NCBI RefSeq assembly: GCF_015841355.1 | Contig: NZ_CP064908.1 | Coordinates: forward strand, 744,001-808,000 | Length of the DNA stretch: 64,000 nucleotides | From: Synechococcus sp. CBW1107 | Lineage (GTDB): Bacteria; Cyanobacteriota; Cyanobacteriia; PCC-6307; Cyanobiaceae | Reading direction: 5' to 3' | Shown: piece by piece, positions 1 through 64,000 of the stretch | Layout: each line of letters starts with the position of its first letter | How positions within the stretch are numbered: the stretch's first letter is position 1 | The notes under the pieces: generated by a model | The model's input: only the letters and a program-made list of their open reading frames with translations | Told to the model about the DNA's origin: nothing | Databases searched by the model: none | Position numbers and translations under genes: made by a program

Positions 1-1799
<1,799 letters not shown>

Positions 1800-1893
1800 G
1801 GGAGGAGAAGCCAGGCGCTGGACCCAGGATGCCTCCGCCGACCCGCCGGGGCGCGCTGAAGGCATGGATGAACACCCTTTCTCGCGGAGGGAT

Positions 1894-2589
1894 TCAGCGC
1901 CCCTGGCCGACGGGCGGCAGAGGTTGATCGGCGAGGATCCGGCCGTCCTGGAGCTGGATGATCCGGCCACTGTTCCGGGCCACTGAAGGGTCGTGGGTGA
2001 CCAGCACGATCGTGAGGCCACTGGCGTGGAGCCCCGAGATCAGCTCGATCACCTCCCCGCCGGTGCGGGTATCCAGCGCCCCAGTGGGTTCATCGGCCAG
2101 CAGCAGCTCGGGCTGGTTCACGAGCGCCCGGGCGATCGCCACCCGCTGCTGCTGCCCTCCGGAGAGTTGATTGGGGCGATTGGCCAGGCGATCGGCGAGC
2201 CCCACCTGCTCCAGCAGGGCTTCGGCTCTCTCGCGCCGCTCGGCCCTGGCGTAACCCGCATAGACCATCGGCAGCATCACGTTCTGGAGAGCGGTGAGGC
2301 GGGGCAGCAGATTGAACTGCTGGAAGACGAACCCGATCTGGATGTTGCGGATGTCGGTGCGTTCGTTGTCGCTCAGCCGCGTGATCTCGCGGGCATCGAA
2401 GTAGTACTGGCCACTGCTGGGCTGCTCCAGACAGCCGAGGATGTTCATCAAGGTGGATTTCCCCGAGCCGGAGGTTCCCACGATCGCCACGTACTCGCCG
2501 CGCAGCACCGTGAGATCGATGCCGTGCAGGATCGGCACGTCCACCTCGCCCATCCGATACACCTTGGTGATCCGGCGCAGTTGCAGCAT
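1894..2589 (-). CDS. ABC transporter ATPase, MacB/LolD type
   Basis: 231-residue ATPase powering the permease encoded just upstream. Walker A GTSGSGKS is at residues 38-45; the signature LSGGQQQR and a Walker B ending in DEPTGALD follow, as in the LolD/MacB/YknY group. The LNxIGCLEQP-type segment after Walker A is also typical of this group. It starts 3 bp after the permease stop, so the adaptor, permease and ATPase are one operon. Unlike Escherichia coli MacB, ATPase and permease are separate polypeptides, as in the Gram-positive YknXYZ arrangement. Substrate unknown; antibiotics, peptides or lipids are possible for the family. Confidence 0.9.
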   Translation of the reverse strand: MLQLRRITKVYRMGEVDVPILHGIDLTVLRGEYVAIVGTSGSGKSTLMNILGCLEQPSSGQYYFDAREITRLSDNERTDIRNIQIGFVFQQFNLLPRLTALQNVMLPMVYAGYARAERRERAEALLEQVGLADRLANRPNQLSGGQQQRVAIARALVNQPELLLADEPTGALDTRTGGEVIELISGLHASGLTIVLVTHDPSVARNSGRIIQLQDGRILADQPLPPVGQGR

Positions 2590-2592
2590 GGT

Positions 2593-3870
2593 TCAGTCGC
2601 TGCGCAGCGCTGTCATCGGATCGAGCTGAGCGGCTCTGTTGGCCGGATAGGCCCCGAAGAACACCCCGATCAGCAGGCAGAAGGCCAGCGACCATCCCAC
2701 CGCATCGACGGCGATGCCGCTGCTCCAGCCGAAAGCCGCGTTGATCGCCAGCGACGCCACCACCCCGAGCAGCACCCCCAGCAGTCCACCGGCCAACGAG
2801 AGCACGGTGGACTCGATCAGGAACTGGCGCAGGATGTCACTGCAGCGGGCACCGATGGCGCGGCGGATGCCGATCTCCCGGGTGCGCTCGGTGACCGACA
2901 CCAGCATGATGTTCATGATCCCGATTCCTCCCACCAGCAGGGAAATGGCCGCGGATCCCCCCAGCAGAGCCGTGAACACATTGGCCACGGCGTTGGAGGC
3001 ATTGACCAGATCCGCCTGGTTGCGGATGAAGAAGTCATCGTCCCGCGGCGGCACGATCCGGTGGCGCAGGCGCAGCAGATTGGTGATCTGATACTCGGCC
3101 GCTTCCATGCTCTCGGCCGAGCGCGCCGAGACGGCGATGCTGTCCACCGACACGCCCGCCGTGGTGTTCACCCCGACGATGCGTGACGCCATCGTGGTGA
3201 GTGGGATCAGCACCTGATCGTCCTGATCGCGGAAGCCGGTGCTGCCTTTGTATTCCAGCGTTCCGATCACCGTGAAGGTCTCGCCGCGGATGCGGATCAT
3301 GCGATCGAGGGCGCTCTGGGCCGTCAGGCCCAGACTGTCCACGACCGTCTGCCCAAGCACGGCCACCCTGGCGGCCTGATTGAGTTCGGCCTCGTTGAAG
3401 AAGCGACCGCTCAGGGGCAGGAAATCCCTGACGGCCTCGTAGGCCGGGGTGGTGCCCACGATGGTGGTGCTGGTGTTGCGCTCGCCCAGCACCACCTGGC
3501 TGCGCCGGGAGAGGTTCGGGGCCACGTCGGCCACGGCGGCACAGGAGGCGGCGATCGCCCTGGCATCGTCCCAGATCAGGGTGGTGGCCGAGCCCGCGCC
3601 GCGCGAGACAGGGCCTCCTCCGGCCGCGACGCCGCTCTGCACGAAGAGCAGGTTCGAACCCAGTGATTTCAGCTGGTTCTCGGTCTGGAGCTGGGCGCCA
3701 CGCCCGATCGTGACCATGCTGATCACGGCGCCGATGCCGATGATCACCCCCAGCATCGTCAGGGCCGAGCGCATCCGGTTGGCCAGCAGCGACGACCAGG
3801 CCAGGGCGACCGTTTCGGCCAGATCGCCGCGTTGCCGCCGGCGCGGACGACCCGGGAGAGAGGGACCCAT
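2593..3870 (-). CDS. ABC transporter permease, MacB/FtsX family
   Basis: 425 residues. An N-terminal membrane helix (about residues 35-60, LTMLGVIIGIGAVISMV) is followed by a large periplasmic MacB-PCD domain and three C-terminal helices with the FtsX pattern, including the ERTREIGIRRAIGA loop near residue 330. Known role: inner-membrane half of a tripartite efflux pump working by mechanotransmission. The start codon overlaps the adaptor stop by one base (TGATG), implying translational coupling. The ATPase gene follows after 3 bp. No outer-membrane TolC partner is present in the window. Confidence 0.9.
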   Translation of the reverse strand: MGPSLPGRPRRRQRGDLAETVALAWSSLLANRMRSALTMLGVIIGIGAVISMVTIGRGAQLQTENQLKSLGSNLLFVQSGVAAGGGPVSRGAGSATTLIWDDARAIAASCAAVADVAPNLSRRSQVVLGERNTSTTIVGTTPAYEAVRDFLPLSGRFFNEAELNQAARVAVLGQTVVDSLGLTAQSALDRMIRIRGETFTVIGTLEYKGSTGFRDQDDQVLIPLTTMASRIVGVNTTAGVSVDSIAVSARSAESMEAAEYQITNLLRLRHRIVPPRDDDFFIRNQADLVNASNAVANVFTALLGGSAAISLLVGGIGIMNIMLVSVTERTREIGIRRAIGARCSDILRQFLIESTVLSLAGGLLGVLLGVVASLAINAAFGWSSGIAVDAVGWSLAFCLLIGVFFGAYPANRAAQLDPMTALRSD

Positions 3871-5324
3871 CAGCGCGGCATCCGGCCCTGGCCGCGCGGC
3901 TGCTGGAAGGGCGAGGCACCCGTGACCGGCCGGCTGTTGGGGCGGCGCCGTCCCGGTGCCGACACATAGACCCGATCCCCGTCCTGCAGGCCGCTCACCA
4001 CGACCGTGCTGGCGCCGATCGTGGCGCCCACCTGCACGGGGCGGAACTGGGGCCGCTGGCCGGCGCCCGGCACCATCACGCCGGTGCCGCCCCGCTCGCT
4101 GACGATCGCCGGGGTGGGGATCAGCAGGGCATCCGGCTGCCGGCCCACGAGCACGCTGGCCGTGAGGTTCATGCCGGAGCGGAGCCTGGCGCGTGCCTGC
4201 TCACCCAGGGCGATCCTGACCTGGAAGCTGGTCACGTTGTCCTCCACCACCGCTTCCGGAGCCACCAGCCGCACCGTTCCCCGGAACACCTGGCGGGGGA
4301 AGGCATCCACCTGAAGATCCACCGCCTGGCCAGGTCTGATCGCCCCCACATCCACCTCCGCCACGTTGGCCACCGCCTCCAGCTGACTGGCCAGCGCCAG
4401 GATCGACGAGGAAGTGGCCGAACTGGTGGCGCTGGCCGAGGTGGTGGGCGTCACGAAGGCGCCCACATCGGCGTACTTCTGGGTGATCACCCCAGCGAAG
4501 GGGGCACGGATCACGGTGTCCTCCACCTGGGCCTGGATCGTGGCGAGATCACCCCGTGCCTGCTGCAGCTGGGCACGGGCCGCCGCGATGTCCTCGGCGC
4601 GGCTGCCGGCCCGGACGAGATCCAGGTGTGCCCGCAGGGCGCTCACCCGTGCCTCGCTGGCGAGAAACGCCGAGCGGCTGGCGTCGAAGGCCACACGGGC
4701 GATCGCTCCGGAGCCATAGAGCTGGAGATTGCTGCGATAGGTGGAGCCCACGGCGATCTGCTCGGCCACGGCCGCCTGCAGAGTGCGCCGGGCCTCCTCG
4801 ATCTCCTGGGGCCGGTTGCCGGCCTGGAGCTTCTCGAGGTTCGCCAGCGCCGCCGCCACCGTTCCCTGGGCCCTGAGCAGGCTGCCCAGCAGGTTGCTGT
4901 CGTCCATCCGCGCCAGGACCTGTCCGGCGCTGACCCGATCCCCCTGATCCACGCTCAGCGCCGTGACCCGGCCGGGTTGCTTCGGACTGATGTTCACCGG
5001 CGTCGTGGGACGGATCGAGCCGGCGGCCGTGACCTTCAGGATCACGTCACGGCGCTCCACCGGCGCGGTCCGGGCGGCCAGGTCTGCCCGCCTGGCCCGG
5101 ATCTGCCGCTGGTGCCAGACCAGCCAGCCACCGCCGGCCAGCCCCAGCGCCAGCAGCGCTGCCGCAGCGATCAGCCGGCGTGGGGGCGGCCAGCGCCACG
5201 CTGGCCGTTGGAGCTGATCAGCATCCGTAGCCGCGGAGGATCCCGGTACCGGCCATCGGCGCAGGCTGGTCGGCAGCATTCCGGAAGGCTTCGCGGCGGG
5301 TGAGAGCGACTCTGTCCCAACCAT
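3870..5324 (-). CDS. Periplasmic adaptor of MacA/HlyD family
   Basis: 484 residues. A cytoplasmic N-terminus of about 50 residues is followed by one membrane anchor (about 51-70, LIAAAALLALGLAGGG). The HlyD-type layout follows: a biotinyl-lipoyl half (PKQPGRVTALSVDQGDRVSAGQ), a long helical hairpin rich in Ala/Leu/Glu/Gln (about 140-270), the second lipoyl half (DTVIRAPFAGVITQ) and beta-barrel and membrane-proximal domains. First gene of the adaptor-permease-ATPase operon. The C-terminus is Pro/Arg/Gly-rich and probably disordered. This type of adaptor docks the permease to an outer-membrane channel. Confidence 0.88.
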   Translation of the reverse strand: MVGTESLSPAAKPSGMLPTSLRRWPVPGSSAATDADQLQRPAWRWPPPRRLIAAAALLALGLAGGGWLVWHQRQIRARRADLAARTAPVERRDVILKVTAAGSIRPTTPVNISPKQPGRVTALSVDQGDRVSAGQVLARMDDSNLLGSLLRAQGTVAAALANLEKLQAGNRPQEIEEARRTLQAAVAEQIAVGSTYRSNLQLYGSGAIARVAFDASRSAFLASEARVSALRAHLDLVRAGSRAEDIAAARAQLQQARGDLATIQAQVEDTVIRAPFAGVITQKYADVGAFVTPTTSASATSSATSSSILALASQLEAVANVAEVDVGAIRPGQAVDLQVDAFPRQVFRGTVRLVAPEAVVEDNVTSFQVRIALGEQARARLRSGMNLTASVLVGRQPDALLIPTPAIVSERGGTGVMVPGAGQRPQFRPVQVGATIGASTVVVSGLQDGDRVYVSAPGRRRPNSRPVTGASPFQQPRGQGRMPR

Positions 5325-5429
5325 GGCTCCGATCTGCGCCTGTGGGATGACGCCGGCGTGTTCAGCTGTGAGCAGGTGTGAGTGGCCCCGCCGACTGCAG
5401 GGTCCATGGGGATCCTGCGGGGTGGTCGA

Positions 5430-7322
5430 TCAGAGATAGAACCCCACCGTCGTCACCACCCGGGTCCCCTCCCGGCGCAGGGCATGGCGCAGGACGTAGG
5501 TGGACTGGTTGTGCAGCAGGTTCTCCCACCCGTGCCGGGTCACGAACACCGGCAGCACCACGGTGCAGAACTGGTCACCTCCGTTGCCGTGCTCGATCTC
5601 GAACTGGTGGATGAACGCTCTGACCGGATCGATCAGGGAGCGGTAGGGGGAGGGCAGGATCACCAGCTCCACGTCCGGCAGCTGGCGCTGCCATTGCTCC
5701 CGGAAAGACTCGGCGCGGCCGTCTCCGAGATCCACATGGACCGCCACCAGGCTGTCGGCGATGGTGCGCGCATAGCGCAGAGCCTCGAAGCTGCCGCGGT
5801 GCAACTGCCCCACCAGCAGCACCACCGGCGAGCCGCCCTCCCGGAGGGGTTCCGGCAGGTGGAGGCGCACCTCGGGAGCCAGGCGCAGGCGTCGTGCCAC
5901 CTGGCGGTAGTGGGCCTTGATCGTGAGCAGCAGGGTCACCAGCAGCGGCACCGCCACCACGATCACCCAGGCGCCGAGGCGGAATTTGCTGTACAGCAGC
6001 ACCGCGCAGACCACCCCCGTGACCAGAGAACCGAATCCATTGACCAGAGCCTTGCCGAGCCAGCCCTTCTGCCGCTCCTTCCACCAGTGCGCCACCATGC
6101 CCGCCTGGGAGAGGGTGAAGCTGGTGAACACCCCCACGGCATAGAGCGGGAGGAGGCGCGTGACGCTGCCCTCGAACACCAGCAGCAGCACCGTGGCGAA
6201 TCCGCTCAGCAGGACGATGCCGTTGCTGAACACCAGACGGTCACCCAGGGAGGCCAGCTGCCGGGGCATGTAGCCGTCCTGGGCCAGGAAGGCCGAGAGG
6301 CGGGGGAAATCGGCATAGGCGGTGTTGGCCGCCAGCAGCAGGATCAGCAGGGTGCTCAGCTGCAGCACCGAGAGCAGCAGTCCATTCGCGAAGATGCGTT
6401 CCCCCAGCTGGTAGAGCAGCGTGGGACCGTTCTCCACATACACCAGGCCCAGCTGACTGGCCAGCACGCTGATGCCGCTGAACATCACCGCCAGCACGAT
6501 CACCATGCCGGTGAGCACCCGGCGCGCATTGCGCCATTCCACCGGCTTGAACACCATCACGCTGTCGCTGATGGCCTCGATGCCCGTGAGGGCCGCGCAA
6601 CCGGAACTGAAGGCACGCATCAGCAGCACCGGCCCCAGAACCGCCAGCTCACCCCCCTGAATCCGCGCCAGCTGCCCGGCCTGATCAGGCACGTCGAGAG
6701 GCGGCAGCAGGCCGAGCCGGAGCTTCACCAGCCCCAGCACCACAAGGGTGAGCACGAGGCCCATGAACAGGAAGGTGGGCAGGCTGAGCAGGCGCGCACT
6801 GGAGCGCACCCCGCGCAGATTCACGAGCATCAGCAGCGCCACCGCCAGCAGGCAGAGGGGAATCCGCTCCACAGCCAGCTGCGGCAGAAGGGAGGTGATC
6901 GCGGCGATGCCGGCCGCCACGCTCACCGACACGGTCAGCACGTAGTCGATGGCCAGGGAGGCCCCGGCCACCAGACCCGGCACCACCCCCAGGTTGTCGT
7001 GGGAGACCCGGTAGGAGCCTCCCCCATGGGGATAGGCCTTGATCGTCTGGCGGTAGCTGACCGCCACCACCAGCATCAGCGCCACGATCAGGCCGGTGAT
7101 CGGCACGGTGAGGCTGAGGGCGGCGGCACCGGCCAGGCTCAGCACCAGCAGGATCTCCTGGCTGGCATAGGCCACCGAGGAGAGAGCGTCGGAGCTCAGG
7201 ATCGCCAGGGCTTCGCCGTTACTGAGGCGCTCCTCGGCATGGGCGCTGGTGGGCAGGGGCTCACCGATCAACCAGCGGTGCAGACCTGAACGGCCCGTGC
7301 CGCCCGCGGATCCAGGGAACAA
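5430..7322 (-). CDS. APC-superfamily permease, KimA (YdaO)-like
   Basis: 630 residues with about 12 hydrophobic segments in the first 430 positions and a hydrophilic C-terminal domain. The N-terminal pattern ERLSNGEALAILSSDALSS followed by VAYASQEI is the hallmark of the KimA/YdaO group, whose Bacillus member is a high-affinity potassium-proton symporter controlled by cyclic di-AMP through its cytosolic C-terminal domain; length is close to that of KimA (607 aa). Potassium uptake is therefore the best guess, with a general amino-acid permease as the alternative. It stands alone, tail-to-head with the efflux operon, whose first gene starts about 105 bp downstream of its stop. Confidence 0.75.
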   Translation of the reverse strand: MFPGSAGGTGRSGLHRWLIGEPLPTSAHAEERLSNGEALAILSSDALSSVAYASQEILLVLSLAGAAALSLTVPITGLIVALMLVVAVSYRQTIKAYPHGGGSYRVSHDNLGVVPGLVAGASLAIDYVLTVSVSVAAGIAAITSLLPQLAVERIPLCLLAVALLMLVNLRGVRSSARLLSLPTFLFMGLVLTLVVLGLVKLRLGLLPPLDVPDQAGQLARIQGGELAVLGPVLLMRAFSSGCAALTGIEAISDSVMVFKPVEWRNARRVLTGMVIVLAVMFSGISVLASQLGLVYVENGPTLLYQLGERIFANGLLLSVLQLSTLLILLLAANTAYADFPRLSAFLAQDGYMPRQLASLGDRLVFSNGIVLLSGFATVLLLVFEGSVTRLLPLYAVGVFTSFTLSQAGMVAHWWKERQKGWLGKALVNGFGSLVTGVVCAVLLYSKFRLGAWVIVVAVPLLVTLLLTIKAHYRQVARRLRLAPEVRLHLPEPLREGGSPVVLLVGQLHRGSFEALRYARTIADSLVAVHVDLGDGRAESFREQWQRQLPDVELVILPSPYRSLIDPVRAFIHQFEIEHGNGGDQFCTVVLPVFVTRHGWENLLHNQSTYVLRHALRREGTRVVTTVGFYL

Positions 7323-7562
7323 GGCCGGAGGAACCAGGTGAGGGAGTCAACCTAGGCAGCGATCCAGCGCAACTCCAACCGAGGGAAGAGGACCAGGGAA
7401 TTCGCAGGTAGCGATGGTCCGACTAGAGATCGTTGATCACCACGGCCACCGCCACATCGCTCACATCCCCCTGAATCAGGTCGCTGATCGTGTTGGCGAT
7501 CGGAGAGGGTCACCATCGGGGGGAGAGCCTGCTGGGCCGCCGTGATCGGGGCGTGGGGGTGG
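7323..7562. other. Intergenic, no gene called
   Basis: 240 bp between the KimA-like permease and the YciI gene. The minus strand encodes a short peptide ending ISDLIQGDVSDVAVAVVIN-DL (stop near 7424), which looks protein-like but has a stop immediately before it and no start. I treat it as a possible gene remnant and do not call it. Confidence 0.4.
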
Positions 7563-7883
7563 TCATGGAGCGGGAGCGGGGGATCCGGCCGGAATCGCCC
7601 CGGCCACCACCCGCCATTCGTGGAGCACCCAGCTGACACAACCGGAGCGGATGAGGGGATCGCCGCGCACGATCTCCTCGGCCTCCTGCCAGTCGTAGGC
7701 CTGGAACAGGAGCATGCCACCGGCACCGGCGCCGTTCATGCCCTTGCGATCCCGCCAGTACCCGCTGCTGGGCTGATGCCCGCGCCGTGCGAGATCGGCC
7801 ACCCAATCGAGATGATCCTGAAGGTGACGGTCGAAATGGTCACGGTCCACCAGACCCTGCTCGAGCTTCACGAACCAGGCCAT
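7563..7883 (-). CDS. YciI-like (YCII domain) protein
   Basis: 106 residues from the ATG at 7883 (MAWFVKLEQG); an upstream in-frame ATG at 7904 is less likely, because YCII proteins normally begin with this strand. The ferredoxin-like YCII pattern is visible: H(x)3HLDWVADLARRGHQ, SGYW, GGMLLFQA, then the EAEEIVRGDPLI helix and CVSWVLHEW. Members of the family are small dimeric proteins of uncertain biochemical role, some with a His-Asp pair. The last residues are Pro/Ala-rich. Single gene. Confidence 0.8.
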   Translation of the reverse strand: MAWFVKLEQGLVDRDHFDRHLQDHLDWVADLARRGHQPSSGYWRDRKGMNGAGAGGMLLFQAYDWQEAEEIVRGDPLIRSGCVSWVLHEWRVVAGAIPAGSPAPAP

Positions 7884-8019
7884 GGGCTCCAGGCCATGGG
7901 ACACCTTCCAGGAAGGATCTCCAACCTAGGCCGACAGTCCAGGCGGGGACAGCCGCCCAGGGGGGCGAACCCGAGCAGAAATACTCCTTAGGGAAATCCA
8001 CGCAGAACCCGCCGGAGCT

Positions 8020-8037
8020 GTTACATTTCGTTAGACG
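8020..8037 (+). promoter_or_regulatory. HLR1-like direct repeat (RpaB-type site)
   Basis: GTTACATT, two bases, then GTTAGACG: two octamers at a 10-bp period. The first fits the HLR1 consensus (G/T)TTACA(T/A)(T/A) fully, the second partly. HLR1 sites bind RpaB in front of light-stress genes such as psbA and hli. It lies about 60 bp before the psbA 3' fragment, so it may be the relic of that gene's promoter. Confidence 0.4.
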
Positions 8038-8040
8038 TTC

Positions 8041-8077
8041 CGAGGGCGGGCTGTGGTAGGCCCTCCTCTTTTTTTTG
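8041..8077 (+). terminator. Rho-independent terminator-like hairpin
   Basis: Stem GAGGGC/GCCCTC closing a loop of about 12 bases, followed by CTC and a run of eight T. No gene ends just before it on this strand, so it either ends a short RNA started near the HLR1-like site or is left over from a rearranged psbA locus. Confidence 0.5.
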
Positions 8078-8095
8078 GCCCTTCTCCAGTCCATG

Positions 8096-8232
8096 CCGGG
8101 TGGTGAACACCTGGGACGGACATCGTCAATCGGGGCGGCCTTGGCATCGAGGGGATGCACGAGCGCCACATGCACAACTTCACGCTCAATCTCGCCAGCG
8201 GCGCCACCACGCCGGTGGCACTCACGGCCCCA
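8096..8232 (+). pseudogene. psbA: psbA 3' fragment (D1 C-terminus remnant)
   Basis: From 8096 the DNA parallels the 3' end of the intact psbA at 39073: GRVVNTW, then after a frame break [20 protein letters not shown] and [14 protein letters not shown]. The manganese-ligand His-Glu pair (MHER) and the second His are still readable. There is no 5' part, and the frame runs on past the normal D1 end into unrelated sequence. It sits beside arsR and the MBL-rhodanese gene, just as the intact psbA sits in the other sulfide locus, which suggests that an ancestral cluster held both. Confidence 0.75.
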
Positions 8233-8385
8233 TCATCCGCGTCTGGGATCGAGGCCATCGGTTCGTCGGCCTTTGACACCGACCCAGCCGCTCCCTTCCA
8301 CCCCTCTGGCATCCCTGGCGGCTGGGCTTTCGACTTCAGGCCGGACGACCTGCGCGGGCTGGCGGCGTGCGCGGGCCGCCTGGAC

Positions 8386-8710
8386 TCAGATGGCCTGCAG
8401 CTGATGCAGCTGATCCTCCAGACGCTTGCGCAGCCGGCCCTGCACGAGATTGCAGAGTTCATGGACCAGAGGATCCGCGACCTCATAGATCAGTCGTGTA
8501 CCCTCACGCTCCGCCCGCACCAGGCCAGCGCGCTGCAACTGGCCGAGCTGTCGGCTGATGTGGGACTGACTGAAGCCCGTGACTTCGATCAGCGACGCCA
8601 CATCCATGGGGCCGGCCCGTCTTCAGCTGGCAGAGCAGCTGAAGACGGGCCGGCTCACTCAGCAGACGAAAGAAATGACTGAGCTCTTCGAGAAGCCGGG
8701 GACTCGGCAT
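8386..8710 (-). pseudogene. ArsR-family repressor, frameshifted
   Basis: Starting at MPSPRLLEEL (8710), the product matches the intact ArsR at 46302-46649 almost residue by residue: [19 protein letters not shown], then after a +1 shift near 8610 [20 protein letters not shown], the recognition helix region and a C-terminal dimer helix ending at 8386. The shift comes from one extra base: 19 bases between the shared AAG and ATG codons, against 18 in the intact copy. Both cysteines (LLCQL and HELCNLV) are kept. It is divergent from the MBL-rhodanese gene it would control. It may be inactive, read by frameshifting, or a sequencing error in the strong hairpin at the same place. Confidence 0.8.
8611..8654. 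repeat. Perfect 19-bp inverted repeat inside arsR
   Basis: Arms GCCGGCCCGTCTTCAGCTG and CAGCTGAAGACGGGCCGGC match perfectly around a 6-base loop. The intact arsR copy has only an imperfect version here. The frameshift of this arsR lies at the end of the repeat. Confidence 0.9.
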
Positions 8711-8745
8711 GGTCCCGCCGGAGGGGACAGCCATGGCACTTGTTT

Positions 8746-8761
8746 ATGTCTCTAGAGACAT
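8746..8761. promoter_or_regulatory. Sulfide-regulon operator, site 1 (arsR/MBL-rhodanese)
   Basis: ATGTCTCTAGAGACAT, a perfect 16-bp palindrome of the form ATG-N10-CAT between divergent arsR and the MBL-rhodanese gene. The other arsR/MBL intergenic region has ATG-N10-CAT at the equivalent place (46660), and both continue into TATGCAC. Inferred ArsR binding site. Confidence 0.65.
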
Positions 8762-8803
8762 TATGCACCCTGTCCAGGCGCGGTGGATGGATCCAGCTCA
8801 CGG

Positions 8804-8823
8804 CTATGTGGCTATGCTCATAG
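8804..8823. promoter_or_regulatory. Sulfide-regulon operator, site 2 (MBL-rhodanese)
   Basis: CTATGTGGCTATGCTCATAG: arms CTATG and CATAG around 10 bases, 33 bp before the ATG of the MBL-rhodanese gene. TATGCT inside it can serve as a -10 box preceded by TGTG, so a repressor bound here would block the promoter. Close to the sites at 17832 and 46751. Confidence 0.65.
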
Positions 8824-8855
8824 CAGCCAAGTCAGTCCTCCACCCCCGGGAGCCC

Positions 8856-10013
8856 ATGGCCCAGTCTCTCTCCACCGATCCTCGCTCCGCCCCGGAGGCG
8901 GCCGCCATGCTCGCGGCCGCCTCCGGCGGATCCACTCTGCTTCTCCGGCAGCTGTTCGATGCCGACACCGGCACCTTCACGTATCTGCTCGCCGATGTGG
9001 CGAGCAGACAGGGTGTGCTGATCGACGCGGTCTTCGAGCAGCACGAGCGTGACCTCTCCCTGATCCAGGAGCTGGGGATCAAGCTGGTGGCCTGCCTCGA
9101 CACCCATGCCCACGCCGATCACGTCACCGGCAGCTGGCTGATGCACGACGCCACCGGCTGCGCCATCGGCCTGGCGGCCGCCGCCCGCGCCGAGAACGTC
9201 ACCCTGCCGCTCCACCACGGCGATCGGGTGCCATTCGGCGGACGCCACCTGGAGGTGCGTGCCACCCCGGGCCACACCAACGGCTGCCTCACTTTCGTGC
9301 TCGACGACCAGACGATGGCCTTCACCGGCGACGCGCTGCTGGTGCGGGGCTGCGGACGCTGCGACTTCCAGGACGGCAACCCCCACACCCTCTACCGCTC
9401 GATCACCGGGCAGATCTTCTCCCTGCCCGAAACCTGTCGGCTCTACCCCGGCCACGACTACAACGGGCGCACCGTGAGCTCGGTCGCGGAGGAGAAGGCC
9501 TACAACGCCCGCCTCGGCGGCGAGGCCGACGAGCGCGACTTCGTGGGCTACATGGAGAATCTCCAGCTCCCCCACCCCCGCAGGCTGGCCGAGGCCCTGC
9601 CCGCCAACCTGCGCAGCGGCAGGCCCCGGGGGGACACGGCCCCCGGCCCGGACGACTGGGCCCCGATCCAGCGCAGTTATGCCGGCCTGCCCCAGCTCGG
9701 GCCCCGCTGGGTGCGCGAGCACCAGGCTGATCTCACCCTCCTGGACGTGCGCTCGGCCGAGGAATTCAACGGACCTGACGGGCACATCCCCGGCAGCCTG
9801 CTGATTCCCCTGCCGGAGCTGGAGCAGCGGCAGGGCGAAATCCCCTCCGGCCGGCCGCTGGTGGTGCTCTGCCATTCCGGCAGCCGCTCGGCCCTGGCCA
9901 CCCTGGAGCTGCTCAAGGCCGGTCGCCCGCATGTGGCCAATCTGCAGGGGGGTCTGCGCGCCTGGCAGCGGGACGGCCTGCCGCTGGACCACCCCACACC
10001 CACCCACTCCTGA
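8856..10013 (+). CDS. Persulfide dioxygenase (ETHE1-like MBL) fused to rhodanese
   Basis: 385 residues from MAQSLSTDPR; in-frame starts further up would run through the operators. Residues about 20-270 are a metallo-beta-lactamase fold with THAHADH, a metal-binding GHT and the late GHDY motif of the ETHE1/Blh group. Residues about 295-375 are a rhodanese domain with active loop CHSGSRS. Known chemistry: a glutathione or other low-molecular persulfide is oxidised to sulfite by the iron dioxygenase, and the rhodanese moves sulfane sulfur. Sulfite would leave through the TauE/SafE protein encoded 3 bp downstream. Divergent from arsR; two operator dyads lie upstream. Second copy of the dioxygenase domain: 46789-47430. 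Confidence 0.9.
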   Translation: MAQSLSTDPRSAPEAAAMLAAASGGSTLLLRQLFDADTGTFTYLLADVASRQGVLIDAVFEQHERDLSLIQELGIKLVACLDTHAHADHVTGSWLMHDATGCAIGLAAAARAENVTLPLHHGDRVPFGGRHLEVRATPGHTNGCLTFVLDDQTMAFTGDALLVRGCGRCDFQDGNPHTLYRSITGQIFSLPETCRLYPGHDYNGRTVSSVAEEKAYNARLGGEADERDFVGYMENLQLPHPRRLAEALPANLRSGRPRGDTAPGPDDWAPIQRSYAGLPQLGPRWVREHQADLTLLDVRSAEEFNGPDGHIPGSLLIPLPELEQRQGEIPSGRPLVVLCHSGSRSALATLELLKAGRPHVANLQGGLRAWQRDGLPLDHPTPTHS

Positions 10014-10016
10014 GCT

Positions 10017-10892
10017 GTGCTCACCACAGGCACCCTGGCGCTGCTGGCCGCGGGAGGCGGCCTGATCGGCTTTCTGCTGGCGGTGCTCGGCGCCGGAGGA
10101 TCGATCCTGCTGATGCCCCTGCTGATCAGCGGCGTGGCCCTGCCCACCCGGGAGGCGGTGCCCCTGTCGCTGCTGGTGGTTACCCTGCTGGCCCTGGGCA
10201 ACGTGGGGCCTTACCTCCGTCGCCGCCAGGTGGCCTGGCGGCCGGCCCTGATCCTGGGTGTGCCGGCCCTGGCCGGCAGCTGGATCGGCGGAAGCCTGGT
10301 GAAGGCCGGCCTGATCCCTGAACCCGTCCAGCTGGCGGTGTTCGCCCTGGCGGCGCTGGTGGCCTCCTGGCTGCTGACCCGCCGCTCGACGCCGCGGGAG
10401 CCCCTGCCCCGGGCCGGCAGTGCAGGAGCGCCGATCAGCACCACGGTCTCCCTGGCCCTGCAGGGGGTGGTGGTGGGTCTGCTCACCGGCATCGCCGGCG
10501 TGGGAGGCGGGTTCGCGATCGTGCCGGCCCTGGTGCTGCTGGCCGGCCTGCCCATGCCCCTGGCCAGCGGCACCAGCCTGCTGCTGATCGCGGCCAACAG
10601 CCTGGTGGCCCTGACGGCGCAGGGCCACTGGCCTGCGACCAGCCTGCCGATGATGCTGCCGCTGCTGGCCGGCGGAGCCCTGGGGGGCCTGGTGGGTCAG
10701 TGGCTGGCACCGCATCTGCCGGAACGGCAGCTGCGGCGTGGCTTTGCGGCCCTGCTGATCGGCTCGGCCCTTCTCACCGGCGCGGAAGCCTGGAAGCGGC
10801 AGACGCCACCGGGAACGATGAAGCAGGCGGAGTCGGCACAACCCCCATCGCCGGCCATGTCGGTGCGCCACGACGCCGCATCAAGGCCTTGA
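10017..10892 (+). CDS. TauE/SafE (DUF81) sulfite/anion exporter
   Basis: 291 residues starting with GTG 3 bp after the dioxygenase stop, hence same transcript. It has about eight hydrophobic segments and two similar glycine-rich halves (AGGGLIGFLLAVLGAGGSIL near the start; GIAGVGGGFAIVPALVLLAG in the middle), the DUF81 pattern. Family members export sulfite, sulfoacetate or related anions. Directly after a persulfide dioxygenase, sulfite efflux is the natural inference. Hydrophilic tail of about 25 residues. Confidence 0.85.
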   Translation: MLTTGTLALLAAGGGLIGFLLAVLGAGGSILLMPLLISGVALPTREAVPLSLLVVTLLALGNVGPYLRRRQVAWRPALILGVPALAGSWIGGSLVKAGLIPEPVQLAVFALAALVASWLLTRRSTPREPLPRAGSAGAPISTTVSLALQGVVVGLLTGIAGVGGGFAIVPALVLLAGLPMPLASGTSLLLIAANSLVALTAQGHWPATSLPMMLPLLAGGALGGLVGQWLAPHLPERQLRRGFAALLIGSALLTGAEAWKRQTPPGTMKQAESAQPPSPAMSVRHDAASRP

Positions 10893-10905
10893 TCCGGCAT
10901 GGACT

Positions 10906-13347
10906 TCAGATCCCGCTGGGCCGTCCCTGCAGACCCAGCAGCTGCCGGCGGGGATCAAAGAGCTCGTAGGCCAGGATCTTCACGCGGTCATTGAAGACGA
11001 AGAAGATCAGGCTGTACCCCCAGACGGCCAGGGCCAGGGGCCAGCCCAGGGGAGTCATGACCACGCCGTACACCGCCAGCAGCGTGGCGGCGACCTGGGT
11101 CACGAGCACCGCCGTGGTCAGGATCGTGGCCGGCCGCGACTGCCAGAAGGGTCCGCGGGTCCGCGCCACGAACACCGTCAGATGCCCGGCCACGGACAGC
11201 TTGAGGTACAGCAGGGTCTGGACCGTGTCCCGGCCGAGCTCGAGAAGATGCTCCGCGACATAGAGGAGGCCGAAGGACTCAGCCACCCCCAGAACCCCCA
11301 GCACGCTGGCCACGCCGAGGACCACCGGCATGTTCCAGCGCTCGGGCCGGAGGGAGAAGGATGCACGGTCATAGGCGATCGAGAGGATGGCGCCATCGTT
11401 GAGCAGGGCCAGCAGCACGATCATCACCGCCGTCACTGGATAGAAGTCGAAGACAAGAATCGACAGTGTCGTGAACAGCAGCACCCGGATCGTTTCCGCG
11501 ATTCTGTAGATCGCATAGTGGTTCATTCGCTGAAAGATGCGGCGGCTTTCGCGCACCGCCTCGGCCACGATCGAGAGGCCTGGAGTCAGGAGCACGATGT
11601 CGGCCGCGGCCCGGGCGGCATCGGTCGCATTCGACACGGCGATGCCCGCATCCGCCTTCCTGAGCGCAGGGGCGTCATTGACCCCATCACCAGTCATGCC
11701 CACGAAATGTCCGCGCTGCTGGAGCACATCGACGATGTGATATTTGTTCTCTGGAAAGACCTGAGCAAAGCCATCCGCCTGCTCGATCGCCTCGCTCAGC
11801 TGGCCGCTGTGATGGGGCGGTGAGTCGAGCAACAGAGCCGAGTCCAGGATTCGCTGGCCCAGACCCAGCTGCCTGGCCATTTCCAGGGCGATGGCGTGCT
11901 GATCGCCGGTGATCATCTTCACCGACACTCCCAGCTGCTGGAGCTCGGCAATGGTGGTGGCGGAATCCGGCCGCGGTGGATCCAGCAGCGGCAGGATTCC
12001 CAGATAGTTCCAGTGTCCCGTGGCATCGGTACGCGCCACCCCGAGCGAGCGGAAACCGCGCCCGGCGAAGCTGAGGCTCACCGCCTCCACCTGCGCAGCC
12101 AGGGCAGGGTCACCCCCCACCAGGGCGAGGATCACCTGAGGGGCTCCCTTGCTGACCCGGAAGCACTCACCGGCGGCTGTTCTCAGGCTGGCTTCGGTGC
12201 GTTTGCCGACGGGATCGAAGGGGATGAACCGCTCGAGCGTGGCCTCTGGATTCAAGCCCTGCTCGGCAGCGGAGTTGAGGATCACCAGATCGATCGGATC
12301 CTGACTCTCCCAGCGGGAGGCCAGGGCAGCGGCTTCCAGGATCTGCGCGGCCGTGGAGGATCCGAAGCAGAACGGGGGACCCGTGCTGAGCTGGTTGCGG
12401 GTGAGGGTGCCGGTCTTGTCGGAGCAGAGCACATCGATGCCCGCCAGCTCCTCGATCGCGGCGAGCTTGCTGACGATCGCCTGCTTCCTGGCGAGCCTCT
12501 CCGCCCCCACGGCCATGGTGACCGAGAGCACGGCGGGCATGGCCACCGGGATGGAGGCCACGGTGAGCACGAGCGAGAACGTCAGGATCGTGATCAGGCT
12601 CTGATGCCGGAAGATCCCCACCATCAGGATCACCAGAACGAGGACCAGAGCCAGGGCGATCAGGTAATCGCCGATGTTCAGGACGGCCTGCTGAAAGTGG
12701 CTGACCGAACGGGTTCCCTGCACCAGCCGGGCCGTTGTGGCGAAGGAGGTGGCGGCACCGGTGGCATGGACCAGAGCGTCGGTTTCACCCCGTTTGACGA
12801 TGGAGCCGGAGTAGAGGATGGATTCCGCCTGCTTCGCCACGGGCAACGATTCCCCGGTCAGGGCCGACTGGTCGACCTCGATCGCCTCAGCGCCGACCTG
12901 GAGCGCATCGGCGGGAACGATGTCACCGGAGCGCAGATGCAGGAGATCACCGGGCACCAGGTCCCGGGCGGGGATGGTGCTCCAGCGGCCATCCCGCTTC
13001 ACCCGGGCCAGCAGGGCCAGCTGCGAGCGCAGGGCCTCGATGGCATGGCCGGCCTGGTGTTCCTCCCAGAAGCCCACCAGCGCATTCACCGCCAGAAGGG
13101 TGATGATGATGCCGAAATCGGTCCAGTCGCCCACGAGCGCCGAGAGCAGCGCCGCTGATTCGATCATCCAGGGGATGGGCCCCCAGAGGTGCTCCAGCAG
13201 CTGACTCCAGACGCTTCGAGCCGTTTCGGGGAGGGTGTTGGGTCCGTGGCGCTCGAGCCGCTGCCGGGCCTCCTCGCCGCTCAGTCCCTCCAGATCTGTC
13301 TGCAGACGCTGCTGCGCTTCAGCGAGGGTGGTCGGGGTGACGGCCAT
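10906..13347 (-). CDS. Plasma-membrane-type H+-ATPase (P3A P-type)
   Basis: 813 residues. Cation-ATPase N-domain first (GLSGEEARQRLERHGPNTLPE), then two membrane helices, the actuator motif TGES (near residue 150), phosphorylation site DKTGTLT (near 315), MITGD, and hinge motif TGDGVNDAPAL followed by six C-terminal helices. Absence of metal-binding CPC and of a heavy-metal N-domain, and the short actuator, fit the P3A proton pumps of fungi, plants and some prokaryotes. Role: proton export and membrane energisation or pH control. It converges with the TauE gene (13 bp between stops). Confidence 0.88.
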   Translation of the reverse strand: MAVTPTTLAEAQQRLQTDLEGLSGEEARQRLERHGPNTLPETARSVWSQLLEHLWGPIPWMIESAALLSALVGDWTDFGIIITLLAVNALVGFWEEHQAGHAIEALRSQLALLARVKRDGRWSTIPARDLVPGDLLHLRSGDIVPADALQVGAEAIEVDQSALTGESLPVAKQAESILYSGSIVKRGETDALVHATGAATSFATTARLVQGTRSVSHFQQAVLNIGDYLIALALVLVLVILMVGIFRHQSLITILTFSLVLTVASIPVAMPAVLSVTMAVGAERLARKQAIVSKLAAIEELAGIDVLCSDKTGTLTRNQLSTGPPFCFGSSTAAQILEAAALASRWESQDPIDLVILNSAAEQGLNPEATLERFIPFDPVGKRTEASLRTAAGECFRVSKGAPQVILALVGGDPALAAQVEAVSLSFAGRGFRSLGVARTDATGHWNYLGILPLLDPPRPDSATTIAELQQLGVSVKMITGDQHAIALEMARQLGLGQRILDSALLLDSPPHHSGQLSEAIEQADGFAQVFPENKYHIVDVLQQRGHFVGMTGDGVNDAPALRKADAGIAVSNATDAARAAADIVLLTPGLSIVAEAVRESRRIFQRMNHYAIYRIAETIRVLLFTTLSILVFDFYPVTAVMIVLLALLNDGAILSIAYDRASFSLRPERWNMPVVLGVASVLGVLGVAESFGLLYVAEHLLELGRDTVQTLLYLKLSVAGHLTVFVARTRGPFWQSRPATILTTAVLVTQVAATLLAVYGVVMTPLGWPLALAVWGYSLIFFVFNDRVKILAYELFDPRRQLLGLQGRPSGI

Positions 13348-13368
13348 GGGCGTGCACCGGAGGCTCCC

Positions 13369-15549
13369 TCATGGATAGCCCTGGCGGGACGGCGGCGCTT
13401 CGGCACTCAGCAACGGTCCGCCGGCGAGGCGGCGAATCGCCACGATGCCGGGCCTCGGCGGGCGACCGGGAACGCCGGAGGGCCAGTTGGAGCCCAGGGG
13501 CACCCAGCGCCGCTGCTCGAACGCGCGGCCGTCACGGTCCACCAGTCGGTGAACCTGCCAGTCCCCGGCACTCCCCTGGCGGGTGCCATGGCGTTCGCCG
13601 GGATGCTGGACCGAGAGGAACAGGGTGTTGTCACCGGCATCGAAGCAGGGGCCGGTGAGCTCGCACTCGACCGGTCCGGTGGCGAAGCAGAAGGCTCCTC
13701 CAGCAGCGGCCCCCTGGCTGGGGAGCACCCAGCAGCTGTTGTTGCCGAAGACCTCGAGGTCGGCCGATCCACCGCCGCGGTCGGTCACCATCCAGAGGTT
13801 GCCCGAGCGGTCGACGGCCAGGTTGTCGGGACCCGAAAACCCCTGGCCCCCCTGCCAGGGGGCGCCGCCGGTGGCCAGCATCCGCCAACGGAAGGTCGTC
13901 GCGGCGGAGCCGTTTTCGTGCAGGACCATGATCCAGCCGTGGGGCCAGGCGGTCTCGCCGTTGGGGCCGTGAAACACCGCCGGATCGGCGCGGCCGCCGT
14001 CATCGGAGCCCGCGGCGGTGAAGGCCACCAGCAGATCGCCGCTGAGGGGATCGATCACCGTGTCTTCCGGTCTGGCGGCGGCGGTGGCGCCGATGGCGCT
14101 GGCGGCCAGGTGGGCATCGATCAGGATGGCGCCCAGGCGCTCCTCGCCCTCGCCGGGGTAGAGGTCGGCCAGGGTGGCGTAACGCCGGCAGTAGGCCTCC
14201 ACCGCCTCGTCGCTGGCCAGGGCTTCGGCGCCTGGCTGGCCGCGGTCACCGTGGGGGAGCAGAGAGGGCTGCTGAAAGGCATAGGCCGCGTAGTGACTGG
14301 GCCGCTGCGGCTTCACGGGGGTGCTGGGATCGAGCGGAAGCCAGCGGCCTGTGCCATCGGGCTCGAAGCGGGCCGCCTCCAGGCGTCCGGCCTCGAGCAG
14401 GGCCGAATTGGCCGGATCGGCGGGATCAGCGATCAGCGCCTCGCTCACGAAGCGGTAGAGGTGTCCGCCGTGGCGATCGCAGCCGGAATAGACCACGAGC
14501 GGCTGACCCGCCTTGGCCCTCACGGCCACCGCCTCGTGACGGAAGCGGCCGAGGGCGGAATGTTTCACGGCGGGCCGCCCTGGCTGACGGGGATCGACCT
14601 CCACCATCCAGCCGTACTTGTTGCCCGACAGCGCGAAGGGATTGCCGAGCCCGTCCAGCTTCCTGCCATCGCAGCGAAACGGCTGCGTCGCGGGAGACGG
14701 AGACGTGCCATCGGCGTACACCGCCTCCACCACGTGGAACTGGATGTTTTCCTCGGCCGAGAGCACCGTGCCCCAGGGGGTCACCCCACCTGCGCAGTTG
14801 GCGAAGGTGCCGATGCTGCGATCAGCCAGTCCGTCGTCGTGGCCCAGGCGCTTCCCCAGGCGGAAGACGGCGGCGGCCGGTCCGCTGATGCGCAGCCGGC
14901 GGGATGGATCCTCCAACCCCTCAAGCCCCGTGAGGCGGCGGTCGTACGGTCCGATCCGGCGACGCCAGAGCCCCCCCGCCTCCTGCCGGAGCTCGATCAC
15001 ACCGATGCCCTGATCCTCGAGAGCGGCTCTCGCCACCGCACGCACCAGCTGAAGCAGAGGGTCATCCGGCGCCAGGGACGTCGCATCCACCGAGCCGCCG
15101 TGCGGTCTGAGCCCCTCGATCAGCTCCGCCCAGGGCAGGGCCATGCCGGTGGCCTCGCCATACCCCTCGCTCCAGCCCCTTGGACTGATGTACTCGAAAT
15201 TGACCGTGAGCAACGCCCGCCCCTCTCCCAGCGGGGTGAACGCCAGGTGGTCATTGTTGAAGCCGAAGCGGCCATCGCCGAGCGGATCACCCCAGGCGGC
15301 CAGCAGATCGGCGCGGTAGCCGCGCGGCACCACCAGGCGATCTTCGAGCGAAACGCGCCGCAACTGACGCTGCTGCTCGGCAGCCGAGCGACCATCGCCC
15401 CACAGGGGCAGGGGCAACGGGACGGGCTCGAAAGGGATCTGTGCAGGGGAAGGCTGGAGCGCCGAGGCCGCGACGCGTGATTCCACCCGCGTGGCGAGGG
15501 ATGCACCGGCGGCAAGACCGAGGAGGACGAACAGATCACGGCGGTGCAT
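13369..15549 (-). CDS. phoX: PhoX-like alkaline phosphatase (DUF839), Tat-exported
   Basis: 726 residues. It starts MHRRDLFVLLGLAAGASLA, a twin-arginine signal (RRDLF). The body has the DUF839/PhoX beta-propeller pattern: VPRGYRADLLAAWGDPLG, GFNNDHLAF, VNFEYISP, CAGGVTPWGTVLSAEENIQ, then PDNLAVDRSGNLWMVTD. PhoX enzymes are secreted calcium/iron phosphomonoesterases induced by phosphate starvation, common in marine and freshwater picocyanobacteria. Whether a Pho box lies upstream could not be judged by eye. The H+-ATPase gene follows after 21 bp on the same strand. Confidence 0.82.
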   Translation of the reverse strand: MHRRDLFVLLGLAAGASLATRVESRVAASALQPSPAQIPFEPVPLPLPLWGDGRSAAEQQRQLRRVSLEDRLVVPRGYRADLLAAWGDPLGDGRFGFNNDHLAFTPLGEGRALLTVNFEYISPRGWSEGYGEATGMALPWAELIEGLRPHGGSVDATSLAPDDPLLQLVRAVARAALEDQGIGVIELRQEAGGLWRRRIGPYDRRLTGLEGLEDPSRRLRISGPAAAVFRLGKRLGHDDGLADRSIGTFANCAGGVTPWGTVLSAEENIQFHVVEAVYADGTSPSPATQPFRCDGRKLDGLGNPFALSGNKYGWMVEVDPRQPGRPAVKHSALGRFRHEAVAVRAKAGQPLVVYSGCDRHGGHLYRFVSEALIADPADPANSALLEAGRLEAARFEPDGTGRWLPLDPSTPVKPQRPSHYAAYAFQQPSLLPHGDRGQPGAEALASDEAVEAYCRRYATLADLYPGEGEERLGAILIDAHLAASAIGATAAARPEDTVIDPLSGDLLVAFTAAGSDDGGRADPAVFHGPNGETAWPHGWIMVLHENGSAATTFRWRMLATGGAPWQGGQGFSGPDNLAVDRSGNLWMVTDRGGGSADLEVFGNNSCWVLPSQGAAAGGAFCFATGPVECELTGPCFDAGDNTLFLSVQHPGERHGTRQGSAGDWQVHRLVDRDGRAFEQRRWVPLGSNWPSGVPGRPPRPGIVAIRRLAGGPLLSAEAPPSRQGYP

Positions 15550-15639
15550 GGCTGGAGCCCGACCCGCAGCAGAGGTGACGAAGGCCAGGCCCCCACAGCT
15601 CTCACAGCAAGGGGGTGAGCGGCGGTGGCCCAGGACACC

Positions 15640-15945
15640 TCAGTGGCCGCAGCGCGCCGAATGATTCACCTGCGACTGGACGGAGCACACCAGGGTGGCC
15701 ACCGCACCGGCCGGGAAGGGCACGGCATCGCCGGACTGGGTGCTGCTGGGAAGGGCATGGAGCCATTCCCGGCAGCAGGCCAGGGCTTCAAGCACGGCAT
15801 TCTCCTGCTGAAGGGCATCCTGATCGCACCAGTGCGTGAGGCGGTCAGCGATGCTTCCCGCCTCGATGGGGCAGGACACAGTCAATTCCTCACACCCGGA
15901 TGGGGAGGGCGCGAGGGACGACGGGCGAGTTGGTGGAGTGACCAT
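15640..15945 (-). CDS. Hypothetical protein (weak)
   Basis: 101-residue open frame with helical, Cys-containing composition (ADRLTHWCDQDALQQENAVLE, shown here only as a low-complexity-free stretch). No family recognised. It is upstream of phoX on the same strand with about 90 bp between. The opposite strand is also open, so coding status is uncertain. Confidence 0.3.
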   Translation of the reverse strand: MVTPPTRPSSLAPSPSGCEELTVSCPIEAGSIADRLTHWCDQDALQQENAVLEALACCREWLHALPSSTQSGDAVPFPAGAVATLVCSVQSQVNHSARCGH

Positions 15946-16006
15946 GGCTCAACGGCAACGGAACCGTGGCGGACAACCGCCTCAAGACGCGATCAGTCGC
16001 GTGTGA

Positions 16007-16252
16007 TCAGCCCCGCCAGGTGGGCAACCCATGGCGACCACGGTTGCGCCAGAGGGATTCAGCACTCACGTGCAGGCCATGACGGGCCGCCAGGCTGGCG
16101 GCGGCATGGGTGGAACCGGTGTTCTTCAGCGCCTGGGCAAAGACCGGATCGTGGCTGGCCAGCCTCTGCAGGGCGTGGAGGTCATCGAGGCTCGTGTGAA
16201 CGGTTCGCTCCGGAGCCATCAGGCCTGGAGCGGACGGAACAGCTTGCATCAT
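16007..16252 (-). CDS. Nif11-like leader peptide
   Basis: 81 residues. The central segment LHALQRLASHDPVFAQALK, then THAAASLAARHGLHVSAESLW, has the helical Nif11 pattern (short helix, D/P-xF/L, 'A..LA...G..VS...L'). Nif11 domains serve as leaders of ribosomally made peptides such as prochlorosins, or occur as orphan proteins. The tail RNRGRHGLPTWRG lacks the Cys/Ser/Thr-rich core of a lanthipeptide and no modifying enzyme is nearby. The start could also be the ATG at 16249 or 16219. Confidence 0.6.
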   Translation of the reverse strand: MMQAVPSAPGLMAPERTVHTSLDDLHALQRLASHDPVFAQALKNTGSTHAAASLAARHGLHVSAESLWRNRGRHGLPTWRG

Positions 16253-16553
16253 CTCATCAATCTCCCGATCTCTTCCCCAAGCCTAAGCAGATAGCCACGG
16301 GCATTGATCAGTATTCGTACCTATCTTTACTTAAGCCGAATTCGCCTGACAGCCCGACAATCACGCACTTATTTTATCACAGTCATGACTCCTTTTTGAG
16401 CAAGCCGTTCATTCCTGATTGGCGAGATCCAACTCTCGAGATCAGATCCTCCAAGCCTCGGCGCACCAATCCCCGAGGCTCCGGTCGTCCTCGATGCCTT
16501 GGCAGTGGCCATGGATCTGGAGCATGCTGGAACCAGTGGTGCCGTTCCCTGAG
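16253..16553. other. Intergenic, no gene seen
   Basis: About 300 bp of visibly lower GC (runs such as tacttaagccgaattcgcc and cacttattttatcacagtc) between the divergent Nif11 and hypothetical genes. Probably holds both promoters; no dyad or RNA gene recognised. Confidence 0.4.
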
Positions 16554-17075
16554 ATGACACGCGAGCGCGACCCTTTCCGAATTCCCAGAGCCGGCTGGGA
16601 GGCCGCCCCGCTGGCGGGGCTGGCGTCGATCGACCTCAACCAGAACGGCGGGGCCTTCACGGGACGGGAATTCTTCTCCGAGTCGACCGTGGGGGGCGTC
16701 CTCTGCTTTGCCGCCTATCAGGCCCTGCTCACGGCCCTGCGCACCGAAGCCCTGCGCAAGCGTGGTGAACTCGACCGCTTCACCCAGGTTCGTCTGGTGC
16801 TGAGCACGAGCCTGGAATCCGCGAAAACCGGCGTGGCCGTGGGCGCCGTGCTCTCCGTGGTGCTGCTGGTCTTTCCCTGGCTCACGGTTCCCCTCTCGCT
16901 ACTGGGGGTGGTGGGCACGGCCAAGGCCTCCCTCGATCTCTTCCATGCCTTCTGGGACGGCCTCGACGACCAGCAGAAGCTGCAGGTCACCGTGGCCGCC
17001 CACGAGGCCGGCGTCAGCCTGAGCGATTTCTTCCGCAACGACGGCGAGGGCCTGGGTCGGACAGCTCTCGGGTGA
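16554..17075 (+). CDS. Conserved-looking membrane-associated hypothetical protein
   Basis: 173 residues from the ATG at 16554 (MTRERDPFRI). Aromatic and Gly-rich N-terminus, then helices with one or two hydrophobic stretches around residues 95-125 (VAVGAVLSVVLLVFPWLTVP) and an acidic helical end. No catalytic motif and no family I can name. Divergent from the Nif11 gene. Confidence 0.55.
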   Translation: MTRERDPFRIPRAGWEAAPLAGLASIDLNQNGGAFTGREFFSESTVGGVLCFAAYQALLTALRTEALRKRGELDRFTQVRLVLSTSLESAKTGVAVGAVLSVVLLVFPWLTVPLSLLGVVGTAKASLDLFHAFWDGLDDQQKLQVTVAAHEAGVSLSDFFRNDGEGLGRTALG

Positions 17076-17170
17076 GCGCAGAGTCACCCATGCCCTCTCG
17101 GACCGATGCGGTGCCGGGCGCCTGAGTGCAGACAGCCCGGATGTTCAGTCGTGCCTGACTGGCCCGGCGA

Positions 17171-17476
17171 CTAGCGATACCGCCAGAGATAAGGAGAGTT
17201 GCGGTTGGGGGTTCGATAGTCGAAACGGATTCCTTTTTCCACGTTCGCAATCGCGTTATCGACATCGATCAAGGCCTGCTTTCGATAGCCACCTTTGTCG
17301 GGTGTGGCTCTGAGCAGCTGGGTTCTCGCCTCGCGAAGGCTCTCAAGCGCGGCCTGCATCATGGGCTGTTGCTGAGCAAGGCTCTGGGTGGAGAAACCGA
17401 TGACGGTTCCCAGCAACAGGGCTGAACCGGCCAGACCCATTCGGCTGATCGCGGTTGTGGGGTTGCTCTTGAACAT
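17171..17476 (-). CDS. Small secreted helical protein
   Basis: 101 residues from the ATG at 17476 (MFKSNPTTAI). The signal peptide is clear: basic start, hydrophobic GSALLLGTVIGFSTQSLAQ, cleavage after AQ. The mature part AALESLREARTQLLRATP, DKGGYRKQALIDVDNAI, ANVEKGI is a helical hairpin pattern seen in small periplasmic proteins of many bacteria that lack a defined function. An earlier ATG at 17518 would lengthen the N-region. Confidence 0.65.
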   Translation of the reverse strand: MFKSNPTTAISRMGLAGSALLLGTVIGFSTQSLAQQQPMMQAALESLREARTQLLRATPDKGGYRKQALIDVDNAIANVEKGIRFDYRTPNRNSPYLWRYR

Positions 17477-17831
17477 GGTTCTCGGAAAATTCGTGTACTG
17501 GAACCCCATCAGCATCACCAGGCGATGTGACTGAACGATGAGATGTCGAACCGTCAGACGTTATCAGCTATTACTGAGCCTGGCTGGCCTCAGAACGGCC
17601 GGGAAAGGAACGGCTGAATTCGAGTGATTTCATGCCGACACTGATGAGTCCAGTCAGCCGGATGTGCGCCATCCCTGGACCAGACCTGTGGTCCCGCGAG
17701 GTGAGACAGGAGAGAACTGCTGTCCGGGAGGATCGGCCCGCCGGTGATCCGGATGGCCCACACGCTTGAGGTGCGACGACTGCCCTGCCTCGCCATGGAC
17801 CACGGGACCCGACCCCTTGCCTTTTTGGCTT
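17477..17831. other. Intergenic, no gene seen
   Basis: About 350 bp between the small secreted protein and the rhodanese promoter. No convincing open frame, repeat or RNA; open frames on the minus strand here are antisense shadows of the rhodanese and OsmC genes. Confidence 0.5.
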
Positions 17832-17851
17832 TTATGTGGCTATGGTCATAA
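17832..17851. promoter_or_regulatory. Sulfide-regulon operator (rhodanese)
   Basis: TTATGTGGCTATGGTCATAA: perfect 5-bp arms around N10, 24 bp before the rhodanese start. Differs from the site at 8804 at only a few positions. TATGGT within it is a plausible -10 box with extended TGTG. Confidence 0.65.
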
Positions 17852-17875
17852 CAGCACCAAAGGCCCTTCTGCGCC

Positions 17876-18418
17876 ATGACGACCACCACCACTGCGATGG
17901 CCACTCCCTCCCGAATCACCGCCAAGGACCTGGCCAAGCAACTGGCGGCCCGCGAGGTCACCTTGATCGACGTGCGCGAACCGATGGAGTACGCCAGCGG
18001 GCACATCAGCGGCAGTCTCAATGTCCCCCTCTCCCGCATCACCGAGACCGACCTGCCCAGCGGTCCGCTCGTGCTGGTGTGCCAGAGCGGCAAGCGCAGC
18101 ACCAAGGCCCTCACCCAGCTGCTGCAGCAGGGCCATCCCCATCCGCTGGCGGATCTTGAGGGGGGAGTGCCCGCCTGGCAGCAGGCTGGCCGCCCGCTGC
18201 GGAAACTGAAGGGGGCCCCCCTGCCGCTCATGCGCCAGGTGCAGATCGCCGCAGGCTCCCTGGTGCTGCTCGGACTGATTCTGAGCAACACCGTGGCCCC
18301 TGCCTGGATCCTGCTCACCTGGTTCGTGGGGGCGGGTCTCACCTTCGCCGGCATCACCGGCTTCTGCGGCATGGCCAGGCTGCTGGCTGCCATGCCCTGG
18401 AACAAGGTGACGTTGTGA
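17876..18418 (+). CDS. Membrane-anchored rhodanese (YgaP-like)
   Basis: 180 residues. Rhodanese domain at about 12-110 with IDVREPMEY and the active loop CQSGKRS (catalytic Cys, then Arg five residues on). Then a DUF2892-like membrane part with two helices (LVLLGLILSNTVAPAWILL and FVGAGLTFAGITGFCG). E. coli YgaP has this same layout and handles sulfane sulfur at the membrane, under the ArsR-type YgaV. Here an operator like those of the ArsR/MBL loci lies upstream and an OsmC-family gene follows 12 bp later. An alternative ATG is at 17897. Confidence 0.88.
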   Translation: MTTTTTAMATPSRITAKDLAKQLAAREVTLIDVREPMEYASGHISGSLNVPLSRITETDLPSGPLVLVCQSGKRSTKALTQLLQQGHPHPLADLEGGVPAWQQAGRPLRKLKGAPLPLMRQVQIAAGSLVLLGLILSNTVAPAWILLTWFVGAGLTFAGITGFCGMARLLAAMPWNKVTL

Positions 18419-18430
18419 GGGCCTCTTGCA

Positions 18431-18877
18431 ATGGCTGAACGCCTCTTCCAGTTCCGGCTGCACAGCAGCCACCATGGTCCGGATCGCCAGAGCGAGGATG
18501 TGGTGGTGGAGTTCCTCACCGATGCCGGTGAGTGGCAATCCCAGGAGCTCAGCCTCACCATGCCGGGCTTCAGGCTCTACCTGATCTCGCTGCTGCTCTG
18601 CCAGCACGTCTATCTGGTGGCCAATGCCAGGGAAAGGGGCCTCCCGCTGCAAGCGGTGGACGCTGATTTCAAGGTCACCACCAGCAGCGACTGGATCCTC
18701 AAGCGTGTGGAGGGTGACTTCCGTCTGCGCCTGGATCCTGCCGCCGCTGACCAGGAGAGAGGCCGCGTCGATGCCGAGGCCATGGCTCACCTGCAGGAGC
18801 GCATGACGCTCTGCCCCGTCTCCCGCAACCTCCCAGGCGGGGTGCACAAGCGCATCGACCTCCGCCTGCTTGGCTGA
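18431..18877 (+). CDS. OsmC/Ohr-family-like protein
   Basis: 148 residues. The OsmC pattern is recognisable: a long central helix [18 protein letters not shown] followed by [14 protein letters not shown], and a C-terminal [10 protein letters not shown] with the second conserved cysteine. OsmC/Ohr proteins reduce peroxides with a Cys pair, and some relatives act on organic persulfides. It is 12 bp after the rhodanese, so probably co-transcribed and in the same sulfur regulon. The start of pdxH lies about 30 bp downstream, so pdxH may be read through from this promoter. Confidence 0.65.
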
Positions 18878-18908
18878 ACGCTGGAGCGATGCCGTCGATC
18901 GGAGCGCC

Positions 18909-19562
18909 ATGGACCCGCCAGCCCAGACCGACATCGCCCAGCTGCGCCAGACCTACCGCCGCGGAGGCCTGCGTCGCGCCGATCTTCACCCCGACCCTGT
19001 GGAGCAGTTTCGCTGCTGGTTCGCTCAGGCCACCGCGGCGGAGCTGCTGGAGCCCAACGCGATGGTGCTAGCCACCAGCGATGGTGTTCGCCCCAGCTCA
19101 CGCACCGTGCTGCTGAAGGCCTTCGACCGGCGAGGGTTCGTCTTCTTCACCAACTACGAGAGCCGCAAGGCCCGCGAGATCGCCACCGTCCCGCAGGTGA
19201 GCCTGCTGTTTCCCTGGTACGCCCTGGAGCGTCAGGTGGGAATCCTGGGCCGGGCCGAGCGGATCTCCACAGCCGAGTCGCTGGCCTACTTCGCCTCCCG
19301 GCCCCTCGGCAGTCGCCTGGGGGCCTGGGTGTCGCAGCAGAGCTCGGTGATCAGCTCCCGGCAGATCCTGGAGATGCAATGGGAGGAGATGCAACGGCGC
19401 TTCGCCGCCGGTGAGGTGCCGCTGCCCTCCTCCTGGGGCGGCATCCGGGTGGTGCCGTTCGAAGTCGAGTTCTGGCAGGGCCGCGAGAACCGCCTGCATG
19501 ATCGCTTTCGTTACCGGAACGCCGACGCTGAAGGCTGGATCCTCGAGCGCCTGGCTCCCTGA
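18909..19562 (+). CDS. pdxH: Pyridoxamine 5'-phosphate oxidase
   Basis: 217 residues from [13 protein letters not shown]-dependent PNPOx: [58 protein letters not shown]-like strand, and the C-terminal PNPOx dimerisation region ending [10 protein letters not shown] with IxxRLAP. It converts pyridoxamine or pyridoxine 5'-phosphate to pyridoxal phosphate using oxygen. The ATG at 18870 lies inside the OsmC gene and is less likely. Confidence 0.92.
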
Positions 19563-19585
19563 ACCGGCGTGGGGGTGCCGCCGGC

Positions 19586-19885
19586 TCAGGAGCGGGCGTC
19601 GGGCCCGCCCTGGGCTGAAGCCTGCTGGCTTTCCAGAAGGCAGAGCGCGCGGAAGCGCAGCGCCGCCACTTCCTCGAACAGAGGGTTGATCTTGCACAGA
19701 GGCGGGATGTGCAGGATCTTGCGGCCGGCGATCACCACGTCGCGCTCGAAGGGGCAGCGGGCCGGGATCAACCACACCAGCAGGCGGGCGACGGAGGCGC
19801 GACGCGGGCCGATGCCATCGAGCCAGCGCCGGAGCCGATCGAGCAGGGCCCCATGAAGGGGGCCCCTGAGAGGGCTGAGGGTCAT
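19586..19885 (-). CDS. Mo-dependent nitrogenase C-terminus-like protein
   Basis: 99 residues with the pattern RCPFERDVVIAGRKILHIPP, LCKINPLFEEVAALRFRALC, typical of the small cyanobacterial family annotated as 'Mo-dependent nitrogenase C-terminal'. It occurs in many cyanobacteria that do not fix nitrogen; function unknown. Converges with pdxH. Confidence 0.7.
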   Translation of the reverse strand: MTLSPLRGPLHGALLDRLRRWLDGIGPRRASVARLLVWLIPARCPFERDVVIAGRKILHIPPLCKINPLFEEVAALRFRALCLLESQQASAQGGPDARS

Positions 19886-20279
19886 GGCGTGAGTTCCCTG
19901 GACGACAGGGGAGCGACAGACAAGACGGTTGGAGACTGGCGATGGGCGGGCTCAGATCACCCGGATGGTTCATGCTCCACCCTCATTGTGAAGTGCTCAA
20001 GGGGGCGTGCTGTCGTGCCGGACACCTCTGTGCGGCAGCCCTGACGCCCCGACTCCTGGCCACCTCGAGCGCCAGCGGCGCCAGCAACAGAGGCAGAACT
20101 CCGGGCTTGGGGGCTCACAGGGCTGGAAGGGGACGGCGGCCATGGTCATGGGCGATGCAACGAATCCGCAACGCGAGAACTACGACATAACGCTAGCGCG
20201 ATAACGTGCCACAGTTGACCCGGCTGGACCGGTTGGCCCGACTGGACCGACAGGCCGCCCACGCTCGCTCGCGATCGTC
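19886..20279. other. Intergenic region ahead of heme oxygenase
   Basis: About 390 bp with no gene seen. Near 20187-20205 it has CATAACGCTAGCGCGATAAC with the palindrome CGCTAGCG, about 75 bp before the heme oxygenase start. It resembles the CATAACGCC...CGCG sequence ahead of psbA at 38939 but lacks the ATG-N10-CAT spacing. Confidence 0.4.
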
Positions 20280-20981
20280 ATGACCACCACGCTCCCCGCC
20301 CCGATCTCCGACCACGCCAGCAGCGCCGATGTGGCCGCCCGCAAGGGTTTCGGCCCGCGGGTGCGGCGCCTGCACGCCCGCATCGGCGCCGCCCACCACC
20401 AGGCCGAGGGCATGGCCTTCTCCCGCGCCCTGCTCGACGGCCAGGCCAGTCCGCTGCAGCTGGCGGCCCTGATCCGCGCCCTGGGTCCGGGCTACGCCCT
20501 GATCGAGCAGCGGGGCCCGGAGCTGGCCGCCGCCCTGGGCGCCGCCGATCTCCCCTGGGCCCAGCTGGCCCGGGGTGCCGCCCTGGCCGCCGACGCGGCC
20601 GCCCTGGAGGTGGCCCCGCCCACACCGCCCTCCGCCGCCGCGGCCCTGTGGCTGGAGCACCTGCGCAGCCTGGCCCGGCAGGCGCCCCATCGCTTCCTGG
20701 CCCATGTGTACGTGCGCTACGGCGGCGACCTCTCCGGCGGCCAGCAGCTGGCGGTGCAGGCCAACGCGATCCTGGCCGCCCACGGCCTGCCGGGAGTGAG
20801 CTTCTGGAGCTTCGATCGGCCGATTCCCGAGCTCAAGGCCGCCCTGCACGCCGGGTTCGAGCAGCTCGAGCTCAGCGCGGCGGAAGAGGCCGAGCTGCTC
20901 GAGGAGGCCGTGATCGCCTTTCACGACACCCAGCGCCTGCTGGCCGAACTGGGTGAGCTGGGCAGCCTGGCCGAAGCCTGA
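20280..20981 (+). CDS. ho: Heme oxygenase (biliverdin-forming)
   Basis: 233 residues. The proximal histidine region RLHARIGAAHHQAEGMAF, and the distal-helix motif YVRYGGDLSGGQQL are diagnostic. It opens heme to biliverdin IX-alpha, CO and iron, feeding phycobilin synthesis. Most cyanobacteria have HO1; a second enzyme, HO2, sits in a low-oxygen operon with hemN. Direct linkage to hemN here (71 bp) suggests the HO2-type role, although no aerobic/anaerobic cyclase gene (acsF/chlA type) is present. Confidence 0.88.
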   Translation: MTTTLPAPISDHASSADVAARKGFGPRVRRLHARIGAAHHQAEGMAFSRALLDGQASPLQLAALIRALGPGYALIEQRGPELAAALGAADLPWAQLARGAALAADAAALEVAPPTPPSAAAALWLEHLRSLARQAPHRFLAHVYVRYGGDLSGGQQLAVQANAILAAHGLPGVSFWSFDRPIPELKAALHAGFEQLELSAAEEAELLEEAVIAFHDTQRLLAELGELGSLAEA

Positions 20982-21051
20982 CACCCCAGAAATCCACAGC
21001 CCATCCCCCTGCGTCCAAGCCGTCGACCCGGCCTCCCACCCGATCGCCTCC

Positions 21052-22431
21052 ATGCCCACCACCGCACCCGTTCGCCTCGATCCGCTGCAGCTGCTGCTCA
21101 AGCACGACAAGCCGGTCCCCCGCTACACCAGCTACCCCACCGCCGCGAGCTTCCACACCGGAGTGGGGGCCAGCGAGCTGGCGGCCGAGCTGGCGCGCCC
21201 CAGCGATGAGGATCTCTCCCTCTACGTGCACATCCCCTTCTGCCGCCATGCCTGCTGGTACTGCGGCTGCAACCGCATCACCACCCAGGCCGGATCCAAG
21301 GTGGTGGGGCCCTACCTGCGGGCCCTGGCCCGGGAGCTGGAGCTGATCCAGCAGGCCTCCACTCAGCGCCGGAGGCTCGGACAGCTGCACTGGGGCGGCG
21401 GCACCCCCAACTACCTGAGCGTCGACGAGCAGGCGGATCTGTGGGCGCTGATCGACCACCACTTCGATCTGGCCCCCGACCTGGAGGCCTCGATCGAGGT
21501 GAACCCGGAGTTCCTCACCCGCGAAGAGGTGCTGGGCCTGCGCCGGCTGGGCTTCAACCGCATCAGCTTCGGCATCCAGGATGCCGATCCCGAGGTGCAG
21601 GCGGCAGTGAACCGGATCGTGCCGGTGGATCAGCTGCGGCGGGCGATGGCCTGGATGCGGGAGGCGGGATTCGAGAGCGTGAACGTGGATCTGATCTGCG
21701 GGCTTCCCCTGCAGACCCCCGGACGCTTCGCCACCACGATCGCCCTGGTGGAGGAGCTGCGTCCGGATCGGGTGTCGCTGTTCAGCTTCGCCTACCTCCC
21801 CCGTCAGCTGCCCTTGCAGCGCCGCATCGCCGCCGACGATCTGCCCAGCCAACGGGAGCGGCTGCAGATGCTTCAGGCCGCCTACGACGCCTTCACCCGC
21901 TGCAAGTACGACGCCATCGGCATGGATCACTTCGCCCTGGCCGGCGACAGCCTGGCGGTGGCGGCGCGGGAGGGCCGGCTGCACCGCAATTTTCAGGGCT
22001 ACACCACCGGCGGCGAGCTGGATCTGATGGCCATCGGCGTCACAGCGATCAGCCAGTACCCCACCCTGTTCAGCCAGAACCTGCGGGATCTCAGGGCCTA
22101 CTACGCCAGCCTCGAGGCCGGCGTGCTGCCGGTGGAGCGGGGGCTGGTGGTGAACGACCCGGAGGTACTGCTGCGGCGCCGGATCATCCAGCAGCTGATG
22201 GCCAACTTCCGGATCGACTTCGACGACCTCGAAGGCGAGGCCGCCCTGGATGGACCCCGATGCTTCGCGGGGGAATGGCGCGAGCTGGAGGCTCTGGCGG
22301 CCGACGGCCTGCTCCGCCTGGAGCGCAACGGATTCAGCGTGACGATGGAGGGGCGCTGGCTGATCCGCCTGATCGCGGCGGTGTTCGACCCCCAGCAACG
22401 GCAGTGCCCCAGCGGCTCCCGGCTGATCTGA
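21052..22431 (+). CDS. hemN: Oxygen-independent coproporphyrinogen III oxidase
   Basis: 459 residues from MPTTAPVRLD. Radical SAM enzyme: KHDKPVPRYTSYPTA, then the iron-sulfur motif FCRHACWYCGC (CxxxCxxC), GGGTPNYLS, IEVNPEF, and a HemN C-terminal domain (GFNRISFGIQD, VNVDLICGLPLQT, YDAIGMDHFAL). It decarboxylates coproporphyrinogen III without oxygen. In the same orientation as heme oxygenase, 70 bp downstream. Full-length and intact. Confidence 0.93.
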   Translation: MPTTAPVRLDPLQLLLKHDKPVPRYTSYPTAASFHTGVGASELAAELARPSDEDLSLYVHIPFCRHACWYCGCNRITTQAGSKVVGPYLRALARELELIQQASTQRRRLGQLHWGGGTPNYLSVDEQADLWALIDHHFDLAPDLEASIEVNPEFLTREEVLGLRRLGFNRISFGIQDADPEVQAAVNRIVPVDQLRRAMAWMREAGFESVNVDLICGLPLQTPGRFATTIALVEELRPDRVSLFSFAYLPRQLPLQRRIAADDLPSQRERLQMLQAAYDAFTRCKYDAIGMDHFALAGDSLAVAAREGRLHRNFQGYTTGGELDLMAIGVTAISQYPTLFSQNLRDLRAYYASLEAGVLPVERGLVVNDPEVLLRRRIIQQLMANFRIDFDDLEGEAALDGPRCFAGEWRELEALAADGLLRLERNGFSVTMEGRWLIRLIAAVFDPQQRQCPSGSRLI

Positions 22432-22460
22432 CCCAGGGCCGGGCTGGTGCAGCAGGACCT

Positions 22461-23003
22461 TCAGGCCGAGCGCCAGTCGAGCCAGGGAAGGAAGGGAACG
22501 ATCGCCGCGGTGGAGGTCCGGTAGGCCGCGTAGTCGGGATGGGCCTCGCAGAGCCGGGCTTCCTCCCGCCGCGCCTTGTGGCCAAGAACCGCCGCGAGGG
22601 CCAGAAGCAGCCCGAGGTGCAGCAGGCTGCCCAGCGCCATGGCCACACCGAGGGAGCAGATCAGTAACGCCTGGTAGAGCGGATGGCGACAGCGCCCGTA
22701 GGCCCCCTCCGTCACCAGAGCGGCGCCGGGGATCGGTTCCGGCAGGGGGCTGAGGCTGGCCCCCAGATTGCGTGCCCCCTGCGCGCCAAGGACCAGACCC
22801 ACCAGCAGGGTGGTCGCTCCGATCAGGCGCATGGCCAGGGGCCAGTGAATCCCCAGGGAGGCCGGGGGAGGCGTGGGCGGCAGCCAGTGGGCGGCGATCA
22901 GCAGCATCTGCGCCAGGAGCCACCACTCCCCATGGCGGTTGTCGCGCAGGCCCTCCCAGGAAAAGCCCAAGTCCTGAAGCCGGTCACTCAGCTGACGCCA
23001 CAT
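22461..23003 (-). CDS. ICMT/PEMT-like membrane methyltransferase
   Basis: 180 residues with four to five hydrophobic helices and the C-terminal signature VTEGAYGRCRHPLYQ followed by EEARLCEAHPDYAAYR of the isoprenylcysteine carboxyl methyltransferase / phospholipid methyltransferase group. Substrate in cyanobacteria is not known for most members. Converges with hemN. The structured element A starts about 170 bp beyond its 5' end. Confidence 0.78.
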   Translation of the reverse strand: MWRQLSDRLQDLGFSWEGLRDNRHGEWWLLAQMLLIAAHWLPPTPPPASLGIHWPLAMRLIGATTLLVGLVLGAQGARNLGASLSPLPEPIPGAALVTEGAYGRCRHPLYQALLICSLGVAMALGSLLHLGLLLALAAVLGHKARREEARLCEAHPDYAAYRTSTAAIVPFLPWLDWRSA

Positions 23004-23170
23004 GATCAGGTCTCCGCAGGCGAATCAAGCAGAGCGCTCGGCGCCATGACCCCAACCTGGTTCAGCTGTTCGCAGCATGCCAGTCCTGGCATGGAGGAAG
23101 TCCCGAACCCATCCACCTCCAACCGACCCACCTCTGCCGCCATCAGCCCCGGCCGGCAGCGGAACGGGTT

Positions 23171-23612
23171 GTACGGGAACAGGTACTCCGTGAGGCGTTC
23201 TCCGACTGCCGGAAGGCGTAACTTGAAGTTGAGGGGAGGCCTGGGAGCCAACCCGGCCTTTCCCTCCAGAAGAGTCCGGCCAGGGGTTCGCCAGAGCCGG
23301 TGTACGCCAAGGAGGTGCAGTTGCTGTTGAACGTCGCCTCGGTGGCGCGGCGAGTACGCCACCCCGTAGGTGTTGAGCCACATGCCATGTCCGGTTCCCG
23401 TCCATTGCAATCCCGGGCTGCATAACCCGGGCAACGGTCACAACTGCGGAGGTCAAGCCCCGAGCATCTCTCCCCAGAGGCGTGACCGGATCCTTACCTG
23501 CCAGGCTCAGGACAGGCTGACCGCTGGAACCCAGACACCCGACCGGGTGCACCCCAACTGCCAGGGTGATCACCCGCAACCCGTGCAAAGGCGCCCCCCC
23601 ATGGGGCGCCTT
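23171..23612 (+). ncRNA. Structured non-coding element, copy A
   Basis: A 442-bp stretch repeated in diverged form at 59571-60022. Conserved blocks, in order: GTACGGGAACAGGTACTCC; GAAGGCGTA with TTGAAGTTGAGGGGAGGC; AGCCAACCCG; GAGTCCGGCCAGGG; GAGCCGGTG; hairpin CCCGGG-CTGCATAA-CCCGGG at 23412-23431; AAGCCCCGAGCATCTCT; a last hairpin GGCGCCCC...GGGGCGCC at 23588-23612 followed by TTCT. One helix (23341-23347 with 23357-23363, GGTGGCG/CGCCACC) covaries with copy B. Open frames do not stay aligned between copies, so I read it as RNA. Strand is uncertain; plus is chosen because the final hairpin can terminate transcription. Class not identified. Confidence 0.6.
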
Positions 23613-23745
23613 CTCATGATCCCTCTCCATCGACTGAGCTGATCCCACCAACCCCAGTGGATTTGCTCGAGACAGGCGCAGCCGGCTGCGCAGAGCCTCC
23701 GGCGCCGGTTGCGCAATGATCACGTCATTCGTTCTGCGTCCCACG

Positions 23746-24027
23746 ATGGTCCGTGCTCTCTGGATGCCTGGCAGGACTCTCCACCCAGGCCTGGTTGCCG
23801 GGGGGTCGATGCTGATCCTGGCCACCACTCTTCTGATCGGTGCTGACAGGGCTGAGGCCCAGCAACAGCAACGGTTCTCCCAGCAGCAGTCCAGGCTGCT
23901 CGAGATCAATGCCTCGACCCGCTCGTGCCTCCAGGCGGCCAGGGCGCAAGCCGATCTCCGGACTTGCATGAAGACGGAACGGGACGCCATCCGCAGCCTG
24001 CGTCAGAAGCGGACAGCCCAGAGCTGA
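23746..24027 (+). CDS. Small secreted protein with two cysteines
   Basis: 93 residues from MVRALWMPGR (an ATG at 23716 is also possible). Hydrophobic signal GGSMLILATTLLIGADRAEA, then a Gln-rich stretch and a short helical mature part with two Cys (SCLQAARAQADLRTCMKTER) that could form a disulfide. No family recognised. Tail-to-tail with the FAAL operon. Confidence 0.5.
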   Translation: MVRALWMPGRTLHPGLVAGGSMLILATTLLIGADRAEAQQQQRFSQQQSRLLEINASTRSCLQAARAQADLRTCMKTERDAIRSLRQKRTAQS

Positions 24028-24066
24028 GTCCCGCAGGTCGAGTGCGTCCGCGCAGGCAGGCCTGCA

Positions 24067-25827
24067 TCAGCGGCCGGCCCCGAAGCCGGTCTGCAGGCTG
24101 GCGTTCTGCCAGAGCGCCAGTGGTGCAGGCTGGCGCGACCAGAACAGATCCCGGCAGGCGCTGCGCCTGATCTTTCCACTGGACGTGAGGGGAATCGTGC
24201 CTGGCCGCACCGCCAGGATGGCTCCGGCGGAGAGGCCATGGCCTTGCATGATCGCCATCTGGATCGAGCCGATGAAGGCGTCCAGATCCGGCCGGCGGCC
24301 CAGCGCCACCTCCTGCATCACCACCAGGTGCTCCTGACGATCCGATTCCACGCTGAAGGCCGCGCAGTGGCCAGGCCTGATATCGGGATGACAGGTTTCG
24401 ATACTACGCTCAATGTCCTGAGGGTAGAAATTACGACCGGCAATGATCAGCAGATCTTTCAATCTGCCGGTAATGAAAACCTGGCCATCATGCATGAATC
24501 CCAGATCACCCGTGCGCAGGTATGGCCCCTGATTCGTGTCAGCGAGATAGGCATCAAAGGCCTGCTGAGAGTTCCTCTGGTTCCGCCAGTAGCCCTGCGC
24601 CACACTGGGGCCGGAAACCCATACTTCCCCGACACGATCAGGCTGACACTGCAGAAGAGTGTCCGGGTCAACGATGAGGACGTGATGGTTGCGAACGACT
24701 CTGCCGCAGCCGACCAGCGTGGTGCCTGGCTCCTCGCCCCTCACGGGCACGACGCGATGCTCACGAAGCTGCCTGGTATCAAGATGGAGCAGAGTAGGCT
24801 CCGTCTGTTCGATCGTTCCCGAGACCCAGAGTGTGTTCTCGGCCAGGCCATAACAGGGCACGAACGCACTGGACCGGAACCCTGAGACGGCGAAGGCCTC
24901 GGCAAACTCCCTGAGGGTGTCGGCATAGACAGGCTCGGCTCCCACCAGGGCAGACTCCCAGCAGGAGAGGTCGAGGTGGAGCCGGTCCTCGGGGGGGATG
25001 GATCGGATGCAGCGTTGGTAGGCAAAGTTGGGCCCGCCACTGAAGGTTGCTCTGGTCCGGCTGATCGCCTCGAGCCAGCGCAGCGGACGCTCCAGGAACG
25101 AGAGCGGATCCATGAACGTGCAAGGTGTTCCTGAATAGAGTGCATGCAGAAGAAAACCGATCAGGCCCCAGTCATGGAAGGCCGGTAACCAGCACACCAG
25201 CCTGTGGCTGTTGCCGGAAACGCGGGCAGAGGCAATCAGACTGATATTGGAGATCAGGTTCTCATGCGACAGGACGACACCTTTGGGCTCACCTGTCGAC
25301 CCGGAGGTGTACTGAATGAAGGCAATCCTGGTGTTGTTGGTCACGGGAGACCAGCCGGAGCCTGCCACCTCAAGGCTTTCGATCGTCAGCCAGTGAGGTT
25401 GATCCACCAGGCCGTCCAGAAGTTCTCTCCGGCGGTTCAACGTGGCCTGAGTCGTGAGCAGATGCCGCGCCCCACTGTCCGTCAGCACACGGCTGAGCCT
25501 GGGAAGGCTGCGCCTGTGGTGAGGGGTCACGACAGGCACGGCGATCACTCCGGCATAGAAACAGGCCAGGAGGGCGTGCAGAAAGCTCGTTCCAGCCGGG
25601 AACATCAGGACGATCCGTTCGCCTGGAGGCAGAAGCGCCTTCAGGCCTTCACCACTGGAGACGACGCGGGAGTGAAGCTGGGCGTAGGTGATCGTGTCCG
25701 CTGCCGCCTCTCCGTGAGAGGGGAGAAAGTCGAACGCCATGGCATCCGGCCGTGACTCAGCCCAGTGCTGCAGGCAGGTCACCAGGGTCGTCGGGGTGGC
25801 CTGGCCATGGCTCGAGATCTGGTTCAT
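24067..25827 (-). CDS. Fatty acyl-AMP ligase (FAAL) A
   Basis: 586 residues. AMP-forming ligase: A3 motif YTSGSTGEPKGV near residue 175, A5 YGLAEN, A7 YLRTGDLGF, A8 and A10 SSGKIRRS. FAAL traits: WLPAFHDWGLIGF, LDPLSFLERPLRWL and the extra segment between them, as in FadD32/JamA-like enzymes that load fatty acids onto carrier proteins without CoA. Start overlaps the upstream FAAL B stop by 4 bp (ATGA). Last gene of a six-gene operon with an ACP, two diiron enzymes and a methyltransferase. Two different FAALs with one ACP suggest two fatty acids or two loading steps. Confidence 0.88.
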   Translation of the reverse strand: MNQISSHGQATPTTLVTCLQHWAESRPDAMAFDFLPSHGEAAADTITYAQLHSRVVSSGEGLKALLPPGERIVLMFPAGTSFLHALLACFYAGVIAVPVVTPHHRRSLPRLSRVLTDSGARHLLTTQATLNRRRELLDGLVDQPHWLTIESLEVAGSGWSPVTNNTRIAFIQYTSGSTGEPKGVVLSHENLISNISLIASARVSGNSHRLVCWLPAFHDWGLIGFLLHALYSGTPCTFMDPLSFLERPLRWLEAISRTRATFSGGPNFAYQRCIRSIPPEDRLHLDLSCWESALVGAEPVYADTLREFAEAFAVSGFRSSAFVPCYGLAENTLWVSGTIEQTEPTLLHLDTRQLREHRVVPVRGEEPGTTLVGCGRVVRNHHVLIVDPDTLLQCQPDRVGEVWVSGPSVAQGYWRNQRNSQQAFDAYLADTNQGPYLRTGDLGFMHDGQVFITGRLKDLLIIAGRNFYPQDIERSIETCHPDIRPGHCAAFSVESDRQEHLVVMQEVALGRRPDLDAFIGSIQMAIMQGHGLSAGAILAVRPGTIPLTSSGKIRRSACRDLFWSRQPAPLALWQNASLQTGFGAGR

Positions 25828-27464
25828 CGCTTGCCGATCTGACGTTGACGCGATGCGAGATCACCCCGCTGGAACATGGCCTTGGCTTCGGCCCGTCTTG
25901 GCTTGCCGCTGGTCGTGATCGGCAGAGCCTGGCGATCAACCAGATGAATCTCGTCGACCTCATAGCCGCAGGCAATCAGATCGGACCTGATCGCAAGCCG
26001 TACCTTGTCTCTGGACTGAGCGGAAGACTCCTTGAACTCGACGAGCAGAATCAGGCGTTCGCTGGAGAGATCGGAGTCGTAGATGCCCAATGCGATGGCC
26101 CGTCGGACTCCAGCCTGCAGCAGGGCAATCTGTTCAATGGTGTCTGGATAAAGATTCCTGCCATGTTTGATGATGATATCTTTTTCTCTGCCGATGATGT
26201 ACAGCTGCCCTGAGCTGATATAGGCACGATCCCCCGTATCCAGCCACTCCCCAGCGTGGGCCACAAAGCCCTCCTGGTTGTAAAGACCACTCATCAGGGA
26301 TGGACTCCTGATCCATACATTCCCGACGGTGCGATCCGGCAGGATCTGTCCGGCCGCATCGCGGATCGTGATCTCCTGGCCCTGGACGGCCGGGCCTGTC
26401 GAAACGACGGCAAAGCGGTTGCCCGCTGCAGGGTCTGATCGTCTGGCGATCCCAGCGGACATCAGAACATCCGGATCGATCCAGTCGATCAGCGGCTTCT
26501 TCTGATCGTGGGGAATTGTGACGGCCAGGGTTGATTCAGCCAGACCATAGACGGGTTTCAGTGCTTCGGGCCTGGCTGAATGCTGCTGGACCAGGACCTC
26601 ATTGTAGGCCTCGATCAGCTGATGGGACACCAGTTCAGCTCCCACCACGAATCGAACCAGTGAACTCAGGTCCAGGGACAGATCCCTGCTGCGCTTCAGC
26701 AATCGGATGACCGCCAGAAGGGCCGAGGGAGGGGCCACCGAGAGGGTGGACTGGGCTTCGGAAAGGATCCGCATCCAGCGCAGGGGATTTCGCCTGAACT
26801 GAGCCGAATCCATCAGATGGCAGGAACCACCGACATAGAGCGGAAGAAGCAGTCCACCGAACAGACCCATGTCGTGATACATAGGAAGCCACGAACAACT
26901 TCTTGCCAGGCTCTCAGGCGAGAGTCTATCGGCCATGCTCTGAAGATTACTGGTGATGGCCGACCATTCCAAGGCTATTCCTTTGGCGCTGCCTGTTGAA
27001 CCTGAGCTGAATTGGATGTAGGCATGCCCATCGAAAACAGCCGGCTCAGAGGCCTGGTCATCGACGCCGCTGAAGACACTCGAAGGAAGAACCAACAGGT
27101 CTGGAATCTCAACGCTCAGGTCAGTGACGACAGCACGAGTATTCAGGATCGCCAGGCGCTGACTGCACTGAGATTGAAAATCCTTCTGCAGTGGAGCCAT
27201 GATCGTCGGTGTGACACCTCCCCAGAACGCCCCCAGGAGTGCTGTGATCAACTCCCTGCCCGTGGGCAGGCTGAGGATGATCCGATCTCCAGTCCTGATG
27301 CCACTGTTCTGCAGACGAGCCCAGCCGAGTTGAGCACACCCGAGCAGATCGGCATAGCTGAGGATCGTGTAGGGCTCCTTGGGCTCTCCGATGATCTGGA
27401 GGGCTATGTCGGAGGGTTGGTACTCAGCTCGATACCTGATGATGGAGTTGAGATCACCGCTCAT
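25824..27464 (-). CDS. Fatty acyl-AMP ligase (FAAL) B
   Basis: 546 residues from MSGDLNSIIR (27464), 12 bp after the methyltransferase stop. AMP-binding motifs FSSGSTGSAKGIALEW, WLPMYHDMGLFGGLLLPL, YGLAESTLAVTI, WLDTGDRAYI, GRNLYPDTIEQ and TSGKPRRAEA mark it as a FAAL. It is only moderately similar to FAAL A next door, so it is not a recent duplicate. It would activate a fatty acid as acyl-AMP and pass it to the ACP at the head of the operon. Base composition is visibly less GC-rich than the flanks. Confidence 0.86.
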   Translation of the reverse strand: MSGDLNSIIRYRAEYQPSDIALQIIGEPKEPYTILSYADLLGCAQLGWARLQNSGIRTGDRIILSLPTGRELITALLGAFWGGVTPTIMAPLQKDFQSQCSQRLAILNTRAVVTDLSVEIPDLLVLPSSVFSGVDDQASEPAVFDGHAYIQFSSGSTGSAKGIALEWSAITSNLQSMADRLSPESLARSCSWLPMYHDMGLFGGLLLPLYVGGSCHLMDSAQFRRNPLRWMRILSEAQSTLSVAPPSALLAVIRLLKRSRDLSLDLSSLVRFVVGAELVSHQLIEAYNEVLVQQHSARPEALKPVYGLAESTLAVTIPHDQKKPLIDWIDPDVLMSAGIARRSDPAAGNRFAVVSTGPAVQGQEITIRDAAGQILPDRTVGNVWIRSPSLMSGLYNQEGFVAHAGEWLDTGDRAYISSGQLYIIGREKDIIIKHGRNLYPDTIEQIALLQAGVRRAIALGIYDSDLSSERLILLVEFKESSAQSRDKVRLAIRSDLIACGYEVDEIHLVDRQALPITTSGKPRRAEAKAMFQRGDLASRQRQIGKR

Positions 27465-27475
27465 GCTCACAACGT

Positions 27476-28318
27476 TCAGCGTTTCGATGCTGTGATCTGA
27501 TAGCAGACGGTGCCACCCTCTCGGTACGTGTTGAGTGCGATCATCAGGTAGCGGCGCAGCATCAGATAGGCATCCCGGGAAAGCTCCATCATCGGCTCGG
27601 CGTGCCGATCGATGTTCTGCAACCACAGCGACAGGGTCCTGACGTAGTCCATGCTGATGTCCTGCAGAGCCAATGGAATCAACTCGGCAGATTCCAGGAG
27701 GCAAAGCATCTCTCCTCCGGTCACCATGTCCATGGTGTTTCCAAACGAACGATCGACTTCCGTAGCACCTCGATCACTCAGATAACGCCCACGCATGGAC
27801 GCCCGATCATAATGACTTTCCTGGATGAAGATCTTCCCGCCCGGCCTCAGCAGATCATGGCAGCTCCTGAATATGGCTTCCTTTTCAGGCATATGGATAA
27901 TACTTTCCAGAAACATGATGCTGTCAAATGATGCTGCTGGATAGTCAAGGTCCAGAACATTCTTGACCTCAATCTGAACTCGGCCATCAACCCCATGTTG
28001 GGCAGCACGGTTGAGACCGTAAGCTCGCTGGGCAGCACTGAGGTTCACCCCTGTGATATGGCAGCCATAGTGTTCCGCGAAGTAGACAGCCGGCCCACTC
28101 CAACCGCAGCCCACATCAAGAATTCTCTGGCCCTCCTTGATGCCTAGTGAGGCAGCTATGCCTTGCATCTTATTGATCTGAGCCTGATCCAGAGTCTCAT
28201 CGTCGGCACAAAATACCCCTGAGGAGTAGTTGAGATTCGAGTCCAGAAACAGCTCAAACAGTCTCGGATCGTTGTTGTAGTGAACCCCGCTGTCACGGAC
28301 CGGTGTTGACTCAAGCAT
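27476..28318 (-). CDS. SAM methyltransferase, cyclopropane-fatty-acid-synthase-like
   Basis: 280 residues from MLESTPVRDS, overlapping the diiron B stop by 8 bp. N-terminal HYNNDPRLFELFLDSNLNYS, then GVFCADDETLDQAQ is the CFA/mycolic cyclopropane synthase signature; motif I is ILDVGCGWSGPAVYFA, followed by ITGVNLSAAQ and SIMFLESIIHM. Such enzymes methylate or cyclopropanate unsaturated acyl chains, which fits two desaturase-like enzymes in the same operon. The bicarbonate-binding Cys of classical CFA synthase is not obvious, so a plain methyl transfer to carbon, oxygen or nitrogen is also possible. Confidence 0.8.
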   Translation of the reverse strand: MLESTPVRDSGVHYNNDPRLFELFLDSNLNYSSGVFCADDETLDQAQINKMQGIAASLGIKEGQRILDVGCGWSGPAVYFAEHYGCHITGVNLSAAQRAYGLNRAAQHGVDGRVQIEVKNVLDLDYPAASFDSIMFLESIIHMPEKEAIFRSCHDLLRPGGKIFIQESHYDRASMRGRYLSDRGATEVDRSFGNTMDMVTGGEMLCLLESAELIPLALQDISMDYVRTLSLWLQNIDRHAEPMMELSRDAYLMLRRYLMIALNTYREGGTVCYQITASKR

Positions 28319-29144
28319 TGACTGGTTCCACTGAAACTTGCTTCTGACCAGCACGAATGAATCTAGCCAGCTGAGGCAAGGATTCCAGCTTCGTCCCCGT
28401 CATGTCGGAGAGGACAGAGAGGATCCCGTCGCTGAGCCTCTGTTCATCTTCTGGAGAGATCGTCTCAATAATCATTCTTTCGAATTTCTCATGATTGGGG
28501 ATCAGATCCTTAACAGAATCCGTATCAGGGCCGTTCAGGCGCAGCGTTGTTGGATGTTTATCACCTGTAGGATTGTAGATCATCCATTTTGACATCTGCA
28601 GGAAGTCGGTCAATACAGCAGGCTCTCGTTTAACAGCTTCAAGCATGAACAGCTTGTAGCAGTTTGCGTGCCGATACTCATCCTGACTGATGAGATGATA
28701 AACCTGCTTGAGGATCGGCTCCCTGAAGACTCCACTCCAGCGTTCGTACCACATCCCCAGCCTCAGTTCACCGCAGAAGTGCATGGCCAGGGTGCTCGTC
28801 CATGGCGCCGGCGCCAGCTCGACATCAAGCTGCTTGATGTCGTCTTCGGACGGCTCGGAGCCGAACTGTTTGAGGTACTCACGCAGCACCAGATAGTGCT
28901 TCATCTCTTCGTAATACCAAACACTCATGAACTGACAGAAGTCAGGCATGTGCTTGAAATCGCGGAGAAACATCCGCGTGGCGTAAAGAGATGACAGCTC
29001 ATAGCAGCAGTTGACCCTGACATGCTCGATCTCTGCCTCATTGATGAGAGAGTGATCGATTGCGTCAAAGGCGATACTCTTCAATGTCCACCTGACGGGC
29101 TCAAGCTGCTTGAAGATCTTGTCGTAGAGGGCATCGTTCGTCAT
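28311..29144 (-). CDS. Ferritin-like diiron oxygenase/desaturase B
   Basis: 277 residues from MTNDALYDKI. The ATG at 29144 is chosen because GGGGGA stands 9 bases before it. Four-helix diiron pattern: E in a NEAEIEHVRVN helix, YYEEMKHYLVL (ExxH), and SQDEYRHANCYKLF (ExxH). This is the type-2 (soluble acyl-ACP) desaturase / ferritin-like oxygenase arrangement. Substrate is likely acyl-ACP. The paralogue upstream shares the fold but little sequence, so the two may make different changes such as desaturation and hydroxylation. 14 bp separate them. Confidence 0.75.
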   Translation of the reverse strand: MTNDALYDKIFKQLEPVRWTLKSIAFDAIDHSLINEAEIEHVRVNCCYELSSLYATRMFLRDFKHMPDFCQFMSVWYYEEMKHYLVLREYLKQFGSEPSEDDIKQLDVELAPAPWTSTLAMHFCGELRLGMWYERWSGVFREPILKQVYHLISQDEYRHANCYKLFMLEAVKREPAVLTDFLQMSKWMIYNPTGDKHPTTLRLNGPDTDSVKDLIPNHEKFERMIIETISPEDEQRLSDGILSVLSDMTGTKLESLPQLARFIRAGQKQVSVEPVNA

Positions 29145-29158
29145 GGGCAGCATTCCCC

Positions 29159-29968
29159 CTAAGCGATCACCGCGCTGGGAACCCGGAACTGTTTGAAGTA
29201 ATGAGTGAGGTCGATCGCCATCTTCGATCTCCACTTCGGCTCCCAGAAGCTGATGTAGAGGTCGGTGGCATATCCTTTTTCTTCAAACATCTCAATGTGC
29301 TCCTGAGGCATTGAGAAATTGTTCCAGATGGCTTTGAACTGAGGCCAGATGCAAGCCGTTTCTTCTGGGCTGGCCGTTTTGACGTACTCCTTGAGAGCGA
29401 TCTGAAAGAAGCTGCAGTGACGCATCTCGTCGTTGGCCATGCGCCGTAGGATATCGGCAAGCCGCGGATCTTCGACAGCTTCGCTTACACTGTTGTAAGC
29501 AACATAAGCCGAGTATTCTTGTAAGACATTGTACACCATCTGCTGCACGTGCCGACTGATGTGAGGGCTGACCTGCATCTCATCCAGATACTGCTCGCTG
29601 TTGCCTTCATAGCTGCCCTTCTCCAGCCCGATGTATTCATCAGTGGTGATGTCCGCATCCAGCGCCTTGAGGCACTGCCTCAGCACCAGATAGTGCAGGT
29701 ACTCCTCGCCGCCCCACAGGGTGGCCCATACGGACATCCTGTAGTTGTCTCCGTAGGAACGGTAGTAAGCCTTCACATAGTGCGCAATCCCGTATTCATT
29801 CATGCACGTACTGCGCATGAATGAAATCACCTTGTCAGGAACCTTGCTTTTATCCAGAGCCAGTCCTTTCTTGATCTCTTTGAGATCAGGCCAGAGGCTT
29901 CTGCCGATCGTAAAGAAGTGCTCCAGAGTCTCGTTGTCTTCCAGCACCATCTGGTCGTTATTGTTCAT
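29159..29968 (-). CDS. Ferritin-like diiron oxygenase/desaturase A
   Basis: 269 residues. Diiron ligands visible as STCMNEYGIAHYV (first helix Glu), GGEEYLHYLVL (ExxH) and NDEMRHCSFF (ExxH) about 85 residues later, as in soluble acyl-ACP desaturases. The start ATG overlaps the ACP stop by 4 bp, which points to coupled translation with its likely substrate carrier. The GC content is lower than in the surrounding genome, a sign of acquisition. It could be a desaturase, an N-oxygenase or a C-C cleaving relative; sequence alone does not tell. Confidence 0.75.
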   Translation of the reverse strand: MNNNDQMVLEDNETLEHFFTIGRSLWPDLKEIKKGLALDKSKVPDKVISFMRSTCMNEYGIAHYVKAYYRSYGDNYRMSVWATLWGGEEYLHYLVLRQCLKALDADITTDEYIGLEKGSYEGNSEQYLDEMQVSPHISRHVQQMVYNVLQEYSAYVAYNSVSEAVEDPRLADILRRMANDEMRHCSFFQIALKEYVKTASPEETACIWPQFKAIWNNFSMPQEHIEMFEEKGYATDLYISFWEPKWRSKMAIDLTHYFKQFRVPSAVIA

Positions 29969-30246
29969 TTTTGCTCCGTACTGAGTTCCATGATGAGCTT
30001 GACAGCATCGCCGAGGGTCTGAAGGTCTGCAGGGTTGACGGTCGAAGGGAAGCGCACCGCAAAGTTCTCCTCGACCACCACAATGAAATCAACAAAACCC
30101 AGGGAGTCGATACCCAGGTCTTCTTTGAGACGGGAGTTCTCGGTGATTTCCTCTGTTCCTTCCAGTTGCAGAAGATCCTCAATGATGAGCTTCATTTTAT
30201 CAAGAACTTGCTCGTCAAGCACGACTGACGAATTGGCCACATTCAT
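29965..30246 (-). CDS. Acyl carrier protein
   Basis: 93 residues from MNVANSSVVL. The phosphopantetheine site is LGIDSLGFVDFI, where the usual DSL serine is present, with a helix II and III pattern of an ACP. Longer N-terminus than housekeeping AcpP (about 80 aa). First gene of the operon; its stop overlaps the next start (ATGA). It would be loaded by the two FAALs and present the chain to the diiron enzymes and methyltransferase. A phosphopantetheinyl transferase is not in the window. Confidence 0.88.
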   Translation of the reverse strand: MNVANSSVVLDEQVLDKMKLIIEDLLQLEGTEEITENSRLKEDLGIDSLGFVDFIVVVEENFAVRFPSTVNPADLQTLGDAVKLIMELSTEQK

Positions 30247-30801
30247 ATTCGGATCAAAACTCACCACGCAGATTATCACTATCTGCGCCAATTTCTTCTT
30301 CTGCCAAGCAGCGCAAAGAATCTTATTGTCATTCGCTCATTTCTGTTGCGAAGCGCTCACCATCCGGCGATCTTCAACGTGATCGTTATATGATGGGCAA
30401 CTGGACAGCCGGTTAAGTGGCTCAATATCTGGTAGTCCTGACTACACCTGCAGGCGTCGTATCCGCATGGCCCTGCTGATCCGTGTGTTCATCGTTCATG
30501 CTCACGAACGGTGCGCTCACGGATTCGTTCGGGAACAGACGCGGACCTGGCCCCATGCGTCATGGCCACCTCTCAGACGCGCCGTTCGTTCCCCTCTGCG
30601 CTCCGCAGGCGCCCCAGCAGGCAGCGACAGATCCCGATTCGATCAGTGATCGCGTGGTGTTGACGGACCTCGGAAAACGCCGCTGCGTTCGCCAGGGTTC
30701 ATCAAACGTCTCAGGCTCGCGCTCCAGTCGACGTTGTTCAGCCGCGAGCGCTGCACCGGACCTGTTCATGGCCTCAGGGCCGCCCGGGATCCACAGCGAG
30801 C
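30247..30801. other. Intergenic, promoter region of FAAL operon and hli operon
   Basis: About 555 bp between divergent operons. The first 170 bp are AT-richer (for example tcttattgtcattcgctcat) and probably contain the ACP promoter. The remainder has open frames only by GC bias. No RNA gene recognised. Confidence 0.45.
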
Positions 30802-30819
30802 TTTACAGTCTGTTACAGT
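30802..30819 (+). promoter_or_regulatory. HLR1 element (RpaB-type) ahead of hli
   Basis: TTTACAGT CT GTTACAGT: two octamers at a 10-bp period, matching HLR1 apart from G for A/T at one position of each half. It lies 24 bp before the first hli start. RpaB binding at HLR1 is the known way of light control of hli genes. Confidence 0.6.
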
Positions 30820-30842
30820 TAGCGAAACAATCCGAAACACGC

Positions 30843-30986
30843 ATGACTGACTCCGCTTCCCGCTTCGGGTTCGTCGCCTTCGCCGAAACCTGGAATGGCC
30901 GACTCGCCATGCTCGGCTTCGTGATCGGCCTCGGCACCGAGCTGCTCACCGGTCAGGGCATCCTCTCCCAGATCGGACTGGGCTGA
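30843..30986 (+). CDS. hli: High-light-inducible protein (47 aa)
   Basis: MTDSASRFGF start; core FAETWNGRLAMLGFVIGLGT is the one-helix chlorophyll-binding motif (ExxNGRxAMxGF) of Hli/SCP proteins. 47 residues, with C-terminal ELLTGQGILSQIGLG. It binds chlorophyll and carotenoid near photosystem II to dissipate excess energy. Preceded by an HLR1 element, and followed at 5-bp spacings by two tiny membrane peptides and a second hli. Confidence 0.92.
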   Translation: MTDSASRFGFVAFAETWNGRLAMLGFVIGLGTELLTGQGILSQIGLG

Positions 30987-30991
30987 ACACC

Positions 30992-31099
30992 ATGAGCACC
31001 GACTACACCGCAGCCACAGCCGCCGTCATCGCCCTTGTGGTTGTTCTGACCGGCATGGTGACCTACCTGCTCAGTCGTCCCAGCGACCTGGCTCAGTAG
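30992..31099 (+). CDS. Single-helix membrane peptide (35 aa)
   Basis: MSTDYTAATA followed by one hydrophobic helix AVIALVVVLTGMVTYLL and the tail SRPSDLAQ; stop TAG. Starts 5 bp after the hli stop. It looks like a small photosystem-type subunit but I could not match it to PsbX, PsbY, PsbN, PetN or PsaM. Tight spacing between two hli genes supports that it is real. Confidence 0.6.
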   Translation: MSTDYTAATAAVIALVVVLTGMVTYLLSRPSDLAQ

Positions 31100-31104
31100 A
31101 CACG

Positions 31105-31182
31105 ATGATCGCCACTCTCACTGTCGTCCTTCTGAGCGCATGGCTGGCCGGAGCCCTGCTTCAACCCGATCTCGCGGACTGA
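31105..31182 (+). CDS. Single-helix membrane peptide (25 aa)
   Basis: MIATLTVVLLSAWLAGALLQ followed by PDLAD, stop TGA. It begins 5 bp after the previous peptide and 34 bp before the second hli. Very short, but hydrophobic throughout and in a compact co-directional cluster. Function unknown. Confidence 0.5.
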   Translation: MIATLTVVLLSAWLAGALLQPDLAD

Positions 31183-31216
31183 CCCCTCAACCCCACTCAC
31201 CCACATCTGGAGACCC

Positions 31217-31453
31217 ATGACCAACACGCCAGCCGACGGGACGCGCTTCCAGGAGCCCACCGAACGGCAGATCCATCTGGATCAGCTCAAGCACGCCGAG
31301 CTCTTCAATGGCCGCGCCGCCATGCTGGGCCTGGTGATCGGGGTGGTGGTCGAGGGCCTCACAGGCTTCGGCATCGCCCACCAGATCGGCCTCGGACCCC
31401 TTGTGGACGGGTACGTCGCCTGCCGCACCAAGTTTCTGCCGTTCTGTTTCTGA
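31217..31453 (+). CDS. hli: High-light-inducible protein (78 aa)
   Basis: N-terminal hydrophilic part (TPADGTRFQEPTERQIHLDQ) then the Hli helix AELFNGRAAMLGLVIGVVVE and GLTGFGIAHQIGLG. The last 19 residues (GPLVDGYVACRTKFLPFCF) extend past the usual Hli end and contain two Cys; this may be a natural tail or a drifted stop. Likely in the same operon as the first hli. Confidence 0.88.
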   Translation: MTNTPADGTRFQEPTERQIHLDQLKHAELFNGRAAMLGLVIGVVVEGLTGFGIAHQIGLGPLVDGYVACRTKFLPFCF

Positions 31454-31483
31454 CCTTCCGCGCCCAGGCGCCAGCCACCGCGA

Positions 31484-31506
31484 ACCCCCGGGCCCTGCCT
31501 GGGGGT
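31484..31506 (+). terminator. Terminator-like hairpin after hli operon
   Basis: ACCCCC...GGGGGT stem around CGGGCCCTGCCT-type loop, followed by CTTGTTG. 30 bp after the hli stop. Confidence 0.5.
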
Positions 31507-31537
31507 CTTGTTGTGTACACCCACCATCGCGTCCACC

Positions 31538-31732
31538 TCAGCGCTGCAGCAACCAGCGCAGCAGCGACAGGCCGATGATCAGTCCGACTCCGGTGTTCCA
31601 CAGCATCGAGGGCCGCTGCGAGAGACTCCGCAGCCAGGGGGGCAGACCATCGCCCCACCGCTCCAGCGCAAGAATCGCCAGCAGCAGCAGGGCCAGGGGG
31701 AGTCCGATGGCCAGCACCAGCTCGCCGAGCAT
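31538..31732 (-). CDS. Small two-helix membrane protein
   Basis: 64 residues from MLGELVLAIG. Two hydrophobic helices (LAIGLPLALLLLAILAL; NTGVGLIIGLSLLRWLL) flank a hydrophilic loop with WGDGLPPWLRSLSQR. No family recognised. Longer upstream frames run into the antisense of the LOG gene. Confidence 0.5.
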   Translation of the reverse strand: MLGELVLAIGLPLALLLLAILALERWGDGLPPWLRSLSQRPSMLWNTGVGLIIGLSLLRWLLQR

Positions 31733-31866
31733 CGATTTCGCCTGTCTCTGCTGCAACCGTATCCAGCTGAGCCCGCGGCTTAGCGTGAGTTGGATCGTGA
31801 AACCAGCCAACGCCGGTACGGCGCTGCAGATCGGCACCGGATCGGGGTCCACGCCATGCCTCTGCT

Positions 31867-32491
31867 CACCGCTGCCAGGGTTGGAGTGACGACATGACGC
31901 GCCGGCGGGGCTGGTGCCTGGAGGTGAGATGAGCAGCCGGCGAACGGTGGTGGGTGTGATGGGTGCCGGAGAGGGAGCCTCGGCAGCCGCCATGGGTCTG
32001 GCCGAGGAGCTGGGAGCGTGCATCAGCGCCCGGGGGTGGGTGCTGCTCACGGGTGGCCGGCCGGCGGGGGTGATGGCGGCCGCCAGCCGCGGCGCGGCTC
32101 GGGTGGAGGGGCACCTGGTGTTGGGGGTGTTGCCCGGTGAAGGGACCGACAACGACAGGCAAAACACGGCGGACCTGGATCTGGCCGTCTTCACCGGCAT
32201 GGGCAAGGCCCGCAACGTGATCAACGTGCTCAGCGCCGATGTGGTGGTGGTCTGCGGGGGCGGTGGCCCCGGCACGGCCTCGGAAGCCGCCCATGCGCTC
32301 AACGGTGGCAGGCCGCTGATTCTGCTGGCAGTGCCGGAGCTGTGGCGGGAGTTCTTCTGCTCGCTCGGTGAGGGGGTGGAGAGCGCGAGCGCCGTGCAGG
32401 AGTGCTGCCGCCTGATCGAGGCACGACTCAGAGAGGCATGAGAGCCGGCCATCAGCTCAGGTCCCCTGACCCCACAGGAGAGCTGGAGACC
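31867..32491 (+). repeat. Segmental duplication, copy 1 (with 37362-37982)
   Basis: Holds the last codons of a Cys-rich small gene (31867-31932, HRCQGWSDDMTRRRGW), a complete LOG-family gene, and the first codons of a DUF1651 gene (from 32438). The same order exists intact at 37140-38187. Both flanking genes are truncated here, so this copy was derived from the other. Confidence 0.8.
31929..32441 (+). CDS. LOG-family (TIGR00725-like) protein, copy 1
   Basis: 170 residues. Rossmann-like SLOG protein: VVGVMGAGEGASAAAMGLAE, LLTGGRPAGVMAAASRGA, ARNVINVLSADVVVVCGGG, then GPGTASEAAHALNGGRPLIL. The GG-G-PGTxxE motif is the LOG/nucleotide 5'-monophosphate phosphoribohydrolase signature. Nearly identical to 37424-37936. 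ATG overlaps the stop of the truncated upstream frame, exactly as in the other copy. Cellular substrate unknown. Confidence 0.85.
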   Translation: MSSRRTVVGVMGAGEGASAAAMGLAEELGACISARGWVLLTGGRPAGVMAAASRGAARVEGHLVLGVLPGEGTDNDRQNTADLDLAVFTGMGKARNVINVLSADVVVVCGGGGPGTASEAAHALNGGRPLILLAVPELWREFFCSLGEGVESASAVQECCRLIEARLREA

Positions 32492-33045
32492 CACTCAGCC
32501 CCGGCGGTGAGGCGATGGCCCAGGAGTGAGGTTTGCCGTACTGACACCACGGCCAGACGGTTCTATTAATGAATCAGAGGCCACGACCAGGGCAGCGCGA
32601 GCCGAGACCCTGCAACCGGCCCAAGGGCGCTCGACACGGGGCGCCCTTTCAATGAGGCCGTGAGGGGATCAAACGGGGTCTCACCGCTCTGATCTCTGAT
32701 CTGTCAACGGAGAGGGTGTCCGTGCACATCGGACGGGATCGACTGCTGTAGGAAGGCTTGGGACGGTAAGCGGTTCTATCTATACCGTCTTTTATACCGC
32801 CATTCACGGTCTGTGATGGATGGACGGAGTTGGAGACTCCAGATCCCTGTCGTTCCGGCACTGGCAGCGGCGGCATGAGCGCTGTGGCACCAGCTTGAGG
32901 CGCGGTCCAGCGGGTACAGGAGAGGCTGCTGATGGGAGCAGGTTGGGGCTGATATCTGTTCCGCAGCCAGACTGAGAAGCGACATCGCCGGATCACCCGA
33001 TGCAGCGAGATCACGCGACAGCAAGGGGCTGAGCAGAACCCGGTC
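32492..33045. other. Intergenic, no gene called
   Basis: About 550 bp. Apart from the hairpin at 32623-32648, I see an AT-richer patch (ctatctataccgtcttttat, near 32778) that could be a promoter for the next gene. The long minus-strand frame here has biased composition and no recognisable pattern. Confidence 0.4.
32623..32648 (+). terminator. Terminator-like hairpin
   Basis: AAGGGCGC...GCGCCCTT stem with a 10-base loop, followed by TC. Could work on either strand; on the plus strand it would end LOG copy 1 transcription. Confidence 0.5.
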
Positions 33046-33432
33046 ATGGGCCACCGATTGATCGTTTCTGACAACCGTGACGACCCGGGCAACCCGCTGG
33101 TGCTCGATGGCGAGGCCATTGACGCAGCGACGCAGGACCCACTGGCGATCGGGAAGCTGATGGTCGATCAGGTCTGGGCAGAGGGGACGGACCCCACCAG
33201 CGGGGGCCTGTACTACGAACGCAACAGCAACCAGCACCGGCGGCTGCAGGCCTTTGAGACAGGCAGCGAGGACTTCATGACCGGCGGCTGGGTGCGGGTG
33301 CTGGCCACCGCCGAGCAGGTGCGCAAGGAACGTCCCGGTATGGAACGTGCTGCCAAGGCAGGGCTAGTGAGAATCCTTGGCACCCACCGGGGCGTGCTGC
33401 TGGTGGAGTTCCTGGACGTTCCCTGGGGCTGA
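33046..33432 (+). CDS. Hypothetical protein
   Basis: 128 residues, MGHRLIVSDN start. Mixed alpha/beta composition with LYYERNSNQHRRLQAFETG and a C-terminal LVRILGTHRGVLLVEFLDVP. Amino-acid use is protein-like and the gene is isolated. No domain recognised. It may belong to the accessory module that follows. Confidence 0.5.
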   Translation: MGHRLIVSDNRDDPGNPLVLDGEAIDAATQDPLAIGKLMVDQVWAEGTDPTSGGLYYERNSNQHRRLQAFETGSEDFMTGGWVRVLATAEQVRKERPGMERAAKAGLVRILGTHRGVLLVEFLDVPWG

Positions 33433-33865
33433 GCAGACACCGCAGGGCTCCGGTCGGCGACGGCCGTCCTTCAGCGTGCCACGGCTGCGCCGTGGCGTGC
33501 ATCGGCCAGCCGCCGCCCTCCGCTCCGGGGCCGATGTGGGGGTGGTGGGCAGGGCCGCTCTCCCGCGGCTGCGGTGGCCGGGCATTCGCCCGCGTTGATG
33601 GGGCTGGAATGAGGCCCCAAGTCTCCTCGCGCGACTGCGCGGCCAGCTGGGCAGTCAGTACTGAATCTGGTGGTCTTGCTTATCAGCTTTCAAGTTCGCC
33701 TGCGCATGGCTTTGCTTTGCGCAGATCCGCTGCCCCGTAGTCGTTCTACCTGCTGAGCAGTGCGTTTGTACTGGTAGAATAAGGACTGCGCCAAAGGCCA
33801 CGAGCCCATCGCCTGCGGCAACGAAATCCTCGGACAACTTGCCCCGTTCGTTTGCTCTGAAGCCA
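33433..33865. other. Intergenic, hairpin and GC-rich sequence
   Basis: About 430 bp. A strong hairpin GCCACGG-CTGCG-CCGTGGC is near 33478-33498. Near 33770 'tactggtagaataagg' could be a promoter for the next gene. No gene supported. Confidence 0.4.
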
Positions 33866-34387
33866 ATGAGCTTGTCCTCTGCTGCAGTGGCCCAGGCCGC
33901 TGCATTGCCTCTCCCTGGCCTGTTGCCGCCGCCGGTGCTGGCGCCTCGAGCTGTCGTCATCGTCGCTGCCGGTGGCCGTGATCTCGTCTGGCCCCAGGAG
34001 CTCATCGCCTCCGCCTTGCTCCAGCGCAGCGGTGGCCGGCCTGTCCATCTGCTGCTCCATGGCGGAGCCCGTGGCGCTGATCGCGCCATCGGCCGCGCTG
34101 CCCATCAGCTCGGCTGGCGGGTCCAGTCCCTCGCTGCTGATTGGCGCCGCTATGGCCGCAGTGCCGGCCCCATCCGCAATCGCCTTCTGCTTGAGCAGGC
34201 CCTGGTGGAAGCCCAGGCCCTCACCTCCCCAGCATCCAGCGCCTCGGTGCTGGTGATCGCCTTCCCCGGCGGGCCTGGCACGGCCTCGCTGGTTCAGCAG
34301 GCCCGCCGCTGCTCCTTCCGTTCGCCGGTGCCGGTGGTGGTGATGGAAGTGCAGCCGCCGTTCTCTCCGGAGCCCCTGGCCGCCTGA
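33866..34387 (+). CDS. DUF2493/SLOG-domain protein (YspA-like)
   Basis: 173 residues from MSLSSAAVAQ; a TTG at 33839 is an alternative. Motifs HGGARGADRAIGRAAHQLGW, then DWRRYGRSAGPIRNRLLLE and AFPGGPGTASLVQQA form the DUF2493 nucleotide-binding fold. These proteins are frequent on phages and plasmids and are thought to bind nucleotides or ADP-ribose derivatives. First gene of a six-gene recombination-like module. Confidence 0.75.
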   Translation: MSLSSAAVAQAAALPLPGLLPPPVLAPRAVVIVAAGGRDLVWPQELIASALLQRSGGRPVHLLLHGGARGADRAIGRAAHQLGWRVQSLAADWRRYGRSAGPIRNRLLLEQALVEAQALTSPASSASVLVIAFPGGPGTASLVQQARRCSFRSPVPVVVMEVQPPFSPEPLAA

Positions 34388-34439
34388 GCGGCAATCGCCG
34401 CCTCCGTTCTTCTTGTCCCTCATCCCCATTCACCACCCC

Positions 34440-35060
34440 ATGGCCGTTCTCACTGCCCCCGCCGCTCCTCTCTCCCCAGCTCTCCCCCAGGCCGCCGGGC
34501 CGGCCTGCACCCTGCATCGTTCCGGTTCCCTCTGGCAGCTGGGCATCGAGGCCCAGGAGCTCACCACCGCCATCAGCCAGCTGGCCCAACAGCTGGAAGC
34601 CGACGACGACAACTCCCGTGCCCAGGCCCTCTCTGATCTGGAGGCCGCCCTGCTGGCCGAGGAGGGCAACAAACAGGCCCTCGCCGCCAAGGCCGATGCC
34701 ACCTGCTGGGTGATCAAGCACCTGCGCGGCCAGGCTGCCTACCGCCAGCAGCAGGCCAAGCGGCTCACCGAGCTGTCGCGCTCCGATGGGAGCCGGGCTG
34801 ATGCCCTGGAGGAATCGCTGGTGCTGGTGCTCACCCGCCTGCAGCCCTCGGCCACCCGCTTCTTGTTCCCGAATCACGAGCTCAGCAGCCGCAAGTCCCA
34901 GGCCGTTGAGATCGAGGACGAGCAGGCCCTGGCTCCCGAGTGGTTGACGGTGAAAACCACCACCCAGCCCGATAAGGCCGCCATCAAGGAAGCCCTCAAG
35001 GCCGGCCAGCAGATCCCTGGCGCCCAGCTCCTCTCCCGCCGCTCCTGGCGCATCCACTGA
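34440..35060 (+). CDS. Siphovirus Gp157-family protein
   Basis: 206 residues from MAVLTAPAAP. Long helices rich in Glu/Gln/Ala (ALLAEEGNKQALAAKADATC) followed by the diagnostic C-terminus PDKAAIKEALKAGQQIPGAQ with LLSRRSWRIH. Gp157 was named from a Streptococcus phage protein linked to phage resistance and lies near ssDNA recombination genes in phages. Here it stands between the SLOG and Rad52 genes. Host chromosomes carry it in prophage remnants or islands. Confidence 0.85.
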   Translation: MAVLTAPAAPLSPALPQAAGPACTLHRSGSLWQLGIEAQELTTAISQLAQQLEADDDNSRAQALSDLEAALLAEEGNKQALAAKADATCWVIKHLRGQAAYRQQQAKRLTELSRSDGSRADALEESLVLVLTRLQPSATRFLFPNHELSSRKSQAVEIEDEQALAPEWLTVKTTTQPDKAAIKEALKAGQQIPGAQLLSRRSWRIH

Positions 35061-35145
35061 GGGGGCAGTGCCCCCTCGTTATGGGCCTGCTGCAGGGGCG
35101 GGCCCAGGTCATCCATTCAGAGCCATCACCAGATCACCAGAACCC

Positions 35146-35364
35146 ATGAATCTCTCCACCTACGGCAGCGCCAGCTCCAGCTCCACCACCACACCCACCA
35201 GCCCACGGCCCAGGGGCCACATCTGGTCCACACGGCTGAGCAGCTGGGTGGTGCCGATCACCCGTAAGCCGGGCCGCAGGCCCTCGCCGGATCACTTCCA
35301 CTGCAGCGAGCCGCCCTGCTGGGTACTGATCGAGCCACTGCCGCCTGAAACCTCCGCCCACTAA
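35146..35364 (+). CDS. Hypothetical protein (72 aa)
   Basis: MNLSTYGSAS start, Ser/Thr/Pro-rich first third and then HIWSTRLSSWVVPITRKPG and a Cys-containing tail. Fits neatly between Gp157 and Rad52 on the same strand. The opposite strand is also open, so I hold it only moderately likely. Confidence 0.4.
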   Translation: MNLSTYGSASSSSTTTPTSPRPRGHIWSTRLSSWVVPITRKPGRRPSPDHFHCSEPPCWVLIEPLPPETSAH

Positions 35365-35398
35365 TTCCGGTCCCCGTTCCCACTAACCCCTCGAAGCC

Positions 35399-35857
35399 AT
35401 GACGTGCACCTTCTCCACCGAACAGATCGCCTGCCTCTCCGCCCCCCTCGATCGCGCCAAGGTGCGCCAACGCGAGCAGGGTCGCTCCAAGGTCAGCTAC
35501 CTGGAGGGGTGGCAGGTGATCGCGGAAGCCAATCGGATCTTCGGGTTCGATGGCTGGCAGCGGGAAACCATCGAGGTCCGCTGCGTGAACCAGTCCGAGC
35601 GCCCCATCGGTGCCAGGGGCACGGGCCGTGAGGCCAGGCCTGGCTGGGGTGTCACCTACACCGCCCGGGTCCGCATCACCGTCGGTGAGGGGCCAGGGGC
35701 CCAAGTGATCCGTGAGGGCAGCGGTGCCGGCCACGGCATCGACACCGATCTGGGCCAGGCCCATGAATCGGCCCTCAAGGAGGCCGAAACCGATGCCATG
35801 AAGCGGGCGCTGATGACCTTCGGGAACCCGTTCGGCCTGGCGCTCTACGACAAATAG
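35399..35857 (+). CDS. Rad52-family recombination protein, up to in-frame TAG
   Basis: 152 residues. RDT motifs of the Rad52/22 family: KVSYLEGWQVIAEANRIFGF, DGWQRETIEVRCVN, GWGVTYTARVRITV, then GSGAGHG and ALKEAETDAMKRALMTFGNP, with FGLALYDK at the end. These proteins anneal single strands complementary to each other. The frame ends with TAG at 35855-35857, but continues open for 115 codons with protein-like sequence (next entry). The annealing core is complete before the TAG, so the short form could function. Confidence 0.85.
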   Translation: MTCTFSTEQIACLSAPLDRAKVRQREQGRSKVSYLEGWQVIAEANRIFGFDGWQRETIEVRCVNQSERPIGARGTGREARPGWGVTYTARVRITVGEGPGAQVIREGSGAGHGIDTDLGQAHESALKEAETDAMKRALMTFGNPFGLALYDK

Positions 35858-36205
35858 CAGCGGCAGGTCACCCACTCGGCAGGGGACAACGGCGCTCCTC
35901 CGCCTGCCACTGCCAGCAACGGCGCACGATCGATCCAGCGCAGCCCGTCCCCAGTGACCCCAGCCGCCGCAGCGGAAGCCAGCCACGACCCCAGCCTCAT
36001 CCCCCTCGACCCGGCGACCACCCGCCAGATCCTCGCCACCCTGCGCGGACTGCCCCGGCCGGTGCTCGAAGGTTTCACCAAGGCCTTCCGCAAGCGGTTT
36101 CAGGTGCCGGAGGAGGCCACCTCCATCGCGGATCGGATCCTCCAGAAGCGCCATCACGACTGGATTGAGGCCTACCTGGTTCAGCACCAGCAGGTGGCGG
36201 CCTAG
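35858..36205 (+). pseudogene. Rad52 C-terminal region after in-frame amber
   Basis: Starting right after the TAG in the same frame: QRQVTHSAGDNGAPPP linker, then LDPATTRQILATLRGLPRPV, FTKAFRKRFQVPEEAT and RILQKRHHDWIEAYLVQ. Linker plus helical tail look like the normal C-terminus of this protein. It may be separately started at a GTG (35954), produced by readthrough, or dead. A missing single base change at 35855 would restore one 268-residue protein. Confidence 0.6.
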
Positions 36206-36279
36206 CCGTAGGTCTCCCGGCCTCCGGGGGGAGAAAAACCGGCGGGGTGGCGATACTCCAAGGAGAGTGGACACCACCG

Positions 36280-36627
36280 ATGCTGCGGATGCTCCTGGGC
36301 GGTGCCGTCCTCTCGCTCGGCTGGCTGACCTGTGGTCTCGTGATGATCGGCCGCGCCGAAGGCTGGAAGGCCTGCGCGTTCAACGACCAGCCGATCGGCT
36401 GCCGCGATACCCACTCCCCGGATGGCACGGTGCGCATCGTCTGGCAGGACGGCAAGGCGATGACCTACCGCCTCGAGAAACAGGGCTTCCCGTTCTCCAC
36501 TCTCCGGGATTCGCTCGGTGGGATCTGGGAGCGGCAGATCTTCGTCCAGGGCAATGCCGTGTTCACCAACAAGGCGAACGGCAATCGGATCTTTGTGCCC
36601 TTGCGTCCTGAAGCAAACCGGCCATGA
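36280..36627 (+). CDS. Secreted or anchored hypothetical protein
   Basis: 115 residues from MLRMLLGGAV, with AAGGAGAG about 10 bases before it. Signal or anchor helix LLGGAVLSLGWLTCGLVMIG, then a soluble beta-rich domain with two Cys (KACAFNDQPIGC) that may pair. It overlaps the nuclease gene by 4 bp. No family recognised. Confidence 0.55.
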   Translation: MLRMLLGGAVLSLGWLTCGLVMIGRAEGWKACAFNDQPIGCRDTHSPDGTVRIVWQDGKAMTYRLEKQGFPFSTLRDSLGGIWERQIFVQGNAVFTNKANGNRIFVPLRPEANRP

Positions 36628-37112
36628 ATGACCTCAACGGGTTCCTCCGCTGGAACTCCGGCCACCTGCTGGAGAACCGCACCCGCGGTGCCTATGCCGA
36701 GTGGCTTGTGCACCGGGCCCTGGGGCTCGATCCCGGCGAGCACCGCATCGAGTGGGCCGAGGTGGACGTGACCGATGGCGCGATCAGCCTGGAGGTGAAG
36801 TCGGCGGCCTATGTGCAGTCCTGGCCGCAGGAGGGGCGAAGCGTGATCAGCTTCCCGATCGAGCAGCGGGTCGCCACCGCCTACGTCTTCTGCCTGTTGG
36901 CGGAGCAGGACCCCGAGCTGGTGGATCCGCAGAACCTCAGCCAGTGGCGGTTTTGGGTGGTGCCCACCGCAAGGCTGCATGCCGAACGCAAATCGATCGG
37001 CATGCAACCGCTGATTCGGGCCTACGGGGAAGGCATCAGCTACGAAGAGCTGCCGGTCCGCATCGAGGCGCTGCGCCCATCAGCGCTGCGGCCGTCAGAG
37101 CAAACGTGCTAG
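36624..37112 (+). CDS. PD-(D/E)XK-superfamily nuclease-like protein
   Basis: 162 residues. N-terminal Glu in a helix (RTRGAYAEWLVHRALGL), then an Asp (EWAEVDVTDG) and the E-x-K pair in LEVKSAAYVQSW, the order expected for a PD-(D/E)XK core; a hydrophobic strand FCLLAEQ and a basic end follow. ATG overlaps the previous stop. Neighbours (Rad52, Gp157) suggest a recombination or restriction role. No recognition domain seen. Confidence 0.6.
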   Translation: MNDLNGFLRWNSGHLLENRTRGAYAEWLVHRALGLDPGEHRIEWAEVDVTDGAISLEVKSAAYVQSWPQEGRSVISFPIEQRVATAYVFCLLAEQDPELVDPQNLSQWRFWVVPTARLHAERKSIGMQPLIRAYGEGISYEELPVRIEALRPSALRPSEQTC

Positions 37113-37139
37113 TACAGGTGTACGCATGGGTACAGGGGT

Positions 37140-37427
37140 ATGGGTGTCCGTCTGCGCCGCTCCCTCGCGGAAGATGCCGGGTTCATGGAGTCCTCCATCG
37201 AGGAGTGGTCATATCTCGATGCGGAGGTGCTGCGCCACAGCCGTAGTCGCAAGGTCTGCATGACCTGCCACTGGTTTCGCCATCACGCCGGCCCTAACTG
37301 CATCCCACTGCTCACCTGCCAGCTGCACCAGGGACTGCTGGCCCACGGGGAGCACCTCACTCACCGCTGTCAGGGTTGGACCGATGACATGACGCGCCAG
37401 CGGGGCTGGGCACCGGAGGTGGCATGA
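37140..37427 (+). CDS. Small Cys/His-rich conserved protein
   Basis: 95 residues. CMTCHWFRHHAGPNCIPLLT, CQLHQGLLAHGEHLTHRCQG: four to five Cys and several His that could bind a metal; the C-terminus is DDMTRQRGWAPEVA. A truncated copy of its last codons is at 31867-31932. Its stop overlaps the LOG copy 2 start (ATGA). Looks like a picocyanobacterial or cyanophage family; function unknown. Confidence 0.65.
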   Translation: MGVRLRRSLAEDAGFMESSIEEWSYLDAEVLRHSRSRKVCMTCHWFRHHAGPNCIPLLTCQLHQGLLAHGEHLTHRCQGWTDDMTRQRGWAPEVA

Positions 37428-37982
37428 GCAACCGGCGAACGGTGGTGGGCGTGATGGGTGCGGGGGAAGGTGCCTCGGCTGCAGCCATGCGTCTGGCCGA
37501 GGAGCTGGGGGAATGCATCAGCGCCCGGGGGTGGGTTCTGCTCACCGGTGGCCGGCCGGCGGGGGTGATGGCAGCGGCCAGTCGCGGCGCGGCTCGGGTG
37601 GAGGGGCACCTGGTGGTGGGGGTGTTGCCCGGTGAAGGGAACGGTGATGACAGGCAAAAAACGGCGGACCTTGATCTGGCCGTGTTCACCGGCATGGGCA
37701 AGGCCCGCAACGTGATCAACGTGCTCAGCGCCGATGTGGTGGTGGTCTGCGGGGGAGGTGGCCCCGGCACGGCCTCGGAAGCCGCCCACGCGCTCAACGG
37801 CGGCAGGCCGCTGATCCTGCTGGCGGTGCCGGTGCTGTGGCGGGAGTTTTTCTGCTCGCTCGACAAGGGAGTACAGAACGCAAACGACGTGCAGGAGTGC
37901 TGCCGGTTGATCGAGGCCCGCCTCAAGGAGGCATGAGCCGGCCATCACCTCGAGTCCCCCTGACCCCGCAGGAAGGCTGGAT
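37362..37982 (+). repeat. Segmental duplication, copy 2 (with 31867-32491)
   Basis: Source copy in which the flanking Cys-rich and DUF1651 genes are whole. Similarity to copy 1 begins at the HRCQGW codons and ends in the first codons of DUF1651. The two copies are direct repeats about 5.5 kb apart. Confidence 0.8.
37424..37936 (+). CDS. LOG-family (TIGR00725-like) protein, copy 2
   Basis: 170 residues, differing from copy 1 at only about a dozen positions (for example E-C near residue 30 and DKGVQNANDV instead of GEGVESASAV). Same motifs: GAGEGAS, LTGGRPAG, VVVCGGGGPGTASEA. Start overlaps the Cys-rich gene by 4 bp and the stop overlaps DUF1651, so three genes are translationally coupled. Predicted nucleotide phosphoribohydrolase or nucleotide-binding protein. 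Confidence 0.85.
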   Translation: MSNRRTVVGVMGAGEGASAAAMRLAEELGECISARGWVLLTGGRPAGVMAAASRGAARVEGHLVVGVLPGEGNGDDRQKTADLDLAVFTGMGKARNVINVLSADVVVVCGGGGPGTASEAAHALNGGRPLILLAVPVLWREFFCSLDKGVQNANDVQECCRLIEARLKEA

Positions 37983-38187
37983 CAGCGACGGGCGCCAGGT
38001 GCTGCGCTTTCGCCCGACCCGCTGGGAGCGCCAGGTGCAACGGCTTGAGATCACCACCGGCGAGTTGCTTCCCGATCAGGAGATCCCCATGCTGAAATCA
38101 CGCCGGGAGCTGAGCCGGGCTGAGGCCCTCAAGCTCTGGGAGGAGAAACGCAAGGCGGGCTGGACCCCTTGCAGTCCCCAATGGTGA
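37933..38187 (+). CDS. DUF1651 protein
   Basis: 84 residues. GWISDGRQVLRFRPTRWERQ, then TGELLPDQEIPMLKSRRELS and EALKLWEEKRKAGWTPC, the compact DUF1651 pattern restricted largely to Synechococcus and Prochlorococcus. Function unknown. Its presence supports the alpha-cyanobacterial assignment. Overlaps the LOG gene by 4 bp. A stub of its first codons follows LOG copy 1. Confidence 0.8.
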   Translation: MSRPSPRVPLTPQEGWISDGRQVLRFRPTRWERQVQRLEITTGELLPDQEIPMLKSRRELSRAEALKLWEEKRKAGWTPCSPQW

Positions 38188-38394
38188 CCGCGACGACCGC
38201 CCAGAGCGATCCACCCCCCACCAAGCTGAGCTCTGAACCGATGCCCACCGCCTTGCCGATCATCAGCAGCCGTCAAGCTGGGGTGTGAGATCCGCGAGAA
38301 GGACTGGGGATTCAGTTCCCCACAGTGGTGACCAGCAGCGGTTTGCCGTACGGATGCAGGGGGAGAGGACCGATGGCGCGAAAGCCCAAGGCAA

Positions 38395-38940
38395 TCAGGT
38401 CGCCAGGCTCGGTGGCAGCTCATGGAGCGCCTGCACCACTTCAGGTTGCAGCATGACCAAGGTCGTCCCCTGTTGATTGTCGGTCGGCACCTCCAGTTGC
38501 AGGGGCAGCACGTCGCTGGGCCTGGGATCCAGGGCATGGGCGTCGAACTGGGCCGAGGCCTCGGGGATCACCTCTTCCCCCTGTCGCACCAGTTCCTCAC
38601 TGCGGTTCGGCAGATTCCAGGCACCGCCCAGGCCATCACTCAGGAGCAGCGGCCTTTGGTGATCCACCACCTGTCCTGGTGAGCGGGCCGTCAGGCGTAG
38701 GCGCCAGCCGGCTGGGTAGGCGGGATCAGGCTGCTCAAACAGGGTCATGCCCCAGGAATGACCCGAGGAATCCGTGAGGGTCCAGCGCTGTGGATCGATT
38801 GCTGCCTGGGCCTGGAGCGGCAGAACCATCAGGGTCAGGGCAAGCAGAACAGCGGCGAAGACGGGTCGCCAGTTGGGTCGATGCAACCGGTGAGGAGCAG
38901 GGCGGCAACCCGCACCAGCACCTTGAGAAGAAATGCTCAT
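38395..38940 (-). CDS. DUF3122 secreted protein
   Basis: 181 residues. Signal region [20 protein letters not shown], then [54 protein letters not shown]: the DUF3122 pattern of cyanobacteria. Role unknown, probably periplasmic or lumenal. Divergent from psbA with about 130 bp between; the operator-like dyad next to its start could control both genes. Confidence 0.75.
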
Positions 38941-38941
38941 A

Positions 38942-38957
38942 ACGCCTATCGCGTCAT
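38942..38957. promoter_or_regulatory. Sulfide-regulon operator-like site (psbA), one mismatch
   Basis: ACG-N10-CAT, flanked as CATAACGCCTATCGCGTCAT, followed by AG. It aligns base for base in spacing with the site at 46751 (CATAATGCGGCTACACTCAT). The left half has C for T. 115 bp before the psbA ATG. No HLR1 element is visible here, unlike typical light-driven psbA promoters. Confidence 0.45.
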
Positions 38958-39072
38958 AGAAGGTTTCAACGCTACTGTTTTATCGGGAAGAGTCGGCGTC
39001 CAGCTGGTCGTCCACCACTGTGGGCCGCCCGCGCCTTCACAGCTCTCCCCAGCCCCGTCTTCATTCCTGGCC

Positions 39073-40152
39073 ATGACGACAACCATCCTCAAGCGTTCCT
39101 GGGGCAATCCATGGAACAGTTTCAAGGACTGGGTGACCAGCACCGAGAACCGCCTCTACGTGGGCTGGTTCGGTGTGCTGATGATCCCCACCCTGCTCGC
39201 CGCCACCTGCTGCTTCCTGATCGCCTTCATCGGCGCTCCACCCGTCGACATCGACGGCATCCGCGAGCCGGTCTCCGGGGGACTTCTCTACGGCAATAAC
39301 ATCATCACCGCCGCGGTGGTCCCCTCCAGCAACGCCATCGGCCTGCACTTCTACCCGATCTGGGCCGCCTCCAGCCTCGACGAATGGCTCTACAACGGCG
39401 GCCCCTACCAGCTGATCATCTTTCACTTCCTCATCGGCATCTTCTGCTGGATGGGCCGCGAGTGGGAACTCAGCTACCGCCTCGGCATGCGCCCCTGGAT
39501 CGCCGTGGCCTATTCCGCACCGGTGGCCGCCGCCACGGCCGTTCTGCTGATCTACTCGATCGGGCAGGGTTCCTTCTCCGACGGCATGCCTCTGGGCATC
39601 TCCGGCACCTTCAACTTCATGCTGGTGCTCCAGGCCGAGCACAACGTGCTCATGCACCCCTTTCACATGCTCGGCGTGGCCGGCGTGTTCGGCGGCAGCC
39701 TGTTCTCGGCCATGCACGGCTCGCTCGTCACCAGCTCACTGGTGCGGGAGACCACGGAAACCGAGAGCCAGAACCGCGGTTACAAATTCGGCCAGGAGGA
39801 GGAGACCTACAACATCGTGGCGGCCCACGGTTACTTCGGCCGGCTGATCTTCCAGTACGCCTCCTTCAACAACAGCCGCAGCCTGCACTTTGTCCTGGCG
39901 GCCTGGCCCGTGGTGGGCATCTGGTTCGCGGCCCTGTCCGTGGCCAGCTTCTCGTTCAACCTCAACGGCCTGAATTTCAACCATTCGATCGTGGATCACC
40001 AGGGCCGGGTGGTGAACACCTGGGCCGACATCCTCAATCGGGGCGGTCTGGGCATCGAGGCGATGCATGAGCGCAACGTGCACAACTTCCCCCTCGATCT
40101 GGCCACGACCGCCAGCACCCCCGTGGTGCTCAGCGCGCCGGCGATCGGTTAG
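39073..40152 (+). CDS. psbA: Photosystem II D1 protein, divergent copy
   Basis: 359 residues, numbering as canonical D1. Present: Tyr161, Asp170, Glu189, His190, His198, His215, Ser264, His272, His332, Glu333, His337, Asp342, Ala344, so the Mn-cluster, P680 and quinone-iron ligands are intact and a C-terminal extension of 15 residues can be cut. Glu130 marks the D1:2-like (high-light) type. Unusual: Ala98 for Glu, Trp126 for Tyr, Ala144 for Cys, Ser162 for Pro (next to TyrZ), Arg235 for Tyr. Sits in a cluster with petC and sqr, and has an operator-like site instead of HLR1. I infer a condition-specific D1, perhaps for sulfide or low oxygen. Confidence 0.95.
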
Positions 40153-40331
40153 CGGGACTTTGACCCCCGCCCAGTCGATCCCTCTTCGCTCAACGGTCTG
40201 AGCATCGAACCGGGGCCTGGAGTGATCCGGGCCCTTGTCGATCTCCAGGATCCCTGCCGATCACCCGTGGGCCTCCTGTCCAGACTTCAGATGATGCCGC
40301 CGACGCGGACCAGTTCCCTTGCCCTGGCACC

Positions 40332-40535
40332 ATGCCCTTCGCCCTGAATTTCGTCCATCCAGTGCTCATGTGGGTGCTGCTTGGCCTGATGCTCTACTCG
40401 GGCTACCTCGGCTTCAAGGCCAGCCTGATCCGCAAGGTGAGCGCCGAGGAACGCAAGACGATGGTTCCCCTGCGTTTTGGCCAGCGTCACGCCCAGCTCG
40501 GTGCGGTGATCCTGGGCCTCACCCTGCCCCCTGCG
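40332..40535 (+). pseudogene. DUF4079 membrane protein, 5' part (split by IS)
   Basis: MPFALNFVHPVLMWVLLGLM, then LYSGYLGFKASLIRKV and FGQRHAQLGAVILGLTLP: N-terminal half of a DUF4079 (cytochrome b561-like fold) protein. After codons near 40530 it runs into the IS3 left inverted repeat. The second half resumes at 42369. Before insertion it would have been the second gene of a psbA-DUF4079-DUF3365-petC cluster. Confidence 0.8.
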
Positions 40536-40591
40536 TCAGGAAAGTTGTCCGCTCGGTCTGACCCATCCACCAGGGGGCCAAACCGACGACC

Positions 40592-41101
40592 ATGAAACCG
40601 ACCTATGACACCGCTGTGCGGGACCAAGTCCGCCAGCGCATGAGCCCGCCAAACCGGGAGAGCGTGGCCGAGATCGCCCGCTCTACCGGGATCACGACCC
40701 AGACCCTCTACAACTGGCGCAGCCAGTGGCAGAAGCAGGGTCAGCTCGTGCCAGCCACCACCAAGCCGCCAGAGCAGTGGAGCGCTCTCGACAAGCTGGC
40801 CGCTGTGATCCAGGCGGCCGGCCTGAGTGGCCCTGATCTCGGGGCCTTCTGCCGTGAGCGGGGCCTCTACCCCAAACAGCTTGCCCGCTGGCGGCAGGCC
40901 GCCGAGGATGCCAATGGCCCCAGCGCTCCGAGCATGGCTGATCAGCGAGAACTTCAGCGTAAGAATCAGGAGCTGATTCGCCAGAATCGCCGCTTACAAC
41001 GCGAATTGGAGAAGAAGGAGAAGGCTCTCTCGGAGGCGGCAACACTGCTGATGCTCTCAAAAAAGCTCGATCAGCTGTGGCCACGGGACGAGGAACAATG
41101 A
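40592..41101 (+). CDS. IS3-family OrfA
   Basis: 169 residues. Helix-turn-helix near residues 25-45 (SVAEIARSTGITTQTLYNWR) and a Leu/Lys/Glu-rich coiled-coil end. Contains the slippery heptamer A AAA AAG at 41059-41065 in the right phase for a -1 shift into OrfB. OrfA recognises the IS ends. Confidence 0.85.
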   Translation: MKPTYDTAVRDQVRQRMSPPNRESVAEIARSTGITTQTLYNWRSQWQKQGQLVPATTKPPEQWSALDKLAAVIQAAGLSGPDLGAFCRERGLYPKQLARWRQAAEDANGPSAPSMADQRELQRKNQELIRQNRRLQRELEKKEKALSEAATLLMLSKKLDQLWPRDEEQ

Positions 41102-42156
41102 TCCCGCCAGAGGATAGAAGTCAGCTGATGGAATTGTTCCGAGAAGGTCTCAAAGAAGGGGCTTCTGCCACGGCGATTGCAGATCTGATCGGTATCTGCT
41201 CACGCACGTTACGGCGCTGGGGCATTGCGTTCCAGACACATGGATTCAGCCAGGATCGCCGCAAAGGCTCTCCACGGAATGTGGCGCACCGATTCACACC
41301 AGAAGAGCGGCAGCGCTTAATTCACATCGTCAACGATCCGCGATTCGCGGACCTCACTCCCGCCCAGATCGTGGCCATCCTTGCCGAGGAGCGAATCTAT
41401 GTGGGTTCAGAGTCCACGATTTACCGCATCATGCGGCAAGAGGGTCTGCTGAACCACCGTGGCAGAACCCGCCTGCCGCGTGAGCCCAGGGAGGTTCCGG
41501 TGTTGGAAGCAACGGGCATCCATCAAGTACTGGCCTGGGATATCACCCTCCTCCCCGGCCCCGTGAAGGGGCAGTTCTATTACCTCTACATGGTGATGGA
41601 TGTATGGAGCCGGCGCATCCTCGGCGCAGAGGTGCATGAGCATGAATGTAGCGAGTTGGCCAGCGCATTCTTTGATCGTGTCTGCCGCGATGAAGGGATC
41701 AGCAAGGAGACTGCTGCGGTCCTGCACTCGGACAATGGCGCCCCCATGCGCTCATTCACTCTGGCGGCCAAGATGGCGGAGCTGGGGGTGTCGCTTTCGT
41801 TCTCGAGGCCACGCGTCAGCAATGACAACGCCTATGCCGAGTCGTGGTTCCGCACGATGAAATACCACCAGAGTTATCCGCTCAGGCGATTCCGGGATCT
41901 GCTTTCGGTGAAAGCCTGGGTGGATGGCTTTGTCGAGTGGTACAACGCTGAGCACCGGCACAGCGGCATCAAGTACGTGACGCCCAATCAGCGCCATTAC
42001 GGCCAGGCTGACGCGATCTGCGCCATCCGCCAACAGACCTATGAGGAAGCTCGGCAGAGGCATCCTCAGCGCTGGAGCCGGCCACCCCGCAACTGGTTAC
42101 AGCCACAGGTTGTGAGCATCAACCATCCGCGACCGCAGAAACCTGTGGCTGCTTGA
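41077..42156 (+). CDS. IS3-family OrfB transposase (rve/DDE)
   Basis: 359 residues as a separate frame; the frame is already open upstream to the A AAA AAG site, so an OrfAB fusion can form. Integrase core with DDE: Asp in VLAWDITLLPG, Asp in VLHSDNGAPM, Glu in NAYAESWFRTMK. N-terminal HTH (GASATAIADLIGICSRTLRR). Apparently intact, so the element may still move. Confidence 0.9.
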   Translation: MATGRGTMIPPEDRSQLMELFREGLKEGASATAIADLIGICSRTLRRWGIAFQTHGFSQDRRKGSPRNVAHRFTPEERQRLIHIVNDPRFADLTPAQIVAILAEERIYVGSESTIYRIMRQEGLLNHRGRTRLPREPREVPVLEATGIHQVLAWDITLLPGPVKGQFYYLYMVMDVWSRRILGAEVHEHECSELASAFFDRVCRDEGISKETAAVLHSDNGAPMRSFTLAAKMAELGVSLSFSRPRVSNDNAYAESWFRTMKYHQSYPLRRFRDLLSVKAWVDGFVEWYNAEHRHSGIKYVTPNQRHYGQADAICAIRQQTYEEARQRHPQRWSRPPRNWLQPQVVSINHPRPQKPVAA

Positions 42157-42368
42157 CCCTCAACAATCCAGGCCCCCGTGGCTGTCCGATGGCGCCCCTC
42201 CAAGGGCGCGATCGGCAACAGCCGCGATCAGGGGCCGGACGCCCCAACCCCGACCGAAGACAGCCATCGATGACAACAACACCCCGGCCGTGCGGCCCCT
42301 GAACCTCAACTCGCAGTACAGTCCATCTCGGTGCTCAGCTCAGCACCCCGAGCGGACAACTTCCCTGA

Positions 42369-42656
42369 TAGGTCCCGCTGCTGGGAGCTGCCGGGGGGAT
42401 GGCTGCCACCTTCCTCAAGAACGGCAAGCTGATCATCGGCCCCCACCTGTTCGTGGGGCTGACCGTTGTCGTGCTGGTGATCGCGACGGCCTCCCTGGGC
42501 CCTTCCCTCCAGAAGGGCAAGGACTGGGCTCGGGGCCTGCACGTAGCCATCAATGGGGGGGTGCTGCTGCTGTTCGGCTGGCAGGCCATCAGCGGCATCG
42601 CCATCGTCCAGAAGCTGCTGAGTTCAGCGGCAGCACCAACGTCCCTTGGCACCTGA
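42369..42656 (+). pseudogene. DUF4079 membrane protein, 3' part
   Basis: Frame VPLLGAAGGMAATFLKNGKL, IIGPHLFVGLTVVVLVIA, then KGKDWARGLHVAINGGVLLL and GWQAISGIAIVQKLL, the second half of DUF4079. Joined to 40332-40535 it gives a normal four-helix protein. The ATG at 42399 could start a short product. The DUF3365 gene starts 5 bp after its stop. Confidence 0.8.
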
Positions 42657-42660
42657 TCCG

Positions 42661-43305
42661 ATGACCTCCACCACTCTTCTCCAGCGGCTGGCACGGCGGG
42701 CCCTCTCCACCCTGCTGCTGATGCTTGTCGGCGTTGGGCTGTTGACAGCCCTGCCGAGCACCACCCTGGCTGCCGAGGCCACGCCACCGGTCGACTCGGC
42801 AGCCCTCGCCAAGGCCGTGGTGGCGATGGAGCAGCTCGATCAGATGCGCATCTCCCTGGCCTCCACGCTCGAGGGCCGCACCGAGGAGCCCACCATCGAA
42901 ACAATGAAGGAGGTGTGCAAACCGGTGGGCATGCGGGCCATCGCCATCGGTAAGGAGAACGGCTGGCAGGTGCGTCAGGTGGCCGGCAAGTACCGCAACC
43001 CCGACCACGCCCCCGCCAACCCTCAGGAGAGTCAGGTGATCGATCTGTTCACCAGACATCCTGAGATCAACGGGCTCTGGGAACCGGCCATGGCAGAACA
43101 AGGTACCGGCCTGAACTACTACCGCCGCATCAACGTGCAGCCGAGTTGCCTGGCCTGCCACGGCACCAAGGCCAGTCGGCCGGCATTCATCAAGGACAAC
43201 TACCCCGACGACAAGGCCTTCGACTTCAAGGTGGGTGACCTGCGCGGCATGTATGCCGTGCACCTGCCGGAGGTTCAGGCGGCTCTCGCCGCCGCCGCGG
43301 GCTGA
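42661..43305 (+). CDS. DUF3365 c-type heme protein (Tll0287-like)
   Basis: 214 residues. Signal peptide ([25 protein letters not shown]) and mature PAS-like DUF3365 domain with one heme-c site CLACHG near residue 162. Thermosynechococcus Tll0287 of this family has a heme with His/Cys axial ligands and is thought to be a redox sensor. Here it lies between psbA/DUF4079 and petC, so a lumenal redox role linked to the photosynthetic chain is likely. Intact; transcription from the psbA promoter would now have to cross the IS. Confidence 0.85.
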
Positions 43306-43335
43306 GCCACGCCAGCCCAAGGATTTCTCTGCTTT

Positions 43336-43351
43336 ATGTGTATCTCGTCAT
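43336..43351. promoter_or_regulatory. Sulfide-regulon operator (petC)
   Basis: ATG-N10-CAT within CTTTATGTGTATCTCGTCAT, then AGG. TTATG...CATAG arms match at four of five bases. 25 bp before the petC ATG. Confidence 0.6.
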
Positions 43352-43375
43352 AGGCCGAACTGGAAGTCCAGGGTC

Positions 43376-43924
43376 ATGGCCCTCATTCCCTCACGACCGT
43401 CCAGCAGCGAGGCCCCCAACCTGGGCCGTCGTCAGTTCATGAACCTGCTCACCTTCGGTGCCGTCACCGGGGTGGCGCTCGGCGCCCTCTATCCGGTGGT
43501 GCGCTACTTCATCCCTCCACGGGAGGCTGGCTTATCGGGTGGTGCCCTTGCCCTGGATGAACTCGGCAATCCGATCGCGGCCAACGGCTGGCTGGCCAGC
43601 CACCCGGAAGGCGACCGCAGCCTGGTGCAGGGCCTCAAGGGCGATCCCACCTGTCTGATCGTCGAAGGGCAGGGTGCCATCGGTGCCATCGGCATCCATG
43701 CCATCTGCACCCATCTGGGTTGCGTGGTCCCCTGGAACAGCGGCGAGAACAAGTTCATCTGCCCCTGCCACGGCAGCCAGTACGACCCTGAGGGGGCTGT
43801 GGTCCGCGGTCCCGCCCCGCTCCCCCGGGCCATGGCCCATGTGGCGGTGGCTGGCGAACGGGTGCAGCTCAACCCCTGGAGCGAAATCGATCCCCGCGCC
43901 GGGGGGAAGCCGTGGTGGAGCTGA
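43376..43924 (+). CDS. petC: Cytochrome b6f Rieske iron-sulfur protein
   Basis: 182 residues from [30 protein letters not shown] is the twin-arginine type membrane anchor; the 2Fe-2S motifs are CTHLGC and CPCHGS, and a [12 protein letters not shown] loop follows. Length equals normal PetC. Cyanobacteria often have several petC genes. Its place between a heme protein and sqr, with a sulfide-type operator, suggests an alternative Rieske subunit for plastoquinol oxidation when SQR feeds electrons into the plastoquinone pool. Confidence 0.93.
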
Positions 43925-43954
43925 GCTTGGTGTGAGGGATCTGGCTCCAGCTGG

Positions 43955-44896
43955 TCAGGACGGCTCTACGGAGGGACAGATCGAGGTCCGGTTGAAATTG
44001 GCGAAGTCGAAGCTTTGGCCCTCGCCATCCTGCTCCTCCATCATGTCCACGAAGCGCTCACCGAAGAGCACCTGGGCAATTGGGTAGTTGTGATGGGCGT
44101 GGATCGGCCGCTCCAGAGTTTCGTCAATGCCACTGAACGAAATCACGATGTCGGCTTGGCTTGCGGTCAGCTCCTGGGGAGTAAGTCTATGCAAGGGGCT
44201 GTGCTGATCGATCGCATGCATCACTGTCCAGGTGAGCAGGAAGAGAGGCGCACAATCGCGGTTCAACGTCATCGGGTGCAGACGTCGCATCCGGTGACCT
44301 TCCGAAGTGCGCTCATCGATGGCGAGATAGGTCCGAATCTTGGCATCGAGAATGGTCTTGCGCCGTTCATTGGCCACACGGAACATCAAGGTGGGCAGTC
44401 CGTTATAGGCATGTACGGTAGCCACATCCGAGAACAGGATCCGCGCTGTGGACCTCGAGAAACGGCTGAAGGTCGATCCTGTGATCAGGGCAATTAAAAT
44501 CAACCCCACCAATGACTCGATGGTGACAATCAGATTCGTGAAGAGACTGCTGGGATAGAGCGCTCCATAGCCGATCGCCCCCAGGGTGTGCACGCTGAAG
44601 AAGAATGCTTCCAGGAAACTTGTTGCAGGGCCAGCCACGCCCGAGATCCCATGGGGATCCAGCCAATAAAGGGCGGCGAACACCAGGTGGAGAAGCACGT
44701 ATCCCACGGCGATCAACGCAAAGAAGACCGGCCACGGAACGGCCAGCATCAGGTGATTGGGATAGCGCCACTGGCGCATCCAGTCGGCTGGATTCACCGA
44801 CGAGAAGATGCCGCCATGCTTCTGGAGCCGCACCGGAGGCACTCGGTCGCCCTCAGCTGAAGCCTGTTGCCATGGCGCCATCGAACGCACCGTCAT
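43955..44896 (-). CDS. KirBac-type inward-rectifier potassium channel
   Basis: 313 residues from MTVRSMAPWQ (in-frame alternatives: ATG 44932, which contains the operator dyad's right arm). Two membrane helices flank the pore with selectivity sequence HTLGAIGYGALYP (TxGYG type). A cytosolic immunoglobulin-like IRK domain follows (LMFRVANERRKTILDAKIRT, HPLHRLTPQEL-like). Divergent from sqr with a shared operator, so it may be co-regulated and respond to membrane potential changes. Confidence 0.82.
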   Translation of the reverse strand: MTVRSMAPWQQASAEGDRVPPVRLQKHGGIFSSVNPADWMRQWRYPNHLMLAVPWPVFFALIAVGYVLLHLVFAALYWLDPHGISGVAGPATSFLEAFFFSVHTLGAIGYGALYPSSLFTNLIVTIESLVGLILIALITGSTFSRFSRSTARILFSDVATVHAYNGLPTLMFRVANERRKTILDAKIRTYLAIDERTSEGHRMRRLHPMTLNRDCAPLFLLTWTVMHAIDQHSPLHRLTPQELTASQADIVISFSGIDETLERPIHAHHNYPIAQVLFGERFVDMMEEQDGEGQSFDFANFNRTSICPSVEPS

Positions 44897-44920
44897 CACG
44901 CCAACAGACTTTATCCTCCT

Positions 44921-44936
44921 ATGCGCTTGCAAGCAT
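44921..44936. promoter_or_regulatory. Sulfide-regulon operator (Kir/SQR)
   Basis: ATG-CGCTTGCAAG-CAT between the divergent Kir and SQR genes, with the inner palindrome CTTGCAAG and flanks TATG/CATG. About 70 bp before the SQR start. Confidence 0.55.
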
Positions 44937-45005
44937 GTATTTATGTATGGGATGCCACCGTTTCACCAGGGCCTGACTAGACAGAGGAAGGCTCAGAGGT
45001 GATCG

Positions 45006-46301
45006 ATGGCCGCATACGGCACCATGGGCCACCGCCACCATCAGGTGTTGATCGTGGGCGGTGGCTCTGGCGGCGTCACCGTGGCCAGCCAGCTCCTGCG
45101 GACCCGCCCCGGCCTCGATGTGGCGATCCTGGAACCCTCCTGCGTTCACGAGTACCAGTCGGGCTGGATCCTGGCCGGCGCCGGTCTGCTCCCCTACGAA
45201 GCAACCCACCGCCCTGAGGCCGCTGTGATCCCGGCGGGTGCCGTCTGGATCCAGGGCAGCGCGGCAACCTTCGAGCCGGAGGCCCACCGGGTGATCACCG
45301 CAGCCGGTGAATCCCTCGGCTACGACGTGCTCGTGGTGGCCATGGGCCTCCAGCTCAACTGGAGCGCCATCAAGGGCCTGCCGGAGGGCCTCGGCCACCA
45401 CGGCATCGTCAGCAACTATTCCCACGCCCACATCGCCGCCACCTGGGAGACGATCCGCGGCTTCCAGGGGGGAACCGCCCTGTTCACCCATCCGGCCACG
45501 CCGATCAAGTGCGGCGGCGCCCCCCAGAAGGTGATGTACCTGGCCGACGACGTGTTCAAGGCCACCAGCGGCGTGGGGGTGAACACCCGGGTGATCTTCT
45601 GCACCGCCATGGCGCAGCTGTATCCGGTCAAGGCCTACAACGCCACTGTCGAGCGCGTCGTGGCGCGGCGGGGGATCGAAACTCGTCTGCTGCACAACCT
45701 GATCGAGGTGCGCGCCGAGGAGCAGGTGGCGGTGTTCGAGGTCAGGGTGGAAGGCCGTGAACCTTCCCTTGAGGAGATTCACTTCGACCTTCTTCATGTG
45801 GTGCCACCGATGGCTGCTCCGGACGTGGTGGCCCGTAGCCCCCTGGCGATCGAGGGTCCGGGCGGCTGGGTGGAGGTGAACAAACTCACCTGCCAGCACA
45901 AGCGATTTGCCGATGTGTTCGCTCTCGGAGATGTGAGCTCTCTCCCCACCTCGAAAAGCCTGGCCGCCATCCGTGGTCAGGCGCCGGTGCTGGTGGCCAA
46001 CCTGCTGGCTCAGGTCGATGGACGCCCGCTTGCGGCCTACTACGACGGCTACACCGCCTGCCCGTTGATCACCAGCTTCCACAGCGTGGTGATGGCGGAG
46101 TTCGACTATGACCTCCAGCCCGTCAGCTCCTTCCTGGTGGATCCCACCCAGGAGCGCTGGAGCATGTTTCTGGTGGAAACGCGGGTGTTCCCGTGGGTGT
46201 ACTGGCACCGGGTGCTCAAGGGCCGTCTGCACGAGAGCCGCTTCCTGAAGCCGCTGGCGCCGTTGGTGCGTGCGTTGGGGCTGGCGTTCAAGCAGCCGTG
46301 A
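45006..46301 (+). CDS. sqr: Sulfide:quinone oxidoreductase (type II-like)
   Basis: 431 residues (ATG 45024 also possible). FAD-binding GGGSGGVTVASQL near the start, redox-site region HPATPIKCGGAPQKVMYLAD with a Cys, and C-terminal FAD/quinone segment VFALGDVSSLPTSKS. This pattern, with one visible core Cys in PIKCGG, is like the SQR type II / mitochondrial SQOR group. It oxidises sulfide to a persulfide or polysulfide and passes electrons to the plastoquinone pool. Persulfide dioxygenase and rhodaneses in the window would process the product. Convergent with arsR2 with no gap. Confidence 0.9.
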   Translation: MAAYGTMGHRHHQVLIVGGGSGGVTVASQLLRTRPGLDVAILEPSCVHEYQSGWILAGAGLLPYEATHRPEAAVIPAGAVWIQGSAATFEPEAHRVITAAGESLGYDVLVVAMGLQLNWSAIKGLPEGLGHHGIVSNYSHAHIAATWETIRGFQGGTALFTHPATPIKCGGAPQKVMYLADDVFKATSGVGVNTRVIFCTAMAQLYPVKAYNATVERVVARRGIETRLLHNLIEVRAEEQVAVFEVRVEGREPSLEEIHFDLLHVVPPMAAPDVVARSPLAIEGPGGWVEVNKLTCQHKRFADVFALGDVSSLPTSKSLAAIRGQAPVLVANLLAQVDGRPLAAYYDGYTACPLITSFHSVVMAEFDYDLQPVSSFLVDPTQERWSMFLVETRVFPWVYWHRVLKGRLHESRFLKPLAPLVRALGLAFKQP

Positions 46302-46649
46302 TCACACCGCCTGCAGTTGGCTGAGCTGCTGCTCCAACCGCTGCTTGAGCCGACGTTGCACCAGGTTGCAGAGGTCCTCCACCAGGGGGTCGGCCACCGC
46401 GTAGATCAGCCGCGTGCCATCCCGCACACAACTCACCAGGCCAGCCCTCTGGAGCTGCCCCAGCTGGCGGCTGATGTGGGACTGGCTGAATCCGGTGGCC
46501 TCGATCAGGGAGGCCACATCCATGGCGCCGCCGTGCTTGAGCTGACAGAGCAACTGCAGGCGGGCCGGCTCGCTCAGCAGGCGGAAGAAGGCGCTGAGTT
46601 CATCGAGGAGCTGGGGACTGGGCAGTGACGGGGGCGGGGTCCGGCGCAT
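46302..46649 (-). CDS. ArsR-family (SqrR/BigR/SuoR-like) repressor
   Basis: 115 residues from MRRTPPPSLP. Winged helix: [60 protein letters not shown]. Cys in LLCQL and in EDLCNLV occupy places like the dithiol pair of SqrR/BigR sensors; a third Cys is in the wing. No arsenic-type CxC motif in the DNA helix. Inferred to bind ATG-N10-CAT sites and to release DNA when a tetrasulfide bridge forms. Divergent from the second MBL gene. Intact copy of the frameshifted gene at 8386-8710. Confidence 0.85.
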   Translation of the reverse strand: MRRTPPPSLPSPQLLDELSAFFRLLSEPARLQLLCQLKHGGAMDVASLIEATGFSQSHISRQLGQLQRAGLVSCVRDGTRLIYAVADPLVEDLCNLVQRRLKQRLEQQLSQLQAV

Positions 46650-46659
46650 GGACGGGCTT

Positions 46660-46675
46660 ATGTCGATACACGCAT
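46660..46675. promoter_or_regulatory. Sulfide-regulon operator, site 1 (arsR/MBL2)
   Basis: ATGTCGATACACGCAT, in the context CTTATG...CATTATGCACG, equivalent to the palindrome at 8746. 10 bp before the arsR start, so it suits autorepression. Confidence 0.6.
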
Positions 46676-46750
46676 TATGCACGAAGCGCGCATGGCGGGG
46701 GCCTGAGGAGCGCCGCGGCCCGGACGACCGAAATCGCCTTAACGCCCATA

Positions 46751-46766
46751 ATGCGGCTACACTCAT
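46751..46766. promoter_or_regulatory. Sulfide-regulon operator, site 2 (MBL2)
   Basis: ATG-CGGCTACACT-CAT, 22 bp before the MBL2 ATG; TACACT is a plausible -10 box. Aligns with sites at 8804 and 17832 (shared GGCTA in the spacer). Confidence 0.6.
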
Positions 46767-46788
46767 ACAAGTTCGTGATCGATCACCC

Positions 46789-47430
46789 ATGGCCGTCGCT
46801 CCCGCGCTCGCCCTGTCCCTCTCTGCCGCCGCCGGCGGTGGTTCCCTGCTCTTCCGCCAGCTGTTCGACGGCGACACCGGCACCTTCACCTACCTGCTGG
46901 CCGACGTGCCCAGCCGCAAGGGGGTGATCATCGACACGGTCTACGAGCAGCATGGCCGCGACCTCTCCCTGATTCGCGAGCTGGGCATCGAGTTGGTGGC
47001 GTCAATCGACACCCATGCCCATGCCGACCATGTGACAGGGAGCTGGCTGATGCACGAGGCCACTGGCTGTGCCATCGGCCTGGCCGCCGCCGCCCGTGCC
47101 GAGAACGTCACCCTGCCGCTGCGACACGGCGATCGAGTGGCCTTCGGCGGTCGCTCCCTGGAGGTGCGCGCCACCCCAGGCCACACCGACGGCTGCATCA
47201 GCTTCGTGCTCGATGACCAGTCGATGGCCTTCACCGGCGATGCGCTACTGGTTCGCGGCTGCGGCCGCTGCGACTTCCAGCAGGGCAATGCCCACACCCT
47301 CTGGACCTCGATCAACGAGCAGATCCTCTCGCTGCCCGAGCGCTGCCTGCTCTATCCCGGCCACGACTACACCGGCCGCGCCGTCACCTCGGTGGCCGAA
47401 GAGAAGGCCTTCAACGCCCGGTGTGGCTAG
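46789..47430 (+). CDS. Persulfide dioxygenase (ETHE1-like), C-terminally truncated
   Basis: 213 residues, nearly the same as residues of the first copy: LLFRQLFDGDTGTFTYLLAD, DTHAHADHVTGSW, ATPGHTDGC, AFTGDALLVRGCGRCDF, YPGHDYTGR. It stops at FNARCG where copy 1 continues into a further helix region and a rhodanese. All metal ligands (HxHxDH, GHT, D, H) are kept, but about 30 C-terminal residues of the MBL fold and the rhodanese are missing. The break coincides with the start of the heptad repeat array, so a rearrangement cut the gene. Activity uncertain. Confidence 0.85.
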   Translation: MAVAPALALSLSAAAGGGSLLFRQLFDGDTGTFTYLLADVPSRKGVIIDTVYEQHGRDLSLIRELGIELVASIDTHAHADHVTGSWLMHEATGCAIGLAAAARAENVTLPLRHGDRVAFGGRSLEVRATPGHTDGCISFVLDDQSMAFTGDALLVRGCGRCDFQQGNAHTLWTSINEQILSLPERCLLYPGHDYTGRAVTSVAEEKAFNARCG

Positions 47431-47446
47431 TACGCAAGGGGCAGCA

Positions 47447-47583
47447 CTAGGCATCCCTAGGCAGCCAGCTCAGCCAGCACAGCCGATCGGCAGGGGCCGC
47501 GGCGATCAGCACTAGGCACAACTAGGCAAAACACCAGGCATCCCTAGGCAGCTGCACTAGGCATCTCCAGGCATCCCTAGGCC
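47447..47583. repeat. CTAGGCA heptad array
   Basis: Nine direct copies of C(T/C)AGGC(A/C) at 47447, 47457, 47512, 47522, 47534, 47544, 47557, 47567, 47577, most in pairs 10 bp apart. Two more copies at 48088 and 48098 lie just upstream of the RHH gene. The array begins right after the truncated MBL stop and runs into the RHH stop. Spacing of one helical turn suits a dimeric DNA-binding protein. Confidence 0.75.
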
Positions 47584-48080
47584 TGCTCCCACATCCAGCG
47601 GGCCGGGCCTCCTGTATCAAGGGCGGACTTGCCAACCAGCCGCCAGCTCCCGGCCTGGGGGTGGTGGCGCACATCGCCGGGGGTGGCCTTGGTGGCCCAT
47701 GTATTCCAGGCGCCCCGGTTGGCGCCGGTTCGCTCAGCCAGCTCGGCGGTGGTGATTGCCCCGGTCGGGGGATCAGGAATCACCCGATTAGGGGTCACCG
47801 GCTCATCCGTTCGGGGCGCCGGGGCCACCCGTTTAGGGGTTGCGTTGCGCAGCTGGGCCAGCTCTGCCTCCAGCCACCCCACCCGGGCGGCCAGATCGGC
47901 CAGATCAGGGCCAGCAGGGGCGGCCGGCTGCTCGAGCGCACCACTCAGCCCAGCCTCCAGCCAGCGGCGCACCAGGGCAGCCAGGGGGCGGCCATCAGCT
48001 GCAGCTCGGGCCCGCAGGCGCTCCAGCAGCTGGGGCTCCACCTCCAGGTTCAGCTGGGCTCCCTTGCGATCGCGGGCCAT
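47577..48080 (-). CDS. RHH-type DNA-binding protein
   Basis: 167 residues from MARDRKGAQL. N-terminal ribbon-helix-helix: AQLNLEVEPQLLERLRARAA, DGRPLAALVRRWLEAGL (strand then two helices). Linker and coiled coil (GPDLADLAARVGWLEAELAQL), then ITTAELAERTGANRGAWNTW, which resembles a second HTH. Repeats of CTAGGCA flank the gene on both sides, so I infer that it binds them and represses itself, as in plasmid partition or Omega-type regulators. Confidence 0.65.
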   Translation of the reverse strand: MARDRKGAQLNLEVEPQLLERLRARAAADGRPLAALVRRWLEAGLSGALEQPAAPAGPDLADLAARVGWLEAELAQLRNATPKRVAPAPRTDEPVTPNRVIPDPPTGAITTAELAERTGANRGAWNTWATKATPGDVRHHPQAGSWRLVGKSALDTGGPARWMWEQA

Positions 48081-48087
48081 GGCAGCA

Positions 48088-48104
48088 CTAGGCATCCCTA
48101 GGCA
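48088..48104. promoter_or_regulatory. Heptad pair upstream of RHH gene
   Basis: CTAGGCATCCCTAGGCA, two heptads 10 bp apart, 8 bp before the RHH ATG. Likely autoregulatory operator. Confidence 0.55.
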
Positions 48105-48360
48105 GCAGGAAACCACCTCCCGCAGGCGCCCACCAGTGGCCGGTGATGGTCTTCACTTTTCGAGCTTTTGCAGGTCATCTAGGGGGCGCTTTTGGCACTT
48201 CTGGCAGTTATGCAGCGACTAGGGGTGCTGCTCGAGGGGGCGATGGCCAGGGAATTGCCACCGCTCGGGCCTGCAGATGCAGGGTGGCGATCAGGCGGGG
48301 GACGGGGCCGGGGACAGCAAGCTCCTAATGACTTGACATAACAGCTATTGCGACTGGCAA

Positions 48361-49290
48361 TCAAGCAAATGTGCCAACTCCTGCGGCGTTAACAGTAAGA
48401 GTCCCATTTTGGAAGTCGAAGTGCCCGCCATTGGCGCCTCCAATTTTCTCAAACTCAAAAACTTTCATTGTCTCGCCATCGGATACGACAGTGGATCCAC
48501 TAATTACGTAGGTGCCTTCGCCAAAAAATAACTTGTCTGTGCCAGCGCCGCCATAAAAATTACCAGTACCAAATCCTTTTAGGGTGTCATTGCCAGCATC
48601 AAGATATGTTGTTCCATCTCCATCGAATCCACCTTCAAGTGCATCGACGATGTCATTGCCATCGCCGGTATTGATTGTGCCGTAGTTGGAGATGCCGGAG
48701 CCGGTGCCGCCGGTGCCTGTAATCCTGTCATTGCCATCGCCGGTATTGATTGTGCCGTAGTTGGAGATGCCGGAGCCGGTGCCGGTGCCTTTAATGATGT
48801 CATTGCCATCGCCGGTTTTGATTGTGCCGTCGTTCTCGATGCCGTCGAAGTCGCCGGTGCCGCCGGTGCCGGTGCCTTTAATGATGTCATTGCCATTGCC
48901 GGTAATGATTGTGCCGTAGTTGAAGATGCCGTAGAAGTCGCCGCCGGTGCCTGTAATCCTGTCATTGCCATCGCCGGTATTGATTGTGCCGTAGTTGAGG
49001 ATGCCGGAGCCGGTGCCGGTGCCTTTAATGATGTCATCGCCATCGCCGGTATTGATTGTGCCGTCGTCGTTGTAGATACCGGTGCCGCCGGTGCCTGTAA
49101 TCCTGTCATTGCCATCGCCGGTATTGATTGTGCCGTAGTTGGAGATGCCGGAGTAGGTGCTGGTGCCTTTAATGATGTCATTGCCAGCAAGTGCATTTAT
49201 AACAACACCCTCGGGGGCCTCCCAGCCTGTCACTGAAATCGCTGTGTCTGCTTTGTTAGTGAACTTAAAGCTCTTAAGATTATTAGCCAT
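48361..49290 (-). CDS. RTX-like calcium-binding repeat protein
   Basis: 309 residues. Repeats of about 26-30 residues with GDGNDRITGTGG or GNGNDIIKGTGTG blocks alternating with GI(S/F)NYGTI; the GGxGxD-like nonapeptide motif binds calcium in a beta roll. No Sec signal; RTX proteins leave through type I secretion using a C-terminal signal. The C-terminal 90 residues (GAGTDKLFFGEGTYVISGST) are typical of such ends. DNA is clearly lower in GC than the neighbours, suggesting acquisition. A type I exporter is not in the window. Confidence 0.8.
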   Translation of the reverse strand: MANNLKSFKFTNKADTAISVTGWEAPEGVVINALAGNDIIKGTSTYSGISNYGTINTGDGNDRITGTGGTGIYNDDGTINTGDGDDIIKGTGTGSGILNYGTINTGDGNDRITGTGGDFYGIFNYGTIITGNGNDIIKGTGTGGTGDFDGIENDGTIKTGDGNDIIKGTGTGSGISNYGTINTGDGNDRITGTGGTGSGISNYGTINTGDGNDIVDALEGGFDGDGTTYLDAGNDTLKGFGTGNFYGGAGTDKLFFGEGTYVISGSTVVSDGETMKVFEFEKIGGANGGHFDFQNGTLTVNAAGVGTFA

Positions 49291-49463
49291 AATAGTTAGG
49301 CCTTGACTTTTCTCAAATCATATCCTGATTCTCGGCAAATCACAACAGAGAGAAGGCGGCTAGGAGCCTGTCGCGCATAGATCGTCGCCCGCACTCTCCA
49401 CAGACGCCCCTGAATCTGCCCAGATCCCAGTGACTGCAATGGATCTGCTCGATAAAATGGGGC

Positions 49464-49574
49464 ATGCAAAAGCCCAAAACCTTCCGCCCCTGGGTTCCGG
49501 GACAGACCTCCTTGCTGCCGGCCTCACCGAGTGAATGGCTGTCGGATGACCATCAGGTGTATTTCCTGCTGGAT
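49464..49574 (+). pseudogene. IS1182 transposase N-terminal fragment
   Basis: MQKPKTFRPWVPGQTSLLPA, SPSEWLSDDHQVYFLLD: the usual N-terminus of IS1182 transposases. Continues in frame after the nested IS at 51259. Confidence 0.85.
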
Positions 49575-51248
49575 GCTGGCGTCCCCGGCAGTGGTGTAAA
49601 TCCCCAGGGCCTCAGCCCGGCGTAGCCGGGCTGAGCGTCCGCACCTCAGGCGATCGGCTCCACGGCTGACGTTGCAAGGGGTGGGCAGGCCCGTTTCCCT
49701 GGTTTGAGAACCACCTCAACCAGACAGACCATGCCCAAGACCCATGCTGCCGTACCTGAGCTGGCCTCGCTACTCGATGGCAGCAGTGCCGGGGAGCTGA
49801 TCCCTGAACTGGCACGCCACGGCCTGCAGCAGCTGATCGAGCTGGAGCTCGCTGCCTTCCTCGGTGCGGACTGGCACGAGCGCACCGAGGAGCGGCTCGG
49901 CCACCGCAACGGCTACCGGCCTCGCACCCTGACCACCCAGGTGGGGGATCTGGCACTGCAGATCCCGAAACTGCGCGCGGGCAGCTTCCTCCCCTCGATC
50001 CTCGAACCCCGCCGCCGGGTTGATCAGGCCCTGTACGCGGTGATCATGGAGGCTTACATCGGTGGGGTCTCGACCCGCAAGGTCGATGCCCTGGTGGCGG
50101 CGCTCGGCTCCCAGAGCGGCATCTCCAAGTCGCAGGTGAGTCGCATCTGTCAGGAGATCGACCAGCAGGTGCAGGCGTTTCTGAGCCGGCCCCTGGAGAG
50201 CAGCGGCTACGCCTACGTCTACCTCGATGCCACCTACCTCAAGGGGCGGCTGGGCAAGGCTCAGCAGGTCTGCTCCCGCGCTGTCGTCGTCGCCATGGGG
50301 GTGAACGAGGATGGTCGCCGGGAGTTGCTGGGCCTCAAGGTCGGCGACAGCGAGACCGAGAGCTTCTGGGCGGAGTTCATCGCCCATCTCAAAGAACGGG
50401 GCCTGGGTGGCGTCAGGCTGGTGATCTCTGACGCCCACACCGGCCTCACCAAGGCGATCCGCCGCCAGCTGCAGGGAAGCGTCTGGCAGCGCTGCCGCGT
50501 CCATTTCGCCCGCAACCTGCTGCAGTGCGTCCCCAAGGCTCACCAGGGCATGGTCACCGCCGCCCTGCGCAGCGTGTTCGCCCAGGAGAGCGCTGAGGAG
50601 ATCGCGTCACGCTGGGACGATCTGGCCGCCTCGCTGGCGGAGCGCTTCCCCAAGGCCGCTGCGCTGATGCATGAGGCCAAGGAGGACGTGCTGGCTTTCC
50701 GGCCCTTCCCCAGGGACCACTGGCGCAAGATCTGGAGCACCAACCTGCTGGAGCGGGTCAACGAGGAAATCAAACGCCGCACCAGGGTCGTCGGCATCTT
50801 CCCCAACGACGCGTCGATCACCCGCCTGGTGGGCGCGGTACTGCTGGAGCAGCACGAGCACTGGCAGCTGGAGGGCCGGCGCATGTTCTCAGCCGAGAGC
50901 ATGGCGACCATCCCGGAGCTGGATGCCATCCCTGCTCTCCAGGCCCTCAGCACCTGAGAGAGGCAGGACGCAGGCCCCAGGTGATCGAGGCTGCAGCGCC
51001 CCCAGAGGGCGCAGCGGCCTTGATCGCAGCCCGGGGGCCGGCCGCTGCCACCTCCAGGCCGCAGAAGTCACTCCAACTCACAACACATCCGCAAGCTGAC
51101 GAAAGACTTGACAAGTCATTCGTCCTGATTCATCGTGATTGAACGAGGCGCATCTGCACCTCCGGAATGACAGCCCGTCATTCCACCCTGTTCACCCTCT
51201 GACTAGGGCATTCGGGCCTCGGGTTTTACACCACGCAAAGGGACGCGG
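49575..51248 (+). mobile_element. IS256-family element nested in IS1182
   Basis: Flanked by the direct repeat CCTGCTGGAT (49565-49574 and 51249-51258), within which lies the 8-9 bp target duplication. Terminal inverted repeats share GCGTCCC, GTGGTGTAAA and CCC-AGG. About 1.67 kb with one transposase gene. Confidence 0.8.
49731..50957 (+). CDS. IS256-family (mutator-type) transposase
   Basis: 408 residues from MPKTHAAVPE. LGADWHERTEERLGHRNGYR and TQVGDLALQIPKLRAGSFLP at the start are diagnostic; DDE catalytic residues in YLDATYLK, VISDAHTGL and NLLERVNEEIKRR. HFARNLL with WQRCRVHF adds the C-[2]-H motif of the family. Intact. Confidence 0.93.
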   Translation: MPKTHAAVPELASLLDGSSAGELIPELARHGLQQLIELELAAFLGADWHERTEERLGHRNGYRPRTLTTQVGDLALQIPKLRAGSFLPSILEPRRRVDQALYAVIMEAYIGGVSTRKVDALVAALGSQSGISKSQVSRICQEIDQQVQAFLSRPLESSGYAYVYLDATYLKGRLGKAQQVCSRAVVVAMGVNEDGRRELLGLKVGDSETESFWAEFIAHLKERGLGGVRLVISDAHTGLTKAIRRQLQGSVWQRCRVHFARNLLQCVPKAHQGMVTAALRSVFAQESAEEIASRWDDLAASLAERFPKAAALMHEAKEDVLAFRPFPRDHWRKIWSTNLLERVNEEIKRRTRVVGIFPNDASITRLVGAVLLEQHEHWQLEGRRMFSAESMATIPELDAIPALQALST

Positions 51249-51258
51249 CCTGCTGGAT

Positions 51259-52695
51259 CTGGTGGATGAGCTGGATCTCTCACAGGTCCTGATTCCCGCT
51301 CAGGCCAAGGATCCCCGCGGGGAGAAAGGGTTTGATCCGCGGATGATGACGATGCTTTTGCTCTACGCCTACTGCGTCGGCACCGTCTCCTCCCGCAAGA
51401 TCGAGCGTGCCTGCTACGAGGACCTGGCGTTCCGGGTGCTGACTGGTAATCAGCAACCTGATCACAGCCGCATCAGTGAATTCCGGCGCCGCAACCTTGA
51501 TGCCCTCAAAGGCCTGTTCATTCAGATCCTGCGGCTCTGCCAGAAGGCCGGCATGGTGAGCCTGGGCCATGTAGCCCTCGATGGCACCAAGGTGCAGGCC
51601 AGTGCCTCCAAACACAAAGCCATGAGCCACGAGCGGATGCTCAGGGCTGAGAAGGAACTGGAGAAAGAGATCAACGCCTTGATGCGCAAGGCCGAGATCC
51701 TGGATGCCCAGGAGGATCGCCGGTACGGCAAGGGCAAACGCGGCAGCGAGCTGCCCGATGCGTTGCGGCACAAGCAGAGCCGCCTGGCCAGGATCCGCCA
51801 GGCGCGCAAGGAGATGGAGGCGGAAACCGCTGCAGCAGCAGCGCGGCAGCGATGGGAGGAAGCAGAGGAATCCAGCGCCAAAGCGGCGGCTGCGCGCGAG
51901 GCCGATGCACCAGCAGCGGAACAGGCCGAGCTGACCAGAAAAGCTGAGGCTGCAGCTGCCAAAGCTCAAGCTGCGAGGGAGCAGGCCATCGAGACCGCCG
52001 AAAACGCCGGCCAGGAGCTGCCGGATCTGCAGCCGCTTACGGCTGATGCGATGCCCAGGCGTGGCCTGGCCAGGAGGGTCGACGGCACACCAACCAAGAA
52101 GACCCAGCGCAATTTCACTGACCCCGAGAGCCATCTGATGCAGTCAGGCGGCTCCTATCTGCAGGGCTACAACTGTCAGCTGGCGGTCGACAGCGACCAC
52201 CAGGTGATCGTGGCGGTGGGTGTGAGCAACCAGCCCCCAGATGTCGAGCACCTGACTCCCATGCTGGGGCGCATCGCTGACAGCGCTGGCGCACTGCCGG
52301 ATGTGATGACGATGGACGCGGGCTACTGGAGCGAGACCAACGCCAAGGTCTGCGCTGATCAGGGCGTTGACGCCTACATCGCCACCGGTCGCCTCCCCCA
52401 CGGCCAGCCGCTACCGCCGAAACGCGGGCCGATGCCCAAGGATGCCGACGCCAAGGCCCGCATGGTCCGAAAGATCAGAAGCAAGAAGGGCTCCAAGATC
52501 TACGCCCAGCGCAAGGCGATCGTGGAGCCGGTGAATGGCCAGATCAAGGAAGCAAGGGGCCTGCGGCGCTTTTTGCTGCGGGGTCTGAAGAAGGTCGATG
52601 GTGAATGGCACCTGATCGCTGCCACACACAACCTGCTCAAGTTGTTCCGGTTCAGGCGATCACAGCAGCTGGCGCTGGCGGCAACGACGGGATGA
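51259..52695 (+). pseudogene. IS1182 transposase, main part
   Basis: LVDELDLSQVLIPAQAKDPR, then the DUF772 domain with TVSSRKIERACYEDLAFRVL and ISEFRRRNLDALKGLF, an Ala/Glu/Lys-rich coiled insert, a DDE core (VALDGTKVQASASKHK; MTMDAGYWSETN; YAQRKAIVEPVNGQIKEARG). In frame with 49464-49574. As it stands a chimeric frame starts at 51139 inside the IS256 end, giving MNEAHLHLRN in front of the transposase. Confidence 0.88.
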
Positions 52696-52849
52696 GGGGC
52701 AACGGCCTTGGCAAGCACGGCCAGGGCTGACTCAAACCCGCCTGAATGAACCTGCTCAGCAGACGAACAATGCTGCTGGAGTTCACCTCAGCCACGGTTC
52801 GTCGTGGCCAGGGGCCCGCTGCTCTATTGGCGACAAACTCCTAGGGCGG

Positions 52850-53191
52850 TGCAATGGACGGCGACGGCGTCACACGCCAGGGAAGCCAGTGATCCGTTGA
52901 GGGTGTTGAAGCAGGGGCCGGATCGTCAGCGCGCTCCTTGCTGCTGCTCAGGGGGGGTGTCGTCCATCGATGGAGCCTCCGAATCCCGTTGCTGCCACGA
53001 TGGGCCAGCCCACGGGAGCCAGCAACGGGCACCCCCACAGTCGACACCGCTCGTCACGCGGAGCCATGGGTCTTCATGAAGGCGCCTTCACGGGCCGGGC
53101 CAAGGACTTCGTCGCCGGCAGCACGCCCAAGGCCCGCAGGCTGGCACGGCGGCATGTAGATGCAAGCCGCGCAGGCAGTGGGATGGGATGA
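52850..53191. other. Intergenic, no gene seen
   Basis: About 340 bp between the IS1182 right end and the DUF167 gene. Several short open frames due to GC content, none convincing. Confidence 0.5.
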
Positions 53192-53479
53192 ATGACGGCC
53201 AGCGAGAGCATCGCCCTGTGGATCCAGCCGCGCAGCCGTCGCAACGAGGTGGTGGGGCTGAGAGATGACGCGGTGGTGATCCGCCTGACGGCCCAGCCGG
53301 TTGAGGGTGCTGCCAATGAGGCCTTGCAGCGGTTCATTGCCGAGCGTCTTGGCGTCGCTGCCAGCAGGGTGGCCCTGGTGCGTGGCCAGAGCAGCCGGCG
53401 CAAATGGATCGCCGTGGAAGGGTTCTCGGTGGACGAGGTGCGGTGTGCCCTGCTTGGGTTGAGGGGCCGCCAGAAATGA
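53192..53479 (+). CDS. DUF167 (YggU-like) protein
   Basis: 95 residues. WIQPRSRRNEVVGLRDDAVV, IRLTAQPVEGAANEALQRFI and RVALVRGQSSRRKWIAVEG match the DUF167 pattern (PGAxx, P.eGkAN, kgekSr.K). Small conserved protein of unknown role. Complete. Confidence 0.88.
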   Translation: MTASESIALWIQPRSRRNEVVGLRDDAVVIRLTAQPVEGAANEALQRFIAERLGVAASRVALVRGQSSRRKWIAVEGFSVDEVRCALLGLRGRQK

Positions 53480-53611
53480 GCAGAGCCTCTCTGGAGCTGA
53501 TGCCCTGCGGCTTTGCTCGATCGGAGCAGGTCGGCAACTGGGTTCTGATTGTCAACTGCGACTGCCTACCTGCTACAGCCTGGGGGCGATTCCCTCGACC
53601 GCTCAGGCTCC

Positions 53612-54487
53612 ATGGATCCCGTGGCCAAAATCAAGGAGACCATCGCCACCTATGCGGCCCAGAGCGTGGAGCATCGCCGTGGCTGGTTCTCGCCGGCCGC
53701 CGCGGCGTATGCCGCCACCCGGCCCCGATATCCGCAGCAGTTGGTGGAGGCGGTGGTGGCGCGGGCTGGTTTGACGGCAACGTCGACGGTTCTTGAGGTG
53801 GGCTGTGGACCAGGCACGGCCACGGTGTCGTTCGCGGAGCTGGGTTGCGGGATCGTGGCCATTTAGCCCAACCCTGATTTCTGTCTGCTCGCCCAGGAGG
53901 CCTGTCAACGATTTCCGAACGTCGAGGTGGTCACCACCTCTCTGGAGGAATGGGAACCTCACCAGGAGCGGTTCGATGCGGTTGTGGCCGCCAGCTCGTT
54001 TCACTGGATCCCTCCGGAGATCGCCTATCCGAAAGCAGCCCAAGCCTTGCGGCAGAACGGCTGGTTGATCCTGCTGTGGAACAAGGAGTTGCAGCCACCG
54101 GTTCTGACCCATGAGGCACTGCGGACGATCTACCGCCGCCATGCGCCTGAGCTGGACCGCCCCTATGAAGATGCCGCCACGGTGGCGGGGATTCTCGCGG
54201 TTTTGGGGCAACCATTGCTGGAGTCTCCGCTCTATCAGGGAGCTCACGAGAATCGGTGTGTGGTGGAGAGCCGCCTGACAATCGACGACTACCTCACCCT
54301 TCTGACCACCTACTCGCCGTTTCTGGCCCTCGATCCGGCGGTGCGGGAAACTCTGCTGGCTGAGCTGAGACAGGCGCTGGAGCGGCTGCACGGGGAATCG
54401 GTGCCGCTGACCTACACGTCTGGATACCTCATGGCGCAACGGAGGAAGGCCGGCGATGCGATCGCAGACCTCCACCTGCAGCAGTGA
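53612..54487 (+). pseudogene. Class I SAM methyltransferase interrupted by in-frame TAG
   Basis: Starts MDPVAKIKET. Motif I VLEVGCGPGTATVSF, then GIVAI-TAG-PNPDFCLLAQEA, where the acidic residue of motif II is expected (GAG to TAG at 53864-53866). The frame continues without error through EEWEPHQERFDAVVAASSFH, WIPPEIAYPKAAQALRQNGW and a C-terminal helical region to 54487. Everything else looks intact. Substrate unknown. Either a recent nonsense mutation, readthrough, or a sequencing error. A second case of in-frame TAG in the window is Rad52. Confidence 0.8.
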
Positions 54488-54707
54488 GGGGGCACCCATT
54501 GCGGATCCCTACTTCTGTCTGGCCGACTCCTGAGCATGGCGGCTGGACAGGGAGCGGCTCTGCTGCTGGGCGCGTCCCTGGCCGCCCCGGCAGAACGTTG
54601 AGGCGATCAGTCAAGACTTGGTGATGTTGGACAGCGAAGGAATGCACTGGGAAAGACCTCTGAGCAGCGGCTCCTGCTCGGTAGGTGCCGTCTGCCACGC
54701 CCCTGCC

Positions 54708-55085
54708 ATGAAAAGGATCCATGACCTCGCTTTTCTGGCCGTCTGTGGTGTGGCCCTCTTCCTGGCCGCCGGCAGTGTCTGTCTGGCTCGGCCGAACCCC
54801 GGGGGGATCGGGGGCCCGGCATCCGGGGCGGGTGTGGCTCCTGGTGCAGGGTTCGGAGCGGCAGGGCCTGGCCTCGATCGGGAACCTGGTGTAGGTGTCG
54901 GCGGTGTTGGTGGTCCTGCCTCCGGCGCAGGGGTCCTGCCTGGCGCCGGTGTGGGCGAACCAGGGCTGGGAGTGGAAGCACGGCCCATGGAAAATCCTGG
55001 CGGTGTCGGTGGGCCTGCTTCCGGAGCCGGGGTTCGCCCTGGAGCTGGTTTCGGGGCTCCTGGTGCAGGGATGTATCGACGTTGA
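54708..55085 (+). CDS. Secreted Gly/Pro/Ala-rich repeat protein
   Basis: 125 residues from MKRIHDLAFL. Signal FLAVCGVALFLAAGSVCLA, then three to four repeats with the core GGPASGAGV(x)PGAGFG(x)PG. Low-complexity secreted protein, perhaps surface or sheath-associated. No homologue recognised. The repeats differ in length, so slippage or unequal crossover is likely. Confidence 0.6.
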   Translation: MKRIHDLAFLAVCGVALFLAAGSVCLARPNPGGIGGPASGAGVAPGAGFGAAGPGLDREPGVGVGGVGGPASGAGVLPGAGVGEPGLGVEARPMENPGGVGGPASGAGVRPGAGFGAPGAGMYRR

Positions 55086-55228
55086 TGCAACCGGACCTGG
55101 AGATCTTGACCGCAAACAGTGACAGGACAGCCTGCGAGAGCCTCCGCTGAAGGCACCGCCAGCTGCATCAGGTTGTTGAGACCTCCACCAGCCTGGCGTA
55201 AGCTTGTATCTATCAACTCGTTGCATTC

Positions 55229-55600
55229 ATGGCCCTCACCGGTGCTGACCTGCTCGCCAAGGTCAAGGAGTTGGGAGATGCCTCCAAGTCCGATCTGGTC
55301 CGTGCTGCCGGCTATGTGAGCACCAAGAAGGACGGCAGCGAGCGGCTGAACTTCACGGCCTTCTATGAGGCCCTGCTGGAGGCCAAGGGCGTCAATCTCG
55401 GACATGGAGACGGCACGGGGAAGGGACCCGGAGGCCGTTCGCTCAGCTACGTGGCCAGGGTGCAGGGCAACGGCAACCTGTTGGTGGGCAAGGCCTACAC
55501 CGCCATGCTCGACCTCGAGCCCGGCGATGAGTTCGAGATCAAGATCGGCAGGAAGGCGATTCGTCTGGTCCCTGCCGGAGACGTTGATGAGGCGGCGTGA
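55229..55600 (+). CDS. AbrB-family (cyAbrB) transcriptional regulator
   Basis: 123 residues. N-terminal MALTGADLLAKVKELGDASK, then KSDLVRAAGYVSTKKDGSER and LNFTAFYEALLEAKGVNLG are typical of cyanobacterial AbrB; the swapped-hairpin DNA-binding part is C-terminal (LEPGDEFEIKIGRKAIRLVP). cyAbrB proteins tune carbon and nitrogen balance genes. AT-rich promoter-like sequence with 'taagcttgtatctatcaact' lies just upstream. Confidence 0.88.
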   Translation: MALTGADLLAKVKELGDASKSDLVRAAGYVSTKKDGSERLNFTAFYEALLEAKGVNLGHGDGTGKGPGGRSLSYVARVQGNGNLLVGKAYTAMLDLEPGDEFEIKIGRKAIRLVPAGDVDEAA

Positions 55601-55636
55601 GGGTCAACCTCGCCACCAGCTGCGGTGGAGTTGATC

Positions 55637-56119
55637 TCAGTGGAGTTGCCGGCAGGAGACCAGAAACGCGCTGACGTAGTCCGGCCACTTCGCCACCACC
55701 AGGAGTTCACGGGGGGTGCGGGCAAAGCCCTTCTGGGAGAGGGCGGCAAATTCGACGAGGGTGTCGTGGGTGAGCAGGGCCGGGCTGGTTTCGGCGACCT
55801 CACAGGCCTCGAGGAAGTCCTGGCCTTGCTCCGCGAGGCACTGCTGGTAGGCCTCCTCGAACTCCATCCCCTCGTCCTGCAGCCTCAGGAAGGTATCGAG
55901 CTCCGGTCGGGTGTGCTCCAGGAATGATGAGAGTGCACTCACCGGGCCGATGGTGGCGCAACGCTTCTCGGTGTGCATCAGCACCATCGTGGCCTCCAGG
56001 CTCCAGCTGGGTTGGTCCAGCAGCCTCCCCATCGCGATTGCCAGGGCATCCCGGTAGTTCTCGGCCAGGGTCCTGAGGGTATGTCTGAGATCCATCAAGG
56101 TGCAGTGGTTGAGGTTCAT
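55637..56119 (-). CDS. Hypothetical helical protein
   Basis: 160 residues; ATG at 56095 (MDLRHTLRTL) is an alternative start. Almost entirely helical: NYRDALAIAMGRLLDQPSWS, MHTEKRCATIGPVSALSSFL, EAYQQCLAEQGQDFLEACEV. No signal or membrane segment. No family recognised. Converges with cyAbrB. Confidence 0.6.
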   Translation of the reverse strand: MNLNHCTLMDLRHTLRTLAENYRDALAIAMGRLLDQPSWSLEATMVLMHTEKRCATIGPVSALSSFLEHTRPELDTFLRLQDEGMEFEEAYQQCLAEQGQDFLEACEVAETSPALLTHDTLVEFAALSQKGFARTPRELLVVAKWPDYVSAFLVSCRQLH

Positions 56120-56517
56120 GAACCGCCCCGATGACAGGAACGCCGGTGGAGCGTTTCAGAGCAGGGGCAGGTCATCCGTCACAGGGCCTCCCAACCCCGA
56201 TGACACGACCCTGGAATGGGCTGGTCGAGGGGTGCAATAGGGGTTTATGCCGACAGCCCACTGGTTGCAGCCGCTGAGGGGCAAGCCGTCAGGCCGTGAA
56301 CTCCACGTCAGCCGGTATGAGAAAGCTCCCCGATCCTGTGGCTGTGGGGAGCTGGTTCCAGCTCTGATTGGATCCATCTTATGACGATCTTTTCGAACTT
56401 TCTGATTCTGTGGTCACCGCCTGTGCCGTCATCAGCTCGAGCGTGATGGCTGGCTCATCGGGTGAGAATGAACCTCCAGGCGCTGCCCGGGGGGTGTTCC
56501 TAACCCCGGAGACACCG
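56120..56517. other. Intergenic with hairpin
   Basis: About 400 bp. A hairpin AGCTCCCC...GGGGAGCT is at 56312-56353. The weak minus-strand frame 56156-56377 lacks protein-like character. No gene called. Confidence 0.4.
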
Positions 56518-56862
56518 ATGACATTAAGGTATGACGCCAAGGAAGATCCCTGGCAAGATGATGACGACGTCAATCACGAAAGGCCCGTCACTCTGGCCCG
56601 CATGGGTGATGGCCCTGACACCGAAGCGATCTGGACTGCCGTCCGCGGGGCCTGGCAACCCTTCCCCGATCTCTGGGGCCGCCTGATCGGTGGCGACTGG
56701 TGGGACCGGATCCACGAGGAGCGGGCCCGCTGCTACTTCGACGCCGAAGCCTTTGATGGCGGCGAGATCCAGGAGCCCCTCCCGGAAGCCGAAATGGACC
56801 TGCTCTGTGAGGCCTGTGAGGCCCGCAAAGTGCGAGAAACGGAGGCCAAAGCCAAACCATGA
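56518..56862 (+). CDS. Hypothetical acidic protein
   Basis: 114 residues from MTLRYDAKED. Acidic start (DPWQDDDDV), Trp-rich centre (WQPFPDLWGRLIGGDWWDRI), C-terminal EMDLLCEACEARKVRE with a CxxC pair. No family recognised. Stop overlaps the HD gene by 4 bp, so translated together. Confidence 0.55.
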   Translation: MTLRYDAKEDPWQDDDDVNHERPVTLARMGDGPDTEAIWTAVRGAWQPFPDLWGRLIGGDWWDRIHEERARCYFDAEAFDGGEIQEPLPEAEMDLLCEACEARKVRETEAKAKP

Positions 56863-57569
56863 ACCCCCAGCAGATGAAGCCGATGACAAACAAACCCCCC
56901 ACCCACAGCGAGCGCTACGACGAGGCCCTCCTCTGGGCCGCCCAGCTGCACCGCAATCAGACCCGCAAGGGCAAGCCCGTGCCCTACATCTCCCACCTGA
57001 TCGCCGTGAGCGGCCTGGTCTGGGAGGACGGCGGCAGCGAGAACGAGGCGATCGCCGGCCTGCTGCACGATGCGATTGAAGACGCTGACCAGAGCCACGA
57101 CTCGATCGCCCAGTGCTTTGGGCCGGAGGTGGCCGGCATCGTGCGCGACTGCACCGACACCGCCGACGGCCTGTCCGGTGCAGGCAAGGAACCCTGGCTG
57201 CTGCGCAAGACCCGATACGTGGCCTCGCTTGAGCACAAGAGTGTGGGCTCCTTGCGTGTCACGGCAGCCGACAAGGCCCACAACGCCCGCGACATGGTGC
57301 TCGATGCCCGCCGGGACCCCAGCAGCTGGGAGCGGTTCAATGCGGGGATCGATGGCACCGCCTGGTACCTGCTGCGGATCCACCAGACCCTCAGCCACCG
57401 GCTGCCCGGCAGCCGCTCCACCGAGCTGCTCGGACAATCCGTGAAGGAGATCCTCACCAGCGAGGTCTACGGGAGATTGGTACCCGCAGGCCTGGCCCCG
57501 GCGGTGTGGGCGGCGGGGTACCTGGAGCGACCGGAGACGCACCGGAGCAGATCAGCCCATGACGGCTGA
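56859..57569 (+). CDS. HD-domain hydrolase (SpoT/MESH1-like)
   Basis: 236 residues. YDEALLWAAQLHRNQTRKGK, PYISHLIAVSGLVWE, GLLHDAIEDADQ (HD) and VTAADKAHNARDMV follow the order of the ppGpp hydrolase domain of SpoT and of small alarmone hydrolases. The synthetase and TGS parts are missing. Likely a metal-dependent phosphohydrolase of (p)ppGpp or a related nucleotide. Confidence 0.78.
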   Translation: MNPQQMKPMTNKPPTHSERYDEALLWAAQLHRNQTRKGKPVPYISHLIAVSGLVWEDGGSENEAIAGLLHDAIEDADQSHDSIAQCFGPEVAGIVRDCTDTADGLSGAGKEPWLLRKTRYVASLEHKSVGSLRVTAADKAHNARDMVLDARRDPSSWERFNAGIDGTAWYLLRIHQTLSHRLPGSRSTELLGQSVKEILTSEVYGRLVPAGLAPAVWAAGYLERPETHRSRSAHDG

Positions 57570-58227
57570 GGCCACCACCACCGCGCCGCGGTTGATCGAT
57601 GGACCTGAGGTCGCGCCGGCAAGCGTGCTGCTGGCCCATGGAGCTGGAGCGCCGATGGACAGCCCGTTCATGGCGGCCATCGCCAGCGGACTGGCCGAGT
57701 CGGGCTGGCGGGTGGTGCGCTTCGAGTTTCCGTACATGGCCCGGCAGCGAATACTGGAGCGCCGCCAGGGGCCTGATCGGATGCCGGTGCTGCAAGAGGC
57801 GTTCCGCCAGCAGGTGCAGCTGGAGAAGACGGAGCGACCGGGCCGGCCGCTGTTCATCGGTGGCAAGTCGATGGGCGGCCGGGTGGCCAGCCTGCTGGCC
57901 GATGAGCTGGCCGCCAGTGATGGCGTGCGCGGCTGCCTGTGCCTGGGCTATCCCTTCCACCCGCCCGGCAAGCCGCTGAAGCTGCGCACCGAGCACCTGG
58001 CCGACCTGCACATTCCAACCCTGATCCTGCAAGGGGAGCGGGACAGCTTCGGGCGCCGCGAGGAGGTGGAGACCTACAGCCTGTCGCCGCAGGTGCAGCT
58101 GCGCTGGATCCCCAGCGGTGACCACAGCTTCAAGCCCACCCGCAGCTCCGGCCTCAGCGAAGCGGAGAACTGGGCCACGGCGGTGGCCTTGAGCGATCGG
58201 TTCCTGCGGCAGCTGCTCAACTGCTGA
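57559..58227 (+). CDS. Alpha/beta hydrolase (dienelactone-hydrolase-like)
   Basis: 222 residues, overlapping the HD gene by 11 bp. LLAHGAGAPMDSPFMAAIAS at the start, nucleophile elbow GGKSMGGRVAS, late Asp in LILQGERDSFG and catalytic His in IPSGDHSFKP. This is the KANL3/Tex30-like group of small hydrolases. Substrate unknown. Confidence 0.82.
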   Translation: MTAEATTTAPRLIDGPEVAPASVLLAHGAGAPMDSPFMAAIASGLAESGWRVVRFEFPYMARQRILERRQGPDRMPVLQEAFRQQVQLEKTERPGRPLFIGGKSMGGRVASLLADELAASDGVRGCLCLGYPFHPPGKPLKLRTEHLADLHIPTLILQGERDSFGRREEVETYSLSPQVQLRWIPSGDHSFKPTRSSGLSEAENWATAVALSDRFLRQLLNC

Positions 58228-58246
58228 GCCCCTCTGCTGCCTTCGC

Positions 58247-58807
58247 CTACAGCCATCCCCGACCTTGGGCCAAGCGGACTGCTTCCTGGGCTGCCTCGAT
58301 GCAGCGATGGGCACGGCGTTTGAGATCGTCCTGGCCCTGGGCCCGCAGCAGATAGTCCTCCATCGCTTCTGGTGTTTCGATCACGGCCAGAAGGCCTGTG
58401 GTTCGGGCGCCGATTGCAGGATCGACCAGCAGGCGGCTCACCAGGCCCAGCTCCCAGAGCTGCTGGGTGCTGCTGCCGGGATGCAGAAGCTGCTCACGCA
58501 GCATGGTCAGGCAGCTCTGCTTGAGCGCATCGAGCTGACCGGGCTTGAGACGACGGCTGTTGGGCAGACCTGCGGCAGACCCGGCTGGGATCGCTGCTGG
58601 CCGGGTGATTGGTTCCCCGCTGTGCTCGACGCTCCAGCTCAGACCGGTGCCAGGTAACCCCACCGTGGTGCGGGGGCCACCGGACCTGGCCACCGGGATG
58701 TTGAACGACGCGCCGCGGCCACCGACGGAGATCGAGCTGAGCCCACCCTTGGCGAAGTTGAAGCGCAAGGGGCCGAGGTGGGTGGAGCGGCGGAAGCGGA
58801 AGCCCAT
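58247..58807 (-). CDS. DUF4236 protein
   Basis: 186 residues. N-terminal MGFRFRRSTHLGPLRFNFAK, GGLSSISVGGRGASFNIP and RTTVGLPGTGLSWSVE is DUF4236, a beta-rich domain. The remaining part is helical (LDALKQSCLTMLREQLLHPG). Function unknown. Converges with the hydrolase gene. Confidence 0.8.
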   Translation of the reverse strand: MGFRFRRSTHLGPLRFNFAKGGLSSISVGGRGASFNIPVARSGGPRTTVGLPGTGLSWSVEHSGEPITRPAAIPAGSAAGLPNSRRLKPGQLDALKQSCLTMLREQLLHPGSSTQQLWELGLVSRLLVDPAIGARTTGLLAVIETPEAMEDYLLRAQGQDDLKRRAHRCIEAAQEAVRLAQGRGWL

Positions 58808-58917
58808 GGTTCAGCGGTACGCCCCCCCGGGCCAAATCACCAGGCTGCCTTCTGTACTGGCTGGCGGCAAATTCATGCACCCAGCGCATCGAATTGGCAG
58901 CGATGCAGACTCCAGCC

Positions 58918-59556
58918 ATGGCATCGCGCTGGCTGACCCTGCTGCTGGCCCTCGTGGTCACCTTGCCGGCTGCCGGATCGGCCCAGACCAGGCAGGCGGA
59001 GGTGCTCTCCATCGGCGACGGCGACACGATGCGCGTCCGCCAGGGCGGCCGGCCGGTCACTATTCGGCTGGCCTGCATCGATGCTCCAGAGACAGCCCAG
59101 AACCCCTATGGCCAGCAGGCCCGCCGCTATCTGCAGCAGCGTTTGCCGATCGGCCGCGTCGTAGCGCTCGGCGTCAAGACCACGGATCGCTATGGCCGCC
59201 TGGTGGCTGAGGTGATCGCAGACATCAACATCGGTCTGGCGATGGTGGAAGACGGCCAGGCGTTCACCTATCGCCGCTACCTGAGCGGCTGTGATGCCAA
59301 GGAGTATCTCGATGCCGAGTTCCGGGCCAGCCGGCGCCGCTACGGGGTCTGGCAGGTGGAGGGCGGCATCACCCGCCCCTGGGACTTCCGCCGGGGCCGC
59401 AGTGCCGCGGAGATCCCCGATGGCACCACTCCCGGTGGGCGGCGATACCGCTGCAGCGAGATCGGCTCCTACGACCGTGCTCAGGAGCTGCTGCGCCAGG
59501 GACACACCTATCTCGACAGCAACGGCGATGGGCAAGCCTGTGAATCGTTGCGATGA
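58918..59556 (+). CDS. Secreted thermonuclease with Excalibur domain
   Basis: 212 residues from MASRWLTLLL (58894 also possible). Signal LLLALVVTLPAAGSAQ. SNase fold: VLSIGDGDTMRVRQGGRPVT, RLACIDAPETAQ, then DRYGRLVAEV and GLAMVEDGQAF, with the Arg and Glu of the active site. C-terminal Excalibur motif RCSEIGSYDRAQELL, LDSNGDGQACESLR for calcium. A periplasmic or extracellular nuclease. Element B starts 15 bp after the stop. Confidence 0.88.
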   Translation: MASRWLTLLLALVVTLPAAGSAQTRQAEVLSIGDGDTMRVRQGGRPVTIRLACIDAPETAQNPYGQQARRYLQQRLPIGRVVALGVKTTDRYGRLVAEVIADINIGLAMVEDGQAFTYRRYLSGCDAKEYLDAEFRASRRRYGVWQVEGGITRPWDFRRGRSAAEIPDGTTPGGRRYRCSEIGSYDRAQELLRQGHTYLDSNGDGQACESLR

Positions 59557-59570
59557 CTGGTTTTTAGGGG

Positions 59571-60022
59571 GTACGGGAACAGGTACTCCAACAGACCCCC
59601 ACAGCCGCACAGAAGGCGTACTTTGAAGTTGAGGGGAGGCCCGGTAGCCAACCCGACCCTCACCCTCCAAGAGAGTCCGGCCAGGGATCACCCGAGCCGG
59701 TGCGCAAAACGGAGGAACGCCCAACATGCGAGGCATCAACTGTGAACTTGATGGCGCAGCGCGAACGCCATCCCGTAGCCGCACAGAGCAATACGCCAGT
59801 TCCGTTTCCCGCGTGTTCAAATCCCGGGCTGCATAACCCGGGCCCGGATCACAGCCGAGAAGGTCAAGCCCCGAGCATCTCTTCCCGGAGACGTGATCCC
59901 ATCCCTTCCCTGCCAGGCCCCAGACAGGTCATGCGTGAACCCACAGACACCCGATCGGCCGTCCTTGGTGTGAGGAGGTGACCGCCGCAACTGGTGCTAA
60001 GGCGCCCCCACATGGGGCGCCT
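59571..60022 (+). ncRNA. Structured non-coding element, copy B
   Basis: 452 bp with the same ordered blocks as copy A (23171-23612): GTACGGGAACAGGTACTCC, GAAGGCGTA, TTGAAGTTGAGGGGAGGC, AGCCAACCCG, GAGTCCGGCCAGGG, GAGCCGGTG. The hairpin CCCGGG-CTGCATAA-CCCGGG is identical (59823-59842). The helix 59750-59756/59766-59772 reads GATGGCG/CGCCATC, where copy A has GGTGGCG/CGCCACC: a compensated change. It ends with hairpin GGCGCCCC...GGGGCGCC and TTCCGTT. Not coding in any shared frame. No mobile-element gene beside it. Confidence 0.6.
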
Positions 60023-60037
60023 TCCGTTATGGGGTGA

Positions 60038-60442
60038 TCAGGCGGCCAGCACCGTGACCACCAACGAGCGCTGCTGGCGCGGGCCATCGAACTCGCAGAA
60101 GAAGATGTTCTGCCAGCGCGAGAGGCCCAGGTGCCCGTCGATCAGCGGGATGGTTTCCGACGGCCCCACCAGACCGGCTTTGAGGTGGGCATCACCGTTG
60201 CCGTCCTGGGCGTCATGCTTCCAGACACCTTTCGGGATCTGCTGGCGCAGGAAATCGATCACGTCCTCCTGAACGCTCTCATCCCAGTTCTCCTGAATCA
60301 TCACAGCCGCGGTAGCGCCCTGGGCGTAGACATGCACCAGCCCGTTGGCGATGCCGCTGCGCCGCACCACCGCGGTCACGGCCTCAGTGATGTCCACCAG
60401 CTCCTGGGCCCGATGGGTGGCGAAGTGCAGCAGCTCACGCAT
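60038..60442 (-). CDS. YjbQ/UPF0047 family protein
   Basis: 134 residues from MRELLHFATH; longer starts up to 60505 are open but the family begins here. HFATHRAQELVDITEAVTAV, NGLVHVYAQGATAAVMIQEN, DGNGDAHLKAGLVG and LSRWQNIFFCEFDGPRQQRS are conserved; the His/Asp cluster fits the metal site. Some members were reported to have weak thiamin-phosphate synthase activity. Divergent from the GNAT gene. Confidence 0.85.
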   Translation of the reverse strand: MRELLHFATHRAQELVDITEAVTAVVRRSGIANGLVHVYAQGATAAVMIQENWDESVQEDVIDFLRQQIPKGVWKHDAQDGNGDAHLKAGLVGPSETIPLIDGHLGLSRWQNIFFCEFDGPRQQRSLVVTVLAA

Positions 60443-60498
60443 GGCGGCATCAAAGGGCGAGACAATCACAGCCTTGATGATCGGCATCGCCGGCGCCG

Positions 60499-61014
60499 GT
60501 GGCATCCCCGCTGCAGATCCGCCCGTTTGAGCCCCTCGACTGGCGTGGAGTGTGGCGGCTGCTGGAGCCAGTGTTCCGCGCTGGCGAGACCTTCCCCCAC
60601 GACCCGGCGATCACGGAGGCCGAGGCCCAGGTGGCCTGGGTGGAGCAGAACCAGGCGGTGATGGTGGCTGTGGATGCCGCCGGGGCCGTGGTGGGCACGT
60701 ATTACCTGAGGCCCAACTCCCTGCGCCTCGGCGCCCATGTCGCCAACGCGGGCTACGTGGTGGCCGAGCACTGCCGGCGCCAGGGAATCGGCAGCCGCCT
60801 CTGCCAGCACTCCCTGCAGGCGGCTCGGCGGCTGGGGTTCCGGGCGATGCAGTTCAACCTGGTGGTGAGCACGAACACCGCTGGCATCCGTTGCTGGCAG
60901 CACAACGGCTTTCAGATCGTCGGCACCCTGCCGGGGGCCTTTCGCCACAAGCAGTTGGGCTATGTCGATGCCCTGGTGATGTTCAAGGGTCTGGTGGAGG
61001 GGCCAAGCGCATGA
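60499..61014 (+). CDS. GNAT N-acetyltransferase
   Basis: 171 residues with a GTG start. IRPFEPLDWRGVWRLLEPVF start, acetyl-CoA site YVVAEHCRRQGIGSRLCQHS (RxxGxGxxL), and NTAGIRCWQHNGFQIVGTLP. Substrate unknown. A gene fragment starts on its last codon. Confidence 0.85.
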   Translation: MASPLQIRPFEPLDWRGVWRLLEPVFRAGETFPHDPAITEAEAQVAWVEQNQAVMVAVDAAGAVVGTYYLRPNSLRLGAHVANAGYVVAEHCRRQGIGSRLCQHSLQAARRLGFRAMQFNLVVSTNTAGIRCWQHNGFQIVGTLPGAFRHKQLGYVDALVMFKGLVEGPSA

Positions 61015-61100
61015 AGGCGATTCCGCTGCGGCTGAAGACCGGGGATGACCTCCGCAGGGCGTTCGAGGCCTGGGTGAGACAGCAGAATGAACATGCCGGC
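61011..61100 (+). pseudogene. PPC/DUF296 gene fragment
   Basis: MKAIPLRLKTGDDLRRAFEA, WVRQQNEHAG is the N-terminus of a PPC-domain (DUF296) protein. After about 30 codons the sequence no longer follows the family and runs into antisense of the next gene. Overlaps the GNAT stop by 4 bp, so it was once coupled. Confidence 0.55.
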
Positions 61101-61106
61101 TACGGA

Positions 61107-61295
61107 TCAGTTCTCGGGCGCCTGGGTCACAGGAGGAAGCCGCCGCTCCACCTGCAGAAACACCAGCCAGGCCACCCCCGCAGTGATGCCACCGGTCCAG
61201 TCGCTGCGCAGCAGCTCCACGATCGAGATCGTGCTGGCACCGATGCGCAGGCCACGCAGCAGAAAGCGACCCAGCTTCTCAAGGTTCGAGGGCAT
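61107..61295 (-). CDS. Small hypothetical membrane protein
   Basis: 62 residues: MPSNLEKLGRFLLRGLRIGA, then TISIVELLRSDWTGGI and a hydrophobic TAGVAWLVFLQVERRLP. One membrane helix. No family recognised. Confidence 0.5.
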   Translation of the reverse strand: MPSNLEKLGRFLLRGLRIGASTISIVELLRSDWTGGITAGVAWLVFLQVERRLPPVTQAPEN

Positions 61296-61311
61296 GGGCA
61301 GAGCTTGAGCT

Positions 61312-61833
61312 TCAGCTTGGCGGGAGGGTAGATCCCGCCAGCAGCTGGGCGATCGCCTGGGGAGGGACGCCCACCTGCTGGGCGATCAGCACCACCAACT
61401 GCTCCAGGCGATCAAGGCGATGTTCCAGATGCTGCAGCTCAGGGCCGCTGGCCGTGCTGCCTGCCTTGCGGTCGCTCCTGCCGCTGGCTGCCAACTTGCC
61501 ACTGGCTCTGCCGCCCTTGGCGGCCTTGACGGGAAGGGCGCTGCGCAAGGGGGGACCGTCGGGATGGCTGAGCAGGGCGTCCGCCTGCTTCTCCACCGGG
61601 CCTTTGCTGAGGCCCTTGATGCCGCGGCCCTTGCAGAGAGTCCAGAGAGCAGCGATCGACAGGCCCTCCAGGTCTTCCCGACTGGCAGGGGCATCGCCCT
61701 CCAGCACCGGTGGTGGCTTGCTGGTGGCCTGGGGCGTGTCGCCCAGCTCCTCCTGCAAACCGCGGTAGAGCCTGGCGTCGGACTGGGCCAGGTCCCGCAG
61801 CGTGGCCCGCAGGCTGTCAGTGATCTGGCCCAT
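61312..61833 (-). CDS. Hypothetical protein with SAP-like segment
   Basis: 173 residues. Mid-part LEGLSIAALWTLCKGRGIKG, LSKGPVEKQADALL resembles a SAP helix-extended-helix (DNA binding). C-terminal coiled coil LQHLEHRLDRLEQLVVLIAQ. Overlaps the upstream gene by 17 bp. Confidence 0.55.
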   Translation of the reverse strand: MGQITDSLRATLRDLAQSDARLYRGLQEELGDTPQATSKPPPVLEGDAPASREDLEGLSIAALWTLCKGRGIKGLSKGPVEKQADALLSHPDGPPLRSALPVKAAKGGRASGKLAASGRSDRKAGSTASGPELQHLEHRLDRLEQLVVLIAQQVGVPPQAIAQLLAGSTLPPS

Positions 61834-62419
61834 GGGCCTCCGTCTGCTCGGCCTGTGGATCCGCCGAGCTGTCGACTGTCTCCACCGTCGCTGGCACGAC
61901 CGGTTCTGACAGGCTCACGGAACCCTTGTGGCCATTGCCCCCCAAGGTGAGCGGCGGCAGCTCCTTGGTCTTCTCGATGAACTCCTGGCGCTTTTGATCC
62001 AGCTCCACCACCTTCTCTTTGGTGCGGGTCCAGCGATTGATGAAGCGGATCACCGCTTGAACCAGGCCGCCAAGAAAGGAGCCGCCCTGATAGGTCCTAC
62101 GGCCGAGCTTGTAGCGGCCGAATTCATTCACAATGTCATCGCCCGCATCCTCCAGATCCCCGGCAATCGCGGTGACGATCTCCAGCATCTGGTAGATGTC
62201 TGTGCGAACGCTGGCTTCCCGCGCTGCCAGATCCAGCAGGTTCTGCCGGAGGGTGGCGGTTTCATCACGCGCCTTGATCGAGCGGCTTCTGTACTGCCCG
62301 CGGCTGATCATCGAGCTCTTGTAGCAGTTGCGCAGCTCGAGGTAGACGCTGTTGAGATCTTCCCGGCTCAGGGGCTCGGGATCAGGCGGAAAATCCGAGG
62401 TGGGCGGTAGAAAAACCAT
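61817..62419 (-). CDS. Hypothetical coiled-coil protein
   Basis: 200 residues. Helical N-terminal half with SSMISRGQYRSRSIKARDET, LLDLAAREASVRTDIYQM, and Gly-rich region then helix ELDQKRQEFIEKTKELPP and an acidic Ser/Ala/Pro tail. No membrane helix or motif. Forms a pair with the SAP-like gene. Confidence 0.55.
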   Translation of the reverse strand: MVFLPPTSDFPPDPEPLSREDLNSVYLELRNCYKSSMISRGQYRSRSIKARDETATLRQNLLDLAAREASVRTDIYQMLEIVTAIAGDLEDAGDDIVNEFGRYKLGRRTYQGGSFLGGLVQAVIRFINRWTRTKEKVVELDQKRQEFIEKTKELPPLTLGGNGHKGSVSLSEPVVPATVETVDSSADPQAEQTEAHGPDH

Positions 62420-62886
62420 GCGGCTGGCTACTCAGGGTCAATCCTGCCTCGTACAGCACCCAGCCCCAGGCCACATCGGGTCAGAGAACAATGCAGAAGT
62501 TGCATACGCCTGCGGCGATGCCCTGCAGCACTGGGGTTTTGGCGCTGACGCCGGGAGCTGCGACGGCCAGCGGAGGTTCACAGACCCTCACAGCAACAAC
62601 ACCAGCCCATACCGAATCCGCCTTGGTCCAGCCCGGTCGTGGCCCAGTGCACCTGGCGGCCGCTGCCGATAGGTGCATCCTCCACCAGCCAGTCCCTCCT
62701 GTAGAGCTGATCCACCCGGAAGCGAAACGGGGAGGCGCCCCTGAGGTCTAGCGATCACGCCACCCGGCATGCCCCGGCTTGCGCACCACGCAAAGGCTGA
62801 CGCGAGTCGCTGCGCTGCGCTGCGCGACCCTTGCGCGGCGCAGGCGGTGCCGGGGCTTGACGGCGGTGTCGTTCGCCAGCACAGCA
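62420..62886. other. Intergenic, no gene seen
   Basis: About 470 bp with CG-rich short repeats such as gctgcgctgcgctgcgcgac near 62810. Open frames here change strand and phase without recognisable patterns. Confidence 0.4.
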
Positions 62887-63099
62887 ATGGCCGCCACTCC
62901 TCTCAGCCGCACCTGCCCGATTCGCATCATCTCGGTGCATCTGCTCGGGGCTGCCGGTGAGCTCCTGAGGGTGCTCTTCCTCGATCGCGAGGGGCACATC
63001 AGCGCCCAGCCGCACTTTGTTCCCCGCGAGGAAGCGCTGATCCTTGCTGCCAATCAGCAGCGGGTCCTCGGGGCACAGGCCAGGGTGCAGGTGCTCTGA
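62887..63099 (+). CDS. Hypothetical small protein (weak)
   Basis: 70 residues: CPIRIISVHLLGAAGELLRV, LFLDREGHISAQPHFVPREE, then helix. Plausible amino-acid mix, but the opposite strand is also open. No family recognised. Confidence 0.35.
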   Translation: MAATPLSRTCPIRIISVHLLGAAGELLRVLFLDREGHISAQPHFVPREEALILAANQQRVLGAQARVQVL

Positions 63100-63171
63100 G
63101 GGTGGTTGCCCGGCAGCATCCCCGCCGGGTTTTCTCCTTTGGAGGTGTGGGTCGCGGCCGGGTCAATGTGC

Positions 63172-64000
63172 TCAGCTCAGTCCCACGTACACCGGCTGAA
63201 ACCACTGCATCCGGCGGCTCTGGCGCTTCTCGTCGTGCAGCACGGTTGTGCCAATGGCCTCGGCGCCAGTGGGGCCGGCGGGACGAGCTGCTGCTGCTTC
63301 CAGCCGGGGTCCCTTCTGATGGGGCCCGGGGGGTGCGATCGAGGCGGAAGTCCTTGCCGATCCACACCGGGCCCTGGGGCCTCACGGCGCCGGTGTCGTC
63401 AGCACAGCCAGCGGAGAAGCCCTTGCCGCTGGGCACCTTGGCCGCCGGGCCTGTGGTGAGCAGCTCCGGCTGGTAGAGCTGCACCAGCAGGGCATTGATC
63501 GCCAGGCCCTCCATCCGCTGGTTGGTGCTTTGCACCGCCTGCTCGTCCCACTGCCAGGCCGGATGGCTGAGGTCATCGACCGTGGGGTTCCGCTCGCCGA
63601 TCTGCTGGAAGGAATGGCGGGTGAGGTAGCTGGTGCCATCGAGGGCAATCGCCCGCAGGTCGGCCACGATCACTACCGGGATCGGCACCCCGTCTTCTGT
63701 GAATAGGGCGCCATCGGGAAGCATCAGCCGGAAGCATGGCAGTACCTGCGGCAGCTCGTCATCCAGGCGGGGTGAGGGAGTGCGGAGGAAGGCCTCGGCC
63801 AGCTCCGGCGCCAGGAAGCGGGGCGGGGCCTCAACGATCTGGGCCCAGCGGCAGGTGGTGGCAGCCCAGAAGCCGATCGTGTCAGCCAGCTCGTTCATCA
63901 CCCCCGCGCCGGCCTCAATGCTGGCGGGCAGTTGCTGCGTGAGGACGAAGCGGCCCGCGAGGCGTTGCGCTGCTGGGGGATGTTGAGGGGGCGAACCTGA
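63172..64000 (-). pseudogene. Hypothetical protein, partial, frameshifted near C-terminus
   Basis: The frame is open to the right edge (RFVLTQQLPASIEAGAGVMN, then ELADTIGFWAATTCRWAQIV), so the start lies outside; an internal ATG is at 63901. Near 63238 one extra base shifts HWRRGHWHN into an unrelated tail; taking it out gives TVLHDEKRQSRRMQWFQPVY and VGLS before a stop at 63172, a typical end for proteins with a basic HWRxGHW motif. Function unknown, possibly phage- or plasmid-derived. Could be a sequencing error. Confidence 0.55.

Follow-up and report, generated by a model that had tools for sequence, protein, structure and literature searches.

How cyanobacteria switch electron flow once sulfide appears is an open question, and it is raised here by a window of 64 kb (the whole stretch of DNA analyzed) in which a dyad, ATG-N10-CAT, recurs before sulfide genes, petC and, in degenerate form, psbA. 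Shared regulation of psbA and sqr has been proposed from gene spacing, and the genes were called an attractive target (PMC5061849). The effect of sulfide on cyanobacterial psbA expression was noted in 2021 as not studied (PMC8002359); later, psbA and petC transcripts of Synechococcus PCC 7002 were reported to be raised by H2Sn (PMC12466478). In other cyanobacteria, anoxygenic or micro-oxygenic psbA or petC2 lies close to sqr, with arsR near sqr, and linked regulation was suggested (PMC5061849, PMC11304991); in their relevant passages the case is made from gene order and from expression at low oxygen, and an operator is not given there. Among openly licensed papers searched, the passages retrieved did not describe an ArsR operator upstream of petC or psbA. 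From sequence comparison, we estimate a probability of about 0.8 that the dyad is the operator of the ArsR protein at 46302-46649, which would repress sulfide genes and petC until relieved by persulfide. The features concerned are collected in Table 1.

Table 1. Genes, relics and putative operator sites of the window (window positions; scores in bits).
Feature	Coordinates	Strand	Basis or remark
psbA 3' relic	8119..8235	+	Sequence
arsR relic, frameshifted	8389..8713	-	Sequence
Candidate operator	8746..8761	.	Perfect 16-bp palindrome ATGTCTCTAGAGACAT; arsR relic / MBL-rhodanese intergenic; 22.7 bits, relatives-only matrix
Candidate operator, CTATG-N10-CATAG	8806..8821	.	Upstream of MBL-rhodanese; 20.5 bits, relatives-only matrix
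MBL-rhodanese fusion (MBL1)	8856..10013	+	GloB 102.1, Blh 94.6 bits, both below cut-off
TauE/SafE exporter	10017..10892	+	PF01925
Candidate operator	17834..17849	.	Upstream of rhodanese-YgaP-like / OsmC-like genes; 26.0 bits, top of window
Rhodanese with YgaP-like membrane domain	17876..18418	+	PF00581, PF11127
OsmC-like protein, weak match	18431..18877	+	PF02566 below cut-off
DUF3122 protein, divergent from psbA	38395..38940	-	PF11320
Degenerate operator-like site, ACG-N10-CAT, weak	38942..38957	.	DUF3122 / psbA intergenic, psbA -131; 13.7 bits
psbA, divergent D1	39073..40152	+	TIGR01151; G80A, F158L, T286A
DUF4079, 5' part, cut by inserted element	40332..40526	+	Sequence
DUF4079, 3' part	42399..42656	+	PF13301
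Tll0287-like protein	42661..43305	+	PF11845
Candidate operator	43336..43351	.	petC -40; 22.5 bits, relatives-only matrix
petC, genome's second Rieske protein	43376..43924	+	NF045928 268.8 bits, cut-off 250
Inward-rectifier (Kir) type K+ channel	43955..44932	-	PF17655
Candidate operator	44921..44936	.	Kir-type channel / sqr intergenic; 12.5 bits in window
sqr, sulfide:quinone reductase-like flavoprotein	45006..46301	+	PF07992 above cut-off; NF049943 best NCBIfam
ArsR-family repressor, proposed regulator; Cys35, Cys74, Cys94	46302..46649	-	NF033788 72.9 bits, cut-off 55
Candidate operator	46660..46675	.	arsR-proximal; 24.4 bits, relatives-only matrix
Candidate operator	46751..46766	.	MBL2-proximal; 25.2 bits, relatives-only matrix
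MBL2, MBL1-like MBL-fold gene, truncated	46789..47430	+	Sequence

The seven exact dyads listed in the initial annotation (8746, 8806, 17834, 43336, 44921, 46660, and 46751) were all present, as was the single-mismatch site at 38942, and their placement in the promoters of MBL-rhodanese, rhodanese-OsmC, psbA, petC, Kir/sqr, and arsR/MBL2 was correct. The chance level given there, about 16 copies per 64 kb, was also about right; with 20 copies found against 17.1 expected (sd 4.2), enrichment in number was discarded as evidence. When the window was scored with a 24-bp matrix built from 52 sites of relatives (5 of them petC sites; window sites excluded from training), the top eight positions were the same eight sites, from 26.0 down to 12.5 bits, and the ninth reached 8.95 bits. 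The two weakest, those of psbA and sqr/Kir, both missed a fixed strong-site pattern. The independent cases number fewer than eight: the pairs 8746/46660 and 8806/46751 each lie in the promoters of a duplicated gene, and 17834 is similar to the promoter of MBL.

Going by the relatives, the dyad is very probably a real operator. It occurred upstream of arsR in 15/15 cases, of MBL-rhodanese in 18/18, of sqr in 18/21, of Kir in 11/13, and of petC in 4/6, near-identical genomes included, as compared to 0.3-1.5 expected from shuffled controls; with the other spacings from 4 to 18, the highest counts were 8/13 for TauE at N17 and 7/21 for sqr at N4. From the upstream rows of relatives that include the 13 psbA regions treated below, matches below 48% identity (OsmC and Kir excepted) and genes lacking more than 60 residues at the 5' end had been dropped, with near-identical genomes kept. 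The exact ATG/CAT core was kept in 16 of the 17 close sqr regions (the Kir/sqr operator), in all 25 MBL regions, and in 21 of 23 arsR regions, while flanks were only 35-52% alike; identical upstream regions, regions shorter than 300 bp, and genes below a set identity were also dropped from this count. A matrix trained on arsR and MBL sites, with no petC, sqr, or psbA sites, gave 21.2 bits to the petC site and 14.9 bits to the psbA site (rank 7), the best unlisted window position scoring 7.1. With matrices from a single class, the sqr/Kir site fell to rank 66 (arsR only), and the sites at 8806 and psbA stood at ranks 13 and 84 (sqr only). The best reading of these data is an operator consensus wATGCGnnTAnnCGCATw, with a 16-bp core ATGC-N8-GCAT, that would belong to ArsR 46302-46649. 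No consensus sigma-70-like promoter was found in three stretches scanned.

Genome-wide scans were performed with fixed patterns instead of the 24-bp matrix. The strong-site pattern was taken from the relatives' matrix with prior knowledge of the window sites. In the genome of 3.2 Mb it matched nine places, of which this window contains six, and the three outside each scored at most 10.9 bits. By this pattern, matches were clustered here and not scattered over the genome; scattering is what the initial annotation had named as refuting its proposal. A mismatch search over the genome was too loose to serve as a test (236 matches listed on both strands vs. 138 for a reversed control). The computation supports one ArsR-linked operator common to arsR, MBL-rhodanese, rhodanese, sqr/Kir, and petC.

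As regards the genes behind these operators, the sqr product stayed below the cut-off of the SQR model NF049943 (188.9 bits vs. 525), MBL1 is putatively persulfide dioxygenase-like, and the Kir-type channel probably starts downstream of 44932. Two further candidates were rejected as members of the regulon: the genome's second sqr (a 64% paralogue), with a site in 0/9 loci, and, for this genome, cytochrome bd oxidase (PF01654 absent).

The initial proposal that the ArsR also controls the D1 and Rieske subunits was supported for petC and is weaker for psbA, which has a degenerate site and an element of its own. The petC product scored above the cut-off of the cytochrome b6f Rieske PetC equivalog model and was 72% identical to the genome's other Rieske copy. 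A site of at least 19 bits was present in 7 of 10 close petC regions, the window counted, and a good one was missing in three; the petC flanks are themselves 71-73% alike, and among distant petC rows, 0/5 reached 13 bits. The comparison supports petC as a putative ArsR target in the closest clusters.

The psbA of the window was 84% identical to the other copies, an identical pair, and its three substitutions, read against the L073/L074 copies, would place it with the microaerobic D1 (D1-prime, psbA2 type). This D1 type is marked by changes at positions 80, 158, and 286; a literature search on two of these substitutions together with psbA gave no match. The odds are even that psbA lies outside the regulon, in a separate low-oxygen module (divergent psbA, DUF4079, and Tll0287) that has its own element and travels with the island, the ArsR controlling the sulfide genes and petC. 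Of 13 regions upstream of psbA, a single one had the exact dyad, at -49 (L051), and in two sets of psbA rows none stood at the place equivalent to 38942 (matches below 50% identity and genes lacking more than 60 residues at the 5' end were dropped from the second set). A different element, ACGnTAnYGTT, appeared at about -58 to -104 in 20/31 psbA regions by the strict pattern, loci without sqr included, with one exact copy in the genome; psbA-Tll0287 pairs also occurred in loci without sqr. Against such a separation, 38942 ranked seventh in the window with the matrix trained without psbA, sqr, and petC sites, and sites of at least 9.5 bits were found in 10 of 18 sqr-linked psbA regions vs. 1 of 13 unlinked ones (P = 0.007, kinship ignored). 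Excluded from the site and element counts were psbA below 80% identity (e.g., L056), missing 5' ends, and L264 (<200 bp upstream, 6.2 bits). One half-site of 38942 is mutated; its position was kept in the closest clusters, and near-sites recurred in a few others. We conclude that psbA may be tied into the regulon at most weakly, and that it is probably under its own control, perhaps by low oxygen.

The candidate regulator belongs to the ArsR/SmtB family (HTH_5 38 bits, cut-off 22), and its predicted structure (pLDDT 88.4) had SmtB and SqrR, the latter at rank 3, among the Foldseek matches. Cys35 and Cys94 were present in 34/34 distinct sequences and Cys74 in 29/34. In the model, Cys35 lies within helix 28-40, as expected for a helix-2 cysteine, aligned with a Cys of YgaV, and Cys94 within helix 89-113, 59 residues further on. 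The persulfide-sensor cysteines of SoxR and sHdrR are Cys50 and Cys116, 66 residues apart (PMC12423496, PMC10451225). Thus, of the "dithiol ArsR" proposed initially, the two invariant cysteines were found and the canonical spacing, a value taken from those papers, was not (59 vs. 66); therefore, its role as a dithiol persulfide sensor is drawn from gene content and fold. The score with the BigR equivalog model was 37.5 bits, below the cut-off of 155. The best reading is a SqrR/BigR-like putative repressor with two invariant cysteines.

SqrR of Rhodobacter capsulatus shares with this protein the ArsR fold, cysteines in helices 2 and 5, a phototroph host and, as predicted here, control of sulfide genes. 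Its deduced site, ATTC-N8-GAAT (PMC9774250), and the ATGC-N8-GCAT dyad are both 16 bp long and one base apart per half-site. In contrast with SqrR, the spacing here is 59 instead of 66, and the predicted targets include petC of an oxygenic phototroph. BigR is encoded in an operon with MBL/rhodanese-type (Blh) genes; likewise, arsR adjoins an MBL-fold/rhodanese and TauE operon here, although with scores below the BigR cut-off given above and, for the Blh model, of 94.6 vs. 625 bits. SuoR of Synechocystis PCC 6803 is also a cyanobacterial ArsR-like repressor of sqr, as is predicted here, but its targets, a type I sqr with an arsenite transporter, are plasmid-borne (PMC4307280), whereas the predicted targets here are petC, Kir, and the MBL operons.

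Many ArsR proteins are metal sensors. It is unlikely, but conceivable, that As(III) or another metal, H2O2, or a quinone is sensed here instead of persulfide; the non-canonical spacing and the third cysteine would fit such a signal, as would the H2O2-sensing ArsR-type RexT of Nostoc (PMC8960804) and the arsenite transporter served by SuoR. The operator set (sqr, MBL-rhodanese, rhodanese, TauE, OsmC) argues for persulfide, and arsenic-pump or arsenate-reductase families were above cut-off in 0/12 window proteins scanned.

Binding of the dyad by a transcription factor other than ArsR 46302-46649 is improbable. The link to this ArsR is built on co-occurrence and position; nevertheless, the site precedes arsR itself in 15/15 relatives, and among 400 family genomes both pattern and ArsR occurred in 111, ArsR alone in 11 (of 122 with ArsR), pattern alone in 8, and neither in 270, with near-identical genomes included, part of the overlap being one locus counted twice, and kinship ignored. 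Among 139 arsR listed, at least 99 shared their contig with a site in the list, at least 77 of them within 300 bp; among the matches listed, 13 arsR were more than 1 kb from the nearest same-contig site, and 40/139 had no listed site on their contig. That the sites arose by chance, or are the inherited likeness of duplicated promoters, would agree with the unenriched count and with several sites lying at duplicated genes, but is strongly disfavored by the spacing and shuffling controls, by the core kept amid divergent flanks, by the top eight ranks under the relatives-only matrix, by the joint occurrence of motif and ArsR among the 400 genomes, and by the recovery of sites of other classes with one-class matrices.

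With ArsR 46302-46649 as the predicted binder of the operator, a reduced dimer would occupy the dyads and block transcription; persulfide or polysulfide derived from sulfide would then modify Cys35 (helix 2) and Cys94 (helix 5), and the repressor would be released. SQR, the MBL-rhodanese persulfide enzyme, rhodanese, the TauE exporter, the K+ channel, and the alternative Rieske protein would be made and, in some relatives, cytochrome bd oxidase too, so that electrons from sulfide could be fed into the quinone pool and drawn off again. psbA, on the same island with a degenerate operator, would have at most a weak tie to the ArsR. More tentatively, and with rather less than even likelihood, a single ArsR thiol switch of a new Cys35/Cys94 geometry may rewire the entire photosynthetic quinone chain of picocyanobacteria to sulfide through SQR, the second PetC, a bd outlet (in relatives), and a micro-oxic D1 held under a deliberately weak operator.

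A defined candidate operator together with a named candidate repressor makes the sulfide switch directly testable, and other genomes of picocyanobacteria could be searched with the 24-bp matrix for candidate targets (petC, bd oxidase, sqr, persulfide genes). The dyad was present also at genes no longer located in the operon.

Re-examination of the window sequence confirmed all seven exact ATG-N10-CAT sites of the initial annotation, and its single one-mismatch site, at their coordinates. The gene names given there also held, with corrections for a split DUF4079 gene, a truncated MBL2 and a frameshifted arsR relic. The dyad was not enriched by number in the window (20 vs. 17.1 expected). The genome scan for clustering that had been proposed was run with a fixed pattern, WATGHSN6SDCATW, picked from the relatives' matrix after the window sites were known and detecting strong sites only. 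In the source genome (one contig of 3.20 Mb, completeness 99.99; window G000:C1:744001-808000) this pattern occurred at nine distinct places, six of them inside the window (2% of the genome), each upstream of a named island gene; the reversed control gave one match per strand. The three places outside the window scored 2.6, 10.9, and 7.4 bits. The psbA and sqr/Kir sites of the window failed the pattern.

Dyad sites, genes and other features (window coordinates unless a relative's locus, L, is named)
Feature	Position	Remark
ATG-N10-CAT, exact	8746, 8806, 17834, 43336, 44921, 46660, 46751	
ATG-N10-CAT, one mismatch	38942	
psbA 3' relic, frameshifted arsR relic, MBL-rhodanese, TauE	8.1-10.9 kb	relics 8119-8713; MBL-rhodanese 8856-10013
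rhodanese and OsmC-like gene	17.9-18.9 kb	
dyad-like psbA element	38964-38982	TTTCAACGCTACTGTTTTA
psbA	39073-40152	start 39073
DUF4079 gene		interrupted by inserted element
inserted element	40527-42370 (ends approximate)	ORFs transposase-like, judged by eye
Tll0287-like protein gene		in psbA-petC stretch
petC	start 43376	
Kir-type channel gene	43955-44932 (-)	in island
sqr-like gene	45006-46301	in island; top SQR model scores under its cut-off
arsR	46302-46649 (-)	in island
MBL2, truncated	46789-47430	in island
short CTAGGCAT-type repeats	47440-47600	directly past MBL2
repetitive ORF	48361-49290	repeats hold three ATG-N10-CAT matches (48794, 48881, 49028)
cytochrome bd oxidase subunit I gene	L053:3364-4773, L067:6899-8308	strong operator

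A symmetric 24-bp matrix built on 52 sites of relatives placed the eight sites at ranks 1-8 of the window (26.0, 25.2, 24.4, 22.7, 22.5, 20.5, 13.7 for psbA, and 12.5 bits for sqr/Kir), the next position scoring 8.95 bits. Since the window promoters are orthologous to the training promoters, matrices leaving out classes were also run. With arsR and MBL only, petC scored 21.2 (rank 6), psbA 14.9 (rank 7) and the top unlisted position 7.1, and sqr/Kir fell to 6.9 (rank 11); with arsR only, sqr/Kir was at rank 66. The sqr-only matrix had 44921, 46660, 8746, 46751, 17834, and petC as its top six, 8806 at rank 13 and psbA at rank 84; with sqr plus petC, psbA was at rank 11 and unlisted position 59931 (10.7 bits) stood above 8806. 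These ranks indicated that the operator classes recognise each other, psbA and sqr lying at opposite ends.

In relatives' loci, the exact dyad (150 bp upstream plus 20 bp, window left out, related genomes included) was present for arsR in 15/15, MBL in 18/18, sqr in 18/21, Kir in 11/13, and petC in 4/6, two intergenic regions being shared, one by Kir and sqr and one by arsR and MBL. Values were low for psbA (1/12), rhodanese (1/17), TauE (0/13), and OsmC (1/13); Tll0287, DUF4079, and DUF3122 gave 0/9, 2/8, and 3/15, and shuffled controls 0.28 to 1.48 expected. Among other spacings (N4-9, N11-18) the two largest counts came at N17 for TauE (8/13) and at N4 for sqr (7/21), the rest not exceeding 4. 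After removal of identical regions, window included, the dyad occurred in sqr 16/17, MBL 25/25, arsR 21/23, and petC 6/8. Pairwise flank identity of the sqr, MBL, and arsR dyad regions was only 35-52%, core identity in the rows compared being there by selection, which excluded few rows; petC flanks were themselves 71-73% alike, making petC conservation less telling. The second sqr (64%) had a site in 0/9 loci, the source genome among them. Genes outside the operon can own a site, as rhodanese in the window and OsmC in L048 and L118.

Of 400 family genomes, 119 contained a stricter pattern and 122 carried an ArsR orthologue (E 1e-20); 111 had both, 11 only ArsR, 8 only the pattern and 270 neither (Fisher P 5e-75, genomes counted as independent and kinship ignored). 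Among the matches listed, 99/139 arsR had a site on their own contig (77 within 300 bp, 86 within 1 kb) and 40/139 had none listed there.

A protein profile search assigned the window regulator to the ArsR family. Cys35 and Cys94 were invariant in 34/34 distinct ArsR sequences, window included, and Cys74 was present in 29/34; in the structural model (pLDDT 88.4) helix 28-40 contained Cys35 and helix 89-113 had Cys94 close to its start, and Foldseek returned SmtB first and SqrR third. The cysteines are 59 residues apart, in contrast with 66 for Cys50/Cys116 of SoxR and sHdrR, as described in passages of PMC10451225 and PMC12423496. A deduced SqrR site, ATTC-N8-GAAT, appears in an extract of PMC9774250. 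From cysteine position, gene content and operator geometry (wATGCGnnTAnnCGCATw, core ATGC-N8-GCAT) we infer that this ArsR works like SqrR/BigR, yet it was not filed as a member. The dyad would be its operator, with repression by this ArsR and persulfide sensing as putative functions.

Sites of at least 19 bits at -40 preceded petC in 7/10 close rows (window, L054, L060, L066, L106, L108, L198) and were absent in the close rows L107, L109, and L110. None of five distant petC rows reached 13 bits; one, L049, had an exact dyad at -20 (12.2 bits). Beyond 250 bp of mapped gene starts, eight extra sites above 20 bits were found in relatives' loci. Those in L053, L054, L067, L109, and L110 precede a gene with a product read as cytochrome bd oxidase subunit I (Pfam confirmed both proteins checked), with a divergent DUF3122 gene on the other side in all but L110; the remaining three lay near DUF3122 (L115), before petC (L106) and near MBL (L051). 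This oxidase is absent from the source genome.

The initial annotation had included psbA in the regulon. Close relatives (L055, L057, L060, L106, L110, L198) and the window have the form CATAACG-N10-CATA at -130 to -133, hence a site with one mutated half; it is CATACCG in L054 and lost in L108. Sites of at least 9.5 bits occurred in 10/18 sqr-linked vs. 1/13 unlinked psbA regions (P 0.007, kinship ignored). A separate upstream element, like TTTCAACGCTACYGTTNTAT, was conserved at psbA (20/31 regions by strict pattern), with a single exact match in the genome. The dyad-like element at 38964-38982, with one exact copy in the genome and kept in many relatives, is possibly a low-oxygen promoter element. 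Membership of psbA is doubtful; a weak operator may perhaps sit atop psbA's own control. The source genome has four psbA copies. Two of the others are identical, and the island D1 has 58 differences from them, among which are G80A, F158L, and T286A, which we take to be marks of microaerobic D1-prime; a literature search on such substitution terms found no paper. This divergent gene adjoins the Tll0287-like gene, a pair also seen in relatives' loci without sqr.

Portions of PMC5061849 and PMC11304991 already report gene-order links of psbA or petC2 with sqr/arsR, suggest linked regulation and describe petC2 induction at low oxygen, and part of PMC12466478 reports psbA and petC raised by H2Sn in PCC 7002; the portions of the literature searched gave no operator-level account of this regulation.

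An sqr match at E 1e-40 was found in 79/251 family genomes, with full-length matches of at least 81% identity in 14 besides the source genome; close sqr copies are carried by, among others, Synechococcus sp. GreenBA-s, CCY 0621, and SynAce01, Cyanobium sp. FGCU52, and Aphanothece cf. minutissima CCALA 015. The island order, DUF3122(-), psbA-DUF4079-Tll0287-petC, Kir(-), sqr, arsR(-), and MBL-rhodanese, rhodanese, TauE, OsmC, was complete in L054, L060, and L198, the remaining loci being partial or ended by contig ends. The MBL operon of the window seems to survive as broken copies that have lost complementary genes (MBL-TauE stand at one place, rhodanese-OsmC at another), each retaining its operator, and the psbA and arsR relics are probably leftovers of a second island copy. 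L198 is on a contig titled as a Chitinophagaceae MAG and, bearing the whole cyanobacterial island, was probably misbinned.

Follow-up and report, generated by a model that had tools for sequence, protein, structure and literature searches.

A compact acyl carrier protein, diiron, methyltransferase and fatty acyl-AMP ligase operon in one picocyanobacterium and a few planctomycetes

The genome of Synechococcus sp. CBW1107 (3.2 Mb, a single contig) carries a run of six closely spaced genes that raises two questions: where the run came from, and what it might do to a fatty acid. It lies on the minus strand at 24067-30246 of the window (the whole stretch analysed, 64,000 nucleotides, positions 744,001 to 808,000 of NZ_CP064908.1), where an earlier note based on the letters alone had placed it. 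In the order ACP-DI1-DI2-MT-FAAL2-FAAL1, the genes encode an acyl carrier protein (PF00550), two diiron proteins assigned to PF03405 (FA_desaturase_2), a methyltransferase of PF02353 (CMAS) and two AMP-binding enzymes (PF00501) that NCBIfam places with the fatty acyl-AMP ligases (FAALs), bearing out the earlier naming of both ligases (Table 1).

Table 1. Features of the operon, with coordinates in the window
Feature	Coordinates	Strand	Evidence
ACP, acyl carrier protein, 93 aa, GIDSLG phosphopantetheine site	29965..30246	-	PF00550 E=7.8e-8
DI1, diiron protein, acyl-ACP desaturase type	29159..29968	-	PF03405 E=6.5e-8
DI2, second diiron protein, AfcD family	28311..29144	-	37% to Burkholderia AfcD-position gene; AF2 model
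MT, CMAS-family SAM methyltransferase without canonical bicarbonate ligands	27476..28318	-	PF02353 E=1e-36
FAAL2, core fatty acyl-AMP ligase	25824..27464	-	PRK09192 fatty acyl-AMP ligase E=4.6e-88
FAAL1, cyanobacterial natural-product type FAAL, accessory to core	24067..25827	-	PRK05850 E=4e-129
Palindrome GCGCAGATAGTGATAATCTGCGT upstream of ACP	30266..30288	.	Pattern scan only

Layout and composition of the operon

The tight packing and the low GC content that the earlier note described both hold. Neighbouring genes overlap by 4 bp (ACP/DI1 and FAAL2/FAAL1) or 8 bp (DI2/MT), or are separated by 14 bp (DI1/DI2) and 11 bp (MT/FAAL2, taking ATG 27464 as the FAAL2 start; GTG 27470 is the alternative). 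The GC fraction rises along the operon, from 0.49 in ACP and 0.49-0.53 from ACP to MT to 0.58 in FAAL2 and 0.62 in FAAL1, with all six genes below the 0.65-0.76 of the flanking genes. Genes with housekeeping or photosynthesis-related roles adjoin it, among them those for high-light-inducible-type proteins, a PEMT-like protein, heme oxygenase and HemN. Neither the operon nor its near flanks contain a PKS, an NRPS or a condensing partner. In the flanks, heme oxygenase and HemN are encoded by genes in head-to-tail overlap (20280-22431), an arrangement that we take to resemble the low-oxygen heme and chlorophyll operons of cyanobacteria. Just 5′ of the ACP start, the palindrome at 30266-30288 is a possible operator or 5′ UTR hairpin, and palindromes of its kind occur at chance level in the pattern scan.

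In addition, the operon is rare among its host's relatives. A search with DI1 over 300 genomes of the host family, eight congeners among them, returned only the genome that carries the operon (1/300; 0/8 congeners). The rarity and the low GC together argue that this cyanobacterium acquired the operon horizontally, as had been proposed. The window contains no tRNA, no convincing repeats flank the operon, and a clean empty site was sought in the congeners but not shown, the region being rearranged there.

The conserved core and its distribution

Relatives outside the host family were reached unevenly. A scan of genome contigs with DI1 alone found none, because exact peptide patterns are too strict, and DI1 was likewise not found in plasmids, in 193 genomes of the phylum of locus L019 or in 249 genomes of the phylum of locus L020. 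Among 386 sampled cyanobacteria, the sole DI1 match besides the operon is a lone gene of 23% identity in a fragmented assembly (L007, 1429-2256), between dihydrolipoamide dehydrogenase-like and uracil-DNA glycosylase-like genes; it is perhaps contamination. It was a scan with the DI2 alignment that first reached a planctomycete locus (L012, 49% identity) where the genes again run ACP-DI1-DI2-MT-FAAL, and searches around it gave six further planctomycete loci (L099, L100, L101, L137, L138 and L139). The core operon is present in 4/392 sampled Planctomycetota and in 7/154 genomes of one order. Because the five-gene order recurs in seven planctomycete genomes, the arrangement is more than chance. 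In a tree, the DI2 proteins of the eight operons (one cyanobacterial, seven planctomycete) form one clade with support of 100/99, within which the cyanobacterial row branches first; since it sits on a long branch, the donor cannot be named.

These comparisons point to a conserved core, ACP-DI1-DI2-MT-FAAL, common to one cyanobacterium and a few planctomycetes, with FAAL1 outside it. Genome mining, as the earlier note had proposed, thus recovered the core but not its six-gene set: the two ligases are indeed FAALs, but FAAL1, last in the operon, occurs only in the cyanobacterial version. The absence of a PKS, NRPS, thioesterase or reductase had also been claimed. A condensing enzyme is lacking in the window version and in L139, whose MT is the closest to that of the window (54-55%), whereas a FabF-like ketosynthase directly follows the FAAL gene in five planctomycete loci (L012, L099, L100, L101 and L137); the remaining locus, L138, ends within FAAL. 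A GNAT-family gene adjoins four planctomycete operons (L100, L101, L137 and L139); its product could free the chain by transfer to an amine, but the window has no such gene. In three of these (L100, L101 and L137), a cyanophycinase-like S51 peptidase and two CphA-type ligases lie on one side of the operon, and the GNAT gene with an isoaspartyl dipeptidase-like amidohydrolase on the other. We rejected the cyanophycin genes as core members, the other loci being without them.

ACP is 38-41% identical to its planctomycete orthologues over 72-83 aa; loss of its serine had been named as grounds for discarding the pathway, and the serine is intact within a GIDSL motif, with one PPTase detected in the genome. 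For the ligases, FAAL models score best, an extra segment relative to FACL follows YGLAE and the catalytic Lys is present; their loading of ACP and not CoA is putative. FAAL2 is 35-40% identical to the FAALs of the planctomycete operons. FAAL1 instead matches, at 36-48% identity, FAALs in 64/244 cyanobacteria, none of them in other members of the host family within that sample. Because these relatives are cyanobacterial natural-product FAALs, many encoded in frames as long as those of a PKS or NRPS, FAAL1 looks like a local addition to the operon.

Active sites of the diiron proteins and the methyltransferase

DI1 and DI2 are remote paralogues (22% identity), and the earlier reading of both as desaturase-type diiron enzymes is supported by their families, ligands and profile or structural matches, with desaturase activity putative. 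The PF03405 score of DI1 is 32.2 bits and that of DI2 is 20.2, the latter below the cut-off of 22.7, which the L012 orthologue of DI2 exceeds (35.5). An E, ExxH, E, ExxH pattern (four Glu, two His) is kept in every copy of both proteins: E58, E89/H92, E151 and E181/H184 in DI1, invariant in eight copies, and E49, E80/H83, E126 and E156/H159 in DI2. Furthermore, two E..ExxH motifs with a W before EExxH are invariant in 8 DI1 rows and 26 DI2-family rows. Structure prediction of the pair, which had been suggested, succeeded for one member. The DI2 model (AF2, pLDDT 89) finds acyl-ACP desaturases as its top 16 PDB folds, plant enzymes and mycobacterial DesA2 included (E 2e-4, TM 0.5-0.65). The DI1 model is poor (pLDDT 68), with no PDB match below 0.001 and other ferritin-like proteins as its best, non-significant structural matches; a DI1 profile search in the PDB gives DesA2 as best (E=4e-5). 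DI1 is more distantly related than DI2 to the acyl-ACP desaturase/AfcD family. Three positions beyond the third Glu ligand, at the site that we take to correspond to Thr T199 of castor desaturase, DI1 has Ala154 (invariant) and DI2 has Leu129; DesA2 also lacks this Thr in the DI1 profile alignment. Given these replacements, DI1 and DI2 could oxygenate instead.

DI2 relatives occur in several other settings. AfcD/DI2-like genes lie divergent from clusters of flavin amine oxidase, DUF1365 and CFA-like methyltransferase genes in betaproteobacterial loci such as L021 and L071, perhaps furan or methyl fatty acid genes. On Methylibium plasmid RPME01 (L010, 7288-9840), genes for an iron-containing redox enzyme and a crotonase precede that for an AfcD-like 'ferritin', and in Dormibacterota and Chloroflexota (L013, L016 and L037) an AfcD-like gene lies just upstream of apparent aminotransferase and anthranilate synthase genes. 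A Burkholderia protein 37% identical to DI2 is encoded beside FAAL, membrane desaturase and LysR genes, a layout matching afcA, afcC, afcD and shvR, from which we read it as AfcD. AfcD is a putative acyl-ACP desaturase, dispensable for synthesis of the lipopeptide AFC-BC11, and the afc cluster resembles the operon in having a FAAL (AfcA), a carrier protein (AfcK) and AfcD itself (PMC12186527). Unlike the operon, the afc cluster has AfcQ, AfcP and KAS III-like enzymes. The full set (AfcQ, AfcP, AfcL, AfcS and AfcT) was not found in the six genes and their near neighbours, and the 36 kb of the afc region that were examined contained neither DI1 (including as AfcN) nor any close relative of MT. 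One could imagine from this kinship, from the natural-product affinity of FAAL1 and from the GNAT genes beside four planctomycete operons that the operon supplies the lipid tail of a larger secondary metabolite whose assembly enzymes lie elsewhere in the genome, much as FAAL-ACP pairs do for lipopeptides. However, no assembly-line or condensing partner lies in or near the operon, AfcD is dispensable for the lipopeptide and the window has no GNAT gene; we consider such a role improbable.

The methyltransferase MT is a full-length match to the CMAS model (PF02353, 127 bits, positions 6-273), and in a profile search its best solved relatives are mycolate methyltransferases, ahead of MitM and RebM. 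S33, E138, I141, Q166, S168 and Y225 are constant in the eight copies. Specifically, where E. coli Cfa has the bicarbonate ligands Cys139, Glu239 and His266, every copy has Ser, Ile and Gln, respectively; the fourth ligand, Tyr317, is kept, and Glu stands in place of Gly236, a change shared with Hma and MmaA1. E138, Q166 and S168 align with E146, Q176 and S178 of Hma, an enzyme that yields a methyl alcohol via a carbocation (PMC8708032). With three bicarbonate ligands lost and Glu and Gln as in Hma, the product seems more likely to be methyl-branched than cyclopropanated, and the cyclopropanation suggested in the earlier note is weakened. Membership in PF02353 would suit a classical pathway of desaturation followed by cyclopropanation on ACP, as would cotton GhCPS1, a member of a cyclopropane synthase family in which two of these substitutions, Ser and Gln, also occur (PMC3132707), which counsels caution in overreading those two. 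Nonetheless, the Glu239 that MT replaces by Ile is conserved in bacterial and plant synthases, and is kept also in the betaproteobacterial CFA-like enzymes beside amine oxidase and DUF1365 that share Ser, Glu and Gln with MT; with the Hma-like Glu at Gly236 also against it, a classical cyclopropane pathway seems very improbable.

It is also worth considering a methoxy fatty acid as the product, made through hydroxylation of the ACP-bound chain by one diiron protein and O-methylation of that hydroxyl by MT. The missing desaturase Thr is compatible with this, since ferritin-like folds also oxygenate, as is the MT loop LESIIHMPEK, nearly the same as LESIIHMPDR of MitM and close to LESLHHMPDR of RebM, which are N- and O-methyltransferases. 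The CMAS fit over nearly all of MT, the higher scores of the mycolate enzymes and a C-terminal Y225-T-L-W region of CMAS type argue the other way, and we regard a methoxy product as unlikely. We rank alkene C-methylation first among the MT reactions, O-methylation second and cyclopropanation third.

Candidate pathway and comparison with known systems

From the enzyme families and residues we infer a self-contained route of acyl-ACP modification, in reactions, step order and end product alike, and give it about an even chance. FAAL2 would activate a free fatty acid as acyl-AMP and load it onto the dedicated ACP, and FAAL1 perhaps does the same for another chain. The non-equivalent soluble enzymes DI1 and DI2 would then put one or two double bonds into the bound chain, and MT would methylate a double bond with SAM as the donor; because it lacks the usual bicarbonate base, a cyclopropane is a less likely outcome than a methyl-branched alkene or alcohol. 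In the planctomycetes with a ketosynthase, the chain may be extended afterwards. The end product may pass to a lipid through a host acyltransferase, or be released, by transfer or hydrolysis, by a host enzyme. The poor DI1 model, the replaced Thr (and the oxygenation that it could permit), the MT loop and the residues shared with GhCPS1 all count against this route.

Cylindrocyclophane-type starter cassettes combine a FAAL, an ACP and the dimetal carboxylate oxidase CylC, which acts on the acyl chain. By description, the operon is like them in pairing a FAAL and an ACP with a dimetal carboxylate enzyme, and unlike them in that it has no PKS, its diiron proteins are short and DI2 is predicted to fold as a desaturase. 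For MT, also by description, a likeness is UfaM of the furan fatty acid branch, a CFA-like SAM methyltransferase whose product in E. coli is 11-methyloctadec-12-enoate (PMC12089945); a CFA-like enzyme can therefore stop at a methyl alkene. UfaM acts on membrane fatty acids without a FAAL or ACP, whereas the operon has both.

The same set of activities is found in mycobacterial meromycolate modification (AcpM, DesA1/DesA2, CmaA/MmaA/Hma, KasA/B and FadD32; PMC12845086). Both systems have a FAAL, an ACP, two non-equivalent soluble desaturases and a CMAS-family SAM methyltransferase, with a ketosynthase in the five planctomycetes, although the FAAL would act first in the operon and acts last in the meromycolate system. 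The proteins are only distantly related, and there is no evidence of mycolic acids here. The meromycolate genes are, we presume, dispersed in mycobacteria, in contrast to the single operon here. We tentatively suggest, while thinking it rather doubtful, that the operon is a compact mobile counterpart of this machinery outside the Actinobacteria, in which a dedicated ACP, two desaturases and an Hma-like methyltransferase would make mid-chain methyl-branched, possibly hydroxylated acyl chains; we know of no report of such chains from cyanobacteria or planctomycetes.

What is new is the combination of genes, its order and its spread over two phyla, the enzyme families each being already known; consistent with the earlier view that no such pathway had been described, we found no paper describing the gene set in the open-licence literature. 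The operon probably acts on a fatty acid bound to a carrier protein of its own, first desaturating and then methylating it, and would be a short pathway to an unusual acyl chain, of a size that allows passage from one phylum to another. If this mechanism is true, it would offer a simple soluble system in which to study what decides between cyclopropane, alkene and alcohol in CMAS-family enzymes, and it would predict that some planctomycetes and one picocyanobacterium can be recognised by a new lipid or fatty acid.
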